Of a stretch of DNA of 64,000 nucleotides, positions 1-64,000 are shown piece after piece (position 1 is the stretch's first letter; each line of letters begins with the position of its first letter). Source of the DNA: Thiomicrorhabdus aquaedulcis (GTDB lineage Bacteria > Pseudomonadota > Gammaproteobacteria > Thiomicrospirales > Thiomicrospiraceae). Made by a program: the position numbers and the translations under genes. Where the stretch lies: positions 1,116,001 through 1,180,000 of the forward strand of contig NZ_AP018722.1 of the NCBI RefSeq assembly GCF_004001325.1. The letters are read 5' to 3'. A model generated the notes under the pieces. It was given only the letters and a program-made list of their open reading frames with translations, made no database searches and was not told the DNA's origin.

Positions 1-39
1 TTGCCAAACAATGGGTCAAATAACCGAGCCAACAATGGC

Positions 40-2001
40 TTACGCCTTGGCCAGTGACGGTTGAGCGTTGACGCGATACCAGGCTAATAATGCTATAACA
101 AAAGCGATAGAACCCAGTTGACTGTTGTACAAGGCCAATGCGCCTAAACTTACGGCCAAAGCAACTAAAGCCGGCCATTGCGATGCACGCCACAGTGCAA
201 ACACAGCAAATGCTAAGGCAACCCAGCCTAATACTCTGTGGTGTATGGCCAAACCAAGTTGACTTGAAAGATCGCACAGCAGTCCTTCTGCACCGGTTTG
301 ACAACTAAGGGTTAATGCCTGGTTTTGCAATAAATACACGCGCACTAACCACCAAAGTCCTAATACTAAGGCCATGATGAACCAAGGTTTTATAACAATG
401 CTTAGCTTTACACTGCGTAAGGCGGGCAACAGTAGCCAAGCCAGTAGCGCCATCCAAACCACCCATTGATTTGCTTGCCAGTTGGTTAGCGTTTCAATCC
501 ACAGCACGATGCCTAGGCTGATAATAATGAGAACGCTTAAACTGGCTTCTAATCCTAATTGTGCGTGCTTGATGGCGTAAGTTCGAGTAGGCCAATATAA
601 CACCGCTAAACTGCCCACCAATAAAGCTACCGAGGCGTTATTAAAGTTGCCATAACGTCCGTCAAATACAAAACCTAATACCGATGTAATTAAAATCAGC
701 AGGGCTAAAATAGTCATTAGGCTTGCGGATGTTACAAACGTCCACGAAGCTTGGGGTTTAACTTGAATTAAAAATGTGCTTAAGTCTAATGAGGTAGAAG
801 GGCTACGGCTTATCAGTTTTTGCAGGGCATGAATGCTTAAAACCCCCGCCACAAACAAGACAAAACCAGCGCCAAGCCATTCAAATATATTGCGTTGCGC
901 CAACCAATATACCTGCGCTTGGTAAATCCATAAAAACGCAATAATGCCCATAAAAGCGGTGATGGCAATCTGTTGGGCTGTGCTAAGGTGAGCGCGTTTA
1001 ACGGGCTTTATGTTAGTAAGTAACAGCACTGCAAATAGCACGGTGCTCAGTCCGGCGTATAGTAACCAATTAGGGTGATTGGTTACCGCGCCGTGTAAAA
1101 TGTCTTTGTTATTTCGGTCTGCGTCCCATAAGCCCCAGTAACCGCCAACGGTACCTTCGTTGGCGCGTTTCCAAGGTTGGTCAAACGCTTCTATTAAATT
1201 GTAATTCCAGTTTTTCTCAATGGCTAAGTTAATAAACTCACGCATAAATTGCGCTTGATTAGCGCGGCTTGGAATAGCCTCTTCACGCCAACGCCCTTGA
1301 CTTGGCCATCCGGTTTCGCCAATTAGTAGTGGCTTATTGCCTAAAATATGCTCAACTTCTTGGCGAACATTGGCCAAGTGTTCAATGGCATGATGGACGT
1401 TGATTGGGTCATCTTCCCAATAAGGCAAAATATGAATGGTGACAAAGTCAACTTCTTGAGCCAGCTGTGGGTTTTTGAGCCAGTATTCCCATACATCGGC
1501 GTAGGTAATAGGCAGGTCAGGCAGTTGTTGTTTAACTTGGCGAATGTAGCCAATCAGTTGTTCGGCGGTTACTTCGCCACGTAACAAGGTTTCGTTGCCA
1601 ATGACCAGACCTTTCACCACATCGGGATTGGCACGCGCTAGAGTAACTAACGCGTCCAATTCGGTTTGGGTGTTAATGGGGTCGCGACTAACCCACGCTC
1701 CTAAATAGACTTTGAGGCCATGTTGACGTGCTACTTGTGGAATCTCTTCTAGTCCAGTAACCGAATAAGTTCGTATGGTTTCAAAGTCTTGCGCCAATAA
1801 AGCCAGGTCTGTTTGAATGCGCCCAGGCGTTAGAACAAAATCGCCATTGAGAGGTGATTGATGTTTGTCAAACGGTGCATATGAAATGGATTGCATTTTG
1901 CCTGGTCGCTCTACCTCAATCACGGCGTGGGGCTGGCCGAGCCAAAACCAGACTAAAAACAGTCCTATACTCACAAACAGCAGGCTAACAAAATTTTTCA
2001 C
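40..2001 (-). CDS. Membrane-anchored GH17-family glucan hydrolase/transglycosylase-like protein
   Basis: The 653-residue protein has one N-terminal membrane helix (about residues 5-22), a glycoside hydrolase family 17 domain (about 35-325) and a C-terminal half of roughly eight to ten hydrophobic helices. The two expected GH17 glutamates are visible: Glu137 in GNET (acid/base) and Glu229 in IGETGWPS (nucleophile). GH17 domains with membrane tails occur in proteobacterial beta-glucan synthase and transglycosylase proteins of the NdvB/NdvC type, so a role in building or remodelling a periplasmic or extracellular beta-glucan is likely. That role is inferred. The start is GTG at 1999-2001 with AGGA upstream on the minus strand. 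The 39 bases beyond the stop are too short to identify the next gene, where a glycosyltransferase partner would be expected. Confidence 0.8.
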   Translation of the reverse strand: MKNFVSLLFVSIGLFLVWFWLGQPHAVIEVERPGKMQSISYAPFDKHQSPLNGDFVLTPGRIQTDLALLAQDFETIRTYSVTGLEEIPQVARQHGLKVYLGAWVSRDPINTQTELDALVTLARANPDVVKGLVIGNETLLRGEVTAEQLIGYIRQVKQQLPDLPITYADVWEYWLKNPQLAQEVDFVTIHILPYWEDDPINVHHAIEHLANVRQEVEHILGNKPLLIGETGWPSQGRWREEAIPSRANQAQFMREFINLAIEKNWNYNLIEAFDQPWKRANEGTVGGYWGLWDADRNNKDILHGAVTNHPNWLLYAGLSTVLFAVLLLTNIKPVKRAHLSTAQQIAITAFMGIIAFLWIYQAQVYWLAQRNIFEWLGAGFVLFVAGVLSIHALQKLISRSPSTSLDLSTFLIQVKPQASWTFVTSASLMTILALLILITSVLGFVFDGRYGNFNNASVALLVGSLAVLYWPTRTYAIKHAQLGLEASLSVLIIISLGIVLWIETLTNWQANQWVVWMALLAWLLLPALRSVKLSIVIKPWFIMALVLGLWWLVRVYLLQNQALTLSCQTGAEGLLCDLSSQLGLAIHHRVLGWVALAFAVFALWRASQWPALVALAVSLGALALYNSQLGSIAFVIALLAWYRVNAQPSLAKA

Positions 2002-2595
2002 AGTGCGAATCCTAAAATGACAAACGTTAAAAGAGTGTTAAATATGGGTGATAAATTAAAGCAATTTTATTTAGTTTTAAATTAAGTCTTAAAGAGACCT
2101 TTCGCACCCACTCGTGCAGAGGCGCTATTTTATACGACAATCAGCAAAACAGTGTGCAGTAATAACCGATAGCGACCGCTTTTTAATTGACACAAACGCT
2201 AACTGCATTAGTTTGGGTTTTTTGCGTGCCATGCGAAGGGTTCTTTTTAAAAAAAATGAGCCTTAAAAACCAGGCCGGATAATACCAAAAAAGCCATTGC
2301 AAAAATATAAAGCACGCGCGGTTTCAGAGTAATAAGTGCATTTAAAATAGAATTTTTAGCCGACAATTCATTCGTGCAAAGGTTTAAATTAAATGTGTAG
2401 GAAAATGTAGAGTAATTTATCAGGCACTCTATCTTGGTCTTAAGTGAGTCTTAAGTTGGTTTAAAATTGCTTGACAGTCACTGTCAGTACATTAGTATGC
2501 GTGCAGTTTGGTTGTGTAAAATCGTGCACAAAATAGTAGAGGTTTTAAGATGAGTGATGTTCATGAGCGTGACGGTTTGTTAACTATGGGGCTGT
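2002..2595. other. 594-bp intergenic region with decayed repeat ends and a promoter
   Basis: No credible gene is seen. A degenerate copy of the AGACCTTTGCACGAG repeat lies at 2093-2107 and an opposite-facing half (CGTGCAAAGGTTT) at 2373-2385, so 2093-2385 may be a worn MITE of about 290 bp. AT-rich sequence follows, then a promoter-like site near 2471 upstream of the lipid-transport operon. A 20-codon reading frame at 2551 with a GAGG upstream overlaps the next gene start and resembles nothing I know. Confidence 0.5.
2471..2499 (+). promoter_or_regulatory. Promoter with a perfect operator-like palindrome over the -35
   Basis: TTGACA (2471-2476) is a consensus -35 box, with TAGTAT 16 bp further on (2493-2498) as a weak -10. 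The inverted repeat TGACAGT-C-ACTGTCA (2472-2486) covers the -35 and the spacer, where a repressor would block polymerase. It lies about 100 bp upstream of the MlaE-like start. The regulator cannot be named from sequence. Confidence 0.5.
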
Positions 2596-3723
2596 ATGCA
2601 GCCGCACATTGAATTTGAGCAAACCGCTCATGGGTTGCGCTGTGTATTAAGCGGTGATTGGACGCTGGCGCACTTAACGTCCATAACCGCTATTACTTGG
2701 CCAACGTTGAGCTCACCCATTGAGCTGAACGGTGCTAAATTGGAACGTTTAGACACCAGTGGCGCGTGGGCGTTATTGCGGGTTTTGGCTAATTTGTCTT
2801 GCTCATCCAGTCCATCAAGCGTGCTTGATTGCGTGCAATGGAAAAATGTTAGGCCGCAACATCAAGCTATTTTAGACTTGGTGCAAACTCATTTACCACA
2901 AAGCCAAATGACTCTTGAAGAGCCAAAGCATTACCCATTATATCGTTTGGGTCGTTGGACGCTTGAACGGTTACACGACTTAAAAGGCATGCTGTATTTT
3001 ATTGGCAGTTTAACGCTTGAGTTTGGGCGTTTAATAGCCGCTCCCCATAGATTTAGAACCAAAGAATTTACCAATCAAGTAGAAGAAGTGCTTATATACG
3101 CGTTGCCTTTGGCGTTTTCTATGATGTTTTTACTGGGCATTGTGTTTAGTTATTTACTAGGATTACAAGCCAAACAGTATGGTGCCAATATTTTTGTGGT
3201 CGACGGCTCGGTCTTGGCCTTGTGCCGGGAACTTAGCCCGGTGATTGTGGCGATTTTGGTCGCAGGGCGTTCCGGAGCCGCTATGACCGCGCAATTGGGT
3301 ACCATGAAAGTGTACGAAGAAATTGATGCTATGAGCGTACTGGGATTGTCGCCCATGGCCGTGTTAGTGATACCGCGTATTTTGGCACTGCTTATTGCTT
3401 TGCCATTATTGGTGTTTGTAGGTGACATAGCGGGTGTGCTAGGCAGTATGTTAGTGGCGGCTCAGCAGTTAGACATAACCCCCGTGGTGTTTCTTAATCG
3501 GTTAAGCGAAGTGTTTGAGATGAAAACCTTACTCATCGGTTTATTAAAAGCGCCAGTGTTTGCTATTTTTATTGCAGTTATTGCCTGTTACATGGGGCTA
3601 AATGTGGCTAAAGACGCACGCAGCATTGGCTTAAACACCACCGCCACCGTGGTACAAAGCATTGTGGCAGTGATTTTAATTAACGCAATTATTGCTATTA
3701 CGCTTGTAAAGCTTGGAATTTAA
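2596..3723 (+). CDS. MlaE-family ABC transporter permease with N-terminal STAS-like domain
   Basis: The 375-residue protein has an N-terminal soluble region of about 120 residues resembling a degenerate STAS/MlaB-like domain, and then the five-helix MlaE permease fold. Recognisable conserved stretches are ELSPVIVAILVAGRSGAAM and LGTMKVYEEIDAM. MlaE permeases form the inner-membrane core of MCE lipid transporters that move phospholipids between inner and outer membranes. The fused N-terminal domain probably replaces a separate MlaB. The ATPase, MCE protein and lipoprotein follow directly, so this is the first gene of a four-gene operon. No mlaC is present, so this may be a Pqi/Let-like rather than a classical Mla system. 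Confidence 0.88.
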   Translation: MQPHIEFEQTAHGLRCVLSGDWTLAHLTSITAITWPTLSSPIELNGAKLERLDTSGAWALLRVLANLSCSSSPSSVLDCVQWKNVRPQHQAILDLVQTHLPQSQMTLEEPKHYPLYRLGRWTLERLHDLKGMLYFIGSLTLEFGRLIAAPHRFRTKEFTNQVEEVLIYALPLAFSMMFLLGIVFSYLLGLQAKQYGANIFVVDGSVLALCRELSPVIVAILVAGRSGAAMTAQLGTMKVYEEIDAMSVLGLSPMAVLVIPRILALLIALPLLVFVGDIAGVLGSMLVAAQQLDITPVVFLNRLSEVFEMKTLLIGLLKAPVFAIFIAVIACYMGLNVAKDARSIGLNTTATVVQSIVAVILINAIIAITLVKLGI

Positions 3724-3724
3724 G

Positions 3725-4510
3725 ATGAACGAAGTTCATAACAGTCAATCCATCGACGATGCACTTACGTTAATTAACGTCAATCAATTAGTAACTCGTT
3801 TTGGCAAAAATACCGTTCATGAGAGTGTGAGTTTTACGGTAAAACGTGGCGAGGTCGTGGCGTTAATTGGTGGCAGTGGTACGGGTAAATCGGTGTTATT
3901 GCGCGAGATGGTGGGATTGCTTAGACCCACTCAAGGCACGGTATCTTTGTTTAACCAAGCTATTTGGCAAGCCAATTCTCAAGAGCTTAGCGCCTTACGT
4001 CAACGATTTGGTATGTTGTTTCAAGACGGAGCGCTGTTTTCTTCCATAAGTGTGGAACGCAACGTGGCTACACCCTTGTTTGAGCATACTCAAATCGGTC
4101 AAGAGGATTGTTTGCAGTTGGCGCGTTTAAAATTGGCGCTGGTAGGTTTACCCGCGTCAGCCGCGCAAAAAATGCCCAATGAATTGTCGGGAGGCATGCG
4201 CAAACGAGTTGCTTTGGCGCGCGCCATGGCGCTTGATCCAGAATTACTATTTTTAGATGAGCCTACCTCGGGGCTTGATCCTATTTCGGCGCGGGCATTT
4301 GATGACTTAGTGCGAACATTGGCTGACAACTTAGGTTTAACGGTGTTTTTAGTCACTCATGATTTAGATACTTTGTTGGGCATTGTCGATCGAGTGATTG
4401 TGTTGTCGGCCGGTAAGGTCTTGGGTGATGGCACTGTGGATGACATCAGACGCATATCTGACCCTTGGTTAACGCAATATTTTAATTCGCGCAGTGATTT
4501 AGAGCATTAA
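3725..4510 (+). CDS. MlaF-like ABC transporter ATP-binding protein
   Basis: This ATPase of the lipid transporter has Walker A GGSGTGKS, the signature LSGGMRKRVALARAM and Walker B LLFLDEPTSGLDP, followed by a switch histidine in VTHD. LSGGMRKRVALARA is typical of the MlaF/Ttg2A branch. The ATG at 3725 lies immediately after the permease stop (3723). An in-frame TTG 12 bp upstream would overlap that gene and is less likely. GGAATTTAAG supplies the ribosome site. It works with the upstream permease and the downstream MCE protein. Confidence 0.9.
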   Translation: MNEVHNSQSIDDALTLINVNQLVTRFGKNTVHESVSFTVKRGEVVALIGGSGTGKSVLLREMVGLLRPTQGTVSLFNQAIWQANSQELSALRQRFGMLFQDGALFSSISVERNVATPLFEHTQIGQEDCLQLARLKLALVGLPASAAQKMPNELSGGMRKRVALARAMALDPELLFLDEPTSGLDPISARAFDDLVRTLADNLGLTVFLVTHDLDTLLGIVDRVIVLSAGKVLGDGTVDDIRRISDPWLTQYFNSRSDLEH

Positions 4511-4561
4511 GCGTTTGGCGTAATAAACCGTGGTCTTTCAAAGTAATAAAAGGAAATTAAC

Positions 4562-5500
4562 ATGGAAAATGAAGCGCGTTACGCTGTTGTAGGCGGTATT
4601 GTGCTGTTACTATTGGCTTTGTTGGCTGGTACAGTGGTGTGGTTAATGGGCGGCACTGACAAAACAGAATATCGCTATTATTCAATTTATTTTCATAAAC
4701 AGTCTATGGACGGTTTGGACGCCAAAAGTGCCGTTAAATTACGCGGGGTAAAAGTGGGCGATGTAACCGAGTTTACGTTTGTAAAAGGATCTAAAGAAGC
4801 CGTTAGAGTTAACATTAAAGTCGATGCGAATACGCCGGTTCACAGCGACACTACGGCGGTAATTAATCGCAATTTAATAACCGGCATTGCCATGGTAGAA
4901 CTTAATAATACCGATGTTCAAAGCCCTTTGTTAACCAATGTGGCCGACGGTGAGCTCTATCCCTTAATTCAAGAAGGCAGTTCTGATTTAGAAAAAGTAG
5001 CCACAGACGCGACTAAGGTGGTGCAAAGCAGTTCGGAAATGTTGGATAAAATCAATCTTATGCTTAATGATCAAAATCGTGATGCAGTAACGCAAATTTT
5101 ACTCAATACAGCCACGTTTTCTGGGCAGTTAGTGCAACAACAAGACGCATTGGCCAGTACGTTAAATAGTTTTGAACGCGCCGCCACTCAAATTAATCAA
5201 ACCGCCATAAGCCTTAAAAATACTACGGAACGTTTAGAGTCCAAATTTACGCAAGTGGGAGTGCAAAGCCAGGCAACACTTCAACAAGTATCGAGCAGTT
5301 TTATGGAGATTCAGCAACAGTCCACCGCATTATCGCTTGAGTTGCAAACATTAAGTCGGAGCGCTCAATTTCAGTTAAAGCTGATGGCCACCGACGTTCA
5401 TGATGTAAGCGATGCACTCACGACTACCGGACAGCGTTACGCTAATCCAAGGGCGTTATTGCTAGAGGCCGGTAAACCCGCTACGGCACCCGGAGAATAA
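4562..5500 (+). CDS. MCE-domain (MlaD-like) substrate-binding protein
   Basis: The 312-residue protein has one N-terminal membrane helix (about residues 8-30) followed by an MCE domain (about 38-115, with LRGVKVGDV near the start of the fold) and a long helical C-terminal region rich in Gln, Ser and Thr. MCE proteins oligomerise into periplasmic lipid channels. The long helical tail resembles extended MCE proteins that form a needle rather than the short MlaD. AAGGAAATTAAC precedes the ATG. It lies 51 bp after the ATPase and one base before the lipoprotein gene. Confidence 0.88.
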   Translation: MENEARYAVVGGIVLLLLALLAGTVVWLMGGTDKTEYRYYSIYFHKQSMDGLDAKSAVKLRGVKVGDVTEFTFVKGSKEAVRVNIKVDANTPVHSDTTAVINRNLITGIAMVELNNTDVQSPLLTNVADGELYPLIQEGSSDLEKVATDATKVVQSSSEMLDKINLMLNDQNRDAVTQILLNTATFSGQLVQQQDALASTLNSFERAATQINQTAISLKNTTERLESKFTQVGVQSQATLQQVSSSFMEIQQQSTALSLELQTLSRSAQFQLKLMATDVHDVSDALTTTGQRYANPRALLLEAGKPATAPGE

Positions 5501-5501
5501 G

Positions 5502-6140
5502 ATGAAGTTTTTACCCACATTATTGGTTTTAAGTGTTTTGAGTGCAGCCACTTTATTAAATGGTTGCAGTGTCTTGGGTGGCATATCGGGCAGTGATAAA
5601 CCCGTCACAACATTTGTACTTTCCCCTGAATTTTCTAAGGCAGATAAGCTTACTGGGCAAACACCTTTGCCATATGCTTTAGTGTTAGCACCCGTGCGAA
5701 GCAACAGTTTTGATAATCGCGAATTTTTAGTGTTTGCAAAGCAAGACAATACTCGCGGCACTTATCAATATGCACAGTGGAGCGAAAAACCCAGCCGCCG
5801 CTTAGATGAACTCATTTTTAGTACATTAGAGCACTCTAACGTGTACCAAACTCTTGCTCCACTGAGTGCCGATGTAGTAGCGCAGCATTTATTGGTCAGC
5901 GAACTATTAGAGTTTTACCATGATGCAACCAACTCACCAGGCCTGGTAACAATAAAAATGCGGTTTAGTGTATACGATCAAACACAACATGCTTTGCTGG
6001 CGCGCCAAACGTTTACCACGCAGCACGGCCTTGACCAATTTAACGCACAGGGTGCTGCCAAAGCATTTAATGTTGCCGTGGGGCAGCAGTTGTATCAGTT
6101 AACAAAGTGGTTAGGCGATTGGCAACCTAAGTCCAATTAA
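5502..6140 (+). CDS. PqiC/YmbA-type ABC transport auxiliary lipoprotein
   Basis: The signal peptide has a lipobox, LLNGC (Cys near residue 22), and the mature part of about 190 residues fits the ABC-type transport auxiliary family (PqiC/YmbA), outer-membrane lipoproteins that partner MCE transporters. It starts one base after the MCE stop with GGAG upstream, so translation is probably coupled. Its presence instead of mlaC points to a Pqi-like arrangement built on a MlaE-type permease. A copy of the 12-bp palindrome lies at 5936-5947, read as SPGLV. Confidence 0.8.
   Translation: MKFLPTLLVLSVLSAATLLNGCSVLGGISGSDKPVTTFVLSPEFSKADKLTGQTPLPYALVLAPVRSNSFDNREFLVFAKQDNTRGTYQYAQWSEKPSRRLDELIFSTLEHSNVYQTLAPLSADVVAQHLLVSELLEFYHDATNSPGLVTIKMRFSVYDQTQHALLARQTFTTQHGLDQFNAQGAAKAFNVAVGQQLYQLTKWLGDWQPKSN
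5936..5947. repeat. Palindrome ACCAGGCCTGGT, exact copy 1
   Basis: Within the PqiC-like gene, read as PGLV. Confidence 0.9.
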
Positions 6141-6151
6141 ATACCTTTAAG

Positions 6152-6178
6152 CCTTTGAAAATTAATTATTATCAAAGG
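6152..6178 (+). terminator. Hairpin after the lipid-transport operon, possible weak terminator
   Basis: CCTTTGA and TCAAAGG form a 7-bp stem around a 13-base AT-rich loop, followed by TCTTCTTT. The U-tract is imperfect, so readthrough into the DUF2058 gene is plausible. Confidence 0.4.
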
Positions 6179-6230
6179 TCTTCTTTAATGTGTAAAAAGT
6201 TTTAACGATTTTAAAAGCGAGCGTAAAGTC

Positions 6231-6791
6231 ATGGCGGGTTCTTTATTTGATCAACTTAAAAAAGCCGGTTTAGTGGATGCACAAAAAGCCAAAAATATAA
6301 AAAAACAAAAGTATCAACAGGTGAAACAAAGTAAAGGTAAAAGCGCTGAATCAAGCCTGAGTTTAGCGGCACAACAGGTGGCACAAGTTGAGCAGCAAAA
6401 AGCCGAGCGTGATCGTCAACTTAATCTTGAGCGTCAGCAAGTGCAGCTTAAAAAAGCCCAAGCGGCTGAGTTGCGACAAATTATTGAATCCAATCGTGTA
6501 ACTCGTTATGAAGGTGAATTGCAGTACAGTTTTGCCGATGCACAAAGTGTTAAAACATTACAAGTAAGCACTAAGGTACGGCTACAATTGATTGCAGGTC
6601 AACTGCGCATTGCTAAATTTGACGAGGGATATGTTTTAATATCTGAAGAAGCGGCGCACAAAGTGCAGAGCCGAGATGAAACTGTGCTGATTGCCTTACC
6701 AAAAGATTCTGAAAGTGAGTTGCAAGGTGTAACACAAGAAGATCAGGAGTATTACGCGCGTTTTAAAATACCCGATGATTTGGTTTGGTAG
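6231..6791 (+). CDS. DUF2058 (YaiL-like) protein
   Basis: The 186-residue protein fits DUF2058, a gammaproteobacterial family of unknown function. It starts with MAGSLFDQLKKAGLVD and has a strongly charged Lys/Gln-rich helical region (about residues 15-85, probable coiled coil) and a compact C-terminal domain ending in KIPDDLVW. The N-terminal sequence and length match the family. No enzymatic motif is visible. It is separated from the upstream operon by a 90-bp gap with a hairpin. Confidence 0.75.
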   Translation: MAGSLFDQLKKAGLVDAQKAKNIKKQKYQQVKQSKGKSAESSLSLAAQQVAQVEQQKAERDRQLNLERQQVQLKKAQAAELRQIIESNRVTRYEGELQYSFADAQSVKTLQVSTKVRLQLIAGQLRIAKFDEGYVLISEEAAHKVQSRDETVLIALPKDSESELQGVTQEDQEYYARFKIPDDLVW

Positions 6792-6801
6792 GGTAATGTA
6801 A

Positions 6802-6843
6802 AAAAGCCTACTTGAGCGCGTCAATTAGGCTTAAGTAGGCTTG
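6802..6843 (-). terminator. Rho-independent terminator for sppA
   Basis: AAGCCTACTT and AAGTAGGCTT form a 10-bp stem. On the minus strand the stem is followed by TTTTTT, so it ends the sppA transcript. On the plus strand it lacks a T run and would act weakly on the DUF2058 gene. Confidence 0.7.
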
Positions 6844-6887
6844 TTAAGTGGACTTATTGAGTAGGCTGTTAAAAAAGGACTCTGTTT

Positions 6888-7895
6888 CTAACGCATTGTG
6901 CTTAAGTAGAGTGATAATTTGGTGGCCGTTTCGCTGCTGATATCGCCCATAAGCTCTTCAATAAGTGATTTTTCGCCTTCATAATAACGTATGTTTTTAA
7001 CACCAATAACATCACGTGCCACATGCCCTAAATCGCCTAAGCCATCAATCATGCCGTTGTCACGTGCTTCATCGCCCAGCCAAACCAGACCGGTATAAGT
7101 ATTTTTATCTTCTTTAATTCGATCACCTCGTCCAGCGCGAACGGCGGCAATAAATTGTTGATGCGTACGTTCAAGGACTTTTTCTTGAAAGAATTTACGT
7201 CCTTCTTCGTCTTTTGGGCTAAAGGGATCAATAAAGGTTTTATGTGCGCCGGCATGCATGGAGCGGTTTTCAATGCCAATTTTTTGCATGAGTTCGGTCA
7301 CGCCAAAGCTGTCCATGCGAACGCCAATTGAACCGATTAGAGAGCCTTCGTTGGCGTAAATAGTGTCTGCGGCCACCGCAATGTAATAGCAACCAGAGGC
7401 GCAAATATCTTCTACTACAACATAGACTGGTTTGTTGTGTAATGCTTTTAGGCGCTCAATTTCATCATTTATAAGGGCTGATTGAACAGGGCTGCCGCCG
7501 GGTGAGTTGGCTTGAATTACGACCGCTTTACTGTGTGGATGAGCAAATGCGTCTTGCAATAAAGGGTTTATCACCTCGGCACTGACTTTTGTGCCCGGCA
7601 TAATGGCTCCTTCGAGCTTAACTACCGCAACATGATCTTTACCATGCTGTGCTTGCATGGCGTCACTGGGGCTCATGCTTTGAACCGCTAAGTAGACAAA
7701 GAAAACAACATAGGCAGCAATGGCTAATTTTAAAATATTGGCAAAACGACGAGACCAACGCTCTTGTTTGACGAGCGATTCAACGGCCAGTGCTAAACGG
7801 TCAAATCCATTGTTTTGAATCGAATTTTCGTTAATTGAATGGCTTAAACTACTTTTAGAGCTGTTTACTTCACCACTTTGAGGGTCATGTTCCAT
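6888..7895 (-). CDS. sppA: S49-family signal peptide peptidase SppA
   Basis: The 335-residue protein has a cytosolic N-terminus of about 50 residues, one membrane helix (about 53-71) and an S49 peptidase domain. Catalytic Ser167 lies in CASGCYY and Lys219 in AGAHK, the Ser/Lys dyad spacing of short-form SppA. The usual ASGGYY has become ASGCYY. It cleaves residual signal peptides in the inner membrane. The gene is divergent from uvrC with 53 bp between starts and ends at a strong hairpin terminator. Confidence 0.88.
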   Translation of the reverse strand: MEHDPQSGEVNSSKSSLSHSINENSIQNNGFDRLALAVESLVKQERWSRRFANILKLAIAAYVVFFVYLAVQSMSPSDAMQAQHGKDHVAVVKLEGAIMPGTKVSAEVINPLLQDAFAHPHSKAVVIQANSPGGSPVQSALINDEIERLKALHNKPVYVVVEDICASGCYYIAVAADTIYANEGSLIGSIGVRMDSFGVTELMQKIGIENRSMHAGAHKTFIDPFSPKDEEGRKFFQEKVLERTHQQFIAAVRAGRGDRIKEDKNTYTGLVWLGDEARDNGMIDGLGDLGHVARDVIGVKNIRYYEGEKSLIEELMGDISSETATKLSLYLSTMR

Positions 7896-7948
7896 TGTGA
7901 ATCCTTTATAATAAAAATCTAGCCCACCATTCTACTTGCTTTTAAATT

Positions 7949-9832
7949 ATGACCCAAGAAAATATGCCTGATACTCCTCCATCTTTATCAAAATTTGCGT
8001 TTGACATAGAGGCTTTTTTAAAGCAATTGACGCAACGTCCTGGCGTGTATCAAATGCTTAACACACAAGGCGTAATTATTTACGTAGGTAAGGCTAAAAA
8101 TCTTAAGCGTCGGGTGTCGAGTTATTTCAAAAAGAATCACGAAGAGCGCAAAACAACCGCCATGGTGGCGCAGGTAGCACGCATTGAAATAACCGTGACC
8201 GACACCGAAAGTGAAGCGCTTATTTTAGAAAATACGCTTATTAAACGCCATAAACCTAAATACAATATCTTGTTTAGAGATGATAAATCGTATCCGTATT
8301 TGTTTGTGTCCACGGGTAAGCCATTCCCATCCCTAAGTTATCATCGGGGCGCTAAGCGGCGAGTGGGCGAATATTTTGGCCCGTTTCCAAACGCGAATGC
8401 TGTGCATCAAACGCTTCAGTCACTTCAAAAACTTTTTCTGGTTAGGCAGTGTGCTGAAAGTGTGTTTAATCATCGTTCACGCCCATGCTTGCAATATCAA
8501 ATAAAGCGATGCTCTGCACCCTGTGTAGACGGTTTGATAACTCAAGCGCAATACAGTGAAGACGTTAGACATACCATGATGTTTTTGGAAGGCAAAAGTT
8601 TTAACGTGATTGACGAGTTAGCGCATAAGATGGAGCGCTCAGCCGAGTCGTTGGAGTTTGAGCAGGCGGCTCTTTATCGCGATAAAATTGGTGCTTTGCG
8701 AACAGTACAAAATCAGCATTTAATCAATCAGCCTGGCGTTAAAGACTTGGACGTTATTGTCAGTACGGAGCAGGCCAATCAAATTTGCGTGTGTTTGATG
8801 ATGTATCGAGGTGGAAACTTATGGGGTAGCGAGCATTTTTACCCTAAATACCTCGAATCTGCGACAGAATCGGAGGTGCTGTCTGCATTTATTGCCCAAC
8901 ATTATCAATCGCATACTGTACCAGCCGAAATTTTATTGCCACTAAAGCTCCATGAGCAGTCTGTTTTGCAGGCATGGTTAACGCACGAGCGTCAAACCGC
9001 CTTTAAGCAAGGCAGTTCTGTTGCACTAAAACAACCCACGCACGCAACAGCCAAAGGTTTAGTGCAATTGGCACTTACCAATGCATTGTCAGGTTTAAAA
9101 CAGCATCTTATGCAAAAAGCCACCCAAGCAGATCGCGTTGAAGCTCTGCAAGAATCACTGTCATTGGCGTGCAAACCCAATTACATTGAGTGTTTTGATA
9201 TCAGTCACACTCAAGGTGATCACACGATTGCCAGTTGCGTAGTGTTTACAGACGGTGTTCCCAACTCTCAGGCGTATCGAAAATTTAATATTAATGGCAT
9301 AACGCCAGGAGACGATTATGCCGCCATGTTTCAGGCTATGTCTCGCCGTTACAGCCGTTTAAAAAACGAGCAGGCTACTTTGCCCGATTTAATTGTTGTC
9401 GATGGCGGCAAAGGCCAGCTGAATAAAGCCATTGAAGTGCTTAAACTGCTTGAACTGGAGCACGTGCCGTTGGTTTCGGTGGCAAAAGGTGAGGGACGCA
9501 AAGCGGGTCTAGAAATTTTGTACACGCCCCATGACGAAGAGGGTATTGATTTGCAAGCCGATGATATTGCGTTGCATCTAATTAATCATATTCGTGATGA
9601 GGCTCACCGTTTTGCTATTACTTCGCATCGCGCTAAACGCACTAAAGTACAAACGCACTCATCACTAGAGGCGATTGAAGGTATTGGTCCTAAAACACGA
9701 AAAACTTTATTATTGCATTTTGGCGGGCTGGGCGAGGTCAAAGAAGCATCCGTGTCTGAGTTGTCAAAAGTAAAAGGCATTAGCCGAGACAAAGCCGAAC
9801 GGATTTATGATTTTTTTCATGGTGCACTATAA
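7949..9832 (+). CDS. uvrC: UvrABC excinuclease subunit C
   Basis: UvrC makes the dual incisions in nucleotide excision repair. The 627-residue protein shows the N-terminal GIY-YIG nuclease domain (GVYQML...IIYVGKAKNLKRR, residues 32-55), a cysteine cluster in the middle, a UVR motif around 205-240, the RNase H-like endonuclease with ECFDISH and VVDGGKGQL, and C-terminal helix-hairpin-helix motifs (IEGIGPKTRKTLL). The length is normal. It is followed by pgsA, a common neighbour. Confidence 0.97.
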   Translation: MTQENMPDTPPSLSKFAFDIEAFLKQLTQRPGVYQMLNTQGVIIYVGKAKNLKRRVSSYFKKNHEERKTTAMVAQVARIEITVTDTESEALILENTLIKRHKPKYNILFRDDKSYPYLFVSTGKPFPSLSYHRGAKRRVGEYFGPFPNANAVHQTLQSLQKLFLVRQCAESVFNHRSRPCLQYQIKRCSAPCVDGLITQAQYSEDVRHTMMFLEGKSFNVIDELAHKMERSAESLEFEQAALYRDKIGALRTVQNQHLINQPGVKDLDVIVSTEQANQICVCLMMYRGGNLWGSEHFYPKYLESATESEVLSAFIAQHYQSHTVPAEILLPLKLHEQSVLQAWLTHERQTAFKQGSSVALKQPTHATAKGLVQLALTNALSGLKQHLMQKATQADRVEALQESLSLACKPNYIECFDISHTQGDHTIASCVVFTDGVPNSQAYRKFNINGITPGDDYAAMFQAMSRRYSRLKNEQATLPDLIVVDGGKGQLNKAIEVLKLLELEHVPLVSVAKGEGRKAGLEILYTPHDEEGIDLQADDIALHLINHIRDEAHRFAITSHRAKRTKVQTHSSLEAIEGIGPKTRKTLLLHFGGLGEVKEASVSELSKVKGISRDKAERIYDFFHGAL

Positions 9833-10020
9833 ATTGGTATTTGTAATGAATCTAAATAATGAATTCAAATAATGAACCCAAGCAGTTAGCATAACCAACA
9901 GTTTATATTTTATACAGCCTATAAGTCGTAGCCATAGGTTGTGTTAATATGAGAAAAATTTTTTTAATACATTTTGTACACACTATCGTAAAACCACACA
10001 TAACCTTAAAAGCCCCGTTT

Positions 10021-10593
10021 ATGAACTTAAAATCCTTACCCATGATGATGACGTGGTCACGCGTTGTTTTAATACCTGTTTTTATCATTCTTTATTATTC
10101 GCCACTTGAAGAAGCTCGTTTTTGGGCAGGCCTGGTCTTTATGATTGCCGCCATTACCGACTGGTTTGATGGCTACCTTGCGCGTAAATTGGGCTCTGAC
10201 AGCAAGTTAGGCGCATTTTTAGACCCTGTTGCCGACAAGTTGATAGTGGCCGCCGCGTTAATTGTAGTGGCGGCAGAGTACCATGATAATTTATGGGTAA
10301 TTGTTTCGGCGATAATTATTATGATGCGCGAAATTGGCATTTCTGCATTACGAGAGTGGATGGCTGAAAATAATGCTCGTGAAGTCGTGGCGGTTTCTAA
10401 ACTAGGTAAAATTAAAACAGCCTCACAGTTGGCCGCACTAACGTGGTTGTTGTACGGTGGCGAGCTTTGGGGCATTAATTGGGGTGCGTTAGGGTTTCCA
10501 ATGCTCTACTTTGCCGCCACACTGACTTTGATTACCTGGATACAATACACTAAGGCCGCTATGCCTGAGTTAATTCGATCAACAAAATCATAA
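10021..10593 (+). CDS. pgsA: CDP-diacylglycerol--glycerol-3-phosphate phosphatidyltransferase
   Basis: It makes phosphatidylglycerol phosphate, the committed step to phosphatidylglycerol and cardiolipin, at the inner membrane. The CDP-alcohol phosphatidyltransferase motif DG-x2-AR-x8-G-x3-D-x3-D is complete (DWFDGYLAR ... GAFLDPVADK). I start at the ATG at 10021, giving MNLKSLPMMMTWSRV and 190 residues, the usual length. An in-frame ATG at 9949 would add 24 atypical residues. The uvrC-pgsA-tRNA order is typical of gammaproteobacteria. Confidence 0.93.
   Translation: MNLKSLPMMMTWSRVVLIPVFIILYYSPLEEARFWAGLVFMIAAITDWFDGYLARKLGSDSKLGAFLDPVADKLIVAAALIVVAAEYHDNLWVIVSAIIIMMREIGISALREWMAENNAREVVAVSKLGKIKTASQLAALTWLLYGGELWGINWGALGFPMLYFAATLTLITWIQYTKAAMPELIRSTKS
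10125..10136. repeat. Palindrome variant GGCAGGCCTGGT
   Basis: In pgsA, read as AGLV; two positions differ from ACCAGGCCTGGT. Confidence 0.6.
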
Positions 10594-10687
10594 TATTAAT
10601 CATAAGGTTAATGTTTAAGTTGAAAAGTAGCACTTTACATGGGCAACAAGCTCTGCTGATTTGTTTTAAATTTTTTCTAAAAACTGC

Positions 10688-10715
10688 TTGACGTTTAAAG
10701 GCTAATCCCTATAAT
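10688..10715 (+). promoter_or_regulatory. Promoter of the tRNA cluster
   Basis: TTGACG (-35, 10688-10693), a 16-bp spacer and TATAAT (-10, 10710-10715) lie 13 bp upstream of tRNA-Gly. Confidence 0.8.
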
Positions 10716-10727
10716 ACGCAACATCAA

Positions 10728-10802
10728 GCGGGAATAGCTCAGCGGTAGAGCACAACCTTGCCAAGGTTGGGGTCGCGAGTTCGATCCTCGTTTCCCGCTC
10801 CA
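10728..10802 (+). tRNA. tRNA-Gly (GCC)
   Basis: Acceptor stem GCGGGAA/TTCCCGC, anticodon loop with GCC, T loop GTTCGATCC and encoded CCA give a 75-nt tRNA. Confidence 0.97.
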
Positions 10803-10804
10803 AA

Positions 10805-10878
10805 GGCGGAATAGCAAAATGGTTATGCAGTGGATTGCAAATCCATCCATCCCGGTTCGATTCCGGGTTCCGCCTCCA
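10805..10878 (+). tRNA. tRNA-Cys (GCA)
   Basis: Acceptor stem GGCGGAA/TTCCGCC, anticodon stem GGATT/AATCC around GCA, T loop GGTTCGATTCC and CCA give a 74-nt tRNA two bases after tRNA-Gly. Confidence 0.97.
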
Positions 10879-10961
10879 TTTTTGCTACGCAAAGATAATT
10901 GCATTACTGCAAAACCGTATTTTAAATTGCAAACTGTAATTTTAAATACAAATCCATGTAT

Positions 10962-11048
10962 GCCCAGGTGACGAAATAGGTAGACGTAGGGGACTTAAAA
11001 TCCCCCGCCCGAAAGGGCGTGCCGGTTCGACTCCGGCCCTGGGCACCA
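10962..11048 (+). tRNA. tRNA-Leu (TAA)
   Basis: The 87-nt tRNA has acceptor stem GCCCAGG/CCTGGGC, anticodon TAA in a GGGGA/TCCCC stem, a long variable arm (CCGCCCGAAAGGGCG) and CCA. It follows tRNA-Cys as in many gammaproteobacteria. Confidence 0.97.
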
Positions 11049-11236
11049 TTTCTTGTTTTTATTCTGTACAATCCAGTATTAATTTAACCTCTGAAACCCA
11101 CTGTCTAAAACTACTTTAAGATATTAATCTGAATCAGTGTTATCTGTTCTCACTCTAATCCCGCTATTTTTTACTGTAATCCCTCCATTTATAACCTCAG
11201 TTAAAAGTAGAGGGTTAAGCCACGTCCAGTAAATAC

Positions 11237-11282
11237 CTTGGCGGCGCACGACCAAAGGCTGAATTTAGTCGCACCAAGGTTT
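11237..11282 (-). terminator. Possible terminator hairpin after roxA
   Basis: ACCTTGG and CCAAGGT pair across a long loop that contains a second short pairing (GTC/GAC). There is no T run, so this is a weak call. Confidence 0.3.
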
Positions 11283-11291
11283 CTATTAAAA

Positions 11292-12461
11292 CTATTCTAT
11301 AAATACAATGTATTGTAGCTTCCATAGGTCAAATAGCAGTTTGATATTTCCTTCGTCATCACCGTTAAGCATAATCTGTTCTTGGGTTAAAAAAGATTGA
11401 TTGGCTAAAAGTGTTATAAATGCATCCGTTGCTCCAAAGCTGTCCCAAATGGCGCCGTTAACATACAGTAAAGTGTTTTGGTCAACCTTAGCGAACGCAA
11501 AGCGGCAGACGGGGTCTTTAATTAAACCTGGTTCTACTTGCAACGCGCCCATAAAATCTTCTATGTCGGGGGTTTCTTCTTCGGTGAGTGGTTCTGGCAG
11601 TTGTTGAGCCGCCACCGAATCGAGCTGGGTGGCAAAACGCCCAAACCAGGTTTTTAGTAAGGTTTTGTCGGTTAAGATGTTGGCTAATAAAGCCTGCGCT
11701 TGTTCGGCGGCGGCATCGGTAATTTCACCTGGGTTTAAGCCAACGGGCCAAATTGGGTCACGATATAAGGTTTTAAAGCCGGCCATTTCACTTAAATGGT
11801 CGCCAAAACTGTCCCACAACTCTTGGCCACGGTAACTGCGGTAGCCGATTGAATAGGTCATGCATTGATCGTCTAGGGCGATGCCGTGATGACCCCATTT
11901 TGGCGGTAGGTATAAAATATCGCCTTTTTCAAACACGTAATCTTCTTCAACTTTAAAGGTTTGCATTAGGCGTAAATCGACACCCTGAATGTAATTGCTT
12001 TCAAGGCAGTCTTGTGCGGTTAACAGCCATTGACGTGAGCCGGCGGCTTGCAGTAAAAAAACGTCATAATGGTCAAAATGCGGGCCAACATTGCCGCCTT
12101 TGGTGGCGTAGCTAATCATAATGTCGTCAATGCGCCAGCGTGGTAAAAAGTCAAAGTCGTTTAACAGATCGGTGACTTCGGGAATGAGTCGGTCGACACC
12201 TTGAATGAGTAACGTCCAGTCTTGTTCGGGCAATGTTTGGTAGGTGTTTTCATCAAATGGGCCTTTAAGAAGCTGATAATCTTGCTCGCCTTTTTGGATG
12301 ACGATGCGGCTTTCCACTTCGTCTTCAAGCGATAAACCGGCCAGTTCTTCGGGTGAAACCGGCGATTCAAAATTGGGCAGGGCGTTGCGAATAACAAGGG
12401 GCTTTTGTTGCCAGTAGTCTTTTAAAAACGTTGCTAAATCAATGTCTTGAAACTTAATCAT
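11292..12461 (-). CDS. roxA: Cupin (JmjC-like) ribosomal oxygenase, RoxA/YcfD family
   Basis: This Fe(II)/2-oxoglutarate oxygenase family hydroxylates an arginine of ribosomal protein uL16. The 389-residue sequence has the cupin motif start GPHFDHYDVFLLQ (HxD metal ligands) with the distal histidine expected in the KWGHHGIALD stretch, then a C-terminal winged-helix-like region typical of YcfD. The start MIKFQDIDLATFLKDYW matches the family. It lies upstream of purB on the same strand, but purB has its own terminator between them. Confidence 0.85.
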   Translation of the reverse strand: MIKFQDIDLATFLKDYWQQKPLVIRNALPNFESPVSPEELAGLSLEDEVESRIVIQKGEQDYQLLKGPFDENTYQTLPEQDWTLLIQGVDRLIPEVTDLLNDFDFLPRWRIDDIMISYATKGGNVGPHFDHYDVFLLQAAGSRQWLLTAQDCLESNYIQGVDLRLMQTFKVEEDYVFEKGDILYLPPKWGHHGIALDDQCMTYSIGYRSYRGQELWDSFGDHLSEMAGFKTLYRDPIWPVGLNPGEITDAAAEQAQALLANILTDKTLLKTWFGRFATQLDSVAAQQLPEPLTEEETPDIEDFMGALQVEPGLIKDPVCRFAFAKVDQNTLLYVNGAIWDSFGATDAFITLLANQSFLTQEQIMLNGDDEGNIKLLFDLWKLQYIVFIE

Positions 12462-12499
12462 AATATGGCCTTTGTATTTAATTTAAAACCCTGCAAACT

Positions 12500-12536
12500 A
12501 AAAAACCCACTCGGTCTTACCAGGCCTGGTGGGTTT
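12500..12536 (-). terminator. Terminator of purB containing the palindrome
   Basis: AAACCCAC (12503-12510) pairs with GTGGGTTT (12529-12536), and on the minus strand a run of six T follows. The 12-bp palindrome occupies most of the loop and one stem side. Confidence 0.8.
12519..12530. repeat. Palindrome ACCAGGCCTGGT, exact copy 2
   Basis: Intergenic, inside the purB terminator hairpin. Confidence 0.9.
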
Positions 12537-12579
12537 GATTAACTGGTACAGCGACGTTTAAACGACGTTTAACGAGGTT

Positions 12580-13998
<1,419 letters not shown>

Positions 13999-14078
13999 TC
14001 AGGTTTACGGGTGTAAGTTTAAGCGTTGCGGTGCCGTTACTTGACGACACAACGCTAATGAGAGCGAGCGTTAAAGGT

Positions 14079-14558
14079 TTAGTGGTGATGTCCACCTGCG
14101 CCATGAGCATGTCCGTGGCTTATTTCTTCGTCCGATGCGTCGCGCAATCCAACCACTTCTACTTCAAACGTCAATGCCATACCTGCCAAAGCGTGATTGC
14201 CGTCCACCGTCACTTGATCGCCTTCGATGGCGGTGATTTCAACCGAATGCATGCCTTGCTCTGATTGCGCTTCAAAACGCATCCCCACTTCTAAATTGTC
14301 TACACCTTGAAACATTTGGGTGGATACAGTTTGCACCAATTCATCCACGCGTTCGCCATAGGCTAAGGCGGCCGGTACGATGGTGGTAAATTTATCACCG
14401 ACTTTTTTGCCTAATAGTTCAGCTTCTAGGCCGGGAATTAAATTGCCATGACCGTGCAAATACGCCAGTGGATTGCCGCTAGAGGCGTCAAGGGTTTCGC
14501 CCTCGGCATTGGTTAGGGTGTATTCAATTAGGGCGACTTTATCGTTTTGTATGGTCAT
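14079..14558 (-). CDS. slyD: SlyD-type FKBP peptidyl-prolyl isomerase
   Basis: The 159-residue protein has an FKBP domain with the inserted IF chaperone domain (about residues 65-125) and a histidine-rich tail HGHAHGAGGHHH. The tail fits SlyD, a cytosolic proline isomerase and metallochaperone that binds nickel for hydrogenase maturation. The start MTIQNDKVALIEYTL and GNPLAYLHGHGNLIPGLE are typical. It lies upstream of purB on the same strand. Confidence 0.9.
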   Translation of the reverse strand: MTIQNDKVALIEYTLTNAEGETLDASSGNPLAYLHGHGNLIPGLEAELLGKKVGDKFTTIVPAALAYGERVDELVQTVSTQMFQGVDNLEVGMRFEAQSEQGMHSVEITAIEGDQVTVDGNHALAGMALTFEVEVVGLRDASDEEISHGHAHGAGGHHH

Positions 14559-14664
14559 GTTAAATTTCCGTATTAGCGTTTTAATTATTTTTAAAACCGC
14601 TATGATACCTATTCAAAATTAAATCTGCCAATTTTTGCCTGTTTTTAGGCTCGGAGCGTGTTCT

Positions 14665-15087
14665 ATGTTGTGGTTAAAAATGTTTCATATCTTGTTTATG
14701 ATGTCTTGGATGGCGGGGCTGTTTTATTTGCCGCGTATTTTTGTGCACTTTGTTGAAGGTCAAGCCGCGGGGCAAGACGTAAACCGCTTGGCCATTATGG
14801 CTAAAAAACTGTACGGCTTTATGACCATTATGATGATGCTGGCGATTGGCTCGGGCATTTGGTTATGGTTGCAGTTTTGGCCGATTGCTGCGGGCATGGG
14901 GTGGTTGCACGCCAAAATTGTTTTTGTTGTTTTATTGCTGGTGTACCATTTGTGGACTAAACGTCGCATGAAAGAGATGCAAGAAGGACATTTAAATCAC
15001 AGCGGCGTTTACTACCGCTGGGCCAATGAAATTCCATTGGTGTTGGTCACTGTTATTCTGATTTTAGTGGTCGTTAAACCGTTTTAA
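14665..15087 (+). CDS. hemJ: HemJ-type protoporphyrinogen IX oxidase
   Basis: This small four-helix membrane protein (140 residues from the ATG at 14665, GGAG 8 bp upstream) oxidises protoporphyrinogen IX in heme synthesis. Conserved elements are the early histidine in WLKMFHILF, the RIFVHFVE segment, and the HAKIVFVVLLLVYH and RWANEIP motifs. The length and start MLWLKMFHI match the family. The gene is divergent from slyD. Confidence 0.92.
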   Translation: MLWLKMFHILFMMSWMAGLFYLPRIFVHFVEGQAAGQDVNRLAIMAKKLYGFMTIMMMLAIGSGIWLWLQFWPIAAGMGWLHAKIVFVVLLLVYHLWTKRRMKEMQEGHLNHSGVYYRWANEIPLVLVTVILILVVVKPF

Positions 15088-15121
15088 ACTGTTTTAAATC
15101 GTTTTAAGTTGTTTTAAACGT
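15077..15121. repeat. Degenerate 11-bp tandem repeat based on GTTTTAAA
   Basis: Four GTTTTAA-containing units about 11 bp apart run from the hemJ stop towards its terminator. The same motif is enriched at other gene ends (near 12548-12596 and 29669-29728). Confidence 0.5.
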
Positions 15122-15126
15122 TACCT

Positions 15127-15167
15127 AAAACCACCCGCGCCTAATGACCAGGCCTGGTGGTTTTTTT
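15127..15167 (+). terminator. Rho-independent terminator of hemJ with the palindrome in the loop
   Basis: AAAACCACC pairs with GGTGGTTTT followed by TTT. The palindrome at 15147-15158 sits in the loop and 3' arm. Confidence 0.85.
15147..15158. repeat. Palindrome ACCAGGCCTGGT, exact copy 3
   Basis: Intergenic, inside the hemJ terminator; context TGACCAGGCCTGGTGG. Confidence 0.9.
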
Positions 15168-15286
15168 GTGCTCATTTTTAAGTTTATAAATCTTAGTGAG
15201 AATGATTTTTATTTAATTATAGATTTAGCTTTGTTATTATAACGATCAATATATTATCTTTTATCCCTTATCCTTGGAGTGCCGCT

Positions 15287-15547
15287 ATGAAGCGTTTAAA
15301 TATTAGCTTAAGCCCAGAACAGTTGATTGTATTGTTTGAAGCCAACATTTTGCACCCTAGTCAAGTGCATTGTTTAGACGGAGCAACCCGCGATGCAATT
15401 AAACAGATGTGCTTAGAGTTGTGCCAGCCTCACAATTGCCAGGCGTGCTTGCATCATGCGCATTGCGCTAAAACGCTTTATTCTGCGCCAGTAAGCGCAC
15501 CAGTGGGTGTTTCAATCCCATCGCTTGTGGGTCAAACTCTTAATTGA
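15287..15547 (+). CDS. Small Cys-rich protein of unknown function
   Basis: I do not recognise this 86-residue protein. It begins MKRLNISLSPEQLIVLFE and has six cysteines in the middle (CLDG, CLELCQPHNCQACLHHAHC), four of them close together with histidines, which suggests a small metal-binding site. A ribosome site CTTGGAG precedes the ATG. The AT-rich promoter region contains GAGAATGATTTTTATT (from about 15198), a partial match to a Fur box. It is a plausible iron- or metal-responsive gene, but function is not assigned. Confidence 0.6.
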   Translation: MKRLNISLSPEQLIVLFEANILHPSQVHCLDGATRDAIKQMCLELCQPHNCQACLHHAHCAKTLYSAPVSAPVGVSIPSLVGQTLN

Positions 15548-15651
15548 AGCCGATATTAAAGGGTATCGCTGTTCAATCAGGGGTTAATAAACGTTAGCAA
15601 TATCAGTTACAATATCGCCCATTAAAAATGCAACTGGGTGAGAGTAACGTT

Positions 15652-17025
15652 ATGTCAATTAAACAACCAACCGTCGGCGTGATTAGTTTAGGGTGTCCAA
15701 AAGCCACCGTAGATACCGAGCGCATTCTCACGCAATTGCGCATCGAAGGCTATCAGCTTACCAATTCGTACCACGACGCCGACACGGTCATCGTTAACAC
15801 CTGCGGATTCATTGACAGCGCGGTGCAAGAGTCTTTGGATACCATAGGTGAAGCACTTGCCGAAAACGGCAAAGTGATTGTGACGGGTTGTTTGGGCGCG
15901 CGTGCAGAAGAAATTACCAATGTGCATCCAAAAGTTTTAGCGGTCTCAGGGCCTGCGGCGTACAGCGAGGTTATTCAGGCGGTGCATGATGTGATTGCTC
16001 CGCCGGCACACAATCCATTTTTAGATTTGGTGCCGCCACAAGGCATTAAACTCACGCCAAAACATTACGCCTATTTAAAAATTTCTGAAGGGTGTAATCA
16101 CCGTTGTACCTTTTGCATTATTCCGTCGATGCGCGGTGATTTAATCAGTCGCCCGGTAAGCGAAGTGCTTAACGAGGCTAAACGTTTGCAAGAGGCAGGT
16201 GTTAAAGAGTTATTGGTGGTGTCGCAAGACACCGCTGCTTACGGCGTAGACGTTAAATACCGTACCGATTTTGCTGAAGGTCGTCCCACTAAAACCTCTA
16301 TGGTTGGGTTGTCAGAAGCCTTGGGCGAAATGGGTGGCGTAGATAAATTTTGGGTGCGGTTACACTATGTATACCCATACCCCAATGTGGAAGAGGTGAT
16401 TCCGTTGATGGCCGAAGGTAAAATTTTACCTTACCTAGATATGCCTTTGCAGCACGCCAATCCACGGGTTTTAAAAGCGATGAAACGCCCTGGAACCGCC
16501 GAAAAAACCCTTGAACGCATTAAGAAATGGCGTGAAGCCGTGCCCGATTTAACCATTCGCTCAACCTTTATTGTCGGATTTCCGGGTGAAACGGATGCAG
16601 AATTTGAAGATTTGTTGACCTTTTTAGAAGAGGCGCAATTGGATCGCGTTGGCTGTTTTCAATATTCGCCCGTGACCGGTGCAGTGGCCAACGATTTGGC
16701 CGAGCCTGTGCCTGATGAGGTTAAGCAAGCCCGTTATGATCGGTTTATGCAAACTCAGCAAGTGATTAGCACCGCTAAGATGCAAGCCAAAATTGGTAAA
16801 ATAATGCAGGTTTTGGTCGATGAAGTGGACGATGAAGGTGCTGTAGCACGTTCGATGGCCGATGCCCCTGATATTGACGGCTTGGTATACATCGAAGGCG
16901 GCCAGCACTTAATGCCAGGGCAGTTTGTGCGCGTAGAGATTACCGATGCGGACGAATACGATTTGTGGGCGCGTCCCGTGGCCGAATTTGTTGAGCAAGT
17001 CGGTTCGGCCATTGAGTTGGGTTAG
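15652..17025 (+). CDS. rimO: Ribosomal protein S12 methylthiotransferase RimO
   Basis: This radical-SAM enzyme adds a methylthio group to the conserved aspartate of ribosomal protein uS12. The three domains are visible: N-terminal UPF0004 with three cysteines (SLGCPKA, NTCGFID, TGCLGAR), the radical-SAM motif [12 protein letters not shown], and a C-terminal TRAM domain ending the 457-residue protein. The ATG at 15652 gives [10 protein letters not shown] with GAG-rich sequence upstream; eight further codons upstream are unlikely. The YcaO accessory gene lies 21 kb away in this window. Confidence 0.95.
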
Positions 17026-17078
17026 GTTTAAAATCTAACCGATTGATTTTGATTAATAATCGGTTTGATTCTGTAATA

Positions 17079-17127
17079 GCCATCTTATTTTCAGGCAGTA
17101 TTGCCTGGCAAGTAAGGTGGCTTTTTT
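17079..17127 (+). terminator. Rho-independent terminator of rimO
   Basis: GCCATCTTA pairs with TAAGGTGGC, enclosing a second stem AGGCA/TGCCT, and a run of six T follows. Confidence 0.85.
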
Positions 17128-17288
17128 ATGGGTTGAGAGAGGCATAAACGCCTTCTAATAGTTAAAAGCTATTAAAGCTTAATAAATATTTAATTAGATT
17201 AATGAGTCTTGGTGGGCTAAAGTACGTTTTGACATTAAATCTGTTAGTGCATTGAAAAGTATAATTAATGATTCTTAGGAGAATTAAG

Positions 17289-17942
17289 ATGGAAAATCAA
17301 GCAACTCAAGTAATATCTTTACCACGTTTAAACGAAGCGGCACCTGATTTTGATGCGGTGACCACATACGGTCGTAAAAAGTTGGCCGACTACAAAGGCA
17401 AGTGGCTGATTCTTTTTTCACATCCTGCTGACTTTACTCCGGTATGTACAACAGAATTTATGGCGTTTCAGGCACGTAAACCGCAATTTGATGCTTTAAA
17501 CTGCGAGCTATTGGGTCTGTCGATTGATTCGCATCACTCACACAACGCTTGGGTGCTTAACATTAAAGAAAAGTTTAATGTTGATATTGAATTTCCCATT
17601 ATCGCTGACCTTGATATGAAAGTAGCCACCACTTACGGGATGGTTCATCCAGGTGCGGCGGATACCTCTGCGGTGCGTGCTACGTTTATTATTGATGATA
17701 AAGGCGTGTTGCGCGCCATGATGTACTACCCAATGAGCAACGGCCGTTCAATGGATGAGTTTGTGCGTTTGGTCACCGCTATGCAAGTGTCGGACGCTAA
17801 CGCGTGTGCTACGCCAGAAGGTTGGCAACCTGGTGATAAAGTCATTGTGCCACCACCGTCTACCATTGAACAAGCGCGCGCACGTTTGGCTTCAAATGAA
17901 TACGAGTGTGTCGATTTTTACTTCTGTACAAAATCGATTTAA
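17289..17942 (+). CDS. Prx6-like (AhpC/TSA) peroxiredoxin
   Basis: The 217-residue thiol peroxidase has the active-site stretch HPADFTPVCTTE with the peroxidatic cysteine and a long C-terminal domain, as in the Prx6/AhpE-like branch. It also carries two late cysteines, in ANACATPEG and the terminal CVDFYFCTKSI, which could serve as resolving cysteines. AGGAGAATTAAG precedes the ATG at 17289. It reduces hydrogen or organic peroxides in the cytosol. It stands as a single gene between a terminator and an exported protein. Confidence 0.88.
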   Translation: MENQATQVISLPRLNEAAPDFDAVTTYGRKKLADYKGKWLILFSHPADFTPVCTTEFMAFQARKPQFDALNCELLGLSIDSHHSHNAWVLNIKEKFNVDIEFPIIADLDMKVATTYGMVHPGAADTSAVRATFIIDDKGVLRAMMYYPMSNGRSMDEFVRLVTAMQVSDANACATPEGWQPGDKVIVPPPSTIEQARARLASNEYECVDFYFCTKSI

Positions 17943-18028
17943 ATTTTAACTAATCTTTGCACGCGCGCTTTTTTATCTACGGGTAAAAAGGCACGCGTGC
18001 TTTGTTGTTTGTATTGTGGAGAAAATAA

Positions 18029-18535
18029 ATGACGTTTCAAATAGTCAAAAAAATGTTAATCGCAGCGGCATTATTGGGTGGTTCTTGGAGTAGTGTGCAA
18101 GCACAACCTGTTTTGCCAATGAGCGAGTTTGTGGATCAGTTTGAACAACCGCAAACGCTTAATGAAAAAACCACACTAGTGATTTTTTCAGCCGACAAAG
18201 AGCCTGGGCGCTGGGTAAAAGAGAGTTTAACGCAGCTTAATATCACTGATTTAAACGCCATTAACTGGCTCTATGTGGCCGATGTATCGGCCATGCCAAG
18301 CTTTATTACCAATATGATGGCGATTCCAAAAATGAAAGACTTTCCGTTTGCCATTGCGTTAGATAAATCGGGTGACGTTACCCGTGATTGGCCGCGTAAA
18401 GCCGATCAAGTATCGGTGTATAAAATGAATAAGTTAGACGTGGCTGAAATGCTCTATTTTGACAGTGCAGAAGCTTTACTGGTGTTTTTAACCGACTTTA
18501 AAGCAAAGTCTAGCACGCCTGTGGCGGTCAACTAA
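18029..18535 (+). CDS. Exported protein of unknown function, possibly thioredoxin-fold
   Basis: The 168-residue protein has a clear signal peptide (cleavage likely after VQA near residue 26). The mature part contains VIFSADKEPGRWVKESL and no CxxC motif. Hydrophobic strand positions are compatible with a thioredoxin-like fold lacking redox cysteines, but that is a guess. GGAG is the ribosome site. It is 15 bp from the glycosylase gene, so the two are probably co-transcribed. Confidence 0.6.
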   Translation: MTFQIVKKMLIAAALLGGSWSSVQAQPVLPMSEFVDQFEQPQTLNEKTTLVIFSADKEPGRWVKESLTQLNITDLNAINWLYVADVSAMPSFITNMMAIPKMKDFPFAIALDKSGDVTRDWPRKADQVSVYKMNKLDVAEMLYFDSAEALLVFLTDFKAKSSTPVAVN

Positions 18536-18550
18536 AAACCAGGTGCGTTA

Positions 18551-19093
18551 ATGAATAATCACTTTGAGCCCAAACATGCTGTGTTTACTGAATGCATTAA
18601 GGGCTTTGAGCCAGTTATTCCACCCAGTCCTAAAGTTTTGTTATTGGGGACCATGCCTAGCGTGGCCTCATTGCAACAAGACTTTTATTACGCGCATCCG
18701 CGTAATGCCTTTTGGCCTATTATGGCCGCGCTGTTTAATCAATCAACTCCTTTGGTTCATCAAGCGGATAAAGTGGCCGTTTTACAGCATGCGGGCATTT
18801 TACTGTGGGATGTGTTGGCGGCTTGCCAGCGTCACGGCAGTTTAGACAGCGCCATTCAACAACCGGTTGCCAATGATTTTAGTGCGCTTTTTACGCGGTT
18901 TTTAACGCTTAAAACAGTCGTATTTAATGGCCAAAAAGCCCAGCAATTGTTTTATAAACACGCTTTAAAACAGCAAAACCTACCTAATGACTTGGTTTTT
19001 ATCACCTTGCCGTCGAGCAGTCCGGCGCACGCCAGTTTAACCCTTGACGATAAACGCTTGTTATGGCAAGAAAAGCTGGCTTTTTTGGGGTAG
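18551..19093 (+). CDS. DNA-deoxyinosine (hypoxanthine) glycosylase, uracil-DNA glycosylase superfamily
   Basis: The 180-residue protein has the UDG-superfamily motif GTMPSVASL near residue 32 followed by YYAHPRNAFWP, as in family 6 hypoxanthine-DNA glycosylases and Mug-like enzymes, and LPSSSPAHA near the C-terminus as motif 2. These enzymes remove deaminated bases from DNA and start base excision repair. It precedes trhP closely. The exact substrate preference is inferred from the family. Confidence 0.82.
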   Translation: MNNHFEPKHAVFTECIKGFEPVIPPSPKVLLLGTMPSVASLQQDFYYAHPRNAFWPIMAALFNQSTPLVHQADKVAVLQHAGILLWDVLAACQRHGSLDSAIQQPVANDFSALFTRFLTLKTVVFNGQKAQQLFYKHALKQQNLPNDLVFITLPSSSPAHASLTLDDKRLLWQEKLAFLG

Positions 19094-19139
19094 AATAGCG
19101 CTCTTATTTTTGACCACTCATTATGTTAGGAGCTTTGCC

Positions 19140-20693
19140 TTGAAAGCAGACACCCATCAAACTACGTTTACCTCTGAACTATTGTCCCCCGCTGGCACCA
19201 TTAAAAACATGGAGTACGCCTTTGCTTACGGCGCAGACGCTGTGTACGCTGGTCAACCACGATACAGTTTACGGGTGCGTAATAATGAGTTTGATGAAGA
19301 AACCCTAGAAAAAGGCATTAAGCGCGCCCACGCCTTAGGCAAAAAATTCTACGTGGTGAGCAATATCGCCGCCCACAATTCCAAAATTAAAACCTACATG
19401 AAAGACATCGCGCCCATTATTGCGATGCAGCCTGACGCGTTAATTATGTCTGATCCTGGGCTGATTTCGATGGTGCACGAAGCCTATCCCGAGCAAGAGA
19501 TTCATCTTTCGGTGCAATCCAACGCAGTAAACTGGGCAACGGTTAAGTTTTGGTATAAGCAGGGCGTAAGCCGCGTGGTGTTGTCGCGTGAATTGTCGAT
19601 GCAAGAAATTCGCGAAATTCGCGACGCCGTGCCCGAAATGGAAATTGAAGTTTTTGTGCACGGTGCTTTGTGCATTGCCTATTCTGGGCGCTGCTTATTG
19701 TCGGGCTACATTAATAAGCGTGACGCTAACCAAGGCACGTGCACCAACGCCTGTCGTTGGAATTACAACACTTATGATGCTAAAGAGGACGTTTCGGGTG
19801 ATATTGTCGGGGTTGAAAAAATCACCGTGGCCAATATCAGCAACATCACCGATTTAACCGAGTTGACGGGATCGGCCTTTGCGGCGAGTTTTGAAGACGA
19901 TATTGAGCCTACATTAGGGGTGGGCAAACCCACCGATAAAATGATGTTGCTGGAAGAAGAGGGCAGGCCTGGTGAGTTTATGCCGGCGTTTGAAGATGAG
20001 CATGGCACGTACATTATGAACTCAAAAGATTTACGCGCGGTTGAGTTGATTCCCGAAATGGTGCAAATGGGCATTCACTCGCTAAAGATTGAAGGGCGCA
20101 CAAAATCACATTACTACGTAGCACGCACCGCGCAAGTCTATCGCAAAGCCATTGACGATGCGGCGGCCGGCAAGCCGTTTGACACCAATTTATTAGCCGA
20201 CCTAGAAAGCTTGGCCAGTCGTGGCTACACCGAAGGCTTTTTGCGTCGCCATGTGCATTCCGAATACCAAAACTACGAGTACGGTGTATCCAAATCCGAT
20301 CGCCAGCGTTTTGTGGGTGAAGTGGTGGCCGTGGGTGAGCGCGATGGTCAAGAGTATTTGGAAATTGATGTTAAAAACAAGTTTTGTGTGGGCGACTCCA
20401 TTGAGATTATGAGCCCGGTGGGCAATATAACGCTTGTATTGCCCGAAATGCGCGATAAACACGATGCTCCAGTAGATTGCGCGTTGGGTTCTGGCTGGTT
20501 CGTGCGCATTCCCAATCCATTTAAAAATGTGGCGCCAGAGGTATTAATGTTTGGATTGGTGATGCGAAACGAGTCGTGGGGTGGCGATGTAAAACGCGAT
20601 GCGGCCGCTAAAAAAGTCAAAGTCGAGCAAGACGCCAAAGACCTAGAAATTAGAGCGGCGGCCAAGCAACAGCCCAACGCGTTGCACTCTTAG
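19140..20693 (+). CDS. trhP: TrhP (YegQ) tRNA 5-hydroxyuridine synthase, U32-peptidase family
   Basis: U32-family protein matching YegQ/TrhP, which uses prephenate to hydroxylate U34 of several tRNAs. Motifs are LLSPAGTIKNMEYAFAYGADAVYAG at the start, EVFVHGALCIAYSGRC and the downstream cysteines in QGTCTNACRW, which can hold an Fe-S cluster. I start at TTG 19140 because TAGGAG lies 8 bp upstream and no ATG is well placed; this gives 517 residues. That is longer than E. coli YegQ, partly because of an acidic insertion around residues 240-290. yfhL follows 10 bp later. The palindrome variant at 19962-19973 falls in the insertion. Confidence 0.9.
   Translation: MKADTHQTTFTSELLSPAGTIKNMEYAFAYGADAVYAGQPRYSLRVRNNEFDEETLEKGIKRAHALGKKFYVVSNIAAHNSKIKTYMKDIAPIIAMQPDALIMSDPGLISMVHEAYPEQEIHLSVQSNAVNWATVKFWYKQGVSRVVLSRELSMQEIREIRDAVPEMEIEVFVHGALCIAYSGRCLLSGYINKRDANQGTCTNACRWNYNTYDAKEDVSGDIVGVEKITVANISNITDLTELTGSAFAASFEDDIEPTLGVGKPTDKMMLLEEEGRPGEFMPAFEDEHGTYIMNSKDLRAVELIPEMVQMGIHSLKIEGRTKSHYYVARTAQVYRKAIDDAAAGKPFDTNLLADLESLASRGYTEGFLRRHVHSEYQNYEYGVSKSDRQRFVGEVVAVGERDGQEYLEIDVKNKFCVGDSIEIMSPVGNITLVLPEMRDKHDAPVDCALGSGWFVRIPNPFKNVAPEVLMFGLVMRNESWGGDVKRDAAAKKVKVEQDAKDLEIRAAAKQQPNALHS
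19962..19973. repeat. Palindrome variant GGCAGGCCTGGT
   Basis: In trhP, read GRPGE, within the family-variable acidic insertion. Confidence 0.6.
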
Positions 20694-20703
20694 GCACACC
20701 AAA

Positions 20704-20961
20704 ATGGCGCTTAAAATTATAAAAGGCTGTATTAATTGCGACATGTGCGAGCCAGAATGCCCAAATAAAGCCATTTATATGGGCGATAAAATCTATGAGA
20801 TTAATCCCGATTTGTGTACTGAATGTGTGGGGTTTTACGACAAACCCACCTGCATCAGCGTCTGCCCGTTGGATTGCATTATTACCGATCCGGAGCGGGT
20901 TGAGGACACGCAAACGTTGTATCAAAAATTTGAACAATTAGTGCGTGACGATAAAATTTAA
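20704..20961 (+). CDS. yfhL: YfhL-family 4Fe-4S ferredoxin
   Basis: The 85-residue ferredoxin has two clusters' worth of cysteines: CINCDMCEPECP near the start, then CTECVGFYDKPTCISVCPLDC, the spaced second motif typical of Alvin-type/YfhL ferredoxins. It lies 10 bp after trhP and is probably co-transcribed, which suggests it supplies electrons to, or matures, the tRNA hydroxylation enzyme. That link is inferred from position. Confidence 0.92.
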   Translation: MALKIIKGCINCDMCEPECPNKAIYMGDKIYEINPDLCTECVGFYDKPTCISVCPLDCIITDPERVEDTQTLYQKFEQLVRDDKI

Positions 20962-21013
20962 CACGCGCAGGTTGTTTAGGGCATTCTTTTAAACGGCTTA
21001 CGTTCTTAGCTTG

Positions 21014-21041
21014 AAAGCGATTCTAACCAATCGCTTTTTTT
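21014..21041 (+). terminator. Rho-independent terminator after yfhL
   Basis: AAAGCGATT pairs with AATCGCTTT, loop CTAACC, followed by TTTT. Confidence 0.85.
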
Positions 21042-21097
21042 ATGTAGTAAACCACGGTACTTAGGTTAAAAGAGTATTAAGCAGAGTATTAAACAGT

Positions 21098-21955
21098 ATG
21101 ACCCAAACCCTTAAACTGGCACTCGCCAGTGTGCTAACCGGCTGTTTATGGCTGTTACCTAGCATGGCGCAGAGCAGTGCATTCCTTCAGAGCAGTCCAT
21201 TAACTCAGTCCGACTATCAGTGGATGGGGCAGCGAATTTATCAAAATGAGTGCGCCGGCAAGCCCGAATATTTAACCCATTGGGGCGCGCGGGAGGATTT
21301 TCCATCGTTTGGTATTGGGCACTTTATTTGGTATCCCGCGCAGGTTCCGCAAACCTTTGTGGCCACGTTTGAACCCATGGTGCGTTTTGTGGCGCAAGAA
21401 GTTGCCCCACCCGCGTGGTTGCATACACAATTACAAAACGGTCAACTGTTTGCGCCTTGGAACAGTAAAAAGCAGTTTGACCAGGCCTGGTCAGGTGTGC
21501 AAATGCAACAATTGCGCGATTGGTTAGCACGTACGCACGCACCGCAAGCGCGTTTTATCGTAGAGCAGTTTTTTGTACGCTGGCAGGCGGCGTTGCAGGG
21601 GTTAAGCAATCAAGAACAGTTGCGTTTAAACGCCCGTTTAACAACGCTTATGGCGTTTAAACAAGGGCAGTTTGCGGTGATTGATTATTTTAACTTTAAG
21701 GGTGTGGGGCAAAACCCGCAAGAGCAGTATCAGGGACAAAGTTGGGGATTGATTTCGGTGATTAACGATCTCCCAGAAACGGTTTTTACACCCATTTCAG
21801 GTCAATCAGCCAATCAAACGGCGCTGGTGAATGCATTCATAACGTCGGCTAAAGCGCGTTTGGCACTTCGAGCGTCGTTAGCACCTCCGGCTCGTCAAGA
21901 AGCCAAGTGGCTAAAAGGCTGGTACAGTCGCCTGGATGGATACGCGCAACCATGA
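21098..21955 (+). CDS. Conserved periplasmic protein of unknown function
   Basis: The 285-residue protein has a signal peptide (to about residue 26) and a soluble domain with NECAGKPEYLTHWGAREDFPS and FGIGHFIWYP, a conserved-looking aromatic block, and a second region FFNFKGVGQNP-like DYFNFKGVGQNP. I recall such sequences as uncharacterised proteobacterial proteins and see no catalytic motif I can name. Its stop overlaps the next start (ATGA), so it is translationally coupled to the prenyltransferase. The palindrome at 21480 is read DQAWSG. Confidence 0.65.
   Translation: MTQTLKLALASVLTGCLWLLPSMAQSSAFLQSSPLTQSDYQWMGQRIYQNECAGKPEYLTHWGAREDFPSFGIGHFIWYPAQVPQTFVATFEPMVRFVAQEVAPPAWLHTQLQNGQLFAPWNSKKQFDQAWSGVQMQQLRDWLARTHAPQARFIVEQFFVRWQAALQGLSNQEQLRLNARLTTLMAFKQGQFAVIDYFNFKGVGQNPQEQYQGQSWGLISVINDLPETVFTPISGQSANQTALVNAFITSAKARLALRASLAPPARQEAKWLKGWYSRLDGYAQP
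21480..21491. repeat. Palindrome ACCAGGCCTGGT, exact copy 4
   Basis: Read as DQAWS; 14-bp extended form GACCAGGCCTGGTC. Confidence 0.9.
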
Positions 21956-22875
21956 CAGAGCATTCTAAAACTATGACCGCATTTAAAACCTTTAAAACGG
22001 TGGTGCAAACGGCTCGGCCTGCTTTTTTATGGTTAACGGTAGCGGTGGTTTGTTTGGGTACCGCCATTGCGCTGTTCCAGGGGGCTGTGTGGTCAGCCAG
22101 TTGGTTTGCGGTGCTTTTAGTGACAGCTCTGTTGGCGCATGTGTTGGTGAATATGCTCAACGAATATCAAGACTTTCAGTCGGGGTTGGATGATCTTACC
22201 CAAAAAACGCCGTTTAGTGGTGGCAGTGGCGCTTTGCCGCAGCATCCGCAAGCCGCTCCAGTGGTGCGTAACACATTGTGGGCTCTTGGCCTGGTGTTTA
22301 TGGCGTTGGGCGCTTACATTGTGGCTCACATTGGCTGGGCTATTTTGCCGTTTGGGTTATTGGGCGTTGCGCTGATTGTGACCTATACGGCGTTTATTAC
22401 CCGACAACCCTGGCTGTGTTTGCTGGCTCCGGGTTTGGCGTTTGGGCCTTTAATGGTGATGGGGACGGCTTACGCTTGGAGTGGTGTTTTTTCCGGTTTG
22501 GCGTTGGCGCTGTCGATGGTGCCATTTTTTTTAGTCAATAATCTGTTATTGCTTAATCAGTTTCCCGATAGGGAAGCTGATCAAAAAGTAGGTCGTTTTA
22601 ATATTTTAATGTTGCTGGGCTTGCCCTTTGCCAGTCGTTTATTTGTGGTTTTTTTGGGGCTTGCCTATCTTAGTTTAGGCTTAAGCGTTGCAGTCTACTC
22701 GTTGCCAATGGGTGTTTATTTTGGGTTTTTAACGGCATTGCTGGCTCTGCCTATGGCTTGGTTGGTGCTAAAGTTTTATGCAAACCTAGAGAAAATGCTG
22801 CCCGCGATGGCAATGAATGTCATAATTAATATTTTTTTACCGTTAGTTATTTCAGCAGGCCTGGTTTGGCAATAA
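21952..22875 (+). CDS. MenA/UbiA-family prenyltransferase
   Basis: The 307-residue membrane protein has about eight helices and the two aspartate-rich UbiA-superfamily motifs, NMLNEYQDFQSGLD and NQFPDREADQKVGR. The second motif and overall layout are closest to MenA-type 1,4-dihydroxy-2-naphthoate prenyltransferases rather than UbiA. No other menaquinone genes are in the window, so the substrate is open. The ATG at 21952 overlaps the previous stop. Confidence 0.8.
   Translation: MTEHSKTMTAFKTFKTVVQTARPAFLWLTVAVVCLGTAIALFQGAVWSASWFAVLLVTALLAHVLVNMLNEYQDFQSGLDDLTQKTPFSGGSGALPQHPQAAPVVRNTLWALGLVFMALGAYIVAHIGWAILPFGLLGVALIVTYTAFITRQPWLCLLAPGLAFGPLMVMGTAYAWSGVFSGLALALSMVPFFLVNNLLLLNQFPDREADQKVGRFNILMLLGLPFASRLFVVFLGLAYLSLGLSVAVYSLPMGVYFGFLTALLALPMAWLVLKFYANLEKMLPAMAMNVIINIFLPLVISAGLVWQ
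22854..22865. repeat. Palindrome variant AGCAGGCCTGGT
   Basis: One mismatch; read AGLV at the end of the prenyltransferase gene. Confidence 0.65.
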
Positions 22876-22888
22876 TTAAAAATAGTTA

Positions 22889-22933
22889 GAGACCTTTGCA
22901 CGAGTGGATGTACGGTCAAAAATGGTTAAAACA
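22889..22933. repeat. Solo end of the AGACCTTTGCACGAG repeat
   Basis: GAGACCTTTGCACGAG followed by GGATG and TCAAAAATGGTTAAA matches the left end of the 161-bp element at 30273 over about 45 bp. No opposite end is seen nearby. It lies just upstream of cysM. Confidence 0.6.
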
Positions 22934-22957
22934 GCGCGCTTAATTTAGGACACCTCA

Positions 22958-23851
22958 ATGCAATTTAAAACTCTAATGGATTTTGTTGGCAATACGCCAC
23001 TGGTAAAATTACAGCGCATGGTGCACGCCCAAACCGGCAGTGTGGTGTTGGCTAAGTTAGAAGGCAACAACCCGGCGGGTTCGGTCAAAGATCGCCCCGC
23101 GTTAAACATGATTAAGCAGGCGCAATTGCGCGGCGAGATTAAACCGGGCGACACCTTAATTGAAGCCACCAGCGGCAATACCGGTATTGCATTGGCGATG
23201 GCGGCCGCCATTATGGGCTATAAAATGAAATTAATTATGCCCAATAACATGAGCATGGAGCGCAAAGCGTCCATGGCCGCTTACGGTGCCGAGCTGATTG
23301 AAGTGAACGTGAGCCAAGGCATGGAAGGCGCGCGTGATTTGGCCATGCAGATGGCCGCCGATGGGCAAGGGTTTGTATTAGACCAATTTTCTAATCCCGA
23401 TAATCCCATGGCGCACTACCTAACCACCGGCCCTGAAATTTGGCGTGACACCCAACAAACAGTAACGCATTTTGTCAGCGCGATGGGCACAACGGGCACC
23501 ATTATGGGCACATCCATGTATTTAAAAGAACAGAATCCTCAAGTGCAAATTGTAGGGGTGCAACCTGAAGAAGGTGCGGCGATTCCCGGCATTCGTCGTT
23601 GGCCTGCGGCTTATTTACCTAAAATTTACCAAGCCAATCGAGTCGATAGAATCATCGACATGTCGCAAAATCGTGCCGAACAAACCATGCGTGAGCTGGC
23701 CAAACAGGAAGGTATTTTTGGTGGAGTTTCGTCGGGTGGTGGGGTGGCTGCCGCCATACAATTAGCCAGTGAAGTGCATAATGCGGTGATTGTGTGCATT
23801 GTGTGCGATCGGGGTGACCGTTATCTTTCAACCGGGGTGTATGGACAATAA
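22958..23851 (+). CDS. cysM: Cysteine synthase B (O-acetylserine or O-phosphoserine sulfhydrylase)
   Basis: PLP-dependent enzyme joining sulfide or thiosulfate to O-acetylserine. The 297-residue sequence has the PLP-lysine motif NPAGSVKDRPALNMI, the substrate loop TSGNTGIALA, and the C-terminal GGVSSGGGVAAA and CIVCDRGDRYLSTGV that separate CysM from CysK. AGGACACCTCA is the ribosome site. The CYTH gene follows 2 bp later. Confidence 0.94.
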   Translation: MQFKTLMDFVGNTPLVKLQRMVHAQTGSVVLAKLEGNNPAGSVKDRPALNMIKQAQLRGEIKPGDTLIEATSGNTGIALAMAAAIMGYKMKLIMPNNMSMERKASMAAYGAELIEVNVSQGMEGARDLAMQMAADGQGFVLDQFSNPDNPMAHYLTTGPEIWRDTQQTVTHFVSAMGTTGTIMGTSMYLKEQNPQVQIVGVQPEEGAAIPGIRRWPAAYLPKIYQANRVDRIIDMSQNRAEQTMRELAKQEGIFGGVSSGGGVAAAIQLASEVHNAVIVCIVCDRGDRYLSTGVYGQ

Positions 23852-23853
23852 GT

Positions 23854-24354
23854 ATGGCCAGAGAAATTGAACGCAAATTTTTGCTTAAAAGTGACGCATG
23901 GCGCGCTTTGGCCTACCAGCAAACGCATTTTGCCCAAGGTTATTTAAATGACATTGGCGCTGGCGGAGCCAAAAGTTCGGTACGTGTGCGTATTGAGGGC
24001 AGCCAAGCGAATCTAAACATAAAAAGCTTAGAAATCGGTTTGAGCCGCGACGAATACGAATACCCCATTCCGCTAGAAGACGGGGCGCGTATCCTAGCCA
24101 CTTTGGCAGTTGGGCCGGTGATTGAAAAAATTCGTTATTTGGTCAAACATCAACAGCATGTTTGGGAGATTGACGAGTTTTTAGGTGAAAACTTAGGCTT
24201 AATTGTGGCCGAAGTGGAGTTAAGCTCAGAAACCGAAACGTTAACATTGCCCGAATGGGCTGGGTTAGAAGTCACCAATATAGCGCGTTATTACAATGTC
24301 AGTTTAAGCAAGACCCCTTATGGCTTATGGAGTTCGCATGAAAAAAATCACTAA
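23854..24354 (+). CDS. CYTH-domain phosphatase (triphosphate tunnel metalloenzyme)
   Basis: The 166-residue protein starts with the EIERKFLL signature (ExExK) that defines CYTH/TTM enzymes, which hydrolyse inorganic triphosphate or related substrates in a beta-tunnel. Charged pairs such as RVRIEG and EVDEF-like WEIDEFLGE follow in family order. The length is that of bacterial short TTMs. It is 2 bp from cysM and its end overlaps tolC by 17 bp. Substrate not determinable from sequence. Confidence 0.85.
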   Translation: MAREIERKFLLKSDAWRALAYQQTHFAQGYLNDIGAGGAKSSVRVRIEGSQANLNIKSLEIGLSRDEYEYPIPLEDGARILATLAVGPVIEKIRYLVKHQQHVWEIDEFLGENLGLIVAEVELSSETETLTLPEWAGLEVTNIARYYNVSLSKTPYGLWSSHEKNH

Positions 24355-25723
24355 TGGTTTAAAAACCCCTTTAATGGCCGCATTGTGTGCCGCGTTGGCG
24401 TTGCCGGGTTACGTATTGGCGGCGGAGTTGCCAACCTCGGTGGTCAATAGCGGCAAAGCCACGGGCTTAATGCAGGTGTATCAATTAGCTGTATTGCATG
24501 ACGCCACCTTGGCGCAGGCTCGGGCTCAGTTTGAGTCGGATCAACAAATTGTCACGACCGCACGCGCCAGTTTACTGCCGCAAGTAAAAGCCGACGCCAG
24601 TTATTTTATGACCGACAGCAGTATTGACACGTCGGACGTTAATACCCGAGATGCGTCCATTACGCTTAACCAATCGCTCTATCAACATGAAAGCTGGGCC
24701 AATTATGAAAAAGCGCAGTTTGGCTTTGAAGCGGCTCAAACTACTTTGCAAACGGCCGAACAAACGTTAATTTTAAGCGTTACTGAACGCTATTTTGATG
24801 TGTTACTGGCCAATGAAAACTTAATTTTAGCGCGCACCAAAGAGACCGCCGATAAAACTCAGTTAGAGCGCGCCGAGGCTTCGGCCGAAGTCGGATTAGC
24901 CAGTAAAACCGAAGTGCTGCAAGCCAAGTCCAGTTACGATTTGTCGCGCTCGGATCGCATTAGCGCCGAAAATCGTGTGGACGAAACCCATGAAAATTTA
25001 ATGAAACTCACCGGACAGGCGCCCACGGAGCTTAAAAAATTACCCGTAGCGGTTAATCTTCCCAGTGTGCCTTACTCTTTAGCTTCAATTGAGGCTGTGG
25101 CGGAGCGCGATAATTTAAGCGTTAAATTGGCCAACGCCAATTTGGCGTCGTCGCAACAAGAAGTTGAAGTCCAAAAGGGAGGTTATTGGCCTACTGTGGG
25201 TTTACAAGCCAAATATTCAGACACCGCGTTTAGCGACTATTCCACCTCGGCGTCGGTCTTAACCACGCGCGATCGCAGTGCCGCAAGTGTTGGGGTAACG
25301 GTTTCTATGCCGCTCTATTCGGGCGGTGGCACCGATTCTAAAGTGAGTGCGGCGCGCGCACAAGCCAGCGCCAGCCAACAAGGGTTGCGCAATGCACGTG
25401 AACAAGCGCGTATTGACGCACGCGTGCAGTTGCGCAATGTGCAACGTGGTGCCGATTTGGTGGCCGCCTTGCGTGAGGCGGTGAACTCAAACGACGCCTT
25501 TTTAGAAGCCGCCGAAGAGGGCTATAAAGTGGGGTTGCAAAACCTATTGGATGTGCTTACCGCGCGGACTAATCAATATAATGCGCGTAAAAACTTGGTT
25601 GAAGCCATGCATTCACAAGTAATTACCCGCTTAAAACTTGAGGCCACTTTGGGTGATTTAACCACCGAAGATTTGGTGGCGTTTGACGGCTTACTCACGC
25701 AAGCCCCTATGTTTGCAAAATAA
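24338..25723 (+). CDS. tolC: TolC-family outer-membrane efflux channel
   Basis: The 461-residue protein has a signal peptide (to AAE near 32) and two OEP repeats of long helices and short beta strands, with ESWANYEKAQFGFEAAQ-like and GLQNLLDVLTARTNQYNAR in the expected places. TolC trimers form the outer-membrane exit of RND pumps and type I secretion. The ATG at 24338 has GGAG upstream. An upstream ATG at 24320 lacks a ribosome site and adds nothing to the signal peptide. No pump subunits are adjacent. Confidence 0.93.
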   Translation: MKKITNGLKTPLMAALCAALALPGYVLAAELPTSVVNSGKATGLMQVYQLAVLHDATLAQARAQFESDQQIVTTARASLLPQVKADASYFMTDSSIDTSDVNTRDASITLNQSLYQHESWANYEKAQFGFEAAQTTLQTAEQTLILSVTERYFDVLLANENLILARTKETADKTQLERAEASAEVGLASKTEVLQAKSSYDLSRSDRISAENRVDETHENLMKLTGQAPTELKKLPVAVNLPSVPYSLASIEAVAERDNLSVKLANANLASSQQEVEVQKGGYWPTVGLQAKYSDTAFSDYSTSASVLTTRDRSAASVGVTVSMPLYSGGGTDSKVSAARAQASASQQGLRNAREQARIDARVQLRNVQRGADLVAALREAVNSNDAFLEAAEEGYKVGLQNLLDVLTARTNQYNARKNLVEAMHSQVITRLKLEATLGDLTTEDLVAFDGLLTQAPMFAK

Positions 25724-25750
25724 ACGCACACCGCATTTGAACGCACTCTC

Positions 25751-27307
25751 TTGAAAAGACGCACTTTATTACAAGCAGGCCTGGTAAGTTTAACCAGCGC
25801 ATCTTGGTTGGGCTTAAACGGCTGCAGTAATTCGGCCGATCGCTTAGACCCCAAAGTCATTCGCGCGGGTGTTACCACCCGCGTGCAAATGCTGGATCCT
25901 CGCAAAGCCACCGACGCATTGTCCAGTCGCATTAATCGCTTAATGTATCGCCAATTGATTGATTTTGATGCGGCGTTTCAACCCGTGCCCGATTTGGCGA
26001 CGTGGGAGACTATCAGCCCGATTCATTATCGGTTTAGTTTGCAAAGCTTGCCCCTGTTTCATCACGGTAAACCCTTAAGTGCCACGGATGTGGCGGCCAC
26101 CTATTTAAGTGTGCTTGATCCGGCGTTTGGTTCGGCACATTACGGCTCGCTCAACAACATTAGCCGCATTGACGTGGTGGATGAACGCACCCTAGATTTT
26201 TATTTGCATAAGCCCGATGCGCTGTTTGTCGGGCGTTTGGTGATGGGTATTTTACCGGCCGATTTAATCGCCGCAGGGCACCTGTTTCAACAGCAGCCGA
26301 TTGGTTGTGGTGCGTGCCAATTTGTGTCAATGAACGAACAAAAGTTGGTGCTAAAACGGCGCAATGATGAGGTTTTACTGGAGTTTATACCGGTAAAAGA
26401 CGCCACCACACGGGTGCTTAAACTGCAAAAAGGCGAGCTGGATTGGGTGCAGAATGATTTGTCGCCTGAATTGGTGCAGTATTGCCAACGCCAAGCTAAT
26501 TTGGCGGTGCAATGGCAAGTGGGCACCAGTTTTGGCTATTTAGGTTTTAATTTTGAAGACCCCTTATTGGCTCAACTTCCATTACGTCAGGCTTTGGCCT
26601 TGGGCATTGATCGTCAAGCCATTGTCAATGCGCTGTTTGATGGTCACGCGCGTTTGGCCGGTGGGTTATTGGTGCCCGAACACTGGAGTGGTGCGCCCAG
26701 TTTACGCGGGTTTGCTTATGATTCAGAGCGGGCTAAGGCGTTGCTAAAGCAGGTAGTGATTCCACCAGGCCTGGTTAAGTTAAATCAACAAAATCAACCG
26801 ATTATTGAACTAAGTTATAAAACATCCAACGACCCCACACGAATTCGTTTGGCGACGATTTACCAGTCGCAACTTAAAAAAATTGGCATTCATTTAAACA
26901 TTCAAAGCTACGATTGGGGCACGTTTTACAACGACATTAAACAAGGGCGTTTTCAGCTTTTTAGTCTGGCGTGGGTGGGCATTAAAAGCCCCGATATTTT
27001 TCAATATGCGTTTGATTCTAATGCGATTCCACCGTTGGGCGCTAATCGTGGGCGTTACCGTGATGCGGTGACCGACCAGTTAATTTTGCAGGCCACGCAA
27101 ACCCAAGACTTGTCGGAACAAGCGGCACTTTATCAGCAACTGCAAGCGCGGTTACAAGACAATTTGGCGCATTTGCCCTTGTGGTTTGAAGACCAGTATT
27201 GTGTAACACGCCATGGTGTTACGGGCTACACGGTGTATTCGGACGGCCGTATGGATGGACTGTTGCAAGTGCAAAAACAGCCCGCGCCTGTTAAGAGTTC
27301 AGCGTAA
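25751..27307 (+). CDS. Family 5 oligopeptide/dipeptide-binding lipoprotein
   Basis: The 518-residue solute-binding protein (SBP_bac_5 type, DppA/OppA/MppA-like) has a lipobox near residue 26 (LNGC). The N-terminal start is TTG at 25751, MKRRTLLQAGLVSL. Conserved elements include the DPRKATDALSSRI stretch and LALGIDRQAIVNALF. It binds short peptides in the periplasm for the two permeases downstream. The stop TAATG overlaps the transpeptidase start. The palindrome variant at 25774 and exact copy at 26764 fall in this gene. Confidence 0.88.
   Translation: MKRRTLLQAGLVSLTSASWLGLNGCSNSADRLDPKVIRAGVTTRVQMLDPRKATDALSSRINRLMYRQLIDFDAAFQPVPDLATWETISPIHYRFSLQSLPLFHHGKPLSATDVAATYLSVLDPAFGSAHYGSLNNISRIDVVDERTLDFYLHKPDALFVGRLVMGILPADLIAAGHLFQQQPIGCGACQFVSMNEQKLVLKRRNDEVLLEFIPVKDATTRVLKLQKGELDWVQNDLSPELVQYCQRQANLAVQWQVGTSFGYLGFNFEDPLLAQLPLRQALALGIDRQAIVNALFDGHARLAGGLLVPEHWSGAPSLRGFAYDSERAKALLKQVVIPPGLVKLNQQNQPIIELSYKTSNDPTRIRLATIYQSQLKKIGIHLNIQSYDWGTFYNDIKQGRFQLFSLAWVGIKSPDIFQYAFDSNAIPPLGANRGRYRDAVTDQLILQATQTQDLSEQAALYQQLQARLQDNLAHLPLWFEDQYCVTRHGVTGYTVYSDGRMDGLLQVQKQPAPVKSSA
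25774..25785. repeat. Palindrome variant AGCAGGCCTGGT
   Basis: Read AGLV in the signal peptide of the peptide-binding protein. Confidence 0.65.
26764..26775. repeat. Palindrome ACCAGGCCTGGT, exact copy 5
   Basis: Read PPGLVK in the peptide-binding protein. Confidence 0.9.
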
Positions 27308-27831
27308 TGTTAAATTCCCTAAGTGCTGGATCACCAGGCCTGGTCAATGCCGTAATCGGTTTGGACATCTCTCTTTCGCAACAAATGCTTAGCGTGTATC
27401 AAGCGGGTCAGTTAATTAAAACTTATTCGGTGAGTACGGCTAAAAATGGCGCAGGCTCGCAAAAAAACTCTTATAAAACGCCGCTGGGCAGGCACATTGT
27501 GCGCGCTAAAATTGGTGGCGGTTTACCCATAAACAGTGTGTTAGTAGGGCGGCGACCCACCGGCGAACTGTACAGCCCACAACTGGCGCAACATGCGCCG
27601 CAGCGCGATTGGATTTTAACGCGCATTTTATGGCTGTCGGGCAAAGAACCGGGTTTAAATCGCTTGGGAGAGGTCGATACCATGCAACGCTATATTTACG
27701 TGCACGGCACGCCCGATTCCGAACCCCTGGGGGTGGCCTTATCGCACGGCTGTGTGCGCATGCGCAACGCCGATATTATTGAGCTGTTTGAGCTTACGCC
27801 GCTGTTTACCGAGGTAAATATCACCGTATGA
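27307..27831 (+). CDS. YkuD-family L,D-transpeptidase lacking a signal peptide
   Basis: The 174-residue protein is almost entirely one YkuD domain with the catalytic motif HGTPDS...SHGCVRMRNAD (Cys in SHGCVR). L,D-transpeptidases crosslink or cleave peptidoglycan peptides. This one starts MLNSLSAGSPGLVNAVIGLD with no visible signal peptide or membrane helix, so it would act in the cytosol unless the true start lies elsewhere. It is sandwiched between the peptide-binding protein (1-bp overlap) and the first permease (4-bp overlap). Confidence 0.85.
   Translation: MLNSLSAGSPGLVNAVIGLDISLSQQMLSVYQAGQLIKTYSVSTAKNGAGSQKNSYKTPLGRHIVRAKIGGGLPINSVLVGRRPTGELYSPQLAQHAPQRDWILTRILWLSGKEPGLNRLGEVDTMQRYIYVHGTPDSEPLGVALSHGCVRMRNADIIELFELTPLFTEVNITV
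27333..27344. repeat. Palindrome ACCAGGCCTGGT, exact copy 6
   Basis: Codons 9-13 of the L,D-transpeptidase, read SPGLV. Confidence 0.9.
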
Positions 27832-28751
27832 TGAGCTATTTTTTTAAATTATTAGGGTCGATTGCCCTCACCTCATGGGTGGTGGGCAGCTTGGTGTTTT
27901 TTTTAATTCACCTGGTGCCGGGTGATCCGGTGGCGGTGATGCTGGGCGACTGGGCCAGTCCCGCCGATGAAAATGCCTTGCGCCAACAATTGGGCTTGCA
28001 CCTGCCTATTTGGACACAATACATTCATTATTTAAGCGGTCTTGTGCAATTCGATTTAGGCCAATCGCTGTTTTTTCAGCAGTCGGTGAGCAGTCTAATT
28101 TCCGAACGTTTTCCCATGACCTTAAAGTTGGCGGTCGTGGCGCTGTTGGTAGCGGTGTTGATTGCGTTTCCGTTGGGATTTTGGGCGGCCATGCGCGCCG
28201 GGCAGTGGCCTGATCATTTAGCCATGACGGTTTCACTGATGGGCGTATCGATTCCAAATTTTTGGTTTGGCCCCATGCTGATTTTACTGTTTTCGCTGGG
28301 CTTGGGTTGGTTGCCGGTAAGTGGTGCGGCGCAAGATTTTTCTTGGATTTTACCCGCCATCACATTAGGCACCGCCTTGGCGGCTATTTTAGCGCGCATG
28401 TTACGTGCTTCTTTGTTAGAAGTTTTGCACGAAGATTACATTCGTACCGCTCGTGCTAAAGGCTTGCCATCACGTTGGGTGTATGGCAAACACGCGTTGT
28501 TAAATGCGCTGTTACCGGTGGTGACCATTTTGGGGTTGCAATTGGGCACATTGCTGGGTGGGGCGGTGATTACCGAGGTAGTCTTTGATTGGCCAGGCCT
28601 GGGGCAGTTGTTGGTGGAGTCGATTCAACGGCGCGACTATCCCGTGGTGCAAGGCTGTATTTTGGTGATTAGCGTGGCCTTCATTACGATTAATGGGTTA
28701 ACTGAATTGGTTTACGCCTGGATTGATCCGCGCATTAGGATGGGACGATGA
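27828..28751 (+). CDS. DppB/OppB-type peptide ABC permease
   Basis: The 307-residue inner-membrane permease has six helices and the binding-protein-dependent transport signature DYIRTARAKGLPSRWVYGKHALLNA (EAA loop). It begins ATGA, overlapping the transpeptidase stop. The N-terminal helix is followed by the GDPV stretch typical of DppB. It pairs with the downstream DppC-like protein. Confidence 0.9.
   Translation: MMSYFFKLLGSIALTSWVVGSLVFFLIHLVPGDPVAVMLGDWASPADENALRQQLGLHLPIWTQYIHYLSGLVQFDLGQSLFFQQSVSSLISERFPMTLKLAVVALLVAVLIAFPLGFWAAMRAGQWPDHLAMTVSLMGVSIPNFWFGPMLILLFSLGLGWLPVSGAAQDFSWILPAITLGTALAAILARMLRASLLEVLHEDYIRTARAKGLPSRWVYGKHALLNALLPVVTILGLQLGTLLGGAVITEVVFDWPGLGQLLVESIQRRDYPVVQGCILVISVAFITINGLTELVYAWIDPRIRMGR
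28592..28603. repeat. Palindrome variant GCCAGGCCTGGG
   Basis: Read WPGLG in the DppB-like permease, where this sequence is also family-conserved. Confidence 0.4.
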
Positions 28752-28808
28752 TGCTAATGTTATCCACGTTATCCATGTTAACTTCCCGCGTAAAGAAGGT
28801 TTTCTAAG

Positions 28809-29624
28809 GTGTTGAAATATTTAAGTTACAGCATTGTTGTCGTCTGGTTGTTAATGGCCATTATGGGGAGCTTTATTAACGAGGCCAGTGACACTGTTGT
28901 GCTCACACAATTTTTACAATCGCCTTCTTACCAGGCCTGGTTAGGTACCGATGAATTGGGACGACCTGTATTTGAACGCCTCATTTTAGGCGCGCAAACG
29001 TCGTTGTTGGTGGCGTTGGGGGTGGTGTTTTTTTCGGCGATGATTGGCGTCAGTATTGGGGTATACAGTGGGTATATGGGCGGCTGGACTGACCGCGTGA
29101 TTACCAAAGTGATTGATGTGTTTTTAGCGTTTCCGGGGTTGTTGTTGGCGATTGCTTTAGCCGCCATTTTAGGCCCAGGAATTGAAAATGTAGTCTTTGC
29201 GTTGGTGGTGGTAGGTTGGGTGGGCTATGCGCGTTTGGCGCGTGCTCAAACCTTAAGTTTACGCCACCGCGAACACATCTTGGCTGCGCGCGCGATGGCG
29301 GTTCCACAACCGTTGATATTGTTTAGGCATGTTTTGCCTTTAATTTTAGCGCCACTGGGCGTAGAGGCGACGTTTGGGATTGCTGGAGCGGTGATTTCTG
29401 AAGCGGGCTTATCGTTTTTAGGGTTGGGCGTGCAACCGCCCGATGCCTCATGGGGCAACATGATTAAAGAAGGCACGCGTTATTTATTGGTGGCTCCACA
29501 TTTAGTGTTAGCACCCGGTTTAGCCATGTTGTTGGTAGTCTTGGCGGTAAACTTGTTGGGTGACCAGTGGCGTGATTATTTGGACGTTAAACAGCGTGCT
29601 AACCAAAACTCTCGTTTGTCTTAA
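28809..29624 (+). CDS. DppC/OppC-type peptide ABC permease
   Basis: The 271-residue permease has six helices, the DELGRPVFERLILGAQTSL block and the EAA loop HREHILAARAMAVPQPLILF. The start is GTG at 28809 (MLKYLSYSIVVV) after TAAGG. No ATPase genes (dppD/dppF) follow; the next gene is on the other strand, so the ATPases must be elsewhere or shared. The palindrome at 28930 is read YQAWLG. Confidence 0.88.
   Translation: MLKYLSYSIVVVWLLMAIMGSFINEASDTVVLTQFLQSPSYQAWLGTDELGRPVFERLILGAQTSLLVALGVVFFSAMIGVSIGVYSGYMGGWTDRVITKVIDVFLAFPGLLLAIALAAILGPGIENVVFALVVVGWVGYARLARAQTLSLRHREHILAARAMAVPQPLILFRHVLPLILAPLGVEATFGIAGAVISEAGLSFLGLGVQPPDASWGNMIKEGTRYLLVAPHLVLAPGLAMLLVVLAVNLLGDQWRDYLDVKQRANQNSRLS
28930..28941. 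repeat. Palindrome ACCAGGCCTGGT, exact copy 7
   Basis: Read YQAWL in the DppC-like permease. Confidence 0.9.
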
Positions 29625-29649
29625 TTTGGTATGAACAAACCGTGTTTTG

Positions 29650-29661
29650 ACCAGGCCTGGT
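29650..29661. repeat. Palindrome ACCAGGCCTGGT, exact copy 8
   Basis: Intergenic, 26 bp after the DppC-like stop; context TGACCAGGCCTGGTTAA. Confidence 0.9.
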
Positions 29662-29668
29662 TAAGTTT

Positions 29669-29728
29669 TTAAACGTCTGTACGTGGTATATAAACGTTTA
29701 AAGGCGTTTAAAGGCAGTTATAAGCGTT
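29669..29728. repeat. Degenerate GTTTAAA-rich tandem repeat
   Basis: Several GTTTAAA/CGTTTAA units between two convergent genes, like the run after hemJ. Confidence 0.45.
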
Positions 29729-30167
29729 TAAGAATGTGAACAGGATCACCAATTTTAATTTCACCCTCTCTTAATACTTTGCAACGTGCACCACCGCGCC
29801 AGTCGGGGGTTAACGCGTCTTTTAATTTTGGATTTAGCGCCAGCATTCTTGAACATGGATCGGTTTCGCAGGTGATTTCTAATAACACTGCACCAATTTG
29901 CACTTGTTGACCAATGAGTGCCTCGCTAAAATCCATGTCGTCAATCAATAAATTAGCACGTCTTTGCGTCCAATCTAATGGTTCACCAATCAAGGCGGTA
30001 ACGGCGTCCCACGTGGCTTTAGACAATAACGTTACCTGCTTTTTAGGGTCTTTTTGACCGCGATAATCGCCGGTTAATCCGGTGGTAAGCCCTATTAAAA
30101 TACGTTCATGCGTGATTATGTCGCTTTTTGATTGTGCGTGGGTGGCGATGCCGAGTAATTTTGCCAT
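29718..30167 (-). CDS. MOSC-domain protein
   Basis: The 149-residue protein is a stand-alone MOSC domain (molybdenum cofactor sulfurase C-terminal fold), with a conserved cysteine in ITCETDPCSRM. Such small MOSC proteins are thought to bind or carry sulfur for molybdoenzymes; the specific role is unknown. AGGAG lies upstream of the ATG at 30167, whereas an extended start 51 bp upstream lacks one. Motifs PLDWTQRRANLLIDD and RGGARCKVL are family-typical. Confidence 0.85.
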   Translation of the reverse strand: MAKLLGIATHAQSKSDIITHERILIGLTTGLTGDYRGQKDPKKQVTLLSKATWDAVTALIGEPLDWTQRRANLLIDDMDFSEALIGQQVQIGAVLLEITCETDPCSRMLALNPKLKDALTPDWRGGARCKVLREGEIKIGDPVHILKRL

Positions 30168-30272
30168 GGCGTTTTCTCCTGTAAATTTGCGCCATATTAT
30201 CGCTGTTGAGTGTGACAATATTGTGAATTAACGGCTGTGTGCGGCTACTTTGGTATGATACTTACCTTAAAA

Positions 30273-30433
30273 TAGACCTTGGCACGAGTAGATGTTTAAT
30301 CAAAAATAGTTAAAGTTATCCTGCTTGTCGATGAAAAACTTGTCAATGTCTCACTGTTCACTGCATTTAATCGCTGCAATTAATTAAGTTTAACCCTATT
30401 TTTTCTTTTGCATCGCGCTCGTGCAAAGGTCTA
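30273..30433. mobile_element. 161-bp MITE-like element with long imperfect terminal inverted repeats
   Basis: The left end TAGACCTTGGCACGAG and the right end, read in reverse, TAGACCTTTGCACGAG match at 15 of 16 positions. The similarity continues with gaps for about 45 bp (GATG, AAAATAG, GTTAAA). No reading frame is present. AT-rich flanks make a target duplication ambiguous. Ends of this shape resemble IS5-type terminal repeats, but the parent transposase is not in the window. Confidence 0.6.
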
Positions 30434-30455
30434 ATTAAGAATAAAAAGGAACTCT

Positions 30456-31529
30456 ATGCACAAAGTTGAAGGTAAAGCGCTTTCATTAGGCTCTATTATG
30501 ATTGACGTTGCCGGCACCGAGCTTACGCATACAGAATGCGAGCGCTTATTGGATCCGTTAGTGGCGGGTGTTATTTTATTTAGTCGAAATTTTGAATCGA
30601 TTGAGCAGTTAACACAGCTTACTCAACACATACACGCGCTACGTCACCCACGGTTGTTAATTGGCGTAGACCATGAAGGTGGTCGGGTTCAGCGTTTTAA
30701 AACAGGTTTTACTCGCTTGCCGCCCATGCGTCTACTGGGGGAATTGTACGACCAAGACCCTAAGCACAGTTTAGAAGTGGCACAAAAAATAGGTTGGCTT
30801 TTGGCCAGTGAGCTTTTAGCGGTTGGTGTTGATTTTAGTTTTGCCCCCGTGGTCGATTTAGATTATGGAGAAAGTACCGTGATTGGCGATCGCGCGTTGC
30901 ATCGCGACCCGTTGGTGGTAGGTAATTTGGCGTTTCACCTTATGCTGGGCATGCGCAAAGCGGGCATGGCTTCGGTGGCCAAACATTTTCCTGGTCACGG
31001 CTTTATCAGTGCCGACACACACACTCATGTAGCGGTAGACGAACGACCCTTAAACGACATTGTGCAACACGATGTTCAGCCTTTTTTGCGCTTAATTGAA
31101 AACGGCTTAGATGCAGTAATGCCAGCACATGTAGTGTATTCAAACGTTGACCGTTTGCCTGCTGGTTTTTCAAACTACTGGCTGCAAACGGTATTGCGCA
31201 AGCAATGTCATTTTGAAGGGGCTATTATCAGCGATGACATGAGTATGCAGGCCGCAGTAGCTTTTGGCGGTGCAACGCAACGAGTGCTAACCGCATTGCA
31301 AGCTGGGTGTGATTTGGTGCTGGTGTGTAATCAGCCCAACGCGGTAGATGAAGTGTTGGCCAATTTAAATTGGCATGGCAGTGTGTTATCACATGCGCGA
31401 CTGATTCGGTTGCACGCCCACAATAAAGTCTTATTTGCATCATTAAAGTACGACCCACTTTGGCAAGCGGCGGTGACGGTGGTTAACCAACTTAATAATG
31501 AGTATGAGCAAAAATCACTCTTAGTATAA
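30456..31529 (+). CDS. nagZ: Beta-N-acetylhexosaminidase (peptidoglycan recycling)
   Basis: GH3-family NagZ, which removes N-acetylglucosamine from anhydromuropeptides in the cytosol. The 357-residue sequence has the catalytic KHFPGHGFISADTHTH region (the flexible loop His/Asp pair) and the nucleophile Asp in ISDDMSM. AAAAAGGA is the ribosome site. It is 22 bp downstream of the MITE-like element, whose right end could contribute to its leader. Confidence 0.94.
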   Translation: MHKVEGKALSLGSIMIDVAGTELTHTECERLLDPLVAGVILFSRNFESIEQLTQLTQHIHALRHPRLLIGVDHEGGRVQRFKTGFTRLPPMRLLGELYDQDPKHSLEVAQKIGWLLASELLAVGVDFSFAPVVDLDYGESTVIGDRALHRDPLVVGNLAFHLMLGMRKAGMASVAKHFPGHGFISADTHTHVAVDERPLNDIVQHDVQPFLRLIENGLDAVMPAHVVYSNVDRLPAGFSNYWLQTVLRKQCHFEGAIISDDMSMQAAVAFGGATQRVLTALQAGCDLVLVCNQPNAVDEVLANLNWHGSVLSHARLIRLHAHNKVLFASLKYDPLWQAAVTVVNQLNNEYEQKSLLV

Positions 31530-31591
31530 TTCGTGAATTAAAAGGTGATTGAACGGTAATTAAGGAAGGTCTTTTATAAAATGTAGACCAA

Positions 31592-31620
31592 AAAAAAGCG
31601 CCTGATCAGGGCGCTTTTTA
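31592..31620. terminator. Bidirectional terminator between nagZ and the L36 gene
   Basis: An A run, then GCGCC and GGGCGC arms around TGATCA, then TTTTT. A and T tracts on both sides let it serve both convergent genes. Confidence 0.85.
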
Positions 31621-31653
31621 GTATTTGAAACCAGTCAAATAAAGAACGACAAA

Positions 31654-31779
31654 TTAACGTTGACGCGCTTTGAATTTAGGGTTGGTTTTGCAAATAACAT
31701 ATACTTTTCCACGACGTTTAACGATTTGACAATCTTTGTGGCGTGTTTTGGCTGATTTTAACGAAGATAAAATTTTCAT
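31654..31779 (-). CDS. Ribosomal protein L36, B type (zinc-independent)
   Basis: This 41-residue protein translates as [20 protein letters not shown] to the end ...KFKARQR. That is the B-type L36 (YkgO-like), with extra N-terminal residues and without the full zinc-binding cysteine set: only two Cys are present. Such paralogues replace the zinc-binding L36 under zinc limitation in many bacteria. It is a single gene with its own promoter and a structured leader and ends at a bidirectional terminator. Confidence 0.93.
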
Positions 31780-31800
31780 AGGATAGATCCATCTATTGGG

Positions 31801-31841
31801 CCGAATATTAATAACCAATTCGGTTTAAGTTCAAATTTGAA
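31801..31841 (-). promoter_or_regulatory. Structured leader of the L36 B gene
   Basis: CCGAAT/ATTCGG arms form a hairpin (31801-31823), and a perfect palindrome TTCAAATTTGAA lies at 31830-31841 next to the predicted start of transcription. Either could be a regulatory site. Confidence 0.4.
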
Positions 31842-31848
31842 GTCGCGG

Positions 31849-31877
31849 ATTATACGGTTTTAATTTACCCATGTCTA
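31849..31877 (-). promoter_or_regulatory. Promoter of the L36 B gene
   Basis: On the minus strand, TAGACA (31877-31872), a 17-bp spacer and TATAAT (31854-31849). Confidence 0.7.
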
Positions 31878-32095
31878 GCAAACTGTTTAATTTATGCTTA
31901 ATTAGGCTGGTTTACGGCTCTTAATGCAGTTTTTATAAGGTTTTTTATAAGAGTAGCTGGCCTTTGGGGGTGTTTTAGTCTGTTTTAATAAAATACCGTA
32001 TAATTTGGCGCTTATAATTAAACGGTTTTATTAGGTTTGATTGAGTTCTTTAGATTCAATCAAAGCCCATTGACCAAACCTTGAGTGTTGTGACG

Positions 32096-34132
32096 ATGCT
32101 AAAAAAAGATAATTTAGATACAAAAGGCCGTGCAGAGCCTTCCCAATCAAAGCCTGGGGTCATTTCGCTTGATGTGGACACGGTAATGGGTCAAGACGGA
32201 ACACTGGCCAAATTAGTGAGCGGGTACGGTGCGCGTCAATCGCAACTGGACATGGCGCACGAGGTTAAAGCACTTATTGATCAAGACAGCACGTTGCTGG
32301 CTGAGGCCGGCACGGGCACGGGTAAAACCTTTGCGTATTTGGTACCGGCTTTGCTGTCGGGTAAAAAAGTGATTGTTTCAACTGCAACCAAAACGTTGCA
32401 AGAACAATTGGTTAGCAAAGATTTACCTATTTTACTTAAAGCTTGCGGCGTAACCGGCAAGGCACGCTTGTTTAAAGGCCGCGAAAATTATGTTTGTCCG
32501 CAACGCTTAGAAATTACCGAAACCGCCGAACAGCACAGTCGTGAAGATTGGAAAAAACTGGCTTTAATTCGCGCTTGGAGTGAGCACAAAACTAAAACAG
32601 GTGACCGCGTAGAATGCGAGTCTGTGCCTGAAGACGATCCTATTTGGCGTAAAGTCTGCGCGCGCATGGAGTTTTGCCAAGCGGCCGAGTGCAGTGCCGA
32701 GTCGGGCTGTTTTTACCCTAAAGTAAAACAGCAAGCCGCCGATGCGCAGGTTCTGGTGGTAAATCATCACCTGTTTTGTGCCGATTTATCGTTGCGTGAG
32801 CAAGGGTTTGGCGAATTACTGCCCGAGGCTGAAGTGTATATTTTTGACGAAGCGCATCGTCTGCCCGACATTGCGGCGCAGTTTTTGGGGTTTGCCATTA
32901 CTCGCGCCCAGCTAGACGAGTTGGTGCGCGACATTAAACAAGCGCAAAAACTTGAAGCTCCTGAATCGAAAGAACTTTCTGACCAGGCCAGTAAACTGGA
33001 TGAACAAGTTAAACTGCTTAATGAGTCATTAGGCAAATGGGAGCGCCGTTGGACCTGGGAGCAGCTGCAAGACGAAAAAGTTTTTCAGCAGGCCATTAAA
33101 CGGTTAATGGATGTATTAAGTTTTTTAACGGAGTCGCTTAAAGCGGTGGCCGAACGGGGTAAGCAAATTGGAGCCGTGCACAAGCGCGCCAAAGATTTGG
33201 AGGCTCAATTTAAAGATTGGATTACCAGTAAAAGTGAAAACAAAATAAGGTGGATTGAGTCTTCACAAGCGCGTTTTAAACTCAACTTAACGCCATTAAG
33301 TGTTGCAGGTCCATTTAGTCGTCAGCGTGAGCAAATGGGCGGTGCTTGGTTGTTTACATCGGCCACCTTAAGTGTGCGCAATAATTTTGATTATTTTGCC
33401 AAACGACTCGGCTTGGATGAGGCCAAAACCAGTCACTGGGACAGCCCATTTAATTACGCAATCCAAGGAGTGGTGTATCACCCGATTGGTCTGCCTGAGC
33501 CGCGTCACGAGTCGTATATTAAAGTGTGCTTGCGGGCAGCATGGCCTTTGTTAAAGGCCAGTGAAGGTCGGGCATTTATGTTGTTTACCAGTCATAAAGC
33601 TATGCAAGAAGCCAAAGCTATTTTAGAAACTCATTGGGACGGTGCGTTGTTAGTGCAGGGTGATTTGCCCAAACTTACGTTGCTTAAAAAATTTAAAGAA
33701 ACTCCTATGGCCATTTTATTAGGCACCAGCAGTTTTTGGGAGGGCGTAGACGTTAAGGGCAATGCGTTAAAGTTGGTGGTGATTGACCGTATTCCATTTG
33801 CACCGCCGGACGATCCTATTGTGCAAGCGCGAGAGGCGTATTTAAAAGAAAAAGGTTTAAATGGTTTTGTGCATTTTCAATTGCCCGAAGCTGTAATGGC
33901 CATGAAACAAGGTGCAGGGCGACTTATTCGAGATATTACGGATACCGGTGTGCTCATGCTGTGCGACCCTAGGTTGTCGTCCAAAGGCTATGGCAAAACC
34001 ATACGCGACAGCTTGCCGCCGTTTCCGTGGGTGTATTCGCCCGATGAGGCCATCGAGCGTTTGCTAGAGCCGGCATCTACTTTAGAATCAAATTTAGACA
34101 GTAAGGAAATCCTTGATGAAGCCCCAAAATAA
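32096..34132 (+). CDS. yoaA: DinG/YoaA-type Fe-S ATP-dependent DNA helicase
   Basis: XPD-like superfamily 2 helicase. The Walker A is EAGTGTGKT (about residue 77), the iron-sulfur cysteines are in NYVCPQR, CARMEFCQAAECS and GCFYPKV, DEAH is in FDEAHRL, and late motifs are FTSHKAMQEA and MKQGAGRLIRD. The overall pattern fits YoaA more than DinG, as in many gammaproteobacteria where yoaA sits next to tsaB. YoaA helps unwind damaged DNA at replication forks. I use the ATG at 32096 with GAG upstream; TTG 32081 is possible. Its end overlaps tsaB by 17 bp. Confidence 0.88.
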   Translation: MLKKDNLDTKGRAEPSQSKPGVISLDVDTVMGQDGTLAKLVSGYGARQSQLDMAHEVKALIDQDSTLLAEAGTGTGKTFAYLVPALLSGKKVIVSTATKTLQEQLVSKDLPILLKACGVTGKARLFKGRENYVCPQRLEITETAEQHSREDWKKLALIRAWSEHKTKTGDRVECESVPEDDPIWRKVCARMEFCQAAECSAESGCFYPKVKQQAADAQVLVVNHHLFCADLSLREQGFGELLPEAEVYIFDEAHRLPDIAAQFLGFAITRAQLDELVRDIKQAQKLEAPESKELSDQASKLDEQVKLLNESLGKWERRWTWEQLQDEKVFQQAIKRLMDVLSFLTESLKAVAERGKQIGAVHKRAKDLEAQFKDWITSKSENKIRWIESSQARFKLNLTPLSVAGPFSRQREQMGGAWLFTSATLSVRNNFDYFAKRLGLDEAKTSHWDSPFNYAIQGVVYHPIGLPEPRHESYIKVCLRAAWPLLKASEGRAFMLFTSHKAMQEAKAILETHWDGALLVQGDLPKLTLLKKFKETPMAILLGTSSFWEGVDVKGNALKLVVIDRIPFAPPDDPIVQAREAYLKEKGLNGFVHFQLPEAVMAMKQGAGRLIRDITDTGVLMLCDPRLSSKGYGKTIRDSLPPFPWVYSPDEAIERLLEPASTLESNLDSKEILDEAPK

Positions 34133-34925
34133 TGTAACGGTGCCATCGTTTACTCTGCTTGCCGTAGAAACCTCAACCGAGGCATGTTCGGCCGCATTGT
34201 ATTTTGACGGAAGCTACTATGAAGTGTTTGAACGCCAACCGCAAAAACACGCCCATCGTATTTTAGAAATGGTTGATGAGGTATTAAACCAAGCGGGTAT
34301 TAGCGGTTTTAATGTGGACTATTTGGCTTTTGGAGAAGGCCCCGGTGCGTTTACCGGCACGCGGATTGCCGCAGGGGTGATTCAAGGTTTAGCGTTGGGT
34401 TGGCAAAAACCAGTCATTAATATTTCGTCATTAGAGGCGATTGCCGAGGCAACGGTTAAACAGGTGGCCGCGGCATTGGTAACAACTAATCTAACGCTAT
34501 CAGAGCAGACGATTACGTGGTGTGCGTTAATGGACGCGCGCATGCAAGAAGTGTATTACCTTCAAGGACAATATCATCCGCACAGTGGTCTTTGGCAAGT
34601 GCAAGATGCACAATTGCTACCACCCGATTGCGCCTTAGAGCAAATTAAAGTTCTAAATCAAGAGCACTATGTTCATCAAGGCCTTTTAATAGGCGTGGGG
34701 GATGTAAAATCAAGTTACCCAGGCCTGGTGAATGCCTTTAAATCATGGCATGATGCACTGCCTAGTGCATTGTCTGTGGTGCGTTTAGCGCAGGTAAAAT
34801 TAGCCGATACCACGTATCGTGACTCTTTGTCAGACCATGATGTTCCTATGCCAGTGTATTTGCGCAATCACGTCGCGGATACCATTATTGAGCGTGCACT
34901 TAAAAATCAACTTAATACGCGATAA
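34116..34925 (+). CDS. tsaB: tRNA threonylcarbamoyladenosine synthesis protein TsaB
   Basis: TsaB pairs with TsaD and TsaE to make t6A37 on ANN-decoding tRNAs. The 269-residue protein has the ASKHA-fold start LLAVETSTEACSAAL and the FGEGPGAFTGTRIAAGVIQGLALG block. It is longer than E. coli TsaB. AAGGA lies before the ATG at 34116, and the gene overlaps yoaA. A one-mismatch palindrome at 34718-34729 is read YPGLVN. Confidence 0.92.
   Translation: MKPQNNVTVPSFTLLAVETSTEACSAALYFDGSYYEVFERQPQKHAHRILEMVDEVLNQAGISGFNVDYLAFGEGPGAFTGTRIAAGVIQGLALGWQKPVINISSLEAIAEATVKQVAAALVTTNLTLSEQTITWCALMDARMQEVYYLQGQYHPHSGLWQVQDAQLLPPDCALEQIKVLNQEHYVHQGLLIGVGDVKSSYPGLVNAFKSWHDALPSALSVVRLAQVKLADTTYRDSLSDHDVPMPVYLRNHVADTIIERALKNQLNTR
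34718..34729. repeat. Palindrome variant CCCAGGCCTGGT
   Basis: One mismatch; read YPGLVN in tsaB. Confidence 0.65.
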
Positions 34926-35061
34926 GCGTTATGTTGAGTGTGTTTGCTTAAAAATTAATCAATGTCACAAAACTGTAAGACTTCATTAGACTTTTTGACT
35001 TTTAAAGTTTATTACACACAATTTTATCCACAGGAAATGTGCATAAACCAGGAGTGAGCTT

Positions 35062-35530
35062 ATGGAAACCCTTCAAACCCAATACACGTCGCCTTACCAG
35101 TTGGTAATGGTGGCTATTGATTTTCAGCTCAAAGCCAAAAGGTGTTAGAGCGTGCAACTGACCTTGCCTTACAAAATAAGGCACAAATAGAGTTAATTCA
35201 TGTGGTTGAGATGCCAAGCTTTCCCGTGTTAGAAGACGTAGCCGTCATGGGCTTGCCAAGTATGTTAGATGCACAATTGCAGCAAACGCTCACCGATAAA
35301 GCCCTTACTCAATTAGCTAAGTTTGCTCAAGGGCATCAAATTCAGCAAACAACAGTATTGGTTGGTGTCCCAAGCGATGAAATTGTTCGATTTGCCCAAC
35401 AAAAAATGTCGATGTAATTGTCTTAGGCATGCACGGTCGCTCAGGATGGAAAGCTTTATTAGGATCGACGGTCAATGACGTTTTACATACGGCACCCTGT
35501 GACGTGTTGGCGGTTAAATTAGCACCATAA
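35062..35530 (+). pseudogene. Universal stress protein gene broken by two frameshifts in homopolymers
   Basis: From the ATG at 35062 the frame runs METLQTQYTSPYQLVMVAID and then stops early. Adding one T to the run at 35121-35124 restores FSAQSQKVLERATDLA, and adding one A to the run at 35401-35406 restores NVDVIVLGMHGRSGWKALLG up to the stop at 35530. The repaired protein is 156 residues with the UspA ATP-binding motif GMHGRSG-x9-GS. Both lesions are single-base losses in homopolymers, so a sequencing error is at least as likely as a real pseudogene. GGAG precedes the start. Confidence 0.85.
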
Positions 35531-35563
35531 AATTAATTTAAAAATTTAAAAAGAGGCGATGAG

Positions 35564-36409
35564 ATGAAGCAGTTAAAGAAAATAATCACACTTAGTGCAT
35601 TCGCCATGGTGTTAAGTTTTTACAACTTAGCCGGCTTTGCTAAAGATTTTAAAGTAGGCGAAACCGTGTTTGTGGCTTTTCCAGAAGCCAATATAAAAGA
35701 CGATGCTTTCATTATAGGTAAGGTCACTCAGATTACCCCTAAAGGAGATTATCAAATTTCGGTTATCGATTACGTTAAGGGGCATGATTACGGTGTGTCT
35801 TGTGTACCTATGGTTAAAAACCAGGGCAACCAAGGGTATGGCGAGGGCTGGAGTGTCTGGACAGACACTAAAAATCTTGACAATAAGGCTATTGAATACA
35901 GAGTCGCTAAAGAAAATGTTTTAAATTTAATTTATGGCAAACAGTATTTCATCGAACGCAATAATTTATACATTGTGTTTGGGCGCTGGAAGTCGGATGC
36001 TCCAATGTTAACGATTGAACGTCTGGAACGCGCTAAAAGCGAAGCTGTTAGTATTCAAATGAGCGATTTAAACGATGCGTTTGATATAGCCATGTTGCAC
36101 CGCGCCAGTTTTTACGGGGACTTTGGCCGGCCATTTTTACAGTTTGAAACCATTGAGCCACTTAATAAACTGCTTGAAACTGTTGGGGCTTTGTTGGCCA
36201 GTGATCCGGTGTTAAAAGATTTATGGCAAGAAAAATCTCGTGATTGGCCAACTATTTCAAAAAATACTCGGCACTATTTTTTAATTGAAGCCATTGACAA
36301 GTCACTTGCCGACGCTCAATCACAGCTATATAAAGAAGGGGTTGAACAAGCCGATGCGGCGCAGTTGGCGGCACTTAAAGCAAAATTAACAGGCCTACAA
36401 AGAAAGTAG
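35564..36409 (+). CDS. Exported protein of unknown function
   Basis: The 281-residue protein has a signal peptide (cleavage after GFA, near residue 26), a predicted small beta-domain at 30-80 (FKVGETVFVAFPEANIKDDAF) and an alpha-helical C-terminal half. I recognise no family. GAGGCGATGAG gives the ribosome site. The 33-bp gap to the uspA gene suggests co-transcription. It ends at a strong terminator. Confidence 0.65.
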   Translation: MKQLKKIITLSAFAMVLSFYNLAGFAKDFKVGETVFVAFPEANIKDDAFIIGKVTQITPKGDYQISVIDYVKGHDYGVSCVPMVKNQGNQGYGEGWSVWTDTKNLDNKAIEYRVAKENVLNLIYGKQYFIERNNLYIVFGRWKSDAPMLTIERLERAKSEAVSIQMSDLNDAFDIAMLHRASFYGDFGRPFLQFETIEPLNKLLETVGALLASDPVLKDLWQEKSRDWPTISKNTRHYFLIEAIDKSLADAQSQLYKEGVEQADAAQLAALKAKLTGLQRK

Positions 36410-36467
36410 AAAGAAAATAAAAATAAAAAATAAAAATAAAGAAGATAGTTTGGTCAATAGTGAGCTT

Positions 36468-36505
36468 AAAAAGGCCTTAAGGCACCTCTATTAAAAGGCC
36501 TTTTT
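36468..36505. terminator. Bidirectional terminator
   Basis: AAAAAGGCC and GGCCTTTTT form the stem, with A and T tracts on both sides, between the exported-protein gene and the cytochrome gene. Confidence 0.8.
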
Positions 36506-36526
36506 GCGACATTGCCAAAGGTGTGT

Positions 36527-36804
36527 TTAAGGTTTGGGGTGTTTGTAATAAGTGTTGTTTAAATAATCTGATAATTGGGCAATTTCATCTTCAAACATAC
36601 CCGTGTTTAAGTTGTCGCTGCAAAATTGAACTGTTTTTTCTAACTTAGCATACGAATTCGATTTTTAGGATCGTACGGTTGAGCGGCATGGCATTTCATG
36701 CAGTCGGCTTTCTTATGCAAAACTTCACCAGGATGAGGCTCGGCAAAACTTGCTTGGCTAAAAAGTAATGTACTAAAAGTAATCAACATCGCGCGTTTTT
36801 TCAT
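36527..36804 (-). pseudogene. Small monoheme c-type cytochrome broken by one homopolymer frameshift
   Basis: Reading from ATG at 36804 gives a signal peptide (MKKRAMLITFSTLLFSQASF) and a heme site CMKCH, then a stop. Adding one base to the T run at 36662-36666 (A run on the coding strand) continues as SYAKLEKTVQFCSDNLNTGM ... YYKHPKP for 92 residues in total. The C-terminal part has no second heme motif. It would be a periplasmic electron carrier. It is too disrupted to be obvious as a single open frame; one lesion, probably a sequencing error. Confidence 0.75.
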
Positions 36805-36988
36805 GTGAAACTCCAGAGTTGTTTAGGGTTAGATAGGGCAGATGACCATTCACGTTTAAACCAAACTTTATTCTACTGAGTTTATGGTAAAGCGCGCACC
36901 AAAAAAATTGTGGCATGGCTTAAGTAAATTTATCACGATGCGAAAATTCCAGGTTTTAACTGGTTCGCACGCTATTTAAGGAAGTTTG

Positions 36989-38713
36989 ATGAGTGAATTA
37001 ACGTTTATTAAAGGCAAAGACGCCTGTTTAGAAATTTCAATTGCAAATATGCATCGTATTTTAAAAGACGCTGGGTTTCAAATTGTGGAGGCTTCTTGGT
37101 TAAATCCTGTGCCCAATATTCACTCGGTGCATATTTATGATGCGCGTTGCCCAGGCCTGTTTACCAATGGTAAAGGTACCAGCGCAAAATCTACTTTAGC
37201 CAGTGCGTTGGGTGAGTATTTAGAGCGTCTTTCAACTAATTATTTTTTCTCTGATTATTGGCTCGAAAACCCCAGTAAACCATCGAGCTTTTCTTGGTTG
37301 TATTATCCCAACGAAAAATCATTTACTCCCAGTCAGATTGAGTCGTGTTTAACCCCCAAATTGTGGCGTTTTTACGATGATAATAACGGTTTACAAGCCA
37401 ATGAATTACTGAGTTTTAATGATTCGCAAGCCAATATTAGAGCTGTTGCCATGCAGGGCGTTTTTTCGGGAGATACTGTGTATTTTCCAATGAATTTGTT
37501 CAGTAATTTATACGCCAGTAATGGGCTATCTGCAGGTAATAATGCATTAGAGGCTAGGGTTCAGGGATTGTCTGAAGTGTTTGAACGCTGGGTAAAAAAC
37601 AAAATATTACGTGAAAACCTGTGTTTGCCTGTGGTGCCCGAAGCGGTGGTGCAAAATTATCCTGCGGTGGTTGAGGCAATGGCGGCTTTACAAGAAGAAG
37701 GCATTAGTTTGTCCATTCGTGATGCCTCGCTAGGCGGGCAATTTCCGGTGATAAATGTAACTTTGTTCGAGCAGAAAACGGGGCGTTGCTTCGCCTCGTT
37801 TGGCGCGCATCCATTGTTTGAAGTGGCTCTAGAACGAACCTTGACCGAGTCATTGCAAGGCCGAAAACTAGGCGATTTAGATGGTTTTCAGGTGCCTGTT
37901 TTTGACGCTTTCGCCGTGGCTGAAGACGAAAATATAGAAAATCATTTTATTGATTCGAGCGGTTTGATTCATGCTCACTTTGTTTCAAATGATTTTGATT
38001 TTGAATTTACGCCTTGGGATTTTGCCGGTACCACCGAAGAACAGTGGCAAGCCTTGTGCGCCATGGTAAAAGCGCAAGGTGCCGAAATTTATTTGGCTGA
38101 TTACAATCATTATGATTTTGCCGCTTGTCGTCTTGTGGTGCCCGGCATGTCCGAAATTTATCCACGCACAGAGCTTCTTGATAGCAATCAAAACACGGGT
38201 AGAGAAGTGCGCGAAGCATTACTAAACTTACCACACAGCCAAGATTACTCTGGCTTGGTCGATTTGCTAGACGATTTAGGTTTGAGTGACCATCAGGGCG
38301 TGGCTTCTATTATTGGGTTAATGCCTGATCCTGGAACATTTTGGGCGCAGGTGAAAGTGATAGAGTTAAAGTTTTGGTGCTATTTAGCTTCGAAGCAATC
38401 AGAGTTGGCCCTAGAATCGGTGCAAGATGCACTCTATTTTATAGGTGAAAGTAGTGCGTTTATAAAACGATACCGAGCATTGCAGTTTTGTTTAGAAATG
38501 CATTTGGAAGGTGGTGAGGTTAATTACTTCTCAACCGAACAGCTGTTTGGCAAGTCTGATTCTGACCAGGCCTGGTCTAATATTGCAGGACAGCAGTTGT
38601 TTTGGGGTGAAGTGGTGGGCTTGGATATTTTTGAGACCAGTCAACGTCACCAGGCGTTGCTGTCTATTTATGAAAGCACTCAAGCCGTAAAAGCGGCCAG
38701 CATTGCAGTCTGA
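36989..38713 (+). CDS. ycaO: YcaO-domain protein (RimO accessory type)
   Basis: The 574-residue protein matches E. coli YcaO: an N-terminal YcaO ATP-binding domain with GKGTSAKSTLASALGEYLER and EARVQGLSEVFERWVKNKI, and a C-terminal TPR-like helical region. YcaO proteins activate amide backbones with ATP. E. coli YcaO has been linked to RimO-dependent methylthiolation of uS12. The ATG at 36989 has AAGGAAG upstream. The palindrome occurs twice in the gene (variant at 37148, exact at 38565). Confidence 0.9.
   Translation: MSELTFIKGKDACLEISIANMHRILKDAGFQIVEASWLNPVPNIHSVHIYDARCPGLFTNGKGTSAKSTLASALGEYLERLSTNYFFSDYWLENPSKPSSFSWLYYPNEKSFTPSQIESCLTPKLWRFYDDNNGLQANELLSFNDSQANIRAVAMQGVFSGDTVYFPMNLFSNLYASNGLSAGNNALEARVQGLSEVFERWVKNKILRENLCLPVVPEAVVQNYPAVVEAMAALQEEGISLSIRDASLGGQFPVINVTLFEQKTGRCFASFGAHPLFEVALERTLTESLQGRKLGDLDGFQVPVFDAFAVAEDENIENHFIDSSGLIHAHFVSNDFDFEFTPWDFAGTTEEQWQALCAMVKAQGAEIYLADYNHYDFAACRLVVPGMSEIYPRTELLDSNQNTGREVREALLNLPHSQDYSGLVDLLDDLGLSDHQGVASIIGLMPDPGTFWAQVKVIELKFWCYLASKQSELALESVQDALYFIGESSAFIKRYRALQFCLEMHLEGGEVNYFSTEQLFGKSDSDQAWSNIAGQQLFWGEVVGLDIFETSQRHQALLSIYESTQAVKAASIAV
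37148..37159. repeat. Palindrome variant CCCAGGCCTGTT
   Basis: Two mismatches; read CPGLF in ycaO. Confidence 0.5.
38565..38576. repeat. Palindrome ACCAGGCCTGGT, exact copy 9
   Basis: Read DQAWSN in ycaO; extended GACCAGGCCTGGTC. Confidence 0.9.
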
Positions 38714-38715
38714 TT

Positions 38716-38746
38716 GTGCGAAGGTTTTTTGTTGAAACCTTTGCAC
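38716..38746. terminator. Hairpin after ycaO built from two copies of the GTGCAAAGGT repeat
   Basis: GTGCGAAGGTTT (38716-38727) pairs with AAACCTTTGCAC (38735-38746) with one mismatch. No T run follows, so termination is possible but unproven. The arms are the recurring repeat half-element facing inward. Confidence 0.5.
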
Positions 38747-38790
38747 GTGTTAATAGTTGGCCGCAGTCTCTTTTGAGGCTGTAAATTTGC

Positions 38791-39531
38791 TTAAAAGTCG
38801 TATAAAACCGTCATGATGGTTTGGCCATCGGTTTTTTTATTGCCTTCAGCGGGTTGATCGTTGTGACGGTATTTGTACGCTAATTTAAGTTTTAAATGGT
38901 CGGCTAATTTCACTTTAAAACCCGTGTTGGTTTCGAGTTTGTTTTGTTCCTGACCCGCAAAATATAATGCGTCTTGAGCAAATGAGATTTGTTGATTGAT
39001 TTGATGGTTAAAGTCTATTTTGAGTCGGCCAATGGTTTGAGTTAAATCTTTTTCGCCCGAACGTTGGCTGTAATCAGTCGTTTGCTGTCCCAAACCCGCT
39101 TCAGCTGACAGTTGAGTGGTGGGCGTGTTAATAAATAAGCGCCCTAAACCAAATGTGACCAAGGCGTTTAAATCTATTTCTTCAAAACGGTCTTGTTCAA
39201 GACGGGATTGTGCAAAGCTGTAATAGCTACGCGCTTCGTTGTAAAAATGGTTGTATTGCGCATCGGCAATGTAGCGCTCTTGGGTTTGTAAGCTGTTTTC
39301 GGATTTATACGCGCCTTCAAATAACGATTTTATTTCATACACTTTTTGCACATAATTGAGTTTTAAAGCACCGTAAATGGCTGTGCTGGTGGTGTTGCCT
39401 GTGCTGTCGGTTAGACCAAATTCACCCGAACCGTTAAAGCCTGTTTGAGTGGTACTGGCCATAACCGAGGCTGAGCCAGTCAGCAGTGCAATAGATGAAA
39501 ATGCGCATAACACGCGGTGTTTAATGAGCAT
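38791..39531 (-). CDS. DUF481 outer-membrane protein (YdiY-like)
   Basis: The 246-residue protein has a signal peptide (to about residue 25) and alternating strands ending in an aromatic residue (TVLYDF), as expected of an outer-membrane beta barrel. TGFNGSGEFGLTDSTGNT and the LKLAYKYRHNDQ stretch fit DUF481/YdiY salt-induced proteins. Function unknown. It is convergent with ycaO. Confidence 0.82.
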   Translation of the reverse strand: MLIKHRVLCAFSSIALLTGSASVMASTTQTGFNGSGEFGLTDSTGNTTSTAIYGALKLNYVQKVYEIKSLFEGAYKSENSLQTQERYIADAQYNHFYNEARSYYSFAQSRLEQDRFEEIDLNALVTFGLGRLFINTPTTQLSAEAGLGQQTTDYSQRSGEKDLTQTIGRLKIDFNHQINQQISFAQDALYFAGQEQNKLETNTGFKVKLADHLKLKLAYKYRHNDQPAEGNKKTDGQTIMTVLYDF

Positions 39532-39745
39532 AATAAAAGCCTAAAAAGTGAATAATTGGGCACCATGGTAACAATCTACCGCAAAATATCAACCCACCTT
39601 ACTCGGCTTACGTGTAGGTTGCCATGTGTCTTACAACGTCATTTAATCGCTTTAAAAGACAAAAACATGGCTAATCCATACACATAAAGTCTAAGTTTGC
39701 TAAAATAAGCATAATTTGTAATTTAACGGATAAGACGGTAAACGT

Positions 39746-40699
39746 ATGAAACTGGATTTTTTAGATTTTGAACAGCCTATTGCTGAGCTTGAGGCAAAAA
39801 TAGAAGAGTTACGCCACATGGATGGTGGTGACATGAATATTTTGCAAGAAGTGTCTGCGCTTGAGCAAAAAAGTAAGACGCTGACTCAAACCATTTTTAA
39901 AAAGCTCACAGATGTGCAAATTGCTAAGATTTCACGCCATCCACAACGTCCTTATGCGCTGGATTACATTAACGCCATTTTTACCGACTTTAAAGAGTTG
40001 CACGGCGATCGAGCGTTTGCTGATGACGAAGCCATTGTCGGTGGTTTAGCTCGTTTAGACGGTCAAAGTATCGTAATCATTGCCCAAGAAAAAGGCCGTG
40101 ACACTAAAGAAAAAATTAGACGTAACTTTGGCATGCCACGCCCTGAGGGTTATCGCAAAGCATTACGCTTAATGAAAATGGCCGAACGTTTTCATCTGCC
40201 TTTGCTTACTTTTATTGATACACCCGGTGCATACCCAGGTATAAACGCAGAAGAGCGCGGTCAAAGTGAAGCGATAGCGCGTAACTTAATTGAAATGGCC
40301 GAATTAAAAGTGCCTATTATTTGTACTGTAATTGGTGAAGGCGGTTCTGGCGGTGCATTGGCTATTGGGGTAGGGGACGTCACTATGATGATGGAGTTTA
40401 GCACCTATTCGGTCATTTCTCCTGAGGGGTGTGCTTCTATTTTGTGGAAAAACGCCGCCAATGCACCCGACGCCGCAGAGGCTTTAGGCATTACCGCACC
40501 GCGTTTAAAAACCTTGGGTTTGGTTGATCAAATTATTCCAGAGCCTTTGGGTGGGGCGCATCGAGATCATGCTATGTCTGCGCAAAACCTCAAAACTGCA
40601 CTATTAGCTCAATTAAATGGCATTAAAACCAAGCCAATTGACGCATTGCTAGAACAGCGCTATCAGCGCTACATGAATTATGGCAATTTTGAAGTTTAA
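39746..40699 (+). CDS. accA: Acetyl-CoA carboxylase carboxyltransferase subunit alpha
   Basis: The 317-residue AccA forms the carboxyltransferase with AccD in the first step of fatty acid synthesis. [17 protein letters not shown] [32 protein letters not shown] and [11 protein letters not shown] are diagnostic. The length is standard. A hairpin follows the stop, then tilS. Confidence 0.97.
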
Positions 40700-40707
40700 A
40701 TTTGTTT

Positions 40708-40740
40708 AAAGCGTGCTTAAATATCGTTTAAACACGCTTT
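40708..40740 (+). terminator. Hairpin between accA and tilS
   Basis: AAAGCGTG pairs with CACGCTTT over a 17-base AT-rich loop, without a T run. A palindrome copy starts 2 bp after it. Confidence 0.5.
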
Positions 40741-40741
40741 G

Positions 40742-40753
40742 ACCAGGCCTGGT
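40742..40753. repeat. Palindrome ACCAGGCCTGGT, exact copy 10
   Basis: Its last two bases are the first two of the tilS GTG start codon (40752-40754). Confidence 0.9.
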
Positions 40754-42263
40754 GAACACGTTGCTTTCAAAATTTATTCGTGACTTTATCCAAGACACAG
40801 TCCAACAACTTCCAATAGATGCACGTGTGTGCGTTGGGTTTAGCGGTGGGCTAGACTCCACTGTTTTATTGCACTTGCTAAGTCAGGAACCCGAAATAAA
40901 ACAGCGGTTGTACGCTTGCTATATTCACCATGGATTGCATGTTGAAGCGTCGGTTTGGCAAGCGCATTGTTACCAAGTGTGTAAAACCCTTAATGTGCCG
41001 TTTAGTGCTGTCGCAATTCAGCTGGAAGCGCAGCCAAAAATGGGCATTGAGGCGGCGGCTCGCACTTTGCGTTACAGAGCCTTGGTTGAGCAATTAAGCG
41101 GTGAGCACGATGTGCTTTTAACCGGTCATCACCAAAGAGATCAAGCTGAAACCGTGTTGCTTAATATGCTGCGCGGCAGTGGCGTAAAAGGTTTGGCGGG
41201 GATGGCATTGTCTCGAAATCTTACCATTGGCACGCGCACCGTTAAGTTACATCGTCCTTTATTAAATGCACCTTTTAGCGCGCTGCAAGAGTTTGCACAA
41301 GCCCATAAGCTAACTTGGGTTGAAGACTCTTCTAACCAGTCCAATGATTTTAAGCGTAATTTTGTGCGAAACCAGGTGTTGCCTTTGTTGCATCAACAAT
41401 GGCCAAGCTCTCAAAATACCCTGGCGCGAACGGCGCAAAACTTGCAAGAAAGTAGCGCATTATTAGACCGTTTAGCCAAAATTGATTTAAACCAGGCCTG
41501 GTCAAATCCTTTTTATATTGATTTAAGCGTCTTGTCACAGGCTGAAACTGCTAATGGCACTCTAGACTGGGCTGGACAAAAAAACGCTCTTCGGTTTTGG
41601 TTTTGGACGCATCACCGTATTATTTTGCTGTCGCATCATTATGAGTGGATTAACCGTGTGATGAGTGCTCAAGGGGATGGAAAAAAGAACGCGTTTAGCT
41701 GCGTTTTATCTCAAGGTGAATTGCGATTTTATCAAACTCGATTGTATTTTTTGTCAACTGCAAGACTGTCGAGCAACAAATTAAGTTTAAGCTTAGCGCA
41801 AGCGTTACAGCGATTAAATCGTCCTGTTTTTTTACAAAACCACGAGAGTGATGTGCTTACCGGAGATATTGTTGAAAATGAGTATGCGTTTTACCTAAGC
41901 AAATCACAGTGGTTAGCTGGGAATGAATCATCTGATGAGTTAATGACAAATTTGTCTATTCTCGATTTAGACAGTGTTCGCGCCCAGCCTGATTTAGCAG
42001 AGCAGTTAAATACGCACAGATTAAAGCGATTTTTTCAAACACAGTGCATTCCAGTATGGGAACGTTCGGCTTGGCCTGTTTTGGTTATGAATCAATGCGT
42101 TATATCGGTTTTAGGATGTAAAAAGTCGCTTAAATCAGGTAGCTTTAAGTGTACAGACCCCAATTTTAAAGTGTTAAACGAGGGTTTTTTGCATGATCAG
42201 ACCCAACGCGTAATCCTTAAATTAAATCAACATGAGCGTTTGCAATTGCTGACGATTGATTGA
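40752..42263 (+). CDS. tilS: tRNA(Ile)-lysidine synthase
   Basis: TilS puts lysine on C34 of tRNA-Ile2 so that AUA is read correctly. The 503-residue protein has the PP-loop FSGGLDSTVLL, HHGLHVEAS, GHHQRDQAET and the NxxxRNFVRNQVLP block, then the long C-terminal RNA-binding domain. The GTG at 40752 lies in the palindrome; the next Met is far downstream, so this start is likely. It carries a second exact palindrome at 41491. Confidence 0.92.
   Translation: MNTLLSKFIRDFIQDTVQQLPIDARVCVGFSGGLDSTVLLHLLSQEPEIKQRLYACYIHHGLHVEASVWQAHCYQVCKTLNVPFSAVAIQLEAQPKMGIEAAARTLRYRALVEQLSGEHDVLLTGHHQRDQAETVLLNMLRGSGVKGLAGMALSRNLTIGTRTVKLHRPLLNAPFSALQEFAQAHKLTWVEDSSNQSNDFKRNFVRNQVLPLLHQQWPSSQNTLARTAQNLQESSALLDRLAKIDLNQAWSNPFYIDLSVLSQAETANGTLDWAGQKNALRFWFWTHHRIILLSHHYEWINRVMSAQGDGKKNAFSCVLSQGELRFYQTRLYFLSTARLSSNKLSLSLAQALQRLNRPVFLQNHESDVLTGDIVENEYAFYLSKSQWLAGNESSDELMTNLSILDLDSVRAQPDLAEQLNTHRLKRFFQTQCIPVWERSAWPVLVMNQCVISVLGCKKSLKSGSFKCTDPNFKVLNEGFLHDQTQRVILKLNQHERLQLLTID
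41491..41502. repeat. Palindrome ACCAGGCCTGGT, exact copy 11
   Basis: Read NQAWSN in tilS. Confidence 0.9.
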
Positions 42264-42423
42264 CGTTCAATTGGTTTTAGGGTCGTTTGCGGCTAATTTG
42301 ACGTTCAAATTGGGCGGCAACGCGGTAAATAGCGTTGCCCAAAAGGTCGTTTTCAGCTATAATTTTTTTCCATTCTGATCAATCAAATCCTTGATTTCAA
42401 AACCTTCAAATAAGTGTGACTAG

Positions 42424-44061
<1,638 letters not shown>

Positions 44062-44062
44062 G

Positions 44063-44898
44063 ATGAAATTATGTGGGTTTGATGTTGGCATTGACCAACC
44101 ATTTTTTTGATTGCTGGACCTTGTGTCATTGAATCAGAGCAGTTGGCTATTGACACCGCAGGTCAGTTAAAAGAGATGGCTGCGGCACTTGGGATACCGT
44201 TTATTTTTAAGTCGTCTTACGATAAAGCCAATCGTTCGTCTACCGCCAGTTTTCGTGGATTAGGCATTGACGAAGGGTTACGAATTTTGCAAAAGGTCAA
44301 AGATGAAATTGGTGTGCCGGTATTAACCGATGTGCATGAAGATACTCCGTTGGCTGAAGTGGCCTCGGTAGTGGATGTTATGCAAACCCCGGCTTTTTTA
44401 GTGCGCCAAACTAATTTTATTCAAAATGTATGTCGCCAAGGCATTCCGGTAAACATCAAAAAAGGCCAGTTTCAAGCGCCATGGGACATGGATCAAGTGG
44501 TGGCGAAAGCCCGTGAAGTGGGTAATGAGCACATTATGGTCTGTGATCGTGGCACTTCGTTTGGTTACAACACCTTGGTGTCGGACATGCGCGGTTTAGC
44601 GTCTATGCGCAGCACAGGTTGCCCCGTGGTATTTGATGCAACGCATTCTGTGCAACAACCGGGTGGACAAGGTACCACTTCGGGTGGTCAGCGTGAAATG
44701 GTTCCGGTGTTAGCGCGTGCAGCATTAGCGGCTGGCGTGGCCGGAATTTTTATGGAAACCCATCCCAATCCGCAAAAGGCGTTAAGCGATGGCCCTAATA
44801 TGTGGCCCTTAAATAACCTTAAGCCGTTGTTAGAAACCTTAAAAATGATTGATGACGTGGTTAAAAAGCAAGGCTTTATTGAAAGCAGTTTGCTTTAG
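44063..44898 (+). CDS. kdsA: 3-deoxy-8-phosphooctulonate synthase, interrupted by one homopolymer frameshift
   Basis: KdsA makes KDO-8-phosphate for lipopolysaccharide. From the ATG at 44063 the sequence reads [15 protein letters not shown] and then hits TGA. Adding one T to the 7-T run at 44102-44108 gives [20 protein letters not shown] in frame, and a 278-residue KdsA with [26 protein letters not shown] and [14 protein letters not shown]. The gene is normally essential, so a sequencing error is the likely cause. Without the fix the first possible start is TTG 44107, which drops the first strand. Confidence 0.93.
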
Positions 44899-44995
44899 TT
44901 TTGTTTATGGCGCACTTTAGCGCCTTTGCGTTAATCGTCACCCCTTTGTCATGCAACGTATTGTATTATCATCAAACTTAAATTATTAAAAATAG

Positions 44996-46288
<1,293 letters not shown>

Positions 46289-46318
46289 TACAATGCATGA
46301 CGGATTGGAGTGGCTAGT

Positions 46319-46644
46319 GTGAAAAAATTTACGTTGCACTGGCAATTCTAATTCTAATTTTACAGGTTCGCTTACTTTCGTCGGATGGCGGGGTAGGTGA
46401 ACTTTTGGCTCTACAAGAGCAGCTTAAAAGGCTAGAAACATCGTTAGAAAACCAACGTTTGGTGAATGCTCAATTAGAGATTCATGTTAAAGATTTGCAA
46501 ACACAAACGGCTGCGGTTGAAACTATTGCCCGTCAAACCCTTGGCATGGTCAAAAAAAATGAAGTGTTTATTAATGTTATAGAACTTCAAGCCGGTTCTA
46601 ATGAACTAAGTGAAACACCTTCTTCTGCTGAAACAATTGATTAA
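46319..46644 (+). CDS. ftsB: Cell division protein FtsB, interrupted by one homopolymer frameshift
   Basis: FtsB links FtsL and FtsQ in the divisome. The open frame from about 46322 encodes a membrane helix (IYVALAILILILQVRLL) and a coiled coil, but it has no start codon in place. Adding one A to the 6-A run at 46322-46327 puts it in frame with GTG at 46319 (GGAG 8 bp upstream): MKKIYVALAILI and a 108-residue FtsB. Position after eno is the standard location. Probably a sequencing error. Confidence 0.88.
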
Positions 46645-46714
46645 TTAAATTTCCTTTCTTTTCTTTCTGTATTTACTCAATTTGTTATTGGTGATGCCTC
46701 TATTTTTCGTTTTA

Positions 46715-47254
46715 TTATTTTCCTGGTGCTTTTAAAAAAACATTTACTGCGCCAACGCCGCCGTCTTTTTCGGGTGCACTGCAAAAAGCCAGTACGTTTT
46801 TAAGGCTTCTTAACTCTCGGTTTACACAATTTTTAAGGGCTGGAAAAGTGTCGTTTGAATTGTATCCTTTTCCGTGAATAAGTCGCACGTAGCGAAGTTG
46901 TTGCTGTGAGGCTTGTTTTATAAAATCATGAATAATTTCAACAGACTCTTCAACTATACAGCCATGCAAGTCCAAACTGCCTTGACAATTAAAGTCGCCT
47001 TTTCTTAGTTTGTTAAGTTCTTGCGTACGTACGCCTTTTTGCTGAAATAGCATGCAGTCAGCGGCTGTTAATGCAGGCAGATTGAGTAAATAGCTGTTTT
47101 TAGTATGTCGATTGTCTATCGATTCAGGGTTTAATAAGGCTTGACGATTACGTGCCTTAATCTTTTTTAAGGTAGCTTGCGTGGTGAGTTGCGTGTTTGG
47201 CGCGTTCACTTGTGCACTATTTGGGCGAGACTGATTTTGTTTAACTCCGGCCAT
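46715..47254 (-). CDS. Smr-domain protein (SmrA/YdaL-like)
   Basis: The 179-residue protein has a basic, low-complexity N-terminus (1-80) and a C-terminal Smr domain with LDLHGCIVEE, LIHGKGY and the GGVGAVNVFL end motif. Smr domains are nucleases that cut branched DNA or, in some proteins, stalled mRNAs. The ATG at 47254 is used, as the upstream TTG adds only three residues. It interrupts the usual ftsB-surE order. Confidence 0.85.
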   Translation of the reverse strand: MAGVKQNQSRPNSAQVNAPNTQLTTQATLKKIKARNRQALLNPESIDNRHTKNSYLLNLPALTAADCMLFQQKGVRTQELNKLRKGDFNCQGSLDLHGCIVEESVEIIHDFIKQASQQQLRYVRLIHGKGYNSNDTFPALKNCVNRELRSLKNVLAFCSAPEKDGGVGAVNVFLKAPGK

Positions 47255-47336
47255 TGCGCTCAAAATAAGGATTTATCTTCATCTGACTTCATGTAGGCTA
47301 TATAATTCTGCTGGTTATTAACGTTATTAAATAAGA

Positions 47337-47357
47337 TAGACCTTTGCACGAGTGGAG
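47337..47357. repeat. Solo end of the AGACCTTTGCACGAG repeat
   Basis: TAGACCTTTGCACGAGTGGA, 23 bp upstream of surE; GGAGG within its extension may serve as a ribosome site. Confidence 0.6.
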
Positions 47358-47379
47358 GTCCTTAAGAGTATTCTACCCG

Positions 47380-48168
47380 ATGAAAATTTTACTCTCCAAT
47401 GATGATGGTTATTTTGCACCAGGCATTCAAACTTTATTTACCGCGATTAAAGACCATGCGGTATTTGATCGCATGGTGTTGATTGCGCCAGAGCGTAATC
47501 GCAGTGCGGCCAGTAATTCATTAACGTTAACCGAGCCATTACGCATACAAGAACATTCACTGGCCTACGCGCATGCATCTTCAAGCCCTATTTGTCAGGT
47601 ATTTAGTGTTAATGGCACGCCGACGGATTGCGTACATTTGGGCATTAATGGCGCGTTAGAGTATGAACCCGATATTGTGATTTCGGGGATTAACGCCGGT
47701 GCTAACATGGGTGACGATGTATTGTATTCGGGAACTGTAGCGGCAGCGACCGAAGGGCGTTTTTTAGGCCGACCCTCGGTGGCAATCTCTTTGTGTGGTC
47801 ATCGGTATTTTGACACAGCCGCACAGGTTTTGCTGACAGTTTTGGCTGATCTGCCCAGCATGAATTTAAGAGCAGACACTATTTTAAATATTAATGTCCC
47901 CGATGTGCCGTTGTCGGAATTAAAAGGCCTTAAAATTACTCGTTTAGGGCGTCGTCATGTTTCAGAGCCGGTCGTAAAACAGCAGGATCCGCGTGGATTA
48001 CCCATTTTTTGGATAGGTCCGGCCGGAATAGCCGCTGATGCAGGTGAGGGAACGGATTTTTTTGCGATTGAACAAGGTTATGCCTCGATCACGCCATTAA
48101 AAATTGATTTAACCTGTTATGAAATGATGAATACTTTGCAGCAATGGCTGCCTAAAATTCACAGTTGA
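47380..48168 (+). CDS. surE: 5'/3'-nucleotidase SurE
   Basis: The 262-residue survival protein dephosphorylates nucleoside monophosphates. The metal site LLSNDDGYFAPG at the start and SGINAGANMGDDVLYSGTVAAA are diagnostic. The ATG at 47380 gives MKILLSNDDG. pcm follows after 185 bp, a common order. Confidence 0.95.
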   Translation: MKILLSNDDGYFAPGIQTLFTAIKDHAVFDRMVLIAPERNRSAASNSLTLTEPLRIQEHSLAYAHASSSPICQVFSVNGTPTDCVHLGINGALEYEPDIVISGINAGANMGDDVLYSGTVAAATEGRFLGRPSVAISLCGHRYFDTAAQVLLTVLADLPSMNLRADTILNINVPDVPLSELKGLKITRLGRRHVSEPVVKQQDPRGLPIFWIGPAGIAADAGEGTDFFAIEQGYASITPLKIDLTCYEMMNTLQQWLPKIHS

Positions 48169-48239
48169 TCTTTATAATCGATTTACAGTCGATTTACATT
48201 CGATTGTCTGGTAACTATATTTGTTAAATCCTTATGTTG

Positions 48240-48357
48240 AATGCCTATGCTAAAGCCTATTGACCCGTTGTTTCAATTAACCAATTCTGCGCCAGTGTCT
48301 GCCTGGGCGTTGCCTACGATTCCGGATGCTTTTTGCAGTTTCAAGGAATGGGTATGA
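48240..48357 (+). CDS. Possible 38-residue leader peptide overlapping pcm
   Basis: A short frame (MPMLKPIDPLFQLTNSAPVS..., ATG about 48243) ends in TGA overlapping the pcm ATG at 48354. It has no clear homologue that I know. The ATGA overlap suggests translational coupling but it may be chance. Confidence 0.25.
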
Positions 48358-49004
48358 CATCGCAACGAACTCGCAATCGTTTTGTTGAGCGTTTGATTGA
48401 AAAAGGCATTTCACACCCAAGGTTATTGGAGGTGATGCGTTGTGTGCCACGGCATATTTTTTTAGACGAAGCCTTAGCTTCTCGGGCTTATGAAGATACG
48501 GCTTTGCCGATTGGTTTTGGTCAAACTATTTCTCAACCATGGGTGGTCGCTAAAATGACTCAGTGGTTGTTAAATGGACAAGATGACCAGGCCTGGTCAG
48601 GCTTTAAAAAAGTGCTAGAGATTGGAACGGGGTCGGGTTATCAAACGGCTATTTTGTCGCTGTTGTCAGATCAGGTGTTTAGCCTTGAGCGCATTCCGTT
48701 GTTGTCGACTAAGGCACAGGGCGTGTTAGAGAAACTAACGCTCGATAATATTACTTTTGGTATTAGTGATGGTCATTGGGGCTGGAATGATTATGCCCCT
48801 TTTGATGCTATTATTTCGGCCGCAGCGCCCGAGCAATTACCGGCTTCGTTGATTACACAGTTGAAAATAGGGGGGCGTTTAATTATCCCCATTGGTCAAC
48901 AACAACAACGATTATACGGTTACCAAAAAACGCTCACGGGTTTGCAAGAAACCTGTTTAGCCGAGGTGCTATTTGTGCCCATGAAATCTGGAGTAGAAGT
49001 GTGA
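48354..49004 (+). CDS. pcm: Protein-L-isoaspartate O-methyltransferase
   Basis: Pcm repairs isoaspartyl residues in aged proteins. The 216-residue sequence has the family start MTSQRTRNRFVERL, PIGFGQTISQPWVVAKM and the SAM motif VLEIGTGSGYQTAIL. The ATG at 48354 has AAGGA six bases upstream. An ATG six bases earlier is too close to the same site. The stop overlaps the next GTG start (GTGA). A palindrome at 48586 is read DQAWSG. Confidence 0.94.
   Translation: MTSQRTRNRFVERLIEKGISHPRLLEVMRCVPRHIFLDEALASRAYEDTALPIGFGQTISQPWVVAKMTQWLLNGQDDQAWSGFKKVLEIGTGSGYQTAILSLLSDQVFSLERIPLLSTKAQGVLEKLTLDNITFGISDGHWGWNDYAPFDAIISAAAPEQLPASLITQLKIGGRLIIPIGQQQQRLYGYQKTLTGLQETCLAEVLFVPMKSGVEV
48586..48597. repeat. 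Palindrome ACCAGGCCTGGT, exact copy 12
   Basis: Read DQAWSG in pcm; extended GACCAGGCCTGGTC. Confidence 0.9.
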
Positions 49005-49579
49005 AGATATTTACCTGGTTATACGATAAGACTCTCAATTGGTCACGGCACCCTAAAGCGCCATGGTATTTAAGTGCAATGAGCTTTGCTGAGTCGTCTT
49101 TTTTTCCGATTCCTCCAGATGTAATGCTCATGCCTATGAGTTTAGCCACACCCAAAAAAGCGTTTTATTACGCTTGGTTAACCACTGTATTTTCGTTGTT
49201 GGGCGGGTTGTTAGGTTATGCCATTGGGTATTGGTTAATAGATGCGGTCATGCCTTGGATAGAGTCTATCGGGTATGCCGATAAATTTACACTTGCACAA
49301 GGTTTTTTTGCTGAGTACGGTGTTTGGATAGTCTTTATTGCTGGTTTTAGCCCTATTCCTTATAAAGTATTTACGTTGAGTGCTGGGGCGGCCAGCATGG
49401 CTTTATTGCCATTTATTGTGGCGTCTTTTTTAGGCCGTGGCGCACGTTTCTTTTTGGTGGCGGCGTTGATGAAGTGGGGCGGTGCCCGCCTAGAACCGTA
49501 CATTCGTAAGTGGGTTGATTGGATGGGATGGGCGGTTGTGGTGATTATTATTGTCTTGTTGGTGGTGAAAAATACATGA
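49001..49579 (+). CDS. DedA/YqaA-type membrane protein
   Basis: The 192-residue protein has four to five helices and the YqaA-like stretch FAESSFFPIPPDVMLMPM and GFSPIPYKVFTLSAGA, the SNARE-associated/DedA fold. The family is linked to membrane lipid or proton handling. GTG at 49001 overlaps pcm. It is common between pcm and nlpD. Confidence 0.85.
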   Translation: MKIFTWLYDKTLNWSRHPKAPWYLSAMSFAESSFFPIPPDVMLMPMSLATPKKAFYYAWLTTVFSLLGGLLGYAIGYWLIDAVMPWIESIGYADKFTLAQGFFAEYGVWIVFIAGFSPIPYKVFTLSAGAASMALLPFIVASFLGRGARFFLVAALMKWGGARLEPYIRKWVDWMGWAVVVIIIVLLVVKNT

Positions 49580-49589
49580 CACGTCACCC

Positions 49590-49603
49590 GTGCAAAGGTC
49601 TCT
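49590..49603. repeat. Solo half-element GTGCAAAGGTCTCT
   Basis: Right-end form of the recurrent repeat, 10 bp after the YqaA-like stop. Confidence 0.55.
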
Positions 49604-49646
49604 ATTTTAATAATTTTAATATGCCTCTTTTTAAAGGCCTTTTACC

Positions 49647-50477
49647 ATGTTAATAAATGGTTTAAACCATACAGTCTGGTTGCGATTGGTTGTGTACTGT
49701 GTTGCGGTGTCCTGGTTAGTCGGCTGTACTTCGGCGACCAAATACCCAAACCGAACTAACAATGTAACGGTCAATAAAGCGACTGCTGCAAAACTCACGT
49801 TGGTTAAGGGCGCTAGTTACCCATGCAAATCGCCTTACACAGTAGTGCCTGGTGACACGTTGAGCAGCATTGCTTATCGATGTAAGGTGGACATGGGGCA
49901 GTTAGCCAAAGTTAACGAATTAAGCTCACCTTACTTGCTTTATGCAAAGCAAGAGTTGGACATGCCTTTGAACGAGCCTATTAGCCGATTAGAGACATTG
50001 TCAAAAAATCAGCAAGCGACTTCTGTGCGCTCAAGCAATCCAGAGGCAAGTCATTCTGCTCAGGGTTCCGTAAAGAATTCATCGGTACGGGCAGAGTCAA
50101 CCCATTCGTCTAAATGGTTGTGGCCAACCGACGGCGCAATAAAATCGGCTTTTGTGCGTGATGCGGCAGGATTGTCGGTGCTTGAAGTGTATGGGCAAAT
50201 AGGTTTGCCAATAAGAGCCGTAGCCTCTGGTAAAGTTGTCTACGCGGGCGATGGAATTGTTAACTTTGGTTGGATGGCGGTCTTAAAACACGATGATGGT
50301 TACATGTCGATTTATGCTCACAACAGTCAGCTTAACGTTAAAGAGGGTGATGCGGTTAAAGCAGGGGATACTATCGCAACCTTGGGGCGTTCTGGCTCTA
50401 CCAAAACGCCCAAGCTGTATTTAGAAGCGCGTTATCAAGGGCGAAAAGTGTCTATTAACACCCTGCTTAAAAAGTAG
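49647..50477 (+). CDS. nlpD: NlpD-type lipoprotein with LysM and degenerate M23 domain
   Basis: The 276-residue lipoprotein (lipobox VGC at about residue 27) has a LysM domain (YTVVPGDTLSSIAYRC, about 60-105), a Ser/Gln-rich linker and an M23/LytM domain (about 160-275). The catalytic histidine motif is degenerate: KLYLEARYQG where active enzymes have LHFE. E. coli NlpD is likewise inactive and activates amidase AmiC. rpoS, the usual next gene, is absent here. Confidence 0.9.
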   Translation: MLINGLNHTVWLRLVVYCVAVSWLVGCTSATKYPNRTNNVTVNKATAAKLTLVKGASYPCKSPYTVVPGDTLSSIAYRCKVDMGQLAKVNELSSPYLLYAKQELDMPLNEPISRLETLSKNQQATSVRSSNPEASHSAQGSVKNSSVRAESTHSSKWLWPTDGAIKSAFVRDAAGLSVLEVYGQIGLPIRAVASGKVVYAGDGIVNFGWMAVLKHDDGYMSIYAHNSQLNVKEGDAVKAGDTIATLGRSGSTKTPKLYLEARYQGRKVSINTLLKK

Positions 50478-50894
50478 CCTCTTCTTCTTTTCGCGATTAT
50501 CTATCGGAGCTGCGCCCAAGTTTTGCGGCATAATCAGCGCCAATACAACATCTCGATCTTCTGATGTGAGTACATTATAGGTTCGACAAGCGGCATCGTT
50601 GGCCATTACTTCTAAACCACACTGGTTCTGTGCGCAATAGGCAAATAATTGAGGTGCAGGAAATGTTTGTTTATCGCCTGTTCCTAAAATAATTACTTCG
50701 GGTTTTTGTGCTAAGAGCGGGTCTAATAGTTGAGGGGTAAGTTGCTCAATGGCAGTACACGGCCAATCGTCATGCGTAGTGTGTTGAGTAATAAAAAAAG
50801 AGTTATAAAACGTTAGGTTATTTACTTTAACCAGGCCTGGTTGATAGTGTTTAACTGCAAATACATTTGAATCACGGTGTTCGGTAAATTTCAT
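50421..50894 (-). CDS. Mth938-like/DUF498 domain protein
   Basis: The 157-residue frame matches the Mth938/Xcc1710 family (PEVIILGTGDKQTFPAP). The family is usually 120-130 residues, and the last 25 residues here (KKKRLLFKQG...) are an unlikely tail overlapping nlpD by 57 bp. Adding one base to the A4 run (T4 at 50521-50524) would end the protein at 50497 as ...MPQKLGRSSDR (132 residues) and remove the overlap. Function unknown. A palindrome at 50830 is read PGLV. Confidence 0.75.
   Translation of the reverse strand: MKFTEHRDSNVFAVKHYQPGLVKVNNLTFYNSFFITQHTTHDDWPCTAIEQLTPQLLDPLLAQKPEVIILGTGDKQTFPAPQLFAYCAQNQCGLEVMANDAACRTYNVLTSEDRDVVLALIMPQNLGAAPIDNREKKKRLLFKQGVNRHFSPLITRF
50830..50841. repeat. 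Palindrome ACCAGGCCTGGT, exact copy 13
   Basis: Read QPGLVK in the Mth938-like gene (minus strand). Confidence 0.9.
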
Positions 50895-51197
50895 TAGACA
50901 CGCTCTTGTTTAATAGGTTTTGGGCAATCAATACGCCGGATAAAACGTGCTGGATTAAGCGTGTATTAAAGCCGATATAATGTTTTTTTTCAATTGACGA
51001 AAAAAAATCATACTGTATCATTGTGCCTTTACAAAAATCCCCCTAGATTAGGTGGCATTTTTAAAGGGTATGAGACTCAGAAACAGCCAAAAAACTTAAC
51101 ATAAAAAAGTCTCGAACAAGAATTGTAAACAACCGTTCCAATTAATCCGTATTGTGCAATCGCCCAACAGTTTTGGGCATATAAAGGGCAAACCATC
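50895..51197. other. Intergenic region upstream of alaC
   Basis: No gene seen. It holds the alaC promoter (50994-51021) and about 170 bp of leader with no structure I recognise. Confidence 0.5.
50994..51021 (+). promoter_or_regulatory. Promoter of alaC-hom
   Basis: TTGACG (50994-50999), 16-bp spacer with an A run, TATCAT (51016-51021). Confidence 0.6.
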
Positions 51198-52406
51198 GTG
51201 GCAGACGATTTTCAAAGAATAAAAAGACTTCCTCCCTATGTATTTAATATTGTGGGCGAGCTTAAAGCCGAAGCCCGTCGTAGAGGAGAGGACATAATTG
51301 ATTTTGGTATGGGTAACCCAGACCAAGATACGCCCAAGCACATTGTCGATAAATTGATTGAAGTGGTGCAACGTGAAGGCACCCACCGTTATTCGGTGTC
51401 GCAAGGTATTCCGCGTTTGCGTAAAGCGATTTGTAACTGGTATAAAACCAAGTTTAACGTCGACTTAGACCCTGACTCAGAAGCCGTGGTAACCATTGGT
51501 TCTAAAGAAGGTTTGGCGCATTTGGCTTTGGCAACGGTGGATAAAGGCGACACCATATTGGTGCCTAATCCAGCTTACCCGATTCACCCGTACGGTTTTG
51601 TGATTGCCGGTGCGGACATTCGTCATGTTCGTATGACGCCTGATGTCGATTTTTTTGAAGAGCTTGAAAAAGCCATCAAAGATTCTTGGCCAAAGCCCAA
51701 AATGTTGGTTTTAAACTTTCCGGGTAACCCCACCACACAAACGGTTGAGCTCGACTTTTTTGTGAAAGTCATTGCCATTGCCAAAGAACACAATATTTGG
51801 GTAATTCACGATTTAGCTTACGCCGACATTGCGTTTGATGGCTATGTTGCACCGTCTATTATGCAAGTACCGGGCGCTAAAGACATTGCCGTGGAATTCT
51901 ACACCTTGTCTAAAAGCTACAACATGCCAGGTTGGCGTGTGGGCTTTATGGTGGGCAATCCTACTTTAGTGCATGCGTTAAAGCGCATGAAGTCGTACTT
52001 GGATTACGGCACGTTTACGCCTATTCAAGTTGCGGCCATTACCGCCTTAGAAGGGCCGCAAGAGTGTGTGCAAGAAATTTCAGACATGTACAAGGCACGC
52101 CGTGATGTGTTGTGCAGCGGCTTAAACGCAATTGGCTGGCCGGTAACCCCGCCCAAAGCTACCATGTTCTTATGGGCACCGATTCCAGAGGCTTATAAAG
52201 CGTTGGGCTCCATTGAATTCTCTAAAAAATTGTTGGTTGAAGCTAAAGTAGCGGTCTCTCCCGGAATTGGTTTTGGCGATTACGGTGATGATCACGTGCG
52301 TTTTGGTTTAATTGAAAACGAACACCGCACACGTCAAGCCATTCGTGGTATTAGAGATATGTTTAAAAAAGACGGTTTAATCAACCCAGTAGGACAGGCA
52401 GGATGA
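51198..52406 (+). CDS. alaC: Alanine aminotransferase AlaC-type
   Basis: The 402-residue PLP aminotransferase class I has [28 protein letters not shown] and the PLP-lysine in [14 protein letters not shown]. This matches AlaC-type glutamate-pyruvate transaminases. GTG at 51198 with AGGG upstream. Its end overlaps hom by 4 bp; alaC-hom pairing is common in gamma- and betaproteobacteria. Confidence 0.92.
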
Positions 52407-53707
52407 GCACAGTAAAAATTGGTTTATTGGGGTTTGGTACCGTCGGTGGTGGAGCAGTTGATATTTTACAAACCACCTTGCCCGAAATTGAACGTCGTTT
52501 AGGGCACAGCATTGAGATTGTGGCTGTGGCCGTTCGCGATTTAAATCGTCCGCGTAACGTAAAATTAAATGGGATTACTTTAACAGACGACCCCATGAGC
52601 GTGGTTACACACCCAGACGTTGAAATTGTGGTTGAGCTTATGGGTGGCACCACTTTGGCAAAAACTCTGTTAGAAACCGCCATAAAAGCTGGTAAACACG
52701 TGGTTACAGCCAACAAAGCGCTTATTGCTGAGCACGGCAATGGTTTGTTTGCTTTGGCGCAGCAGCATAATGTCATGGTTCAATACGAAGCGGCCGTGGC
52801 CGGTGGTGTGCCCATTATTAAGGCGTTGCGTGAAGGCTTGGCCGCTAATAAAATTGAGTGGTTGGCCGGTATTATTAATGGCACCGGAAACTACATTTTA
52901 ACCGAAATGAAAAAGCCTGGAGCTGACTTTGCCAAAGTGCTTAACGTGGCGCAAGAGTTAGGGTATGCAGAAGCAGACCCAACCTTTGATGTAGAGGGTA
53001 TTGATGCGGCGCATAAGTTAACCATTTTAGCCTCAATTGCTTTTGGTATAGAGCTGCAATTTAACAAAGTTTATACAGAGGGAATAAGTAAAATCAGTGC
53101 AAACGATATTCGCTTTGCACAGCAGATGGGCTATGAAATCAAACACTTAGGATTAGCCAGTCGAACCTCTGATGGCTTCGCTTTGCGCGTGCATCCCGCC
53201 ATGGTGCCCAAATCGGTTTTGTTAGCGCAAGTAGACGGAGTAATGAACGCGGTGATGGTTCACGGCAGTCATGTTGGCTCAACAATGTATTACGGACCAG
53301 GCGCTGGGGCTGGGCCTACAGCAAGTGCAGTGGTCGCCGACCTTATTGATGTTATTCGTGCGCGCCATCAACCTATTGTTGACCGAGTGCCTGCTTTAGG
53401 GTTTAACACTCTGCAATCTGCGTCGGTCGTGAGCATTGAAGCGACTAATTCGGCCTTTTATGTGCGTTGCACTGTGCTAGATCACTCTGGTGCACTGGCT
53501 AAAATTACCAGTGTATTTGCCGATTTTGATATTAGCATTGAGCACGTGCATCAAGAGCCTTCAACCGATAACGCTGACCAGGCCTGGTTAGCTGTGACGA
53601 CCGATGTGGTAAGTGAAGCCAAGTTTAACCAAGCGTTGGCAAGTTTGCAAAGCTTGGCAGACATAAGCGGGGATGTAATGCGCATTCGTATTGCCTCTGT
53701 GCATTAA
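52403..53707 (+). CDS. hom: Homoserine dehydrogenase
   Basis: Homoserine dehydrogenase for threonine and methionine synthesis. The 434-residue protein has the NAD(P) motif [11 protein letters not shown], the catalytic region [11 protein letters not shown] and a C-terminal ACT domain ([17 protein letters not shown]). A palindrome at 53577 is read DQAWLA inside the ACT domain. Confidence 0.96.
53577..53588. repeat. Palindrome ACCAGGCCTGGT, exact copy 14
   Basis: Read DQAWLA in hom. Confidence 0.9.
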
Positions 53708-53757
53708 GGGCAGGCAAGGTTTTAGCTTAAGTTTGTAAGAATACTTTTTTATAAAAC

Positions 53758-53805
53758 AGCACCCAATCTTTGACGTTTTGGTCAACAGATTTGGGTGCTT
53801 TTTTT
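53758..53805 (+). terminator. Rho-independent terminator of hom
   Basis: AGCACCCAA and TTGGGTGCT with an extended TCT/AGA pair, then a run of T. Confidence 0.85.
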
Positions 53806-53994
53806 GTCTTAATTTTAGAGCGCACTTATTAAGTGATTTTTACATCCAAAATGGTGCGTTACGGATTGGTTGATATGTTAATTTAAATGTTATTTTACTT
53901 AAGTATATGTATTTATTGTTTTATATTTTAATGGCACTTAAAAAGCTAAATGTAAATGGAGCACATAAAAGTGATAGAAACGGAGAGAAATTGC

Positions 53995-54588
53995 ATGCTT
54001 GACGCGTTTAATGTACTGCTGGTACGCGATGAAAAAAACCATTCTGCTGTAGTTGAGTTGGGATTGCGTGCTTGTGGTGCGCGAGATATTCATTACTTAA
54101 CGTGTGGAGAAAATATTTTAAGCGTATTAAACGAGCGTGTATTTGATTTGATTGTACTTGATGTTGAAAAACCCAGTACTAAGTTGTTTGAGCAGTTTGC
54201 TATTGTGCATGAGTTTTGCCCAAAGCCCGTGGTGTGTTTTAGCAACGATGGGGATTCAGAAGTTATTAAACAATCGGTTAATGTTGGCATTACATCCTAC
54301 ATTGTCGGGGGTAAAGAGCTAGGGCGCATCAAGCCCATTATAGAAGTCGCTATGCTGCGCTTTAAAACCTGCTATTCGCTTAAAAAAGAGCTTACCGATG
54401 TAAAACATAAATTAACAGAGCGTGGCTTAATCGAAAAAGCCAAAGGATTGTTGATGGAGCATAAAGCCATGTCGGAAGATGAGGCATATCAAACCTTACG
54501 AAAAATGGCGATGGATCAAGGTAAAAAAATAACCATTATTGCCAGAGAGGTGAGTGGTGTGTTAGCAGGCTTATCCAGTGTTGAATAA
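53995..54588 (+). CDS. ANTAR-domain RNA-binding response regulator
   Basis: The 197-residue protein has a receiver-like N-terminal domain (residues 4-120, VLLVRDEKN start and LIVLDVEKPS at the phospho-acceptor) and a C-terminal ANTAR domain (about 145-195: RGLIEKAKGLLMEHKAMSEDEAYQTLR). ANTAR proteins bind tandem stem-loops in mRNA leaders and prevent termination, as NasT and NasR do. Parts of the receiver site are poorly conserved, so phosphorylation is uncertain. The ATG at 53995 has GGAGAG upstream; an ATG at 53956 is a weaker choice. It lies just before the ATP-grasp gene. Confidence 0.82.
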   Translation: MLDAFNVLLVRDEKNHSAVVELGLRACGARDIHYLTCGENILSVLNERVFDLIVLDVEKPSTKLFEQFAIVHEFCPKPVVCFSNDGDSEVIKQSVNVGITSYIVGGKELGRIKPIIEVAMLRFKTCYSLKKELTDVKHKLTERGLIEKAKGLLMEHKAMSEDEAYQTLRKMAMDQGKKITIIAREVSGVLAGLSSVE

Positions 54589-54601
54589 GCTTTTTTAGAG
54601 T

Positions 54602-54691
54602 GACCAAGTTTGGTCTGCGTTACAACAAAAAAGATCTTTAAAGAGAGGTGCCCTAAAGAATGCACCTCTTTAAAAAAGGATCTAAGAGGTG
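54602..54691 (+). ncRNA. Candidate regulatory leader with mutually exclusive hairpins
   Basis: GACC-AAGTTT-GGTC (54602-54615) is a hairpin with a six-base loop. AAAGAGAGGTGC (54640-54651) pairs with GCACCTCTTT (54662-54671), and a further AGATC/GATCT pair extends the stem. The same CACCTCTT (54663-54670) is perfectly complementary to AAGAGGTG (54684-54691), the ribosome site region of the next gene. Two folds therefore compete. The position after an ANTAR gene suggests its target, but the loop lacks the usual A1/G4 pattern. Confidence 0.5.
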
Positions 54692-54696
54692 TAGAT

Positions 54697-56139
54697 ATGG
54701 AAACCGCGCTGTTAAATTACTCTGTAAAAGGAGTGTACGATGAAGCCATGCAAACCGGCACTGCGCCCCGTTGGGCGGCTAAACAGTTGTATGACTATTT
54801 ACAACCTTTTAGTCTCAAAGATTTTGCTGATTTGCAAAAAAACTCCGACAACACCATAGCTCAAATGGGTATATCGTTTACGGTGTACAGCGACAAAGGC
54901 AACATAGATCGACTTTGGCCTTTTGATGTGTTTCCGCGAACCATTGCCGAAACTGAATGGCAAACCATTTCGAAAGGGTTGGTACAACGTTTAAAAGCAC
55001 TTAACTTATTTATAGAAGATGTTTACAACGAACAAGCTATTTTTAAAGCCGGCATTATACCCCTTGATGTAGTGCTGTCGTCAAAAGACTATCGGCCCGA
55101 GTGCAAAGGCATGAAACTAAAACACGGTTCTTGGGCGTGCATATGTGGTTCGGATTTAGTACGCGGTGATGATGGCAAGATGTATGTGCTAGAAGACAAT
55201 TTACGCGTGCCTTCCGGCGTATCGTACATGTTAGAAAATCGCGCGGTGATGAAACAAGTTATGCCCGAGGTGTTTAACGATATTAACATTATGCCTGTGG
55301 ATCAATACCCAACCAATTTATTAGCCATGTTATGTTCTTTAGCCGCCGATGGCGTAACGCAGCCCGAAGTGGTGGTGCTTACTCCAGGAGTGTATAACTC
55401 GGCTTACTACGAGCACGCGTATTTGGCGCACGAAATGGGTACAGAGTTGGTTGAAGGCAGTGATTTGGTGGTGTTAGACGACGATTGTGTGTATATGCGC
55501 CACATCGACGGATTAAAAAAAGTCGATGTAATTTATCGCCGTATTGACGATGCGTTTATTGACCCAGAGGTGTTTAATTCTGATTCAACTTTGGGAGTAA
55601 ACGGTTTGATGCGCGTTTGGCGTGCCGGCAATGTCGCCATTGCCAACGCACCCGGATGCGGTGTGGCCGACGATAAAGTGGTGTATTCGTTTGTGCCCGA
55701 TATGATTCGCTTTTATTTAAATCAAGAGCCGTTGGTTGAAAATGTTCCTAGCTATCTGTGCAGTGTTGAGGTTGATCGTGACTATGTGTTAGCGCATTTA
55801 GCTGAATTGGTGGTAAAGCCTGCTAATGAATCGGGTGGTTATGGCTTAATGATTGGACCTTGCGCGTGTGCCGAGGAAATAGAAGCCTTTAGGCAGTTAA
55901 TTATTGAAAACCCACGCAATTACATCGCCCAACCCACCTTGAATTTATCGACCGTACCCACGGTATGCGAACAAGGGGTTGAGCCACGGCATGTCGATTT
56001 GCGACCGTTTATTTTACAAGGTAAACACAGTTATGTTACGGCCGGTGGTTTAACACGAGTCGCGTTACGTAAGGGTTCTTTGGTCGTTAATTCATCACAA
56101 GGTGGCGGCAGTAAAGACACCTGGATTGTTAGAGAATAA
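54697..56139 (+). CDS. Circularly permuted ATP-grasp protein (DUF404/DUF407)
   Basis: The 480-residue protein matches the CP_ATPgrasp family, with GSWACICGSDLVRGDDGKM, VLEDNLRVPSGVSYMLENR, DVIYRRIDDAFIDP, and VVKPANESGGYGLMIGP as nucleotide-binding elements. Related proteins are predicted amide- or peptide-ligating enzymes that occur with Alpha-E and a hydrolase. The ATG at 54697 has AAGAGGTG upstream, the same bases that can be masked by the leader. Reaction unproven. Confidence 0.88.
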   Translation: METALLNYSVKGVYDEAMQTGTAPRWAAKQLYDYLQPFSLKDFADLQKNSDNTIAQMGISFTVYSDKGNIDRLWPFDVFPRTIAETEWQTISKGLVQRLKALNLFIEDVYNEQAIFKAGIIPLDVVLSSKDYRPECKGMKLKHGSWACICGSDLVRGDDGKMYVLEDNLRVPSGVSYMLENRAVMKQVMPEVFNDINIMPVDQYPTNLLAMLCSLAADGVTQPEVVVLTPGVYNSAYYEHAYLAHEMGTELVEGSDLVVLDDDCVYMRHIDGLKKVDVIYRRIDDAFIDPEVFNSDSTLGVNGLMRVWRAGNVAIANAPGCGVADDKVVYSFVPDMIRFYLNQEPLVENVPSYLCSVEVDRDYVLAHLAELVVKPANESGGYGLMIGPCACAEEIEAFRQLIIENPRNYIAQPTLNLSTVPTVCEQGVEPRHVDLRPFILQGKHSYVTAGGLTRVALRKGSLVVNSSQGGGSKDTWIVRE

Positions 56140-56193
56140 TTACCTTGAAGCCTTTTTAGGTAAAAGGTTTCACATTAGTATTAGGTGAGCAGT

Positions 56194-57135
56194 ATGTTAT
56201 CAAGAGTAGCCGAAAGAGTTTACTGGTTAGCACGTTATATAGAACGAGTTGAAAACACCGCACGGTTAGCGCGAGTGCAGTCGCAATTAATGTTTGATTT
56301 GCCAAGAGCGGTAAAATTAAGTTGGTTTACGCTGGTAGAAATCACCAGCAGTGAGACGTATTTTGAAGAGAATTACGACGCCAAAACCGAAAAAAACTGC
56401 ATGGCCATGTTATTAAGTGACCGAAACAATGGCAATTCATTAATGAGCTCACTTTGGTGGGCGCGCGAAAACACGCGAACCACCCGCGATATTTTACCGC
56501 GTGAAGCGTGGTTACACATTAACGAGCTTTACTTGCATGTTAAAACGCATCAAGACGATTTTTTAACCCGCTCTAAACGCAATCAGCTGCTAGAGTACAT
56601 TATTAAATCCTGCCAGGCCTGGTCAGGCATGTTGTCGAGCACTATGAGCCAAAACTATACTTATCGCTTTATAAAGTTGGGCATGAGTATCGAAAGAGCG
56701 GACATGACCTCACGCATTTTGGATGTGGGTGGTCTATTTTTGGCTCAAGACGATGTGGTGGACGATGAATATCAAACTCACAGTATTTTATGGGCAAATC
56801 TTCTAAAGTCGGCCAGCGGGTATTTTATGTATCGACAGCACGTGCAAACTGAAATAAATGGCCAGCAAGTGGTGGACTTTTTAATTCACGACCCAGAATT
56901 TGCGCGCTCTATTCGTTTTTGCGTAAATGTTATGAAGCAAGTTACCGAGCGTTTACCAGCCAGTCAGCCTATAAACAGCGCGTTAGAGCAGTTTTTAATA
57001 CGCTTAGAAGACACAGAACGTTTTGATGTGGGCTCGATTGCATTGCACGACTATTTAGATCAGTTACAACAGGATTTTTCGGTCTTACACAATTTGTGTT
57101 ATGAGCTGTGGTTTAATCCCAAATTGGTGGCGTAA
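56194..57135 (+). CDS. Alpha-E domain protein (DUF403)
   Basis: The 313-residue all-alpha protein starts MLSRVAERVYWLARYIERVENTARLARV, the conserved Alpha-E motif, and contains TRDILPREAWLHINELY and ERADMTSRILDVG. It is the standard partner of circularly permuted ATP-grasp proteins; its biochemical role is not known. The ATG at 56194 is preceded by AGGTGAGC. The palindrome variant at 56612 is read CQAWSG. Confidence 0.88.
   Translation: MLSRVAERVYWLARYIERVENTARLARVQSQLMFDLPRAVKLSWFTLVEITSSETYFEENYDAKTEKNCMAMLLSDRNNGNSLMSSLWWARENTRTTRDILPREAWLHINELYLHVKTHQDDFLTRSKRNQLLEYIIKSCQAWSGMLSSTMSQNYTYRFIKLGMSIERADMTSRILDVGGLFLAQDDVVDDEYQTHSILWANLLKSASGYFMYRQHVQTEINGQQVVDFLIHDPEFARSIRFCVNVMKQVTERLPASQPINSALEQFLIRLEDTERFDVGSIALHDYLDQLQQDFSVLHNLCYELWFNPKLVA
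56612..56623. repeat. Palindrome variant GCCAGGCCTGGT
   Basis: One mismatch; read CQAWSG in the Alpha-E gene. Confidence 0.65.
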
Positions 57136-57190
57136 CGCTGAGGTTACGCAACGCCAATTTAATTGGGTTTTAAAAACAAAGAGGTCTTCT

Positions 57191-58270
57191 ATGAAGCGTT
57201 TTTTTTGTCAATGTCGGCAAGAAATTTTTTTCAATGACCTATCCTGCGGGATATGTGGTCGTGATTTAGTGTACGATCCCGTGGCAAAAACCATGTGGAG
57301 TGGTGAGGTTCGAAGTGATTTTAAGTTTTATACTAAAACAGAAACATCGGCCGAATACATGAATTTTAGGGTTTGTCAGCTGCGCGAATCGGTGGTGAAG
57401 TGTAACTGGGTTATAGGCAACAACGAACCGCAATCCGAATGTCAGTGTGTGTCGTGCCGTACCACGCATATTATTCCAGATATGGGATTGGATAAAAATC
57501 CGCGGCGCTGGCATTTACTTGAACGTTCTAAGCGAAGAATGCTTTATAACCTATTGGATTTAAAGCTTTTTTGTGGAGAAGGGCGTTTAAGCGATAATTT
57601 ACGTTTTGACTTTTTAGAAGATCGGCGCAGCCACCCACACATTGAACTTGAGTTTGTATTGACCGGCCACAATAATGGCTTAATTACCATTAATGCCGCC
57701 GAGGCAGACGAAAGTTTTTTACACACCATGAAAGAGCAGTTGGGCGAGCGTTACCGAACTTTATTGGGGCATTTTAGACATGAAATAGCCCATTATTACT
57801 GGTGTTTGCTCATTGAAAAACCAGGTTTGCAAACGCGTTTTAGAGAAGTGTTTGGCGATGAGCGTCAAGATTACGCACTGGCGCTTGAAAAGCATTACCA
57901 AAAAATGGCCACCAAGCGTTGGACGTTTCGCTACATAACGCCATACGCCAGCAGTCATCCTCACGAAGATTGGGCCGAAACTTGGGCGCATTATTTGCAC
58001 ATGGTCGATACGCTAGAAACCGCCGTAAGCTATGGCTTAAGTGTGTATGAACCCAAAAAGAACGATTTTGATCATTGGTTTAAAGAGTGGGCGCAAGTCT
58101 CGCAAATTATGAATGCGCTCAATCGAAGCATGGGAATGGCCGATCCTTATCCATTTTTTTTATCGCCCATTGTCGAAGGAAAAATGCGTTTTATTGATGA
58201 AATTGTCGATTCGGCGCATTTGTTTGATGCTGATCTAGGAAGTTATTTTCAAGAGAGTCGTCAAACTTAA
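57191..58270 (+). CDS. Putative zinc metallopeptidase with N-terminal zinc ribbon
   Basis: The 359-residue protein begins with a zinc-ribbon-like CQC...CGIC (Cys6, 8, 19, 22) and has further cysteines at 84, 86 and 89. The HEIAH motif lies at 197-201 (HFRHEIAHYYW), followed by an ELVGERRQDYA-like GDERQDYALALE and a HEDWAETWAHYLHM stretch with a likely third zinc ligand. It fits the predicted zinc-binding metallopeptidase family that accompanies ATP-grasp/Alpha-E genes. The ATG at 57191 has GAGG upstream; a longer frame from 57101 overlaps the Alpha-E end and is unlikely. Confidence 0.82.
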   Translation: MKRFFCQCRQEIFFNDLSCGICGRDLVYDPVAKTMWSGEVRSDFKFYTKTETSAEYMNFRVCQLRESVVKCNWVIGNNEPQSECQCVSCRTTHIIPDMGLDKNPRRWHLLERSKRRMLYNLLDLKLFCGEGRLSDNLRFDFLEDRRSHPHIELEFVLTGHNNGLITINAAEADESFLHTMKEQLGERYRTLLGHFRHEIAHYYWCLLIEKPGLQTRFREVFGDERQDYALALEKHYQKMATKRWTFRYITPYASSHPHEDWAETWAHYLHMVDTLETAVSYGLSVYEPKKNDFDHWFKEWAQVSQIMNALNRSMGMADPYPFFLSPIVEGKMRFIDEIVDSAHLFDADLGSYFQESRQT

Positions 58271-58300
58271 GTTACTTAAAAATCTCTCAAGGAGCACTTC

Positions 58301-58543
58301 ATGGCGAATTTAAGGGCTCAAACAACTCAATTTAATCAAAATCCCTTACATTGCGTTGTTGTGGGGGGCGAAATGCTGGCCGCTTTAGCGGTCAAAAAAT
58401 GGATTGAAGCCGGTGCTCTGGTAACCGTTTTGGCACCCCATAAAGTGATTGCCGCGTCTAGTGATTTATATGTAAATCAGGCGGTTGAGCGTTATTGTCA
58501 ACATCATTCCCTGCAACTAGAGCAAGTTTATGATGCCTTGTAA
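58301..58543 (+). CDS. Mini-Rossmann protein resembling the N-terminus of siroheme-type dehydrogenases
   Basis: The 80-residue protein has VVVGGEMLAALAVKKWIEAGALVTVLAP, which looks like the first beta-alpha-beta unit of CysG/PrecorRin-2 dehydrogenase-type proteins, but then ends. AAGGAG precedes the ATG and it is 30 bp after the metallopeptidase gene, so it is likely the last cassette gene. Whether it binds a nucleotide alone is unknown. Confidence 0.55.
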   Translation: MANLRAQTTQFNQNPLHCVVVGGEMLAALAVKKWIEAGALVTVLAPHKVIAASSDLYVNQAVERYCQHHSLQLEQVYDAL

Positions 58544-58547
58544 ATCG

Positions 58548-59068
58548 TTACAGTGTCTTATAAGCCTCAATCCATGCCGGATCAAAACTAATCTGTTCAA
58601 GCGATAATCCTAACGCCCCCATTTGTGTTTCAGTAGCGTGCTTTTCAGCCATTAAATCTACCAATGCGTGATTGTTGTCATCGAGCTTATGCATTTGCTC
58701 TAGTCCTAGATGATAAAACCTCAATATTTGTAAAGCCTCCGTATTATTGACCTCGGCTTGTTCTTTAACTTGACGTAATACATTGCTAATATGCATTAAA
58801 TTGCGTTTTAATTGCCAGCCATAGATGGCTTCTTTCATCCAAGGTTTGTTAGCAAAAATTGTTTAACAATAAATCCGGTGAGAGCCAAGCCTAATATTGC
58901 TCCCATTAAATTTAGTACCAATGGGCTGTTTGAATATTCGCCTAAATAAGTTACAAAGCCGTATGAAAACACAAAACCAATTACGATGAAAATTCCCATC
59001 ATTATGAGTGTGGCTTTACGCGTTTGGCGACGATAATGTTTGGGGTCGATGGCTTGAATAGTAAACAT
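58548..59068 (-). pseudogene. DUF3087 membrane protein broken by one homopolymer frameshift
   Basis: Two overlapping frames (59068-58835 and 58838-58548) are halves of one protein. The first half has MFTIQAIDPKHYRRQTRKA and two helices; the second starts in mid-protein at MKEAIYGWQLKRNLMHIS. Adding one base to the A run at 58854-58858 joins them as VKQFFANKPWMKEAIYG, a 173-residue DUF3087 protein. Function unknown. Probably a sequencing error. Confidence 0.82.
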
Positions 59069-59153
59069 AATGAGCAACTCACTTTTAAAAATTTTTAAAA
59101 AAACTATTTTACGGGGTTGCTGGCGCAATTACCATATTGATACGATCTTTGAA

Positions 59154-59170
59154 CGTGCAAAGGTCTCTGA
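59154..59170. repeat. Solo half-element CGTGCAAAGGTCTCTGA
   Basis: Right-end form of the recurrent repeat, 24 bp upstream of phnN. Confidence 0.55.
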
Positions 59171-59193
59171 TATAAACACAAAGAGCATAACGT

Positions 59194-59808
59194 ATGAATA
59201 CTACCAGGCCTGGTCATAATGAAATGATATTAAAATCGTCCGTAAATAGTTTTAAAAAAGGACGGTTGTTTTACGTACTAGGCGCCTCTGGGGTGGGTAA
59301 AGACAGTTTATTACGCTATGCACGGCCTTTTTTAAGTCAAAGCAACGTGTTATTTGCGCATCGTTACATTACCAGGGCTGTTCAAATAAACGATGAAAAT
59401 CATGTTTCACTTAGCGAAGATGAGTTTTTAAATCGTCAACAGAAAGGTTGTTTTATGTTTGCCTGGCACAGTCATAATTTACATTACGGCATTGGCATTG
59501 AGGTACAAGATTGGCTAAATTTAGGCTGTGATGTGGTCATAAATGGATCGCGAGAATATTTTAACCACGCCATTGAGCGTTATCCAGAGTTAATTCCTGT
59601 ACTCATCAGCGCTTCTTTAACTATTTTGGAGCAACGACTTATTGCACGAGGCCGCGAATCATTAGAACAAATACATCAGCGGCTACAAGGCGCATTATCC
59701 TATCAAAATCTAAGCCATCCTAAATTGATCACCATCAACAATAACAATTTACTGGAGCAGGCGGGTAAGCAATTGGTTGAAGTGTTGCTAGGCAAATGTG
59801 AGTCTTAA
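59194..59808 (+). CDS. phnN: Ribose 1,5-bisphosphate phosphokinase PhnN
   Basis: The 204-residue protein has the Walker A GASGVGKDSLL (about residue 31) and a guanylate-kinase-like fold with RYITRAV and HSHNLHYGI. PhnN makes PRPP from ribose 1,5-bisphosphate in phosphonate degradation. No other phn genes are adjacent, so this copy is an orphan. The first ATG at 59194 is used; the palindrome lies in codons 4-7. Confidence 0.85.
   Translation: MNTTRPGHNEMILKSSVNSFKKGRLFYVLGASGVGKDSLLRYARPFLSQSNVLFAHRYITRAVQINDENHVSLSEDEFLNRQQKGCFMFAWHSHNLHYGIGIEVQDWLNLGCDVVINGSREYFNHAIERYPELIPVLISASLTILEQRLIARGRESLEQIHQRLQGALSYQNLSHPKLITINNNNLLEQAGKQLVEVLLGKCES
59203..59214. repeat. Palindrome ACCAGGCCTGGT, exact copy 15
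   Basis: Read TRPG in codons 4-7 of phnN, the third reading frame. Confidence 0.9.
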
Positions 59809-59835
59809 TTTGCGATTTAGACGCGTTTATTAAAA

Positions 59836-60540
59836 TTACCAGGCCAAGCTTAAACCACTTTTCTTTGAAATTTCGGTTAACTTGTTGTGATGTTCTTGCA
59901 ACTCAATGTCGTTGGCGTAGAGCACCTTTAAAAGACCACTAGGACGTTGTGCTTTAAGAGCATTTTGCTCTCGTGACTCTTCCGAGCTGGGGGTTTCGCT
60001 GTTAAGCAACAAGTGAGTTTGCCCACCGGTCATAGCCAAATACACGTCGGCTAAAATTTCTGAGTCGAGCAATGCGCCGTGTAATGTGCGGTTGCTGTTG
60101 TCAATGTAGAGTCGTTTGCACAAAGCGTCTAATGAGTTGCGTTGTCCGGGATAGGTTTTACGCGCCATTTTTAACGAATCGGTGATGGTGCAATGGTCTT
60201 CAATTTTGCCCCAACGATTGTTTTTTAAGCGCGCTAATTCGTGGTTAATAAAACCTACGTCAAACGGTGCATTGTGAATAATCAGCTCGGCACCGCTTAC
60301 AAAGGCCATGAAGTCGTCTACAATGAGCGAAAAAATCGGTTTATCAAGCAAAAACTTATCAGTAATGCCGTGCACCGCAATGGCGTCAAGCGGAACTGAG
60401 CGCTCAGGTTGAATGTACTGGTGGTAGGTATTTTGGGTTAAACGGCGTTTAAACAGTTCTACCGCACCAATTTCAATAATACGATCACCTGTTTTTGGGT
60501 CAAATCCGGTGGTTTCGGTGTCTAAGATTATCTGGCGCAT
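59836..60540 (-). CDS. dnaQ: DNA polymerase III epsilon subunit (proofreading exonuclease)
   Basis: The 234-residue DEDDh exonuclease has Exo I DTETTGFDPKTGDRIIEIG, Exo II HNAPFDVGFIN and Exo III HGALLDSEILADVY, and a short C-terminal tail (about residues 180-234) for polymerase binding. It proofreads DNA polymerase III. Divergent from the FKBP gene. Confidence 0.96.
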   Translation of the reverse strand: MRQIILDTETTGFDPKTGDRIIEIGAVELFKRRLTQNTYHQYIQPERSVPLDAIAVHGITDKFLLDKPIFSLIVDDFMAFVSGAELIIHNAPFDVGFINHELARLKNNRWGKIEDHCTITDSLKMARKTYPGQRNSLDALCKRLYIDNSNRTLHGALLDSEILADVYLAMTGGQTHLLLNSETPSSEESREQNALKAQRPSGLLKVLYANDIELQEHHNKLTEISKKSGLSLAW

Positions 60541-60606
60541 TTCGTTTTTCTTTGCTGTAAAATAAGCTAATTATTTTAAAGCAAAAACCGTCATCAAGGG
60601 GCAATT

Positions 60607-61032
60607 ATGAGAATTAAAAAAGGCAGTCGCGTTACATTTCACTACGAACTACGCGACGAAAGCGGTGAAGTGATTGATTCAACATTCGACAGCGAACCGG
60701 TTATTTACATTCAAGGCGAAGGTGAAATTATTGAAGGTCTTGAAGAGTTTTTAGAAGGCGAAGAGCCAGGCTTTAGTGCCAAAGTCACCATCCAGCCCGA
60801 AAAAGGTTACGGCGTTTCGGATGAAAGCTTGGTGGTATTTGCTGGACCTGAAAATTTTGAAGACGATGTTGAACTTGAAGTGGGTTCAACCGTTGAAACA
60901 GAAGACCCAGACGGTGAAGTGATAGTGTTTAGAATCATTAGCGTAACCGAAGAAAAAGTGTATTTAGACGGCAATCATCCGCTAGCCGATCAAGTGCTTA
61001 ACTACAAAGTAGAAGTGCTGGAAGTACATTAA
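60607..61032 (+). CDS. SlyD-like FKBP-type peptidyl-prolyl isomerase (SlpA/FkpB)
   Basis: The 141-residue acidic protein has the FKBP core (GEIIEGLEEFLEGEEPGFSAKV, GYGVSDES) with an inserted flap and no histidine tail. GGGG is the ribosome site. It is the second FKBP isomerase in the window after slyD. Ends at a strong terminator. Confidence 0.85.
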   Translation: MRIKKGSRVTFHYELRDESGEVIDSTFDSEPVIYIQGEGEIIEGLEEFLEGEEPGFSAKVTIQPEKGYGVSDESLVVFAGPENFEDDVELEVGSTVETEDPDGEVIVFRIISVTEEKVYLDGNHPLADQVLNYKVEVLEVH

Positions 61033-61070
61033 TTAAGTGCGGCTATTCACACTTAAGGTTAAAACCTTAG

Positions 61071-61108
61071 ACACAAAAAAGCCTCATTCATGTGAGGCTT
61101 TTTTGTGT
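61071..61108. terminator. Bidirectional terminator after the FKBP gene
   Basis: AAAAAAGCCTCA and TGAGGCTTTTTT form the stem, flanked by ACAC/GTGT. Confidence 0.88.
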
Positions 61109-61181
61109 CTGCAGCATTACGTTCTTTTTAGCTTAAAGCCGCTTGACGATTAGATTTGTAAAGCCTTTTAGCTAAGCTTTT

Positions 61182-61242
61182 AAAAAGCTAAAAAGCTAAA
61201 AAGCTAAAAAGCTAAAAAGCTAAAAAGCTAAAAAGCTAAACT
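61182..61242. repeat. 8-bp tandem repeat (GCTAAAAA), seven copies
   Basis: Seven GCT triplets at exact 8-bp spacing (61187, 61195, 61203, 61211, 61219, 61227, 61235) form a simple repeat just after the fccB stop (61257). Such repeats can change length by slippage. Confidence 0.85.
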
Positions 61243-61256
61243 AAGATAAGGATAAA

Positions 61257-62555
61257 TTATCCCCAAACCTCGTCTGTAATGCTCTTATACCAACCGCGAG
61301 TGTAAAGTGCTTCCATTTTTCTGTCTTGTGCCGACGCTTTAGCATCAGAAACTCCACCAGCACCTTTAACGTCAGCAATTTTGCCATCGATTACGTCATA
61401 AACCGCCGCCACCGAAATTGCATAATCGTTAGTGATTAATGAATAACAGGTGTTAACGTGTTTAGCACTCATTGGCGCTTGTCCTGCCAATGAAAGTACT
61501 ACGTTAGCCGCCACAATTTTACCTTGGCTGGTTGCTGAATGGCCTGATTTTGGCATGCTACCGGCATTGGATGCATCGCCAATTACGTGAATATTTTTGT
61601 GAATGGTCGATTCAAACGTCACAGGGTCAATTGGGCAGAAGCCTTTGGCATCGGTAAGACCCATAGTTGCAGCTAATACGCCGGCTTTTTGGGGTGGAAT
61701 GTAGTTAATTACGTCGGCTTTTACCAACCCGTATTCAGCGTCAATGGCTTTGTTGGCCACATCAATGCTGTTAAGTTTTCCACCATCAGTTGCTGACACC
61801 CATTCAATCATTTGGCCATAATTGGTTTCCCAGCCAGACATAAACAAACCTTGTTTAGAGAATTTGTCTTTTTGATCTAAAATTAAAATCTTAGCGGTTT
61901 TGTTATGCTTTGAAAAGTAATTGGCTACCATAGCCGCGCGCTCGTAAGGTCCAGGAGGGCAGCGGAATGGATTTGGCGGGGCAATCATTGCAAACGTTCC
62001 ACCTTGTGGCATGGCGCGAAGCTGATCACGCAATAACAGAGTTTGTGCGCCTGCTTTGTAAGCGTGCGGCAGTACGTCTGCGGTAGCGCTGTTAACACCC
62101 GCGTGTATGTCCCATTTAAAATCAATCCCAGGAGAAACCACTAAACGGTCATAAGATAAAGTTTTACCACTGGCTAACGTAATAGTTTGTTTTGCAGGAT
62201 CGGCACTTTTTACCATGTCATGAATAACATTAACGCCACGCTTATTTAAGCCATCGTACGTTTGAGTAATTTCATTCATTTCTGCAAGACCACCAATCAC
62301 CCAGTTTGAGCCAGGGCACGTTACATAGGTTTTGCTGGGTTCAATTAGTGTGACGTTTAGATCAGGGCTATAACGTTTTAAATATTTTGCTGTGCTACTA
62401 CCACCAAAGCCACCGCCAATAACGATAACCTCGCCAGCGCCTTTGCGCGATGCTGTGGCACAACCTGTTAAGCTCAAACCTGCCGGTAGTGCAACGCCTG
62501 CGGCCACTAGTTTTAGTGCTTGTCTGCGTGTTAAAGAATTCATAGTATGTTCCAT
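61257..62555 (-). CDS. fccB: Flavocytochrome c sulfide dehydrogenase, flavoprotein subunit
   Basis: FccB oxidises sulfide to sulfur species in the periplasm and passes electrons to FccA. The 432-residue protein has a twin-arginine signal (SLTRRQALKLVAAG), FAD motif VIGGGFGG, and the two cysteines of the redox disulfide in VTCPGSN (Cys80) and GFCPIDPVTF. AAGGAG precedes the ATG at 62555. It is 10 bp after fccA. Confidence 0.95.
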   Translation of the reverse strand: MEHTMNSLTRRQALKLVAAGVALPAGLSLTGCATASRKGAGEVIVIGGGFGGSSTAKYLKRYSPDLNVTLIEPSKTYVTCPGSNWVIGGLAEMNEITQTYDGLNKRGVNVIHDMVKSADPAKQTITLASGKTLSYDRLVVSPGIDFKWDIHAGVNSATADVLPHAYKAGAQTLLLRDQLRAMPQGGTFAMIAPPNPFRCPPGPYERAAMVANYFSKHNKTAKILILDQKDKFSKQGLFMSGWETNYGQMIEWVSATDGGKLNSIDVANKAIDAEYGLVKADVINYIPPQKAGVLAATMGLTDAKGFCPIDPVTFESTIHKNIHVIGDASNAGSMPKSGHSATSQGKIVAANVVLSLAGQAPMSAKHVNTCYSLITNDYAISVAAVYDVIDGKIADVKGAGGVSDAKASAQDRKMEALYTRGWYKSITDEVWG

Positions 62556-62565
62556 CGTAAGCTCC

Positions 62566-62865
62566 TTATTTGCCTTGTACGCCAATGTATTTTGCCATTA
62601 GCACAATTTCTTCGTCCGTGTAGCCTTTAGCGTGACGAGGCATGATTGTTCCCTTACGAGTACCATCGCGGTAAGCCTTCATTTGGCTCACAATTAAAGA
62701 GGCTGGATAATTGCCCAAAGGGGGGATTGTAGCGCCGGTGGCTTTGCCATCATAACCGTGGCAAGAGAAGCAGCTGTTTGCTAGCATTTCACCACGTTCT
62801 ACGGCAAAGCTAGACAGGCTGGTTAACATTAATGCGCCGGCAAAGGCTATTGATGTTTTTTTCAT
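62566..62865 (-). CDS. fccA: Flavocytochrome c sulfide dehydrogenase, monoheme cytochrome subunit
   Basis: The 99-residue protein has a signal peptide and one heme site CFSCH, plus the distal Met region GTIMPRHAKGY. Many FccA proteins have two hemes; this one has a single heme, as in Chlorobium-type subunits. AAGGATGA is the ribosome site. It leads the fccA-fccB operon and receives electrons from FccB. Confidence 0.92.
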   Translation of the reverse strand: MKKTSIAFAGALMLTSLSSFAVERGEMLANSCFSCHGYDGKATGATIPPLGNYPASLIVSQMKAYRDGTRKGTIMPRHAKGYTDEEIVLMAKYIGVQGK

Positions 62866-62904
62866 GAGTCATCCTTTTTAAAGAGTTAAGCGTTTTTCTT
62901 TTTA

Positions 62905-62936
62905 TTGATCTATATCAATTAGCATAAAAAATTATA
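62905..62936 (-). promoter_or_regulatory. fccA promoter with a perfect FNR-type box downstream of the -10
   Basis: TTGAT-CTAT-ATCAA (62905-62918) matches the FNR/ANR consensus TTGATnnnnATCAA at every fixed position. On the minus strand it lies about 13 bp after TATAAT (62936-62931), so a bound regulator would block transcription there. Confidence 0.6.
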
Positions 62937-63093
62937 GTACAAGTCAAATGTCATAAACACTGAGATTTAACCATTATAAAAAAAATTTATATAAGGATTG
63001 AATTTTATGGCGTGCGATTTGTCTAAGTTGGCGGGCATCTAGGGGGTTTTGTTAAGAGATTTTACGCATCTTTTTAGAGCATTGCACCATTGG

Positions 63094-63824
63094 CTAACCA
63101 TTGTCTATTAATGATAAAAGTAACGGTAAAATCAGTGCAGAAATCGACGCTGAAAGCGCCATGGCCAGACCCGCAAATGCACCCATCTGAGCACTCACTT
63201 GAAAACCACGAGCGGTGCCTAAACCGTGCGCTGTAACCCCAAGCGCGACCCCTTGAACTGCGTGATCTTTAATTTTAAAGAGTTTAAAAAGAGCGGTTCC
63301 AAGCACCGCACCCAAGATACCCGTTATGACCACAAAAACGGCCGTTAACGTGGGCAGGCCACCGTTTTTTCGGCAATGCCCATGGCCACGGGAGCGGTAA
63401 CGGACTTGGGGATTAGGGAGAGCATGGTTTGCTCGCTTGCCCCTAATAAAGACGCAATGTAATACGCACTAAATCCAGATACACTAATGCCAAACACCAG
63501 TGCAATGGACAGCGAAAGCCAAACGGTTTTAAGTTTGCTGAGTTGTGAGTAAAGTGGAATCGCTAGGGCAACGGTAGCGGGTCCCAATAAAAAATGAATA
63601 AATTGTGCCCCAGAAAAGTAGGCTTCATACGATATATTAAATAAACTCAGTGTGCCCACAATCATTAAAATAGAGAGTAATACTGGATTAAGCAGGGAGT
63701 TAGAGTGTGCTTGATGGTAAATCTTTACTGCCATTAGGTAACACACAAGAGTAAGCACCAAGCCTAAAAGTGGACTGGCTGACAGGTAAACCCAAACAGC
63801 TGAAGCTTGAGTCATTGGGGTCAT
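63094..63824 (-). pseudogene. lrgB: LrgB-family protein broken by one homopolymer frameshift
   Basis: Two frames (63824-63345 and 63333-63094) are consecutive parts of LrgB, a CidB/LrgB membrane protein linked to autolysis and murein hydrolase export. The first ends ...VTAPVAMGIAEKT, the second starts VITGILGAVLG. Adding one base to the T6 run at 63365-63370 joins them as AEKNGGLPTLTAVFVVITGI, giving 243 residues. Start ATG overlaps the lrgA stop. Probably a sequencing error. Confidence 0.85.
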
Positions 63825-64000
63825 AAAGGTTTTTTTGGGGTTTTAAAGCGTTTAACAAGGTTAGGCAGTTTTAAAATGGCCATCATGCTCCACGCGGTAA
63901 CGAGTAAGCCCAGTATAGTGCTTACAACTAAGGCTACACTAATCGCAAGCCATTCTTCTTTTAAACGCCCTAAATGAATCATTAAACCGACACCTGCTGG
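63821..64000 (-). CDS. lrgA: LrgA/CidA-family holin-like protein, C-terminal part
   Basis: The last 59 codons of a gene running past the window edge read PAGVGLMIHLGRLKEEWLA and a final helix, the conserved C-terminal half of LrgA/CidA. Its TGA overlaps the lrgB ATG (ATGA), the usual lrgAB coupling. Confidence 0.85.
   Translation of the reverse strand, partial: PAGVGLMIHLGRLKEEWLAISVALVVSTILGLLVTAWSMMAILKLPNLVKRFKTPKKPL

What the first reader, a model, noticed from the sequence alone, without database searches (positions are those of the whole stretch)
5936..59214. ACCAGGCCTGGT: a highly iterated 12-bp palindrome scattered across the window
The exact 12-mer occurs 15 times (5936, 12519, 15147, 21480, 26764, 27333, 28930, 29650, 38565, 40742, 41491, 48586, 50830, 53577, 59203), with at least eight close variants. 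Chance expectation is 64000/4^12, about 0.004. Several copies extend to TGACCAGGCCTGGTCA or TTAACCAGGCCTGGTTAA. Copies sit in coding frames (mostly QAW or PGLV, with TRPG once), in terminator loops (12519, 15147), just after a gene (29650) and over the tilS start. None lie in pyrG, eno, kdsA or the last 4 kb. This resembles HIP1 of cyanobacteria but with a different core. It could be a methylation, chromosome-organisation or uptake site. I know of no report of this motif as an iterated palindrome, but could not search.
Basis: partly seen in the sequence, partly recalled or inferred. Interest (0 to 1): 0.85.

Follow-up and report, generated by a model that had tools for sequence, protein, structure and literature searches.

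The report
A palindromic DNA-uptake-like genome watermark
A group of sulfur-oxidising bacteria has its chromosomes stamped hundreds of times with a short DNA word whose spelling differs between species, which looks like a "take up DNA from your own kind" signal of a sort described so far in only two other bacterial families.

Summary
ACCAGGCCTGGT occurs 15 times in the window and 718 times in the 2.54-Mb genome, reversed control 0. It is one spelling of a wider motif. Of 62 family genomes, 32 have at least 200 copies of the core CAGGCCTG. Six others have mutually exclusive related words: ACCGGCCGGT (1025 copies in one genome), ACCCGGCCTGTT (two genomes) and CTGCCAGGYTGG (three); the last two are asymmetric with one A/T tract. 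The other 24 have none of these. None of 365 genomes of other families is rich in it. Own-genome copies are 3.6-fold enriched outside ORFs, mostly near gene 3' ends, and 5.7-fold rarer on a plasmid-like contig. Sites outlast their flanks between species. This resembles the DNA uptake sequences of Neisseriaceae and Pasteurellaceae; I judge uptake most likely (0.55). Against it: uptake untested, no receptor found, and five near-complete carriers lack PilT without clear motif decay in the four sampled. The main rival is HIP1-like, methylation-linked maintenance; methyltransferases were not searched. If true, this is a third uptake-sequence lineage, palindromic in most carriers.

The parts
5936..5947 (.). 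ACCAGGCCTGGT, in ORF 5502-6140(+), reads PGLV
10127..10134 (.). core CAGGCCTG only, in ORF 9949-10593(+)
12519..12530 (.). ACCAGGCCTGGT, intergenic, 55 bp from the 3' end of ORF 12580-13989(-)
15147..15158 (.). ACCAGGCCTGGT, intergenic, 66 bp from the 3' end of ORF 14635-15087(+)
19964..19971 (.). core CAGGCCTG only, in ORF 19044-20693(+)
21480..21491 (.). ACCAGGCCTGGT inside TGACCAGGCCTGGTCA, in ORF 21098-21955(+), reads QAW
22856..22863 (.). core CAGGCCTG (1-mismatch 12-mer at 22854), in ORF 21907-22875(+)
25776..25783 (.). core CAGGCCTG (1-mismatch 12-mer at 25774), in ORF 25751-27307(+)
26764..26775 (.). ACCAGGCCTGGT, in ORF 25751-27307(+), reads PGLV
27333..27344 (.). ACCAGGCCTGGT, in ORF 27307-27831(+), reads PGLV
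28594..28601 (.). core CAGGCCTG only, in ORF 27828-28751(+)
28930..28941 (.). ACCAGGCCTGGT, in ORF 28809-29624(+), reads QAW
29650..29661 (.). ACCAGGCCTGGT, intergenic, 32 bp past the end of ORF 28809-29624(+)
34720..34727 (.). core CAGGCCTG (1-mismatch 12-mer at 34718), in ORF 34113-34925(+)
37152..37159 (.). core CAGGCCTG only, in ORF 36986-38713(+)
38565..38576 (.). ACCAGGCCTGGT, in ORF 36986-38713(+), reads QAW
40742..40753 (.).
41491..41502 (.). ACCAGGCCTGGT, in ORF 40752-42263(+), reads QAW
48586..48597 (.). ACCAGGCCTGGT inside TGACCAGGCCTGGTCA, in ORF 48333-49004(+), reads QAW
50830..50841 (.). ACCAGGCCTGGT, in ORF 50421-50894(-), reads PGLV
53577..53588 (.). ACCAGGCCTGGT, in ORF 52403-53707(+), reads QAW
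56614..56621 (.). core CAGGCCTG (1-mismatch 12-mer at 56612), in ORF 56185-57135(+)
59203..59214 (.). ACCAGGCCTGGT, in ORF 59194-59808(+), reads TRPG

Best explanation
ACCAGGCCTGGT is the palindromic 'dialect' of a DNA-uptake-sequence-like watermark in the order of Thiomicrospira, Hydrogenovibrio and Thiomicrorhabdus. Shown: a short core, CAGGCCTG, with outer bases that differ between species and A/T-biased flanks about one helical turn from its centre, is present hundreds of times per genome. It is kept at more orthologous places than its flanks would predict, and it is replaced wholesale by related spellings in some lineages. Inferred: a surface DNA receptor of the competence machinery, probably a minor pilin-like protein that reads one half-site (in most spellings CCTG, three bases, A or G, then a T-tract), binds this word in extracellular DNA. 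Fragments that carry it are taken up and recombined preferentially. Alleles with a good copy therefore spread by transformation, and the word accumulates where it is tolerated: codons that allow it, gene 3' ends, terminators. The palindrome would be two head-to-head half-sites sharing one core; asymmetric dialects keep only one full half.
For: Abundance: 718 copies, control 0. Mutually exclusive spellings by whole-genome counts in 62 genomes. T-tract at +5 to +8 after the core, clear in G023, G041, G046 and G015. Asymmetric dialects with a one-sided A/T tract. Inverted pairs at offsets of 25-34 bp, T-tracts outward: 6 pairs among 56 sites in G022, 2 among 17 in G007, 2 among 18 in G008, 0 among 15 in G013. 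59 of 135 own-genome sites outside ORFs against 16 expected, 44 of the 59 nearest a gene 3' end (p 5e-20). 5 copies on the plasmid-like contig against 28.3 expected. The 12-mer is more even than Poisson (P 0.0014 in 20-kb and in 5-kb bins). Sites present in both species of a pair: 31 of 59, against 286 of 1128 flanking 8-mers (nominal p 1.5e-5, flanking 8-mers overlap). Asymmetric dialects nested among palindrome carriers on a 20-genome tree. ComEC in 36 of 38 carriers, the two misses being fragmented drafts. Published DUS/USS share dialects, inverted terminator pairs, intergenic positions and, for USS, AT-rich tracts (PMC12616744 introduction; PMC3630211 passages; PMC1852404 passages).
Against: No uptake or transformation was tested, and the searches made found no report of it in this order. 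No receptor was found: one pseudopilin tested has relatives in 56 of 62 genomes, in 37 of 38 carriers and 19 of 24 non-carriers, and the five pilin-like proteins of its locus are acidic (pI 4.1-4.7), unlike the electropositive ComP and FimT described in PMC12616744. ComEC and PilT are also in most non-carriers (20 of 24; 22 of 24), so they do not track the motif. Five carriers at 99-100% completeness (G010, G015, G052, G053, G060) have no PilT match at E 1e-60, yet the four sampled show no clear motif decay (20 kb each). Published DUS/USS are not palindromes. In the own genome 1-mismatch neighbours of the core are not elevated (115 against 126 expected), cleaner than an ordinary balance of gain and decay would suggest. 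The T-tract is weak in the own genome (T 0.43 at +7) and in the pooled g6 sample. Core counts alone are not significantly even (P 0.13 in 20-kb bins). Retention is weak in some pairs: 0 of 2 in G023/G047, 4 of 13 in G031/G032, and 2 of 5 pattern occurrences in the asymmetric pair G007/G008.
Confidence: 0.55

Rival explanations
1. HIP1-like maintenance: a cognate (orphan) DNA methyltransferase plus a methylation-dependent mismatch-repair bias creates and preserves the palindrome, and alternative spellings follow replacement of the methyltransferase.
For: An iterated palindrome at HIP-like density, with replacement by another GC-rich palindrome in a relative (G026), as published for cyanobacteria (PMC4390886, abstract and passages). 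Deviants of the 12-mer lie mainly in its four outer positions (41 of 47). GGCC is over-represented overall in the own genome, 2064 against 1243 expected from composition, more than the 198 cores explain. No clear decay in PilT-less carriers.
Against: Two dialect groups are asymmetric, and one (CTGCCAGGYTGG) lacks GGCC, so no single palindromic methylation target unites them. AGGCCT outside CAGGCCTG (80) is not above the composition expectation (92 for all AGGCCT), and 1-mismatch neighbours of the core are at background. Concentration at gene 3' ends, A/T tracts and rarity on the second contig are not explained by it. The CCWGG (Dcm/Vsr) sites in the 12-mer are absent from GCAGGCCTGC-type sites. 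Methyltransferase genes were not searched.
Confidence: 0.2
2. Binding site of a chromosomal DNA-binding protein (nucleoid, segregation or recombination factor) spread evenly over the chromosome.
For: Two-fold symmetric site with A/T-biased flanks, as expected for a dimer. The 12-mer is more evenly spaced than random. Rare on the plasmid-like contig.
Against: The site families of this kind that I recall (matS, SlmA sites, Noc sites) number tens and are regionally confined; here each of 20 stretches around the chromosome has 3-8 copies. Asymmetric dialects fit a dimer poorly. Whole-genome replacement of spelling among congeners is hard to explain.
Confidence: 0.12
3. A recombination or conversion hot-spot, or a selfish spreading sequence, propagated by biased repair inside the cell rather than by uptake.
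For: Accumulation and retention of exact words without long conserved flanks. No clear decay in PilT-less carriers.
Against: Balanced strand counts in the asymmetric G022 dialect (240 forward, 242 reverse), unlike Chi. No repeated element seen around the listed copies.
Confidence: 0.08
4. Transcription terminators or RNA hairpins.
For: 44 of 59 intergenic copies are nearest a gene 3' end. Intergenic copies have more complementary flanks (3.64 of 8, coding 2.92, random 1.99). Inverted pairs in asymmetric dialects.
Against: 76 of 135 copies are inside ORFs, and termination does not need one exact shared word.
Confidence: 0.05

Closest known systems
Uptake signal sequence (USS) of Pasteurellaceae
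   Same: Short core repeated hundreds of times; AT-rich tracts at helical-turn distances; dialects within a family; inverted pairs forming terminators (PMC12616744 introduction; PMC1852404 passages).
   Different: Unrelated core sequence; most carriers here have a symmetric (palindromic) motif; no receptor known; uptake untested here.
DNA uptake sequence (DUS) of Neisseriaceae
   Same: Dialects that follow phylogeny with a constant inner core; intergenic and terminator positions (PMC3630211 passages).
   Different: DUS is a continuous asymmetric motif of up to about 13 nt, with the minor pilin ComP as receptor (PMC12616744 introduction). No receptor was identified here.
HIP1 and alternative HIPs of cyanobacteria
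   Same: A highly iterated palindrome with alternative palindromes in some relatives (PMC4390886 abstract and passages).
   Different: HIP1 is an 8-mer tied to CGATCG and GATC methyltransferases. Here there are A/T-tract flanks, asymmetric dialects, 3'-end enrichment and no enrichment of the inner 6-mer by itself.

Membership tests
DNA uptake sequence (DUS/USS) | Hundreds to thousands of copies of a short word, far above expectation | tested here: met
   718 copies, control 0; 32 of 62 genomes with at least 200 CAGGCCTG
DNA uptake sequence (DUS/USS) | Dialects within a family with a conserved inner core | tested here: met
   Dialects. The conserved part is looser than in DUS/USS: ACCGGCCGGT has no CCTG, and CTGCCAGGYTGG shares only one half with CAGGCCTG
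DNA uptake sequence (DUS/USS) | Inverted pairs or terminator association, intergenic enrichment | tested here: met
   no pairs in the G013 sample
DNA uptake sequence (DUS/USS) | Competence machinery present (ComEC, type IV pilus with PilT) | tested here: inconclusive
   ComEC in 36 of 38 carriers; PilT in 30 of 38, absent in five carriers at 99-100% completeness (E 1e-60); DprA, ComEA and PilQ not searched
DNA uptake sequence (DUS/USS) | DNA with the motif is taken up preferentially | not testable with these tools
   needs a transformation or uptake assay
DNA uptake sequence (DUS/USS) | A specific surface receptor (ComP-like minor pilin) | tested here: inconclusive
   The own genome has 10 N_methyl matches at E 0.1; the one pseudopilin searched family-wide is in carriers and non-carriers; the five pilin-like proteins of its locus are acidic; ComP and FimT families not searched
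HIP1-type highly iterated palindrome | Palindromic in all carriers | tested here: not met
   Asymmetric words in G022 and G036 and in G007, G008, G013; logos for four of the five (not G036)
HIP1-type highly iterated palindrome | Cognate methyltransferase present in the genome | not tested
HIP1-type highly iterated palindrome | 1-nt deviants biased to the outermost bases | tested here: inconclusive
   true for the 12-mer's outer four positions, not for the 8-mer core

The most novel reading that the evidence does not exclude
A third, independently evolved DNA-uptake-sequence system, found in one order of sulfur-oxidising bacteria. It is palindromic in most carriers, has changed to asymmetric dialects at two places of the tree, and may work through a receptor and pilus that do not need PilT.
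Probability: 0.5. Interest if true: 0.9.

Novelty: new variant of a known kind. Interest (0 to 1): 0.8.

Why it matters
[quoted passage not shown] A third lineage with at least four spellings, palindromic-to-asymmetric changes and apparent losses among relatives would be a natural experiment on how uptake specificity evolves and how a whole genome is re-watermarked, and would give fresh material for finding receptors. If the function proves not to be uptake, it is a new class of dialect-bearing genome watermark. Either way the question can be tested in strains that have been cultured, such as Hydrogenovibrio marinus.

Tried and rejected
Dcm/Vsr origin (the 12-mer contains CCAGG and CCTGG): rejected because GCAGGCCTGC-type sites lack them. 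Insertion family: rejected because long flanks are not shared. Chi- or KOPS-like oriented motif: rejected because counts are balanced on the two strands in the asymmetric G022 dialect. Strict chromosome-region motif (matS or Noc type, recalled): rejected because copies occur in each of 20 sampled stretches. A hidden asymmetric signal around the own genome's palindrome: log-likelihood gain 83 against 53-77 in eight simulated symmetric sets, so at most weak asymmetry. Motif decay in PilT-less carriers: not clear (17 against 12.8 expected in G010+G015, 11 against 14.2 in G052+G060). The pseudopilin as a carrier-specific receptor: no presence/absence link. Phage evidence: TGACCAGGCCTGGT is in 85 IMG/VR stretches, of which the 80 that I counted hold at most 3 exact 12-mers. 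An INPHARED search with a short probe found nothing, and a plasmid search with 20 kb of the 96.8-kb second contig found nothing. The order-level search returned the same 62 genomes as the family search and added nothing. A further dialect may exist in genus g5: AAAAAGTCGGGGACCCC at 5 dispersed places in 80 kb of G017, not followed up.
Full report
Observation. The 8-base core CAGGCCTG occurs 23 times in the window. The genome (2,537,035 bases, two contigs) has 718 copies of the 12-mer and none of its reversed control, and 1106 of the core, control 1. Two details need correction: TGACCAGGCCTGGTCA occurs twice in the window, and TTAACCAGGCCTGGTTAA does not occur among the 15 copies.

Anatomy in the own genome. 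In 464 kb (20 stretches plus the window; 129 copies of the 12-mer) the neighbouring bases are biased: A at +2 in 79%, and A/T-rich positions at +3, +4 and +9 to +12. Single-base deviants of the 12-mer fall mostly on its outer four positions (41 of 47). The core is nearly all-or-none: 198 copies against 4.8 expected, while its single-base neighbours are at background. Of 135 copies in 484 kb, 76 lie in ORFs of at least 100 aa against 119 expected; 59 lie outside, 44 of them nearest a gene 3' end. Intergenic copies have more self-complementary flanks than coding ones, consistent with use in terminators. The spacing of the first 100 copies listed is near random (CV 0.90). Counts per 20 kb (3 to 8) are more even than Poisson for the 12-mer (P 0.0014) but not significantly so for the core (P 0.13). 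The 96.8-kb second contig, which has pilus- and DNA-processing-like genes when read by eye, has 5 copies against 28.3 expected.

Dialects. Counting single patterns over the 62 genomes held of the family (the order search returned the same 62): ACCAGGCCTGGT ranges from 0 to 718. CAGGCCTG reaches at least 200 in 32 genomes: 15 of 32 in the own genus g1, 7 of 11 in g3, 9 of 9 in g6, 1 of 1 in g7, none of the 9 in g2, g4 and g5; the other 30 have at most 74. ACCGGCCGGT has 1025 copies in G026 and at most 15 elsewhere. ACCCGGCCTGTT has 240+242 in G022 and 138+137 in G036, and at most 5+3 elsewhere. CTGCCAGGYTGG has 103+127, 106+129 and 125+135 in G007, G008 and G013, and at most 1+1 elsewhere. So 38 of 62 carry some spelling and 24 have none of the four words counted. 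Eight of the 24 were sampled. Word discovery in 40-80 kb each of G024, G028, G030, G042 and G051 showed no clear dispersed motif of this kind. G002 (27 kb) showed a few ACCCGGCCTGTT-like words, G017 (80 kb) showed another word, and G029 was only pattern-counted in 20 kb. Within the CAGGCCTG carriers there are outer-base variants, for example AGCAGGCCTGCTGA followed by a T-tract in G041 and CAGGCCTGCTCATTTT-like sites in G023.

The shared half-site. Flank compositions suggest CCTG, then mostly G/C/T and T (or C), a free base, A or G, a free base, and a T-tract at +5 to +8 after the core. The T-tract is clear in G023, G041, G046 and G015. G026, whose word has no CCTG, has a T-tract at a similar distance from its centre. 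The tract is A/T rather than T in the small G006+G009 sample, and it is weak in the own genome (T 0.43 at +7) and in the pooled g6 sample. The asymmetric spellings keep only one such half: ACCCGGCCTGTTgAgTTTttt (56 sites, called by CGGCCTGTT, in 180 kb of G022) and, reversed, CCCAGCCTGGCAGATTTT or CCCAACCTGGCAGATTTT (17, 18 and 15 sites in G007, G008 and G013). They occur as close inverted pairs with the T-tracts outward: 6, 2, 2 and 0 pairs respectively. A tree of 20 genomes from four neighbouring proteins places G022 inside a CAGGCCTG clade and G007/G008 beside G015, so the asymmetric spellings look derived from palindromic ones; G026 is nearest two non-carriers. Supports at other nodes go down to 0.53.

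Conservation. In aligned 20-kb regions of eight species pairs (73-92% identity; G031 and G032 each in two pairs), 31 of 59 places with the core in either species have it in both, against 286 of 1128 flanking 8-mers (nominal Fisher p 1.5e-5). Without the two closest pairs it is 18 of 38 against 90 of 708. Pairs differ: 5 of 6 in G006/G009, 4 of 5 in G012/G011, 4 of 13 in G031/G032, 0 of 2 in G023/G047. In the asymmetric pair G007/G008, 2 of 5 pattern occurrences are identical in the partner. Local alignments favour matching sites and the flanking 8-mers overlap, so this supports rather than decides.

Distribution. In a class-wide sample of 369 genomes, CAGGCCTGNTNA is abundant only in G000 (679+688) and G053 (279+256). 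The 365 genomes of other families have at most 20 on the forward and 18 on the reverse strand. G008 is probably Hydrogenovibrio marinus MH-110, because its contig length, 2,491,293, equals the published genome size (PMC6797543, abstract in the search listing). Genus g3 is then Hydrogenovibrio, and by my own knowledge of the group the order is that of Thiomicrospira and Thiomicrorhabdus; the own genome's species was not identified.

What it most likely does. Whole-genome dialects, a short core with A/T tracts, terminator pairs, 3'-end enrichment, rarity on the plasmid-like contig and even coverage together match the DUS of Neisseriaceae and the USS of Pasteurellaceae as described in PMC12616744 (introduction read), PMC3630211 (passages), PMC7811141 (passages) and PMC1852404 (passages). 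I therefore commit to uptake specificity as the most likely function. The receptor, the uptake bias and the competence of these bacteria are inferred, not shown.

Against it. ComEC is present in 36 of 38 carriers but also in 20 of 24 non-carriers. PilT (E 1e-60) is absent in 8 of 38 carriers, five of them 99-100% complete, and in 2 of 24 non-carriers. A review regards retraction as required for uptake through type IV pili, while noting that no PilT/U homologue is known for com and Flp filaments (PMC6370729 passages). In 20-kb samples of four of the five, the motif shows no clear decay. The own genome has only 10 N-methyl pilin matches at E 0.1: four in a type II secretion-like cluster, a lone 170-aa pilin, three in a cluster of large pseudopilins and two weak ones on the second contig. 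One pseudopilin of that cluster has relatives in 56 of 62 genomes, and the pilin-like proteins of that locus are acidic. So no receptor candidate emerges, and either uptake here is PilT-independent or the function lies elsewhere. The HIP1-like rival was not fully tested, because methyltransferases were not searched, and GGCC itself is over-represented.

Literature. 'ACCAGGCCTGGT' was found in no paper of the library, and 'DNA uptake sequence' with 'Thiomicrospira' in none. A search on uptake sequence, natural competence and four names of this group listed 20 of 211 papers, and none of the 20 holds 'uptake sequence' or 'natural competence'. A term search of the main text of two genome papers of this group found 'competence' in neither. 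Most subscription-journal papers and all preprints are outside the library, so an unseen report is possible.

Noticed in passing
G017 stretches L191:17681, L193:7546, L193:12977, L193:19413, L194:11592: AAAAAGTCGGGGACCCC occurs at five dispersed places in 80 kb of a genus-g5 genome otherwise without the motif; an A-tract plus a GC-rich core, perhaps a further dialect.
   Followed up: partly
window 61181-61240: Perfect 8-bp tandem repeat TAAAAAGC, 7.5 copies, just past the 3' end of ORF 61257-62585(-).
   Followed up: no
L096:7737-12567 (own genome C1 about 1,837,700-1,842,600): Cluster of four large pilin-like proteins sharing a PCPD(T/S) motif by eye, next to a response regulator; one has glycine/aspartate-rich repeats. 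Relatives of one member occur in 56 of 62 family genomes, often several per genome.
   Followed up: partly
L356/L357 alignment (G012/G011): One site is intact in G011 and split by 25 extra bases in G012, so a copy was either created by a deletion or broken by an insertion.
   Followed up: no
G008 L054/L055 and G051 L065, L079-L081: Longer words repeated about 18 and 98 times that look like repetitive coding sequence; they hamper word discovery there.
   Followed up: no
L250 (IMG/VR contig from 3300033553): An 11-kb contig listed as viral with three ACCAGGCCTGGT copies; four other motif-bearing contigs come from the same sample, perhaps host DNA or a phage of this order.
   Followed up: no
L098 (second contig of the own genome, 26-36 kb): Pilin-like, ATPase-like, single-strand-binding-like and primase-like ORFs, suggesting a plasmid with its own pilus (read by eye).
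   Followed up: no
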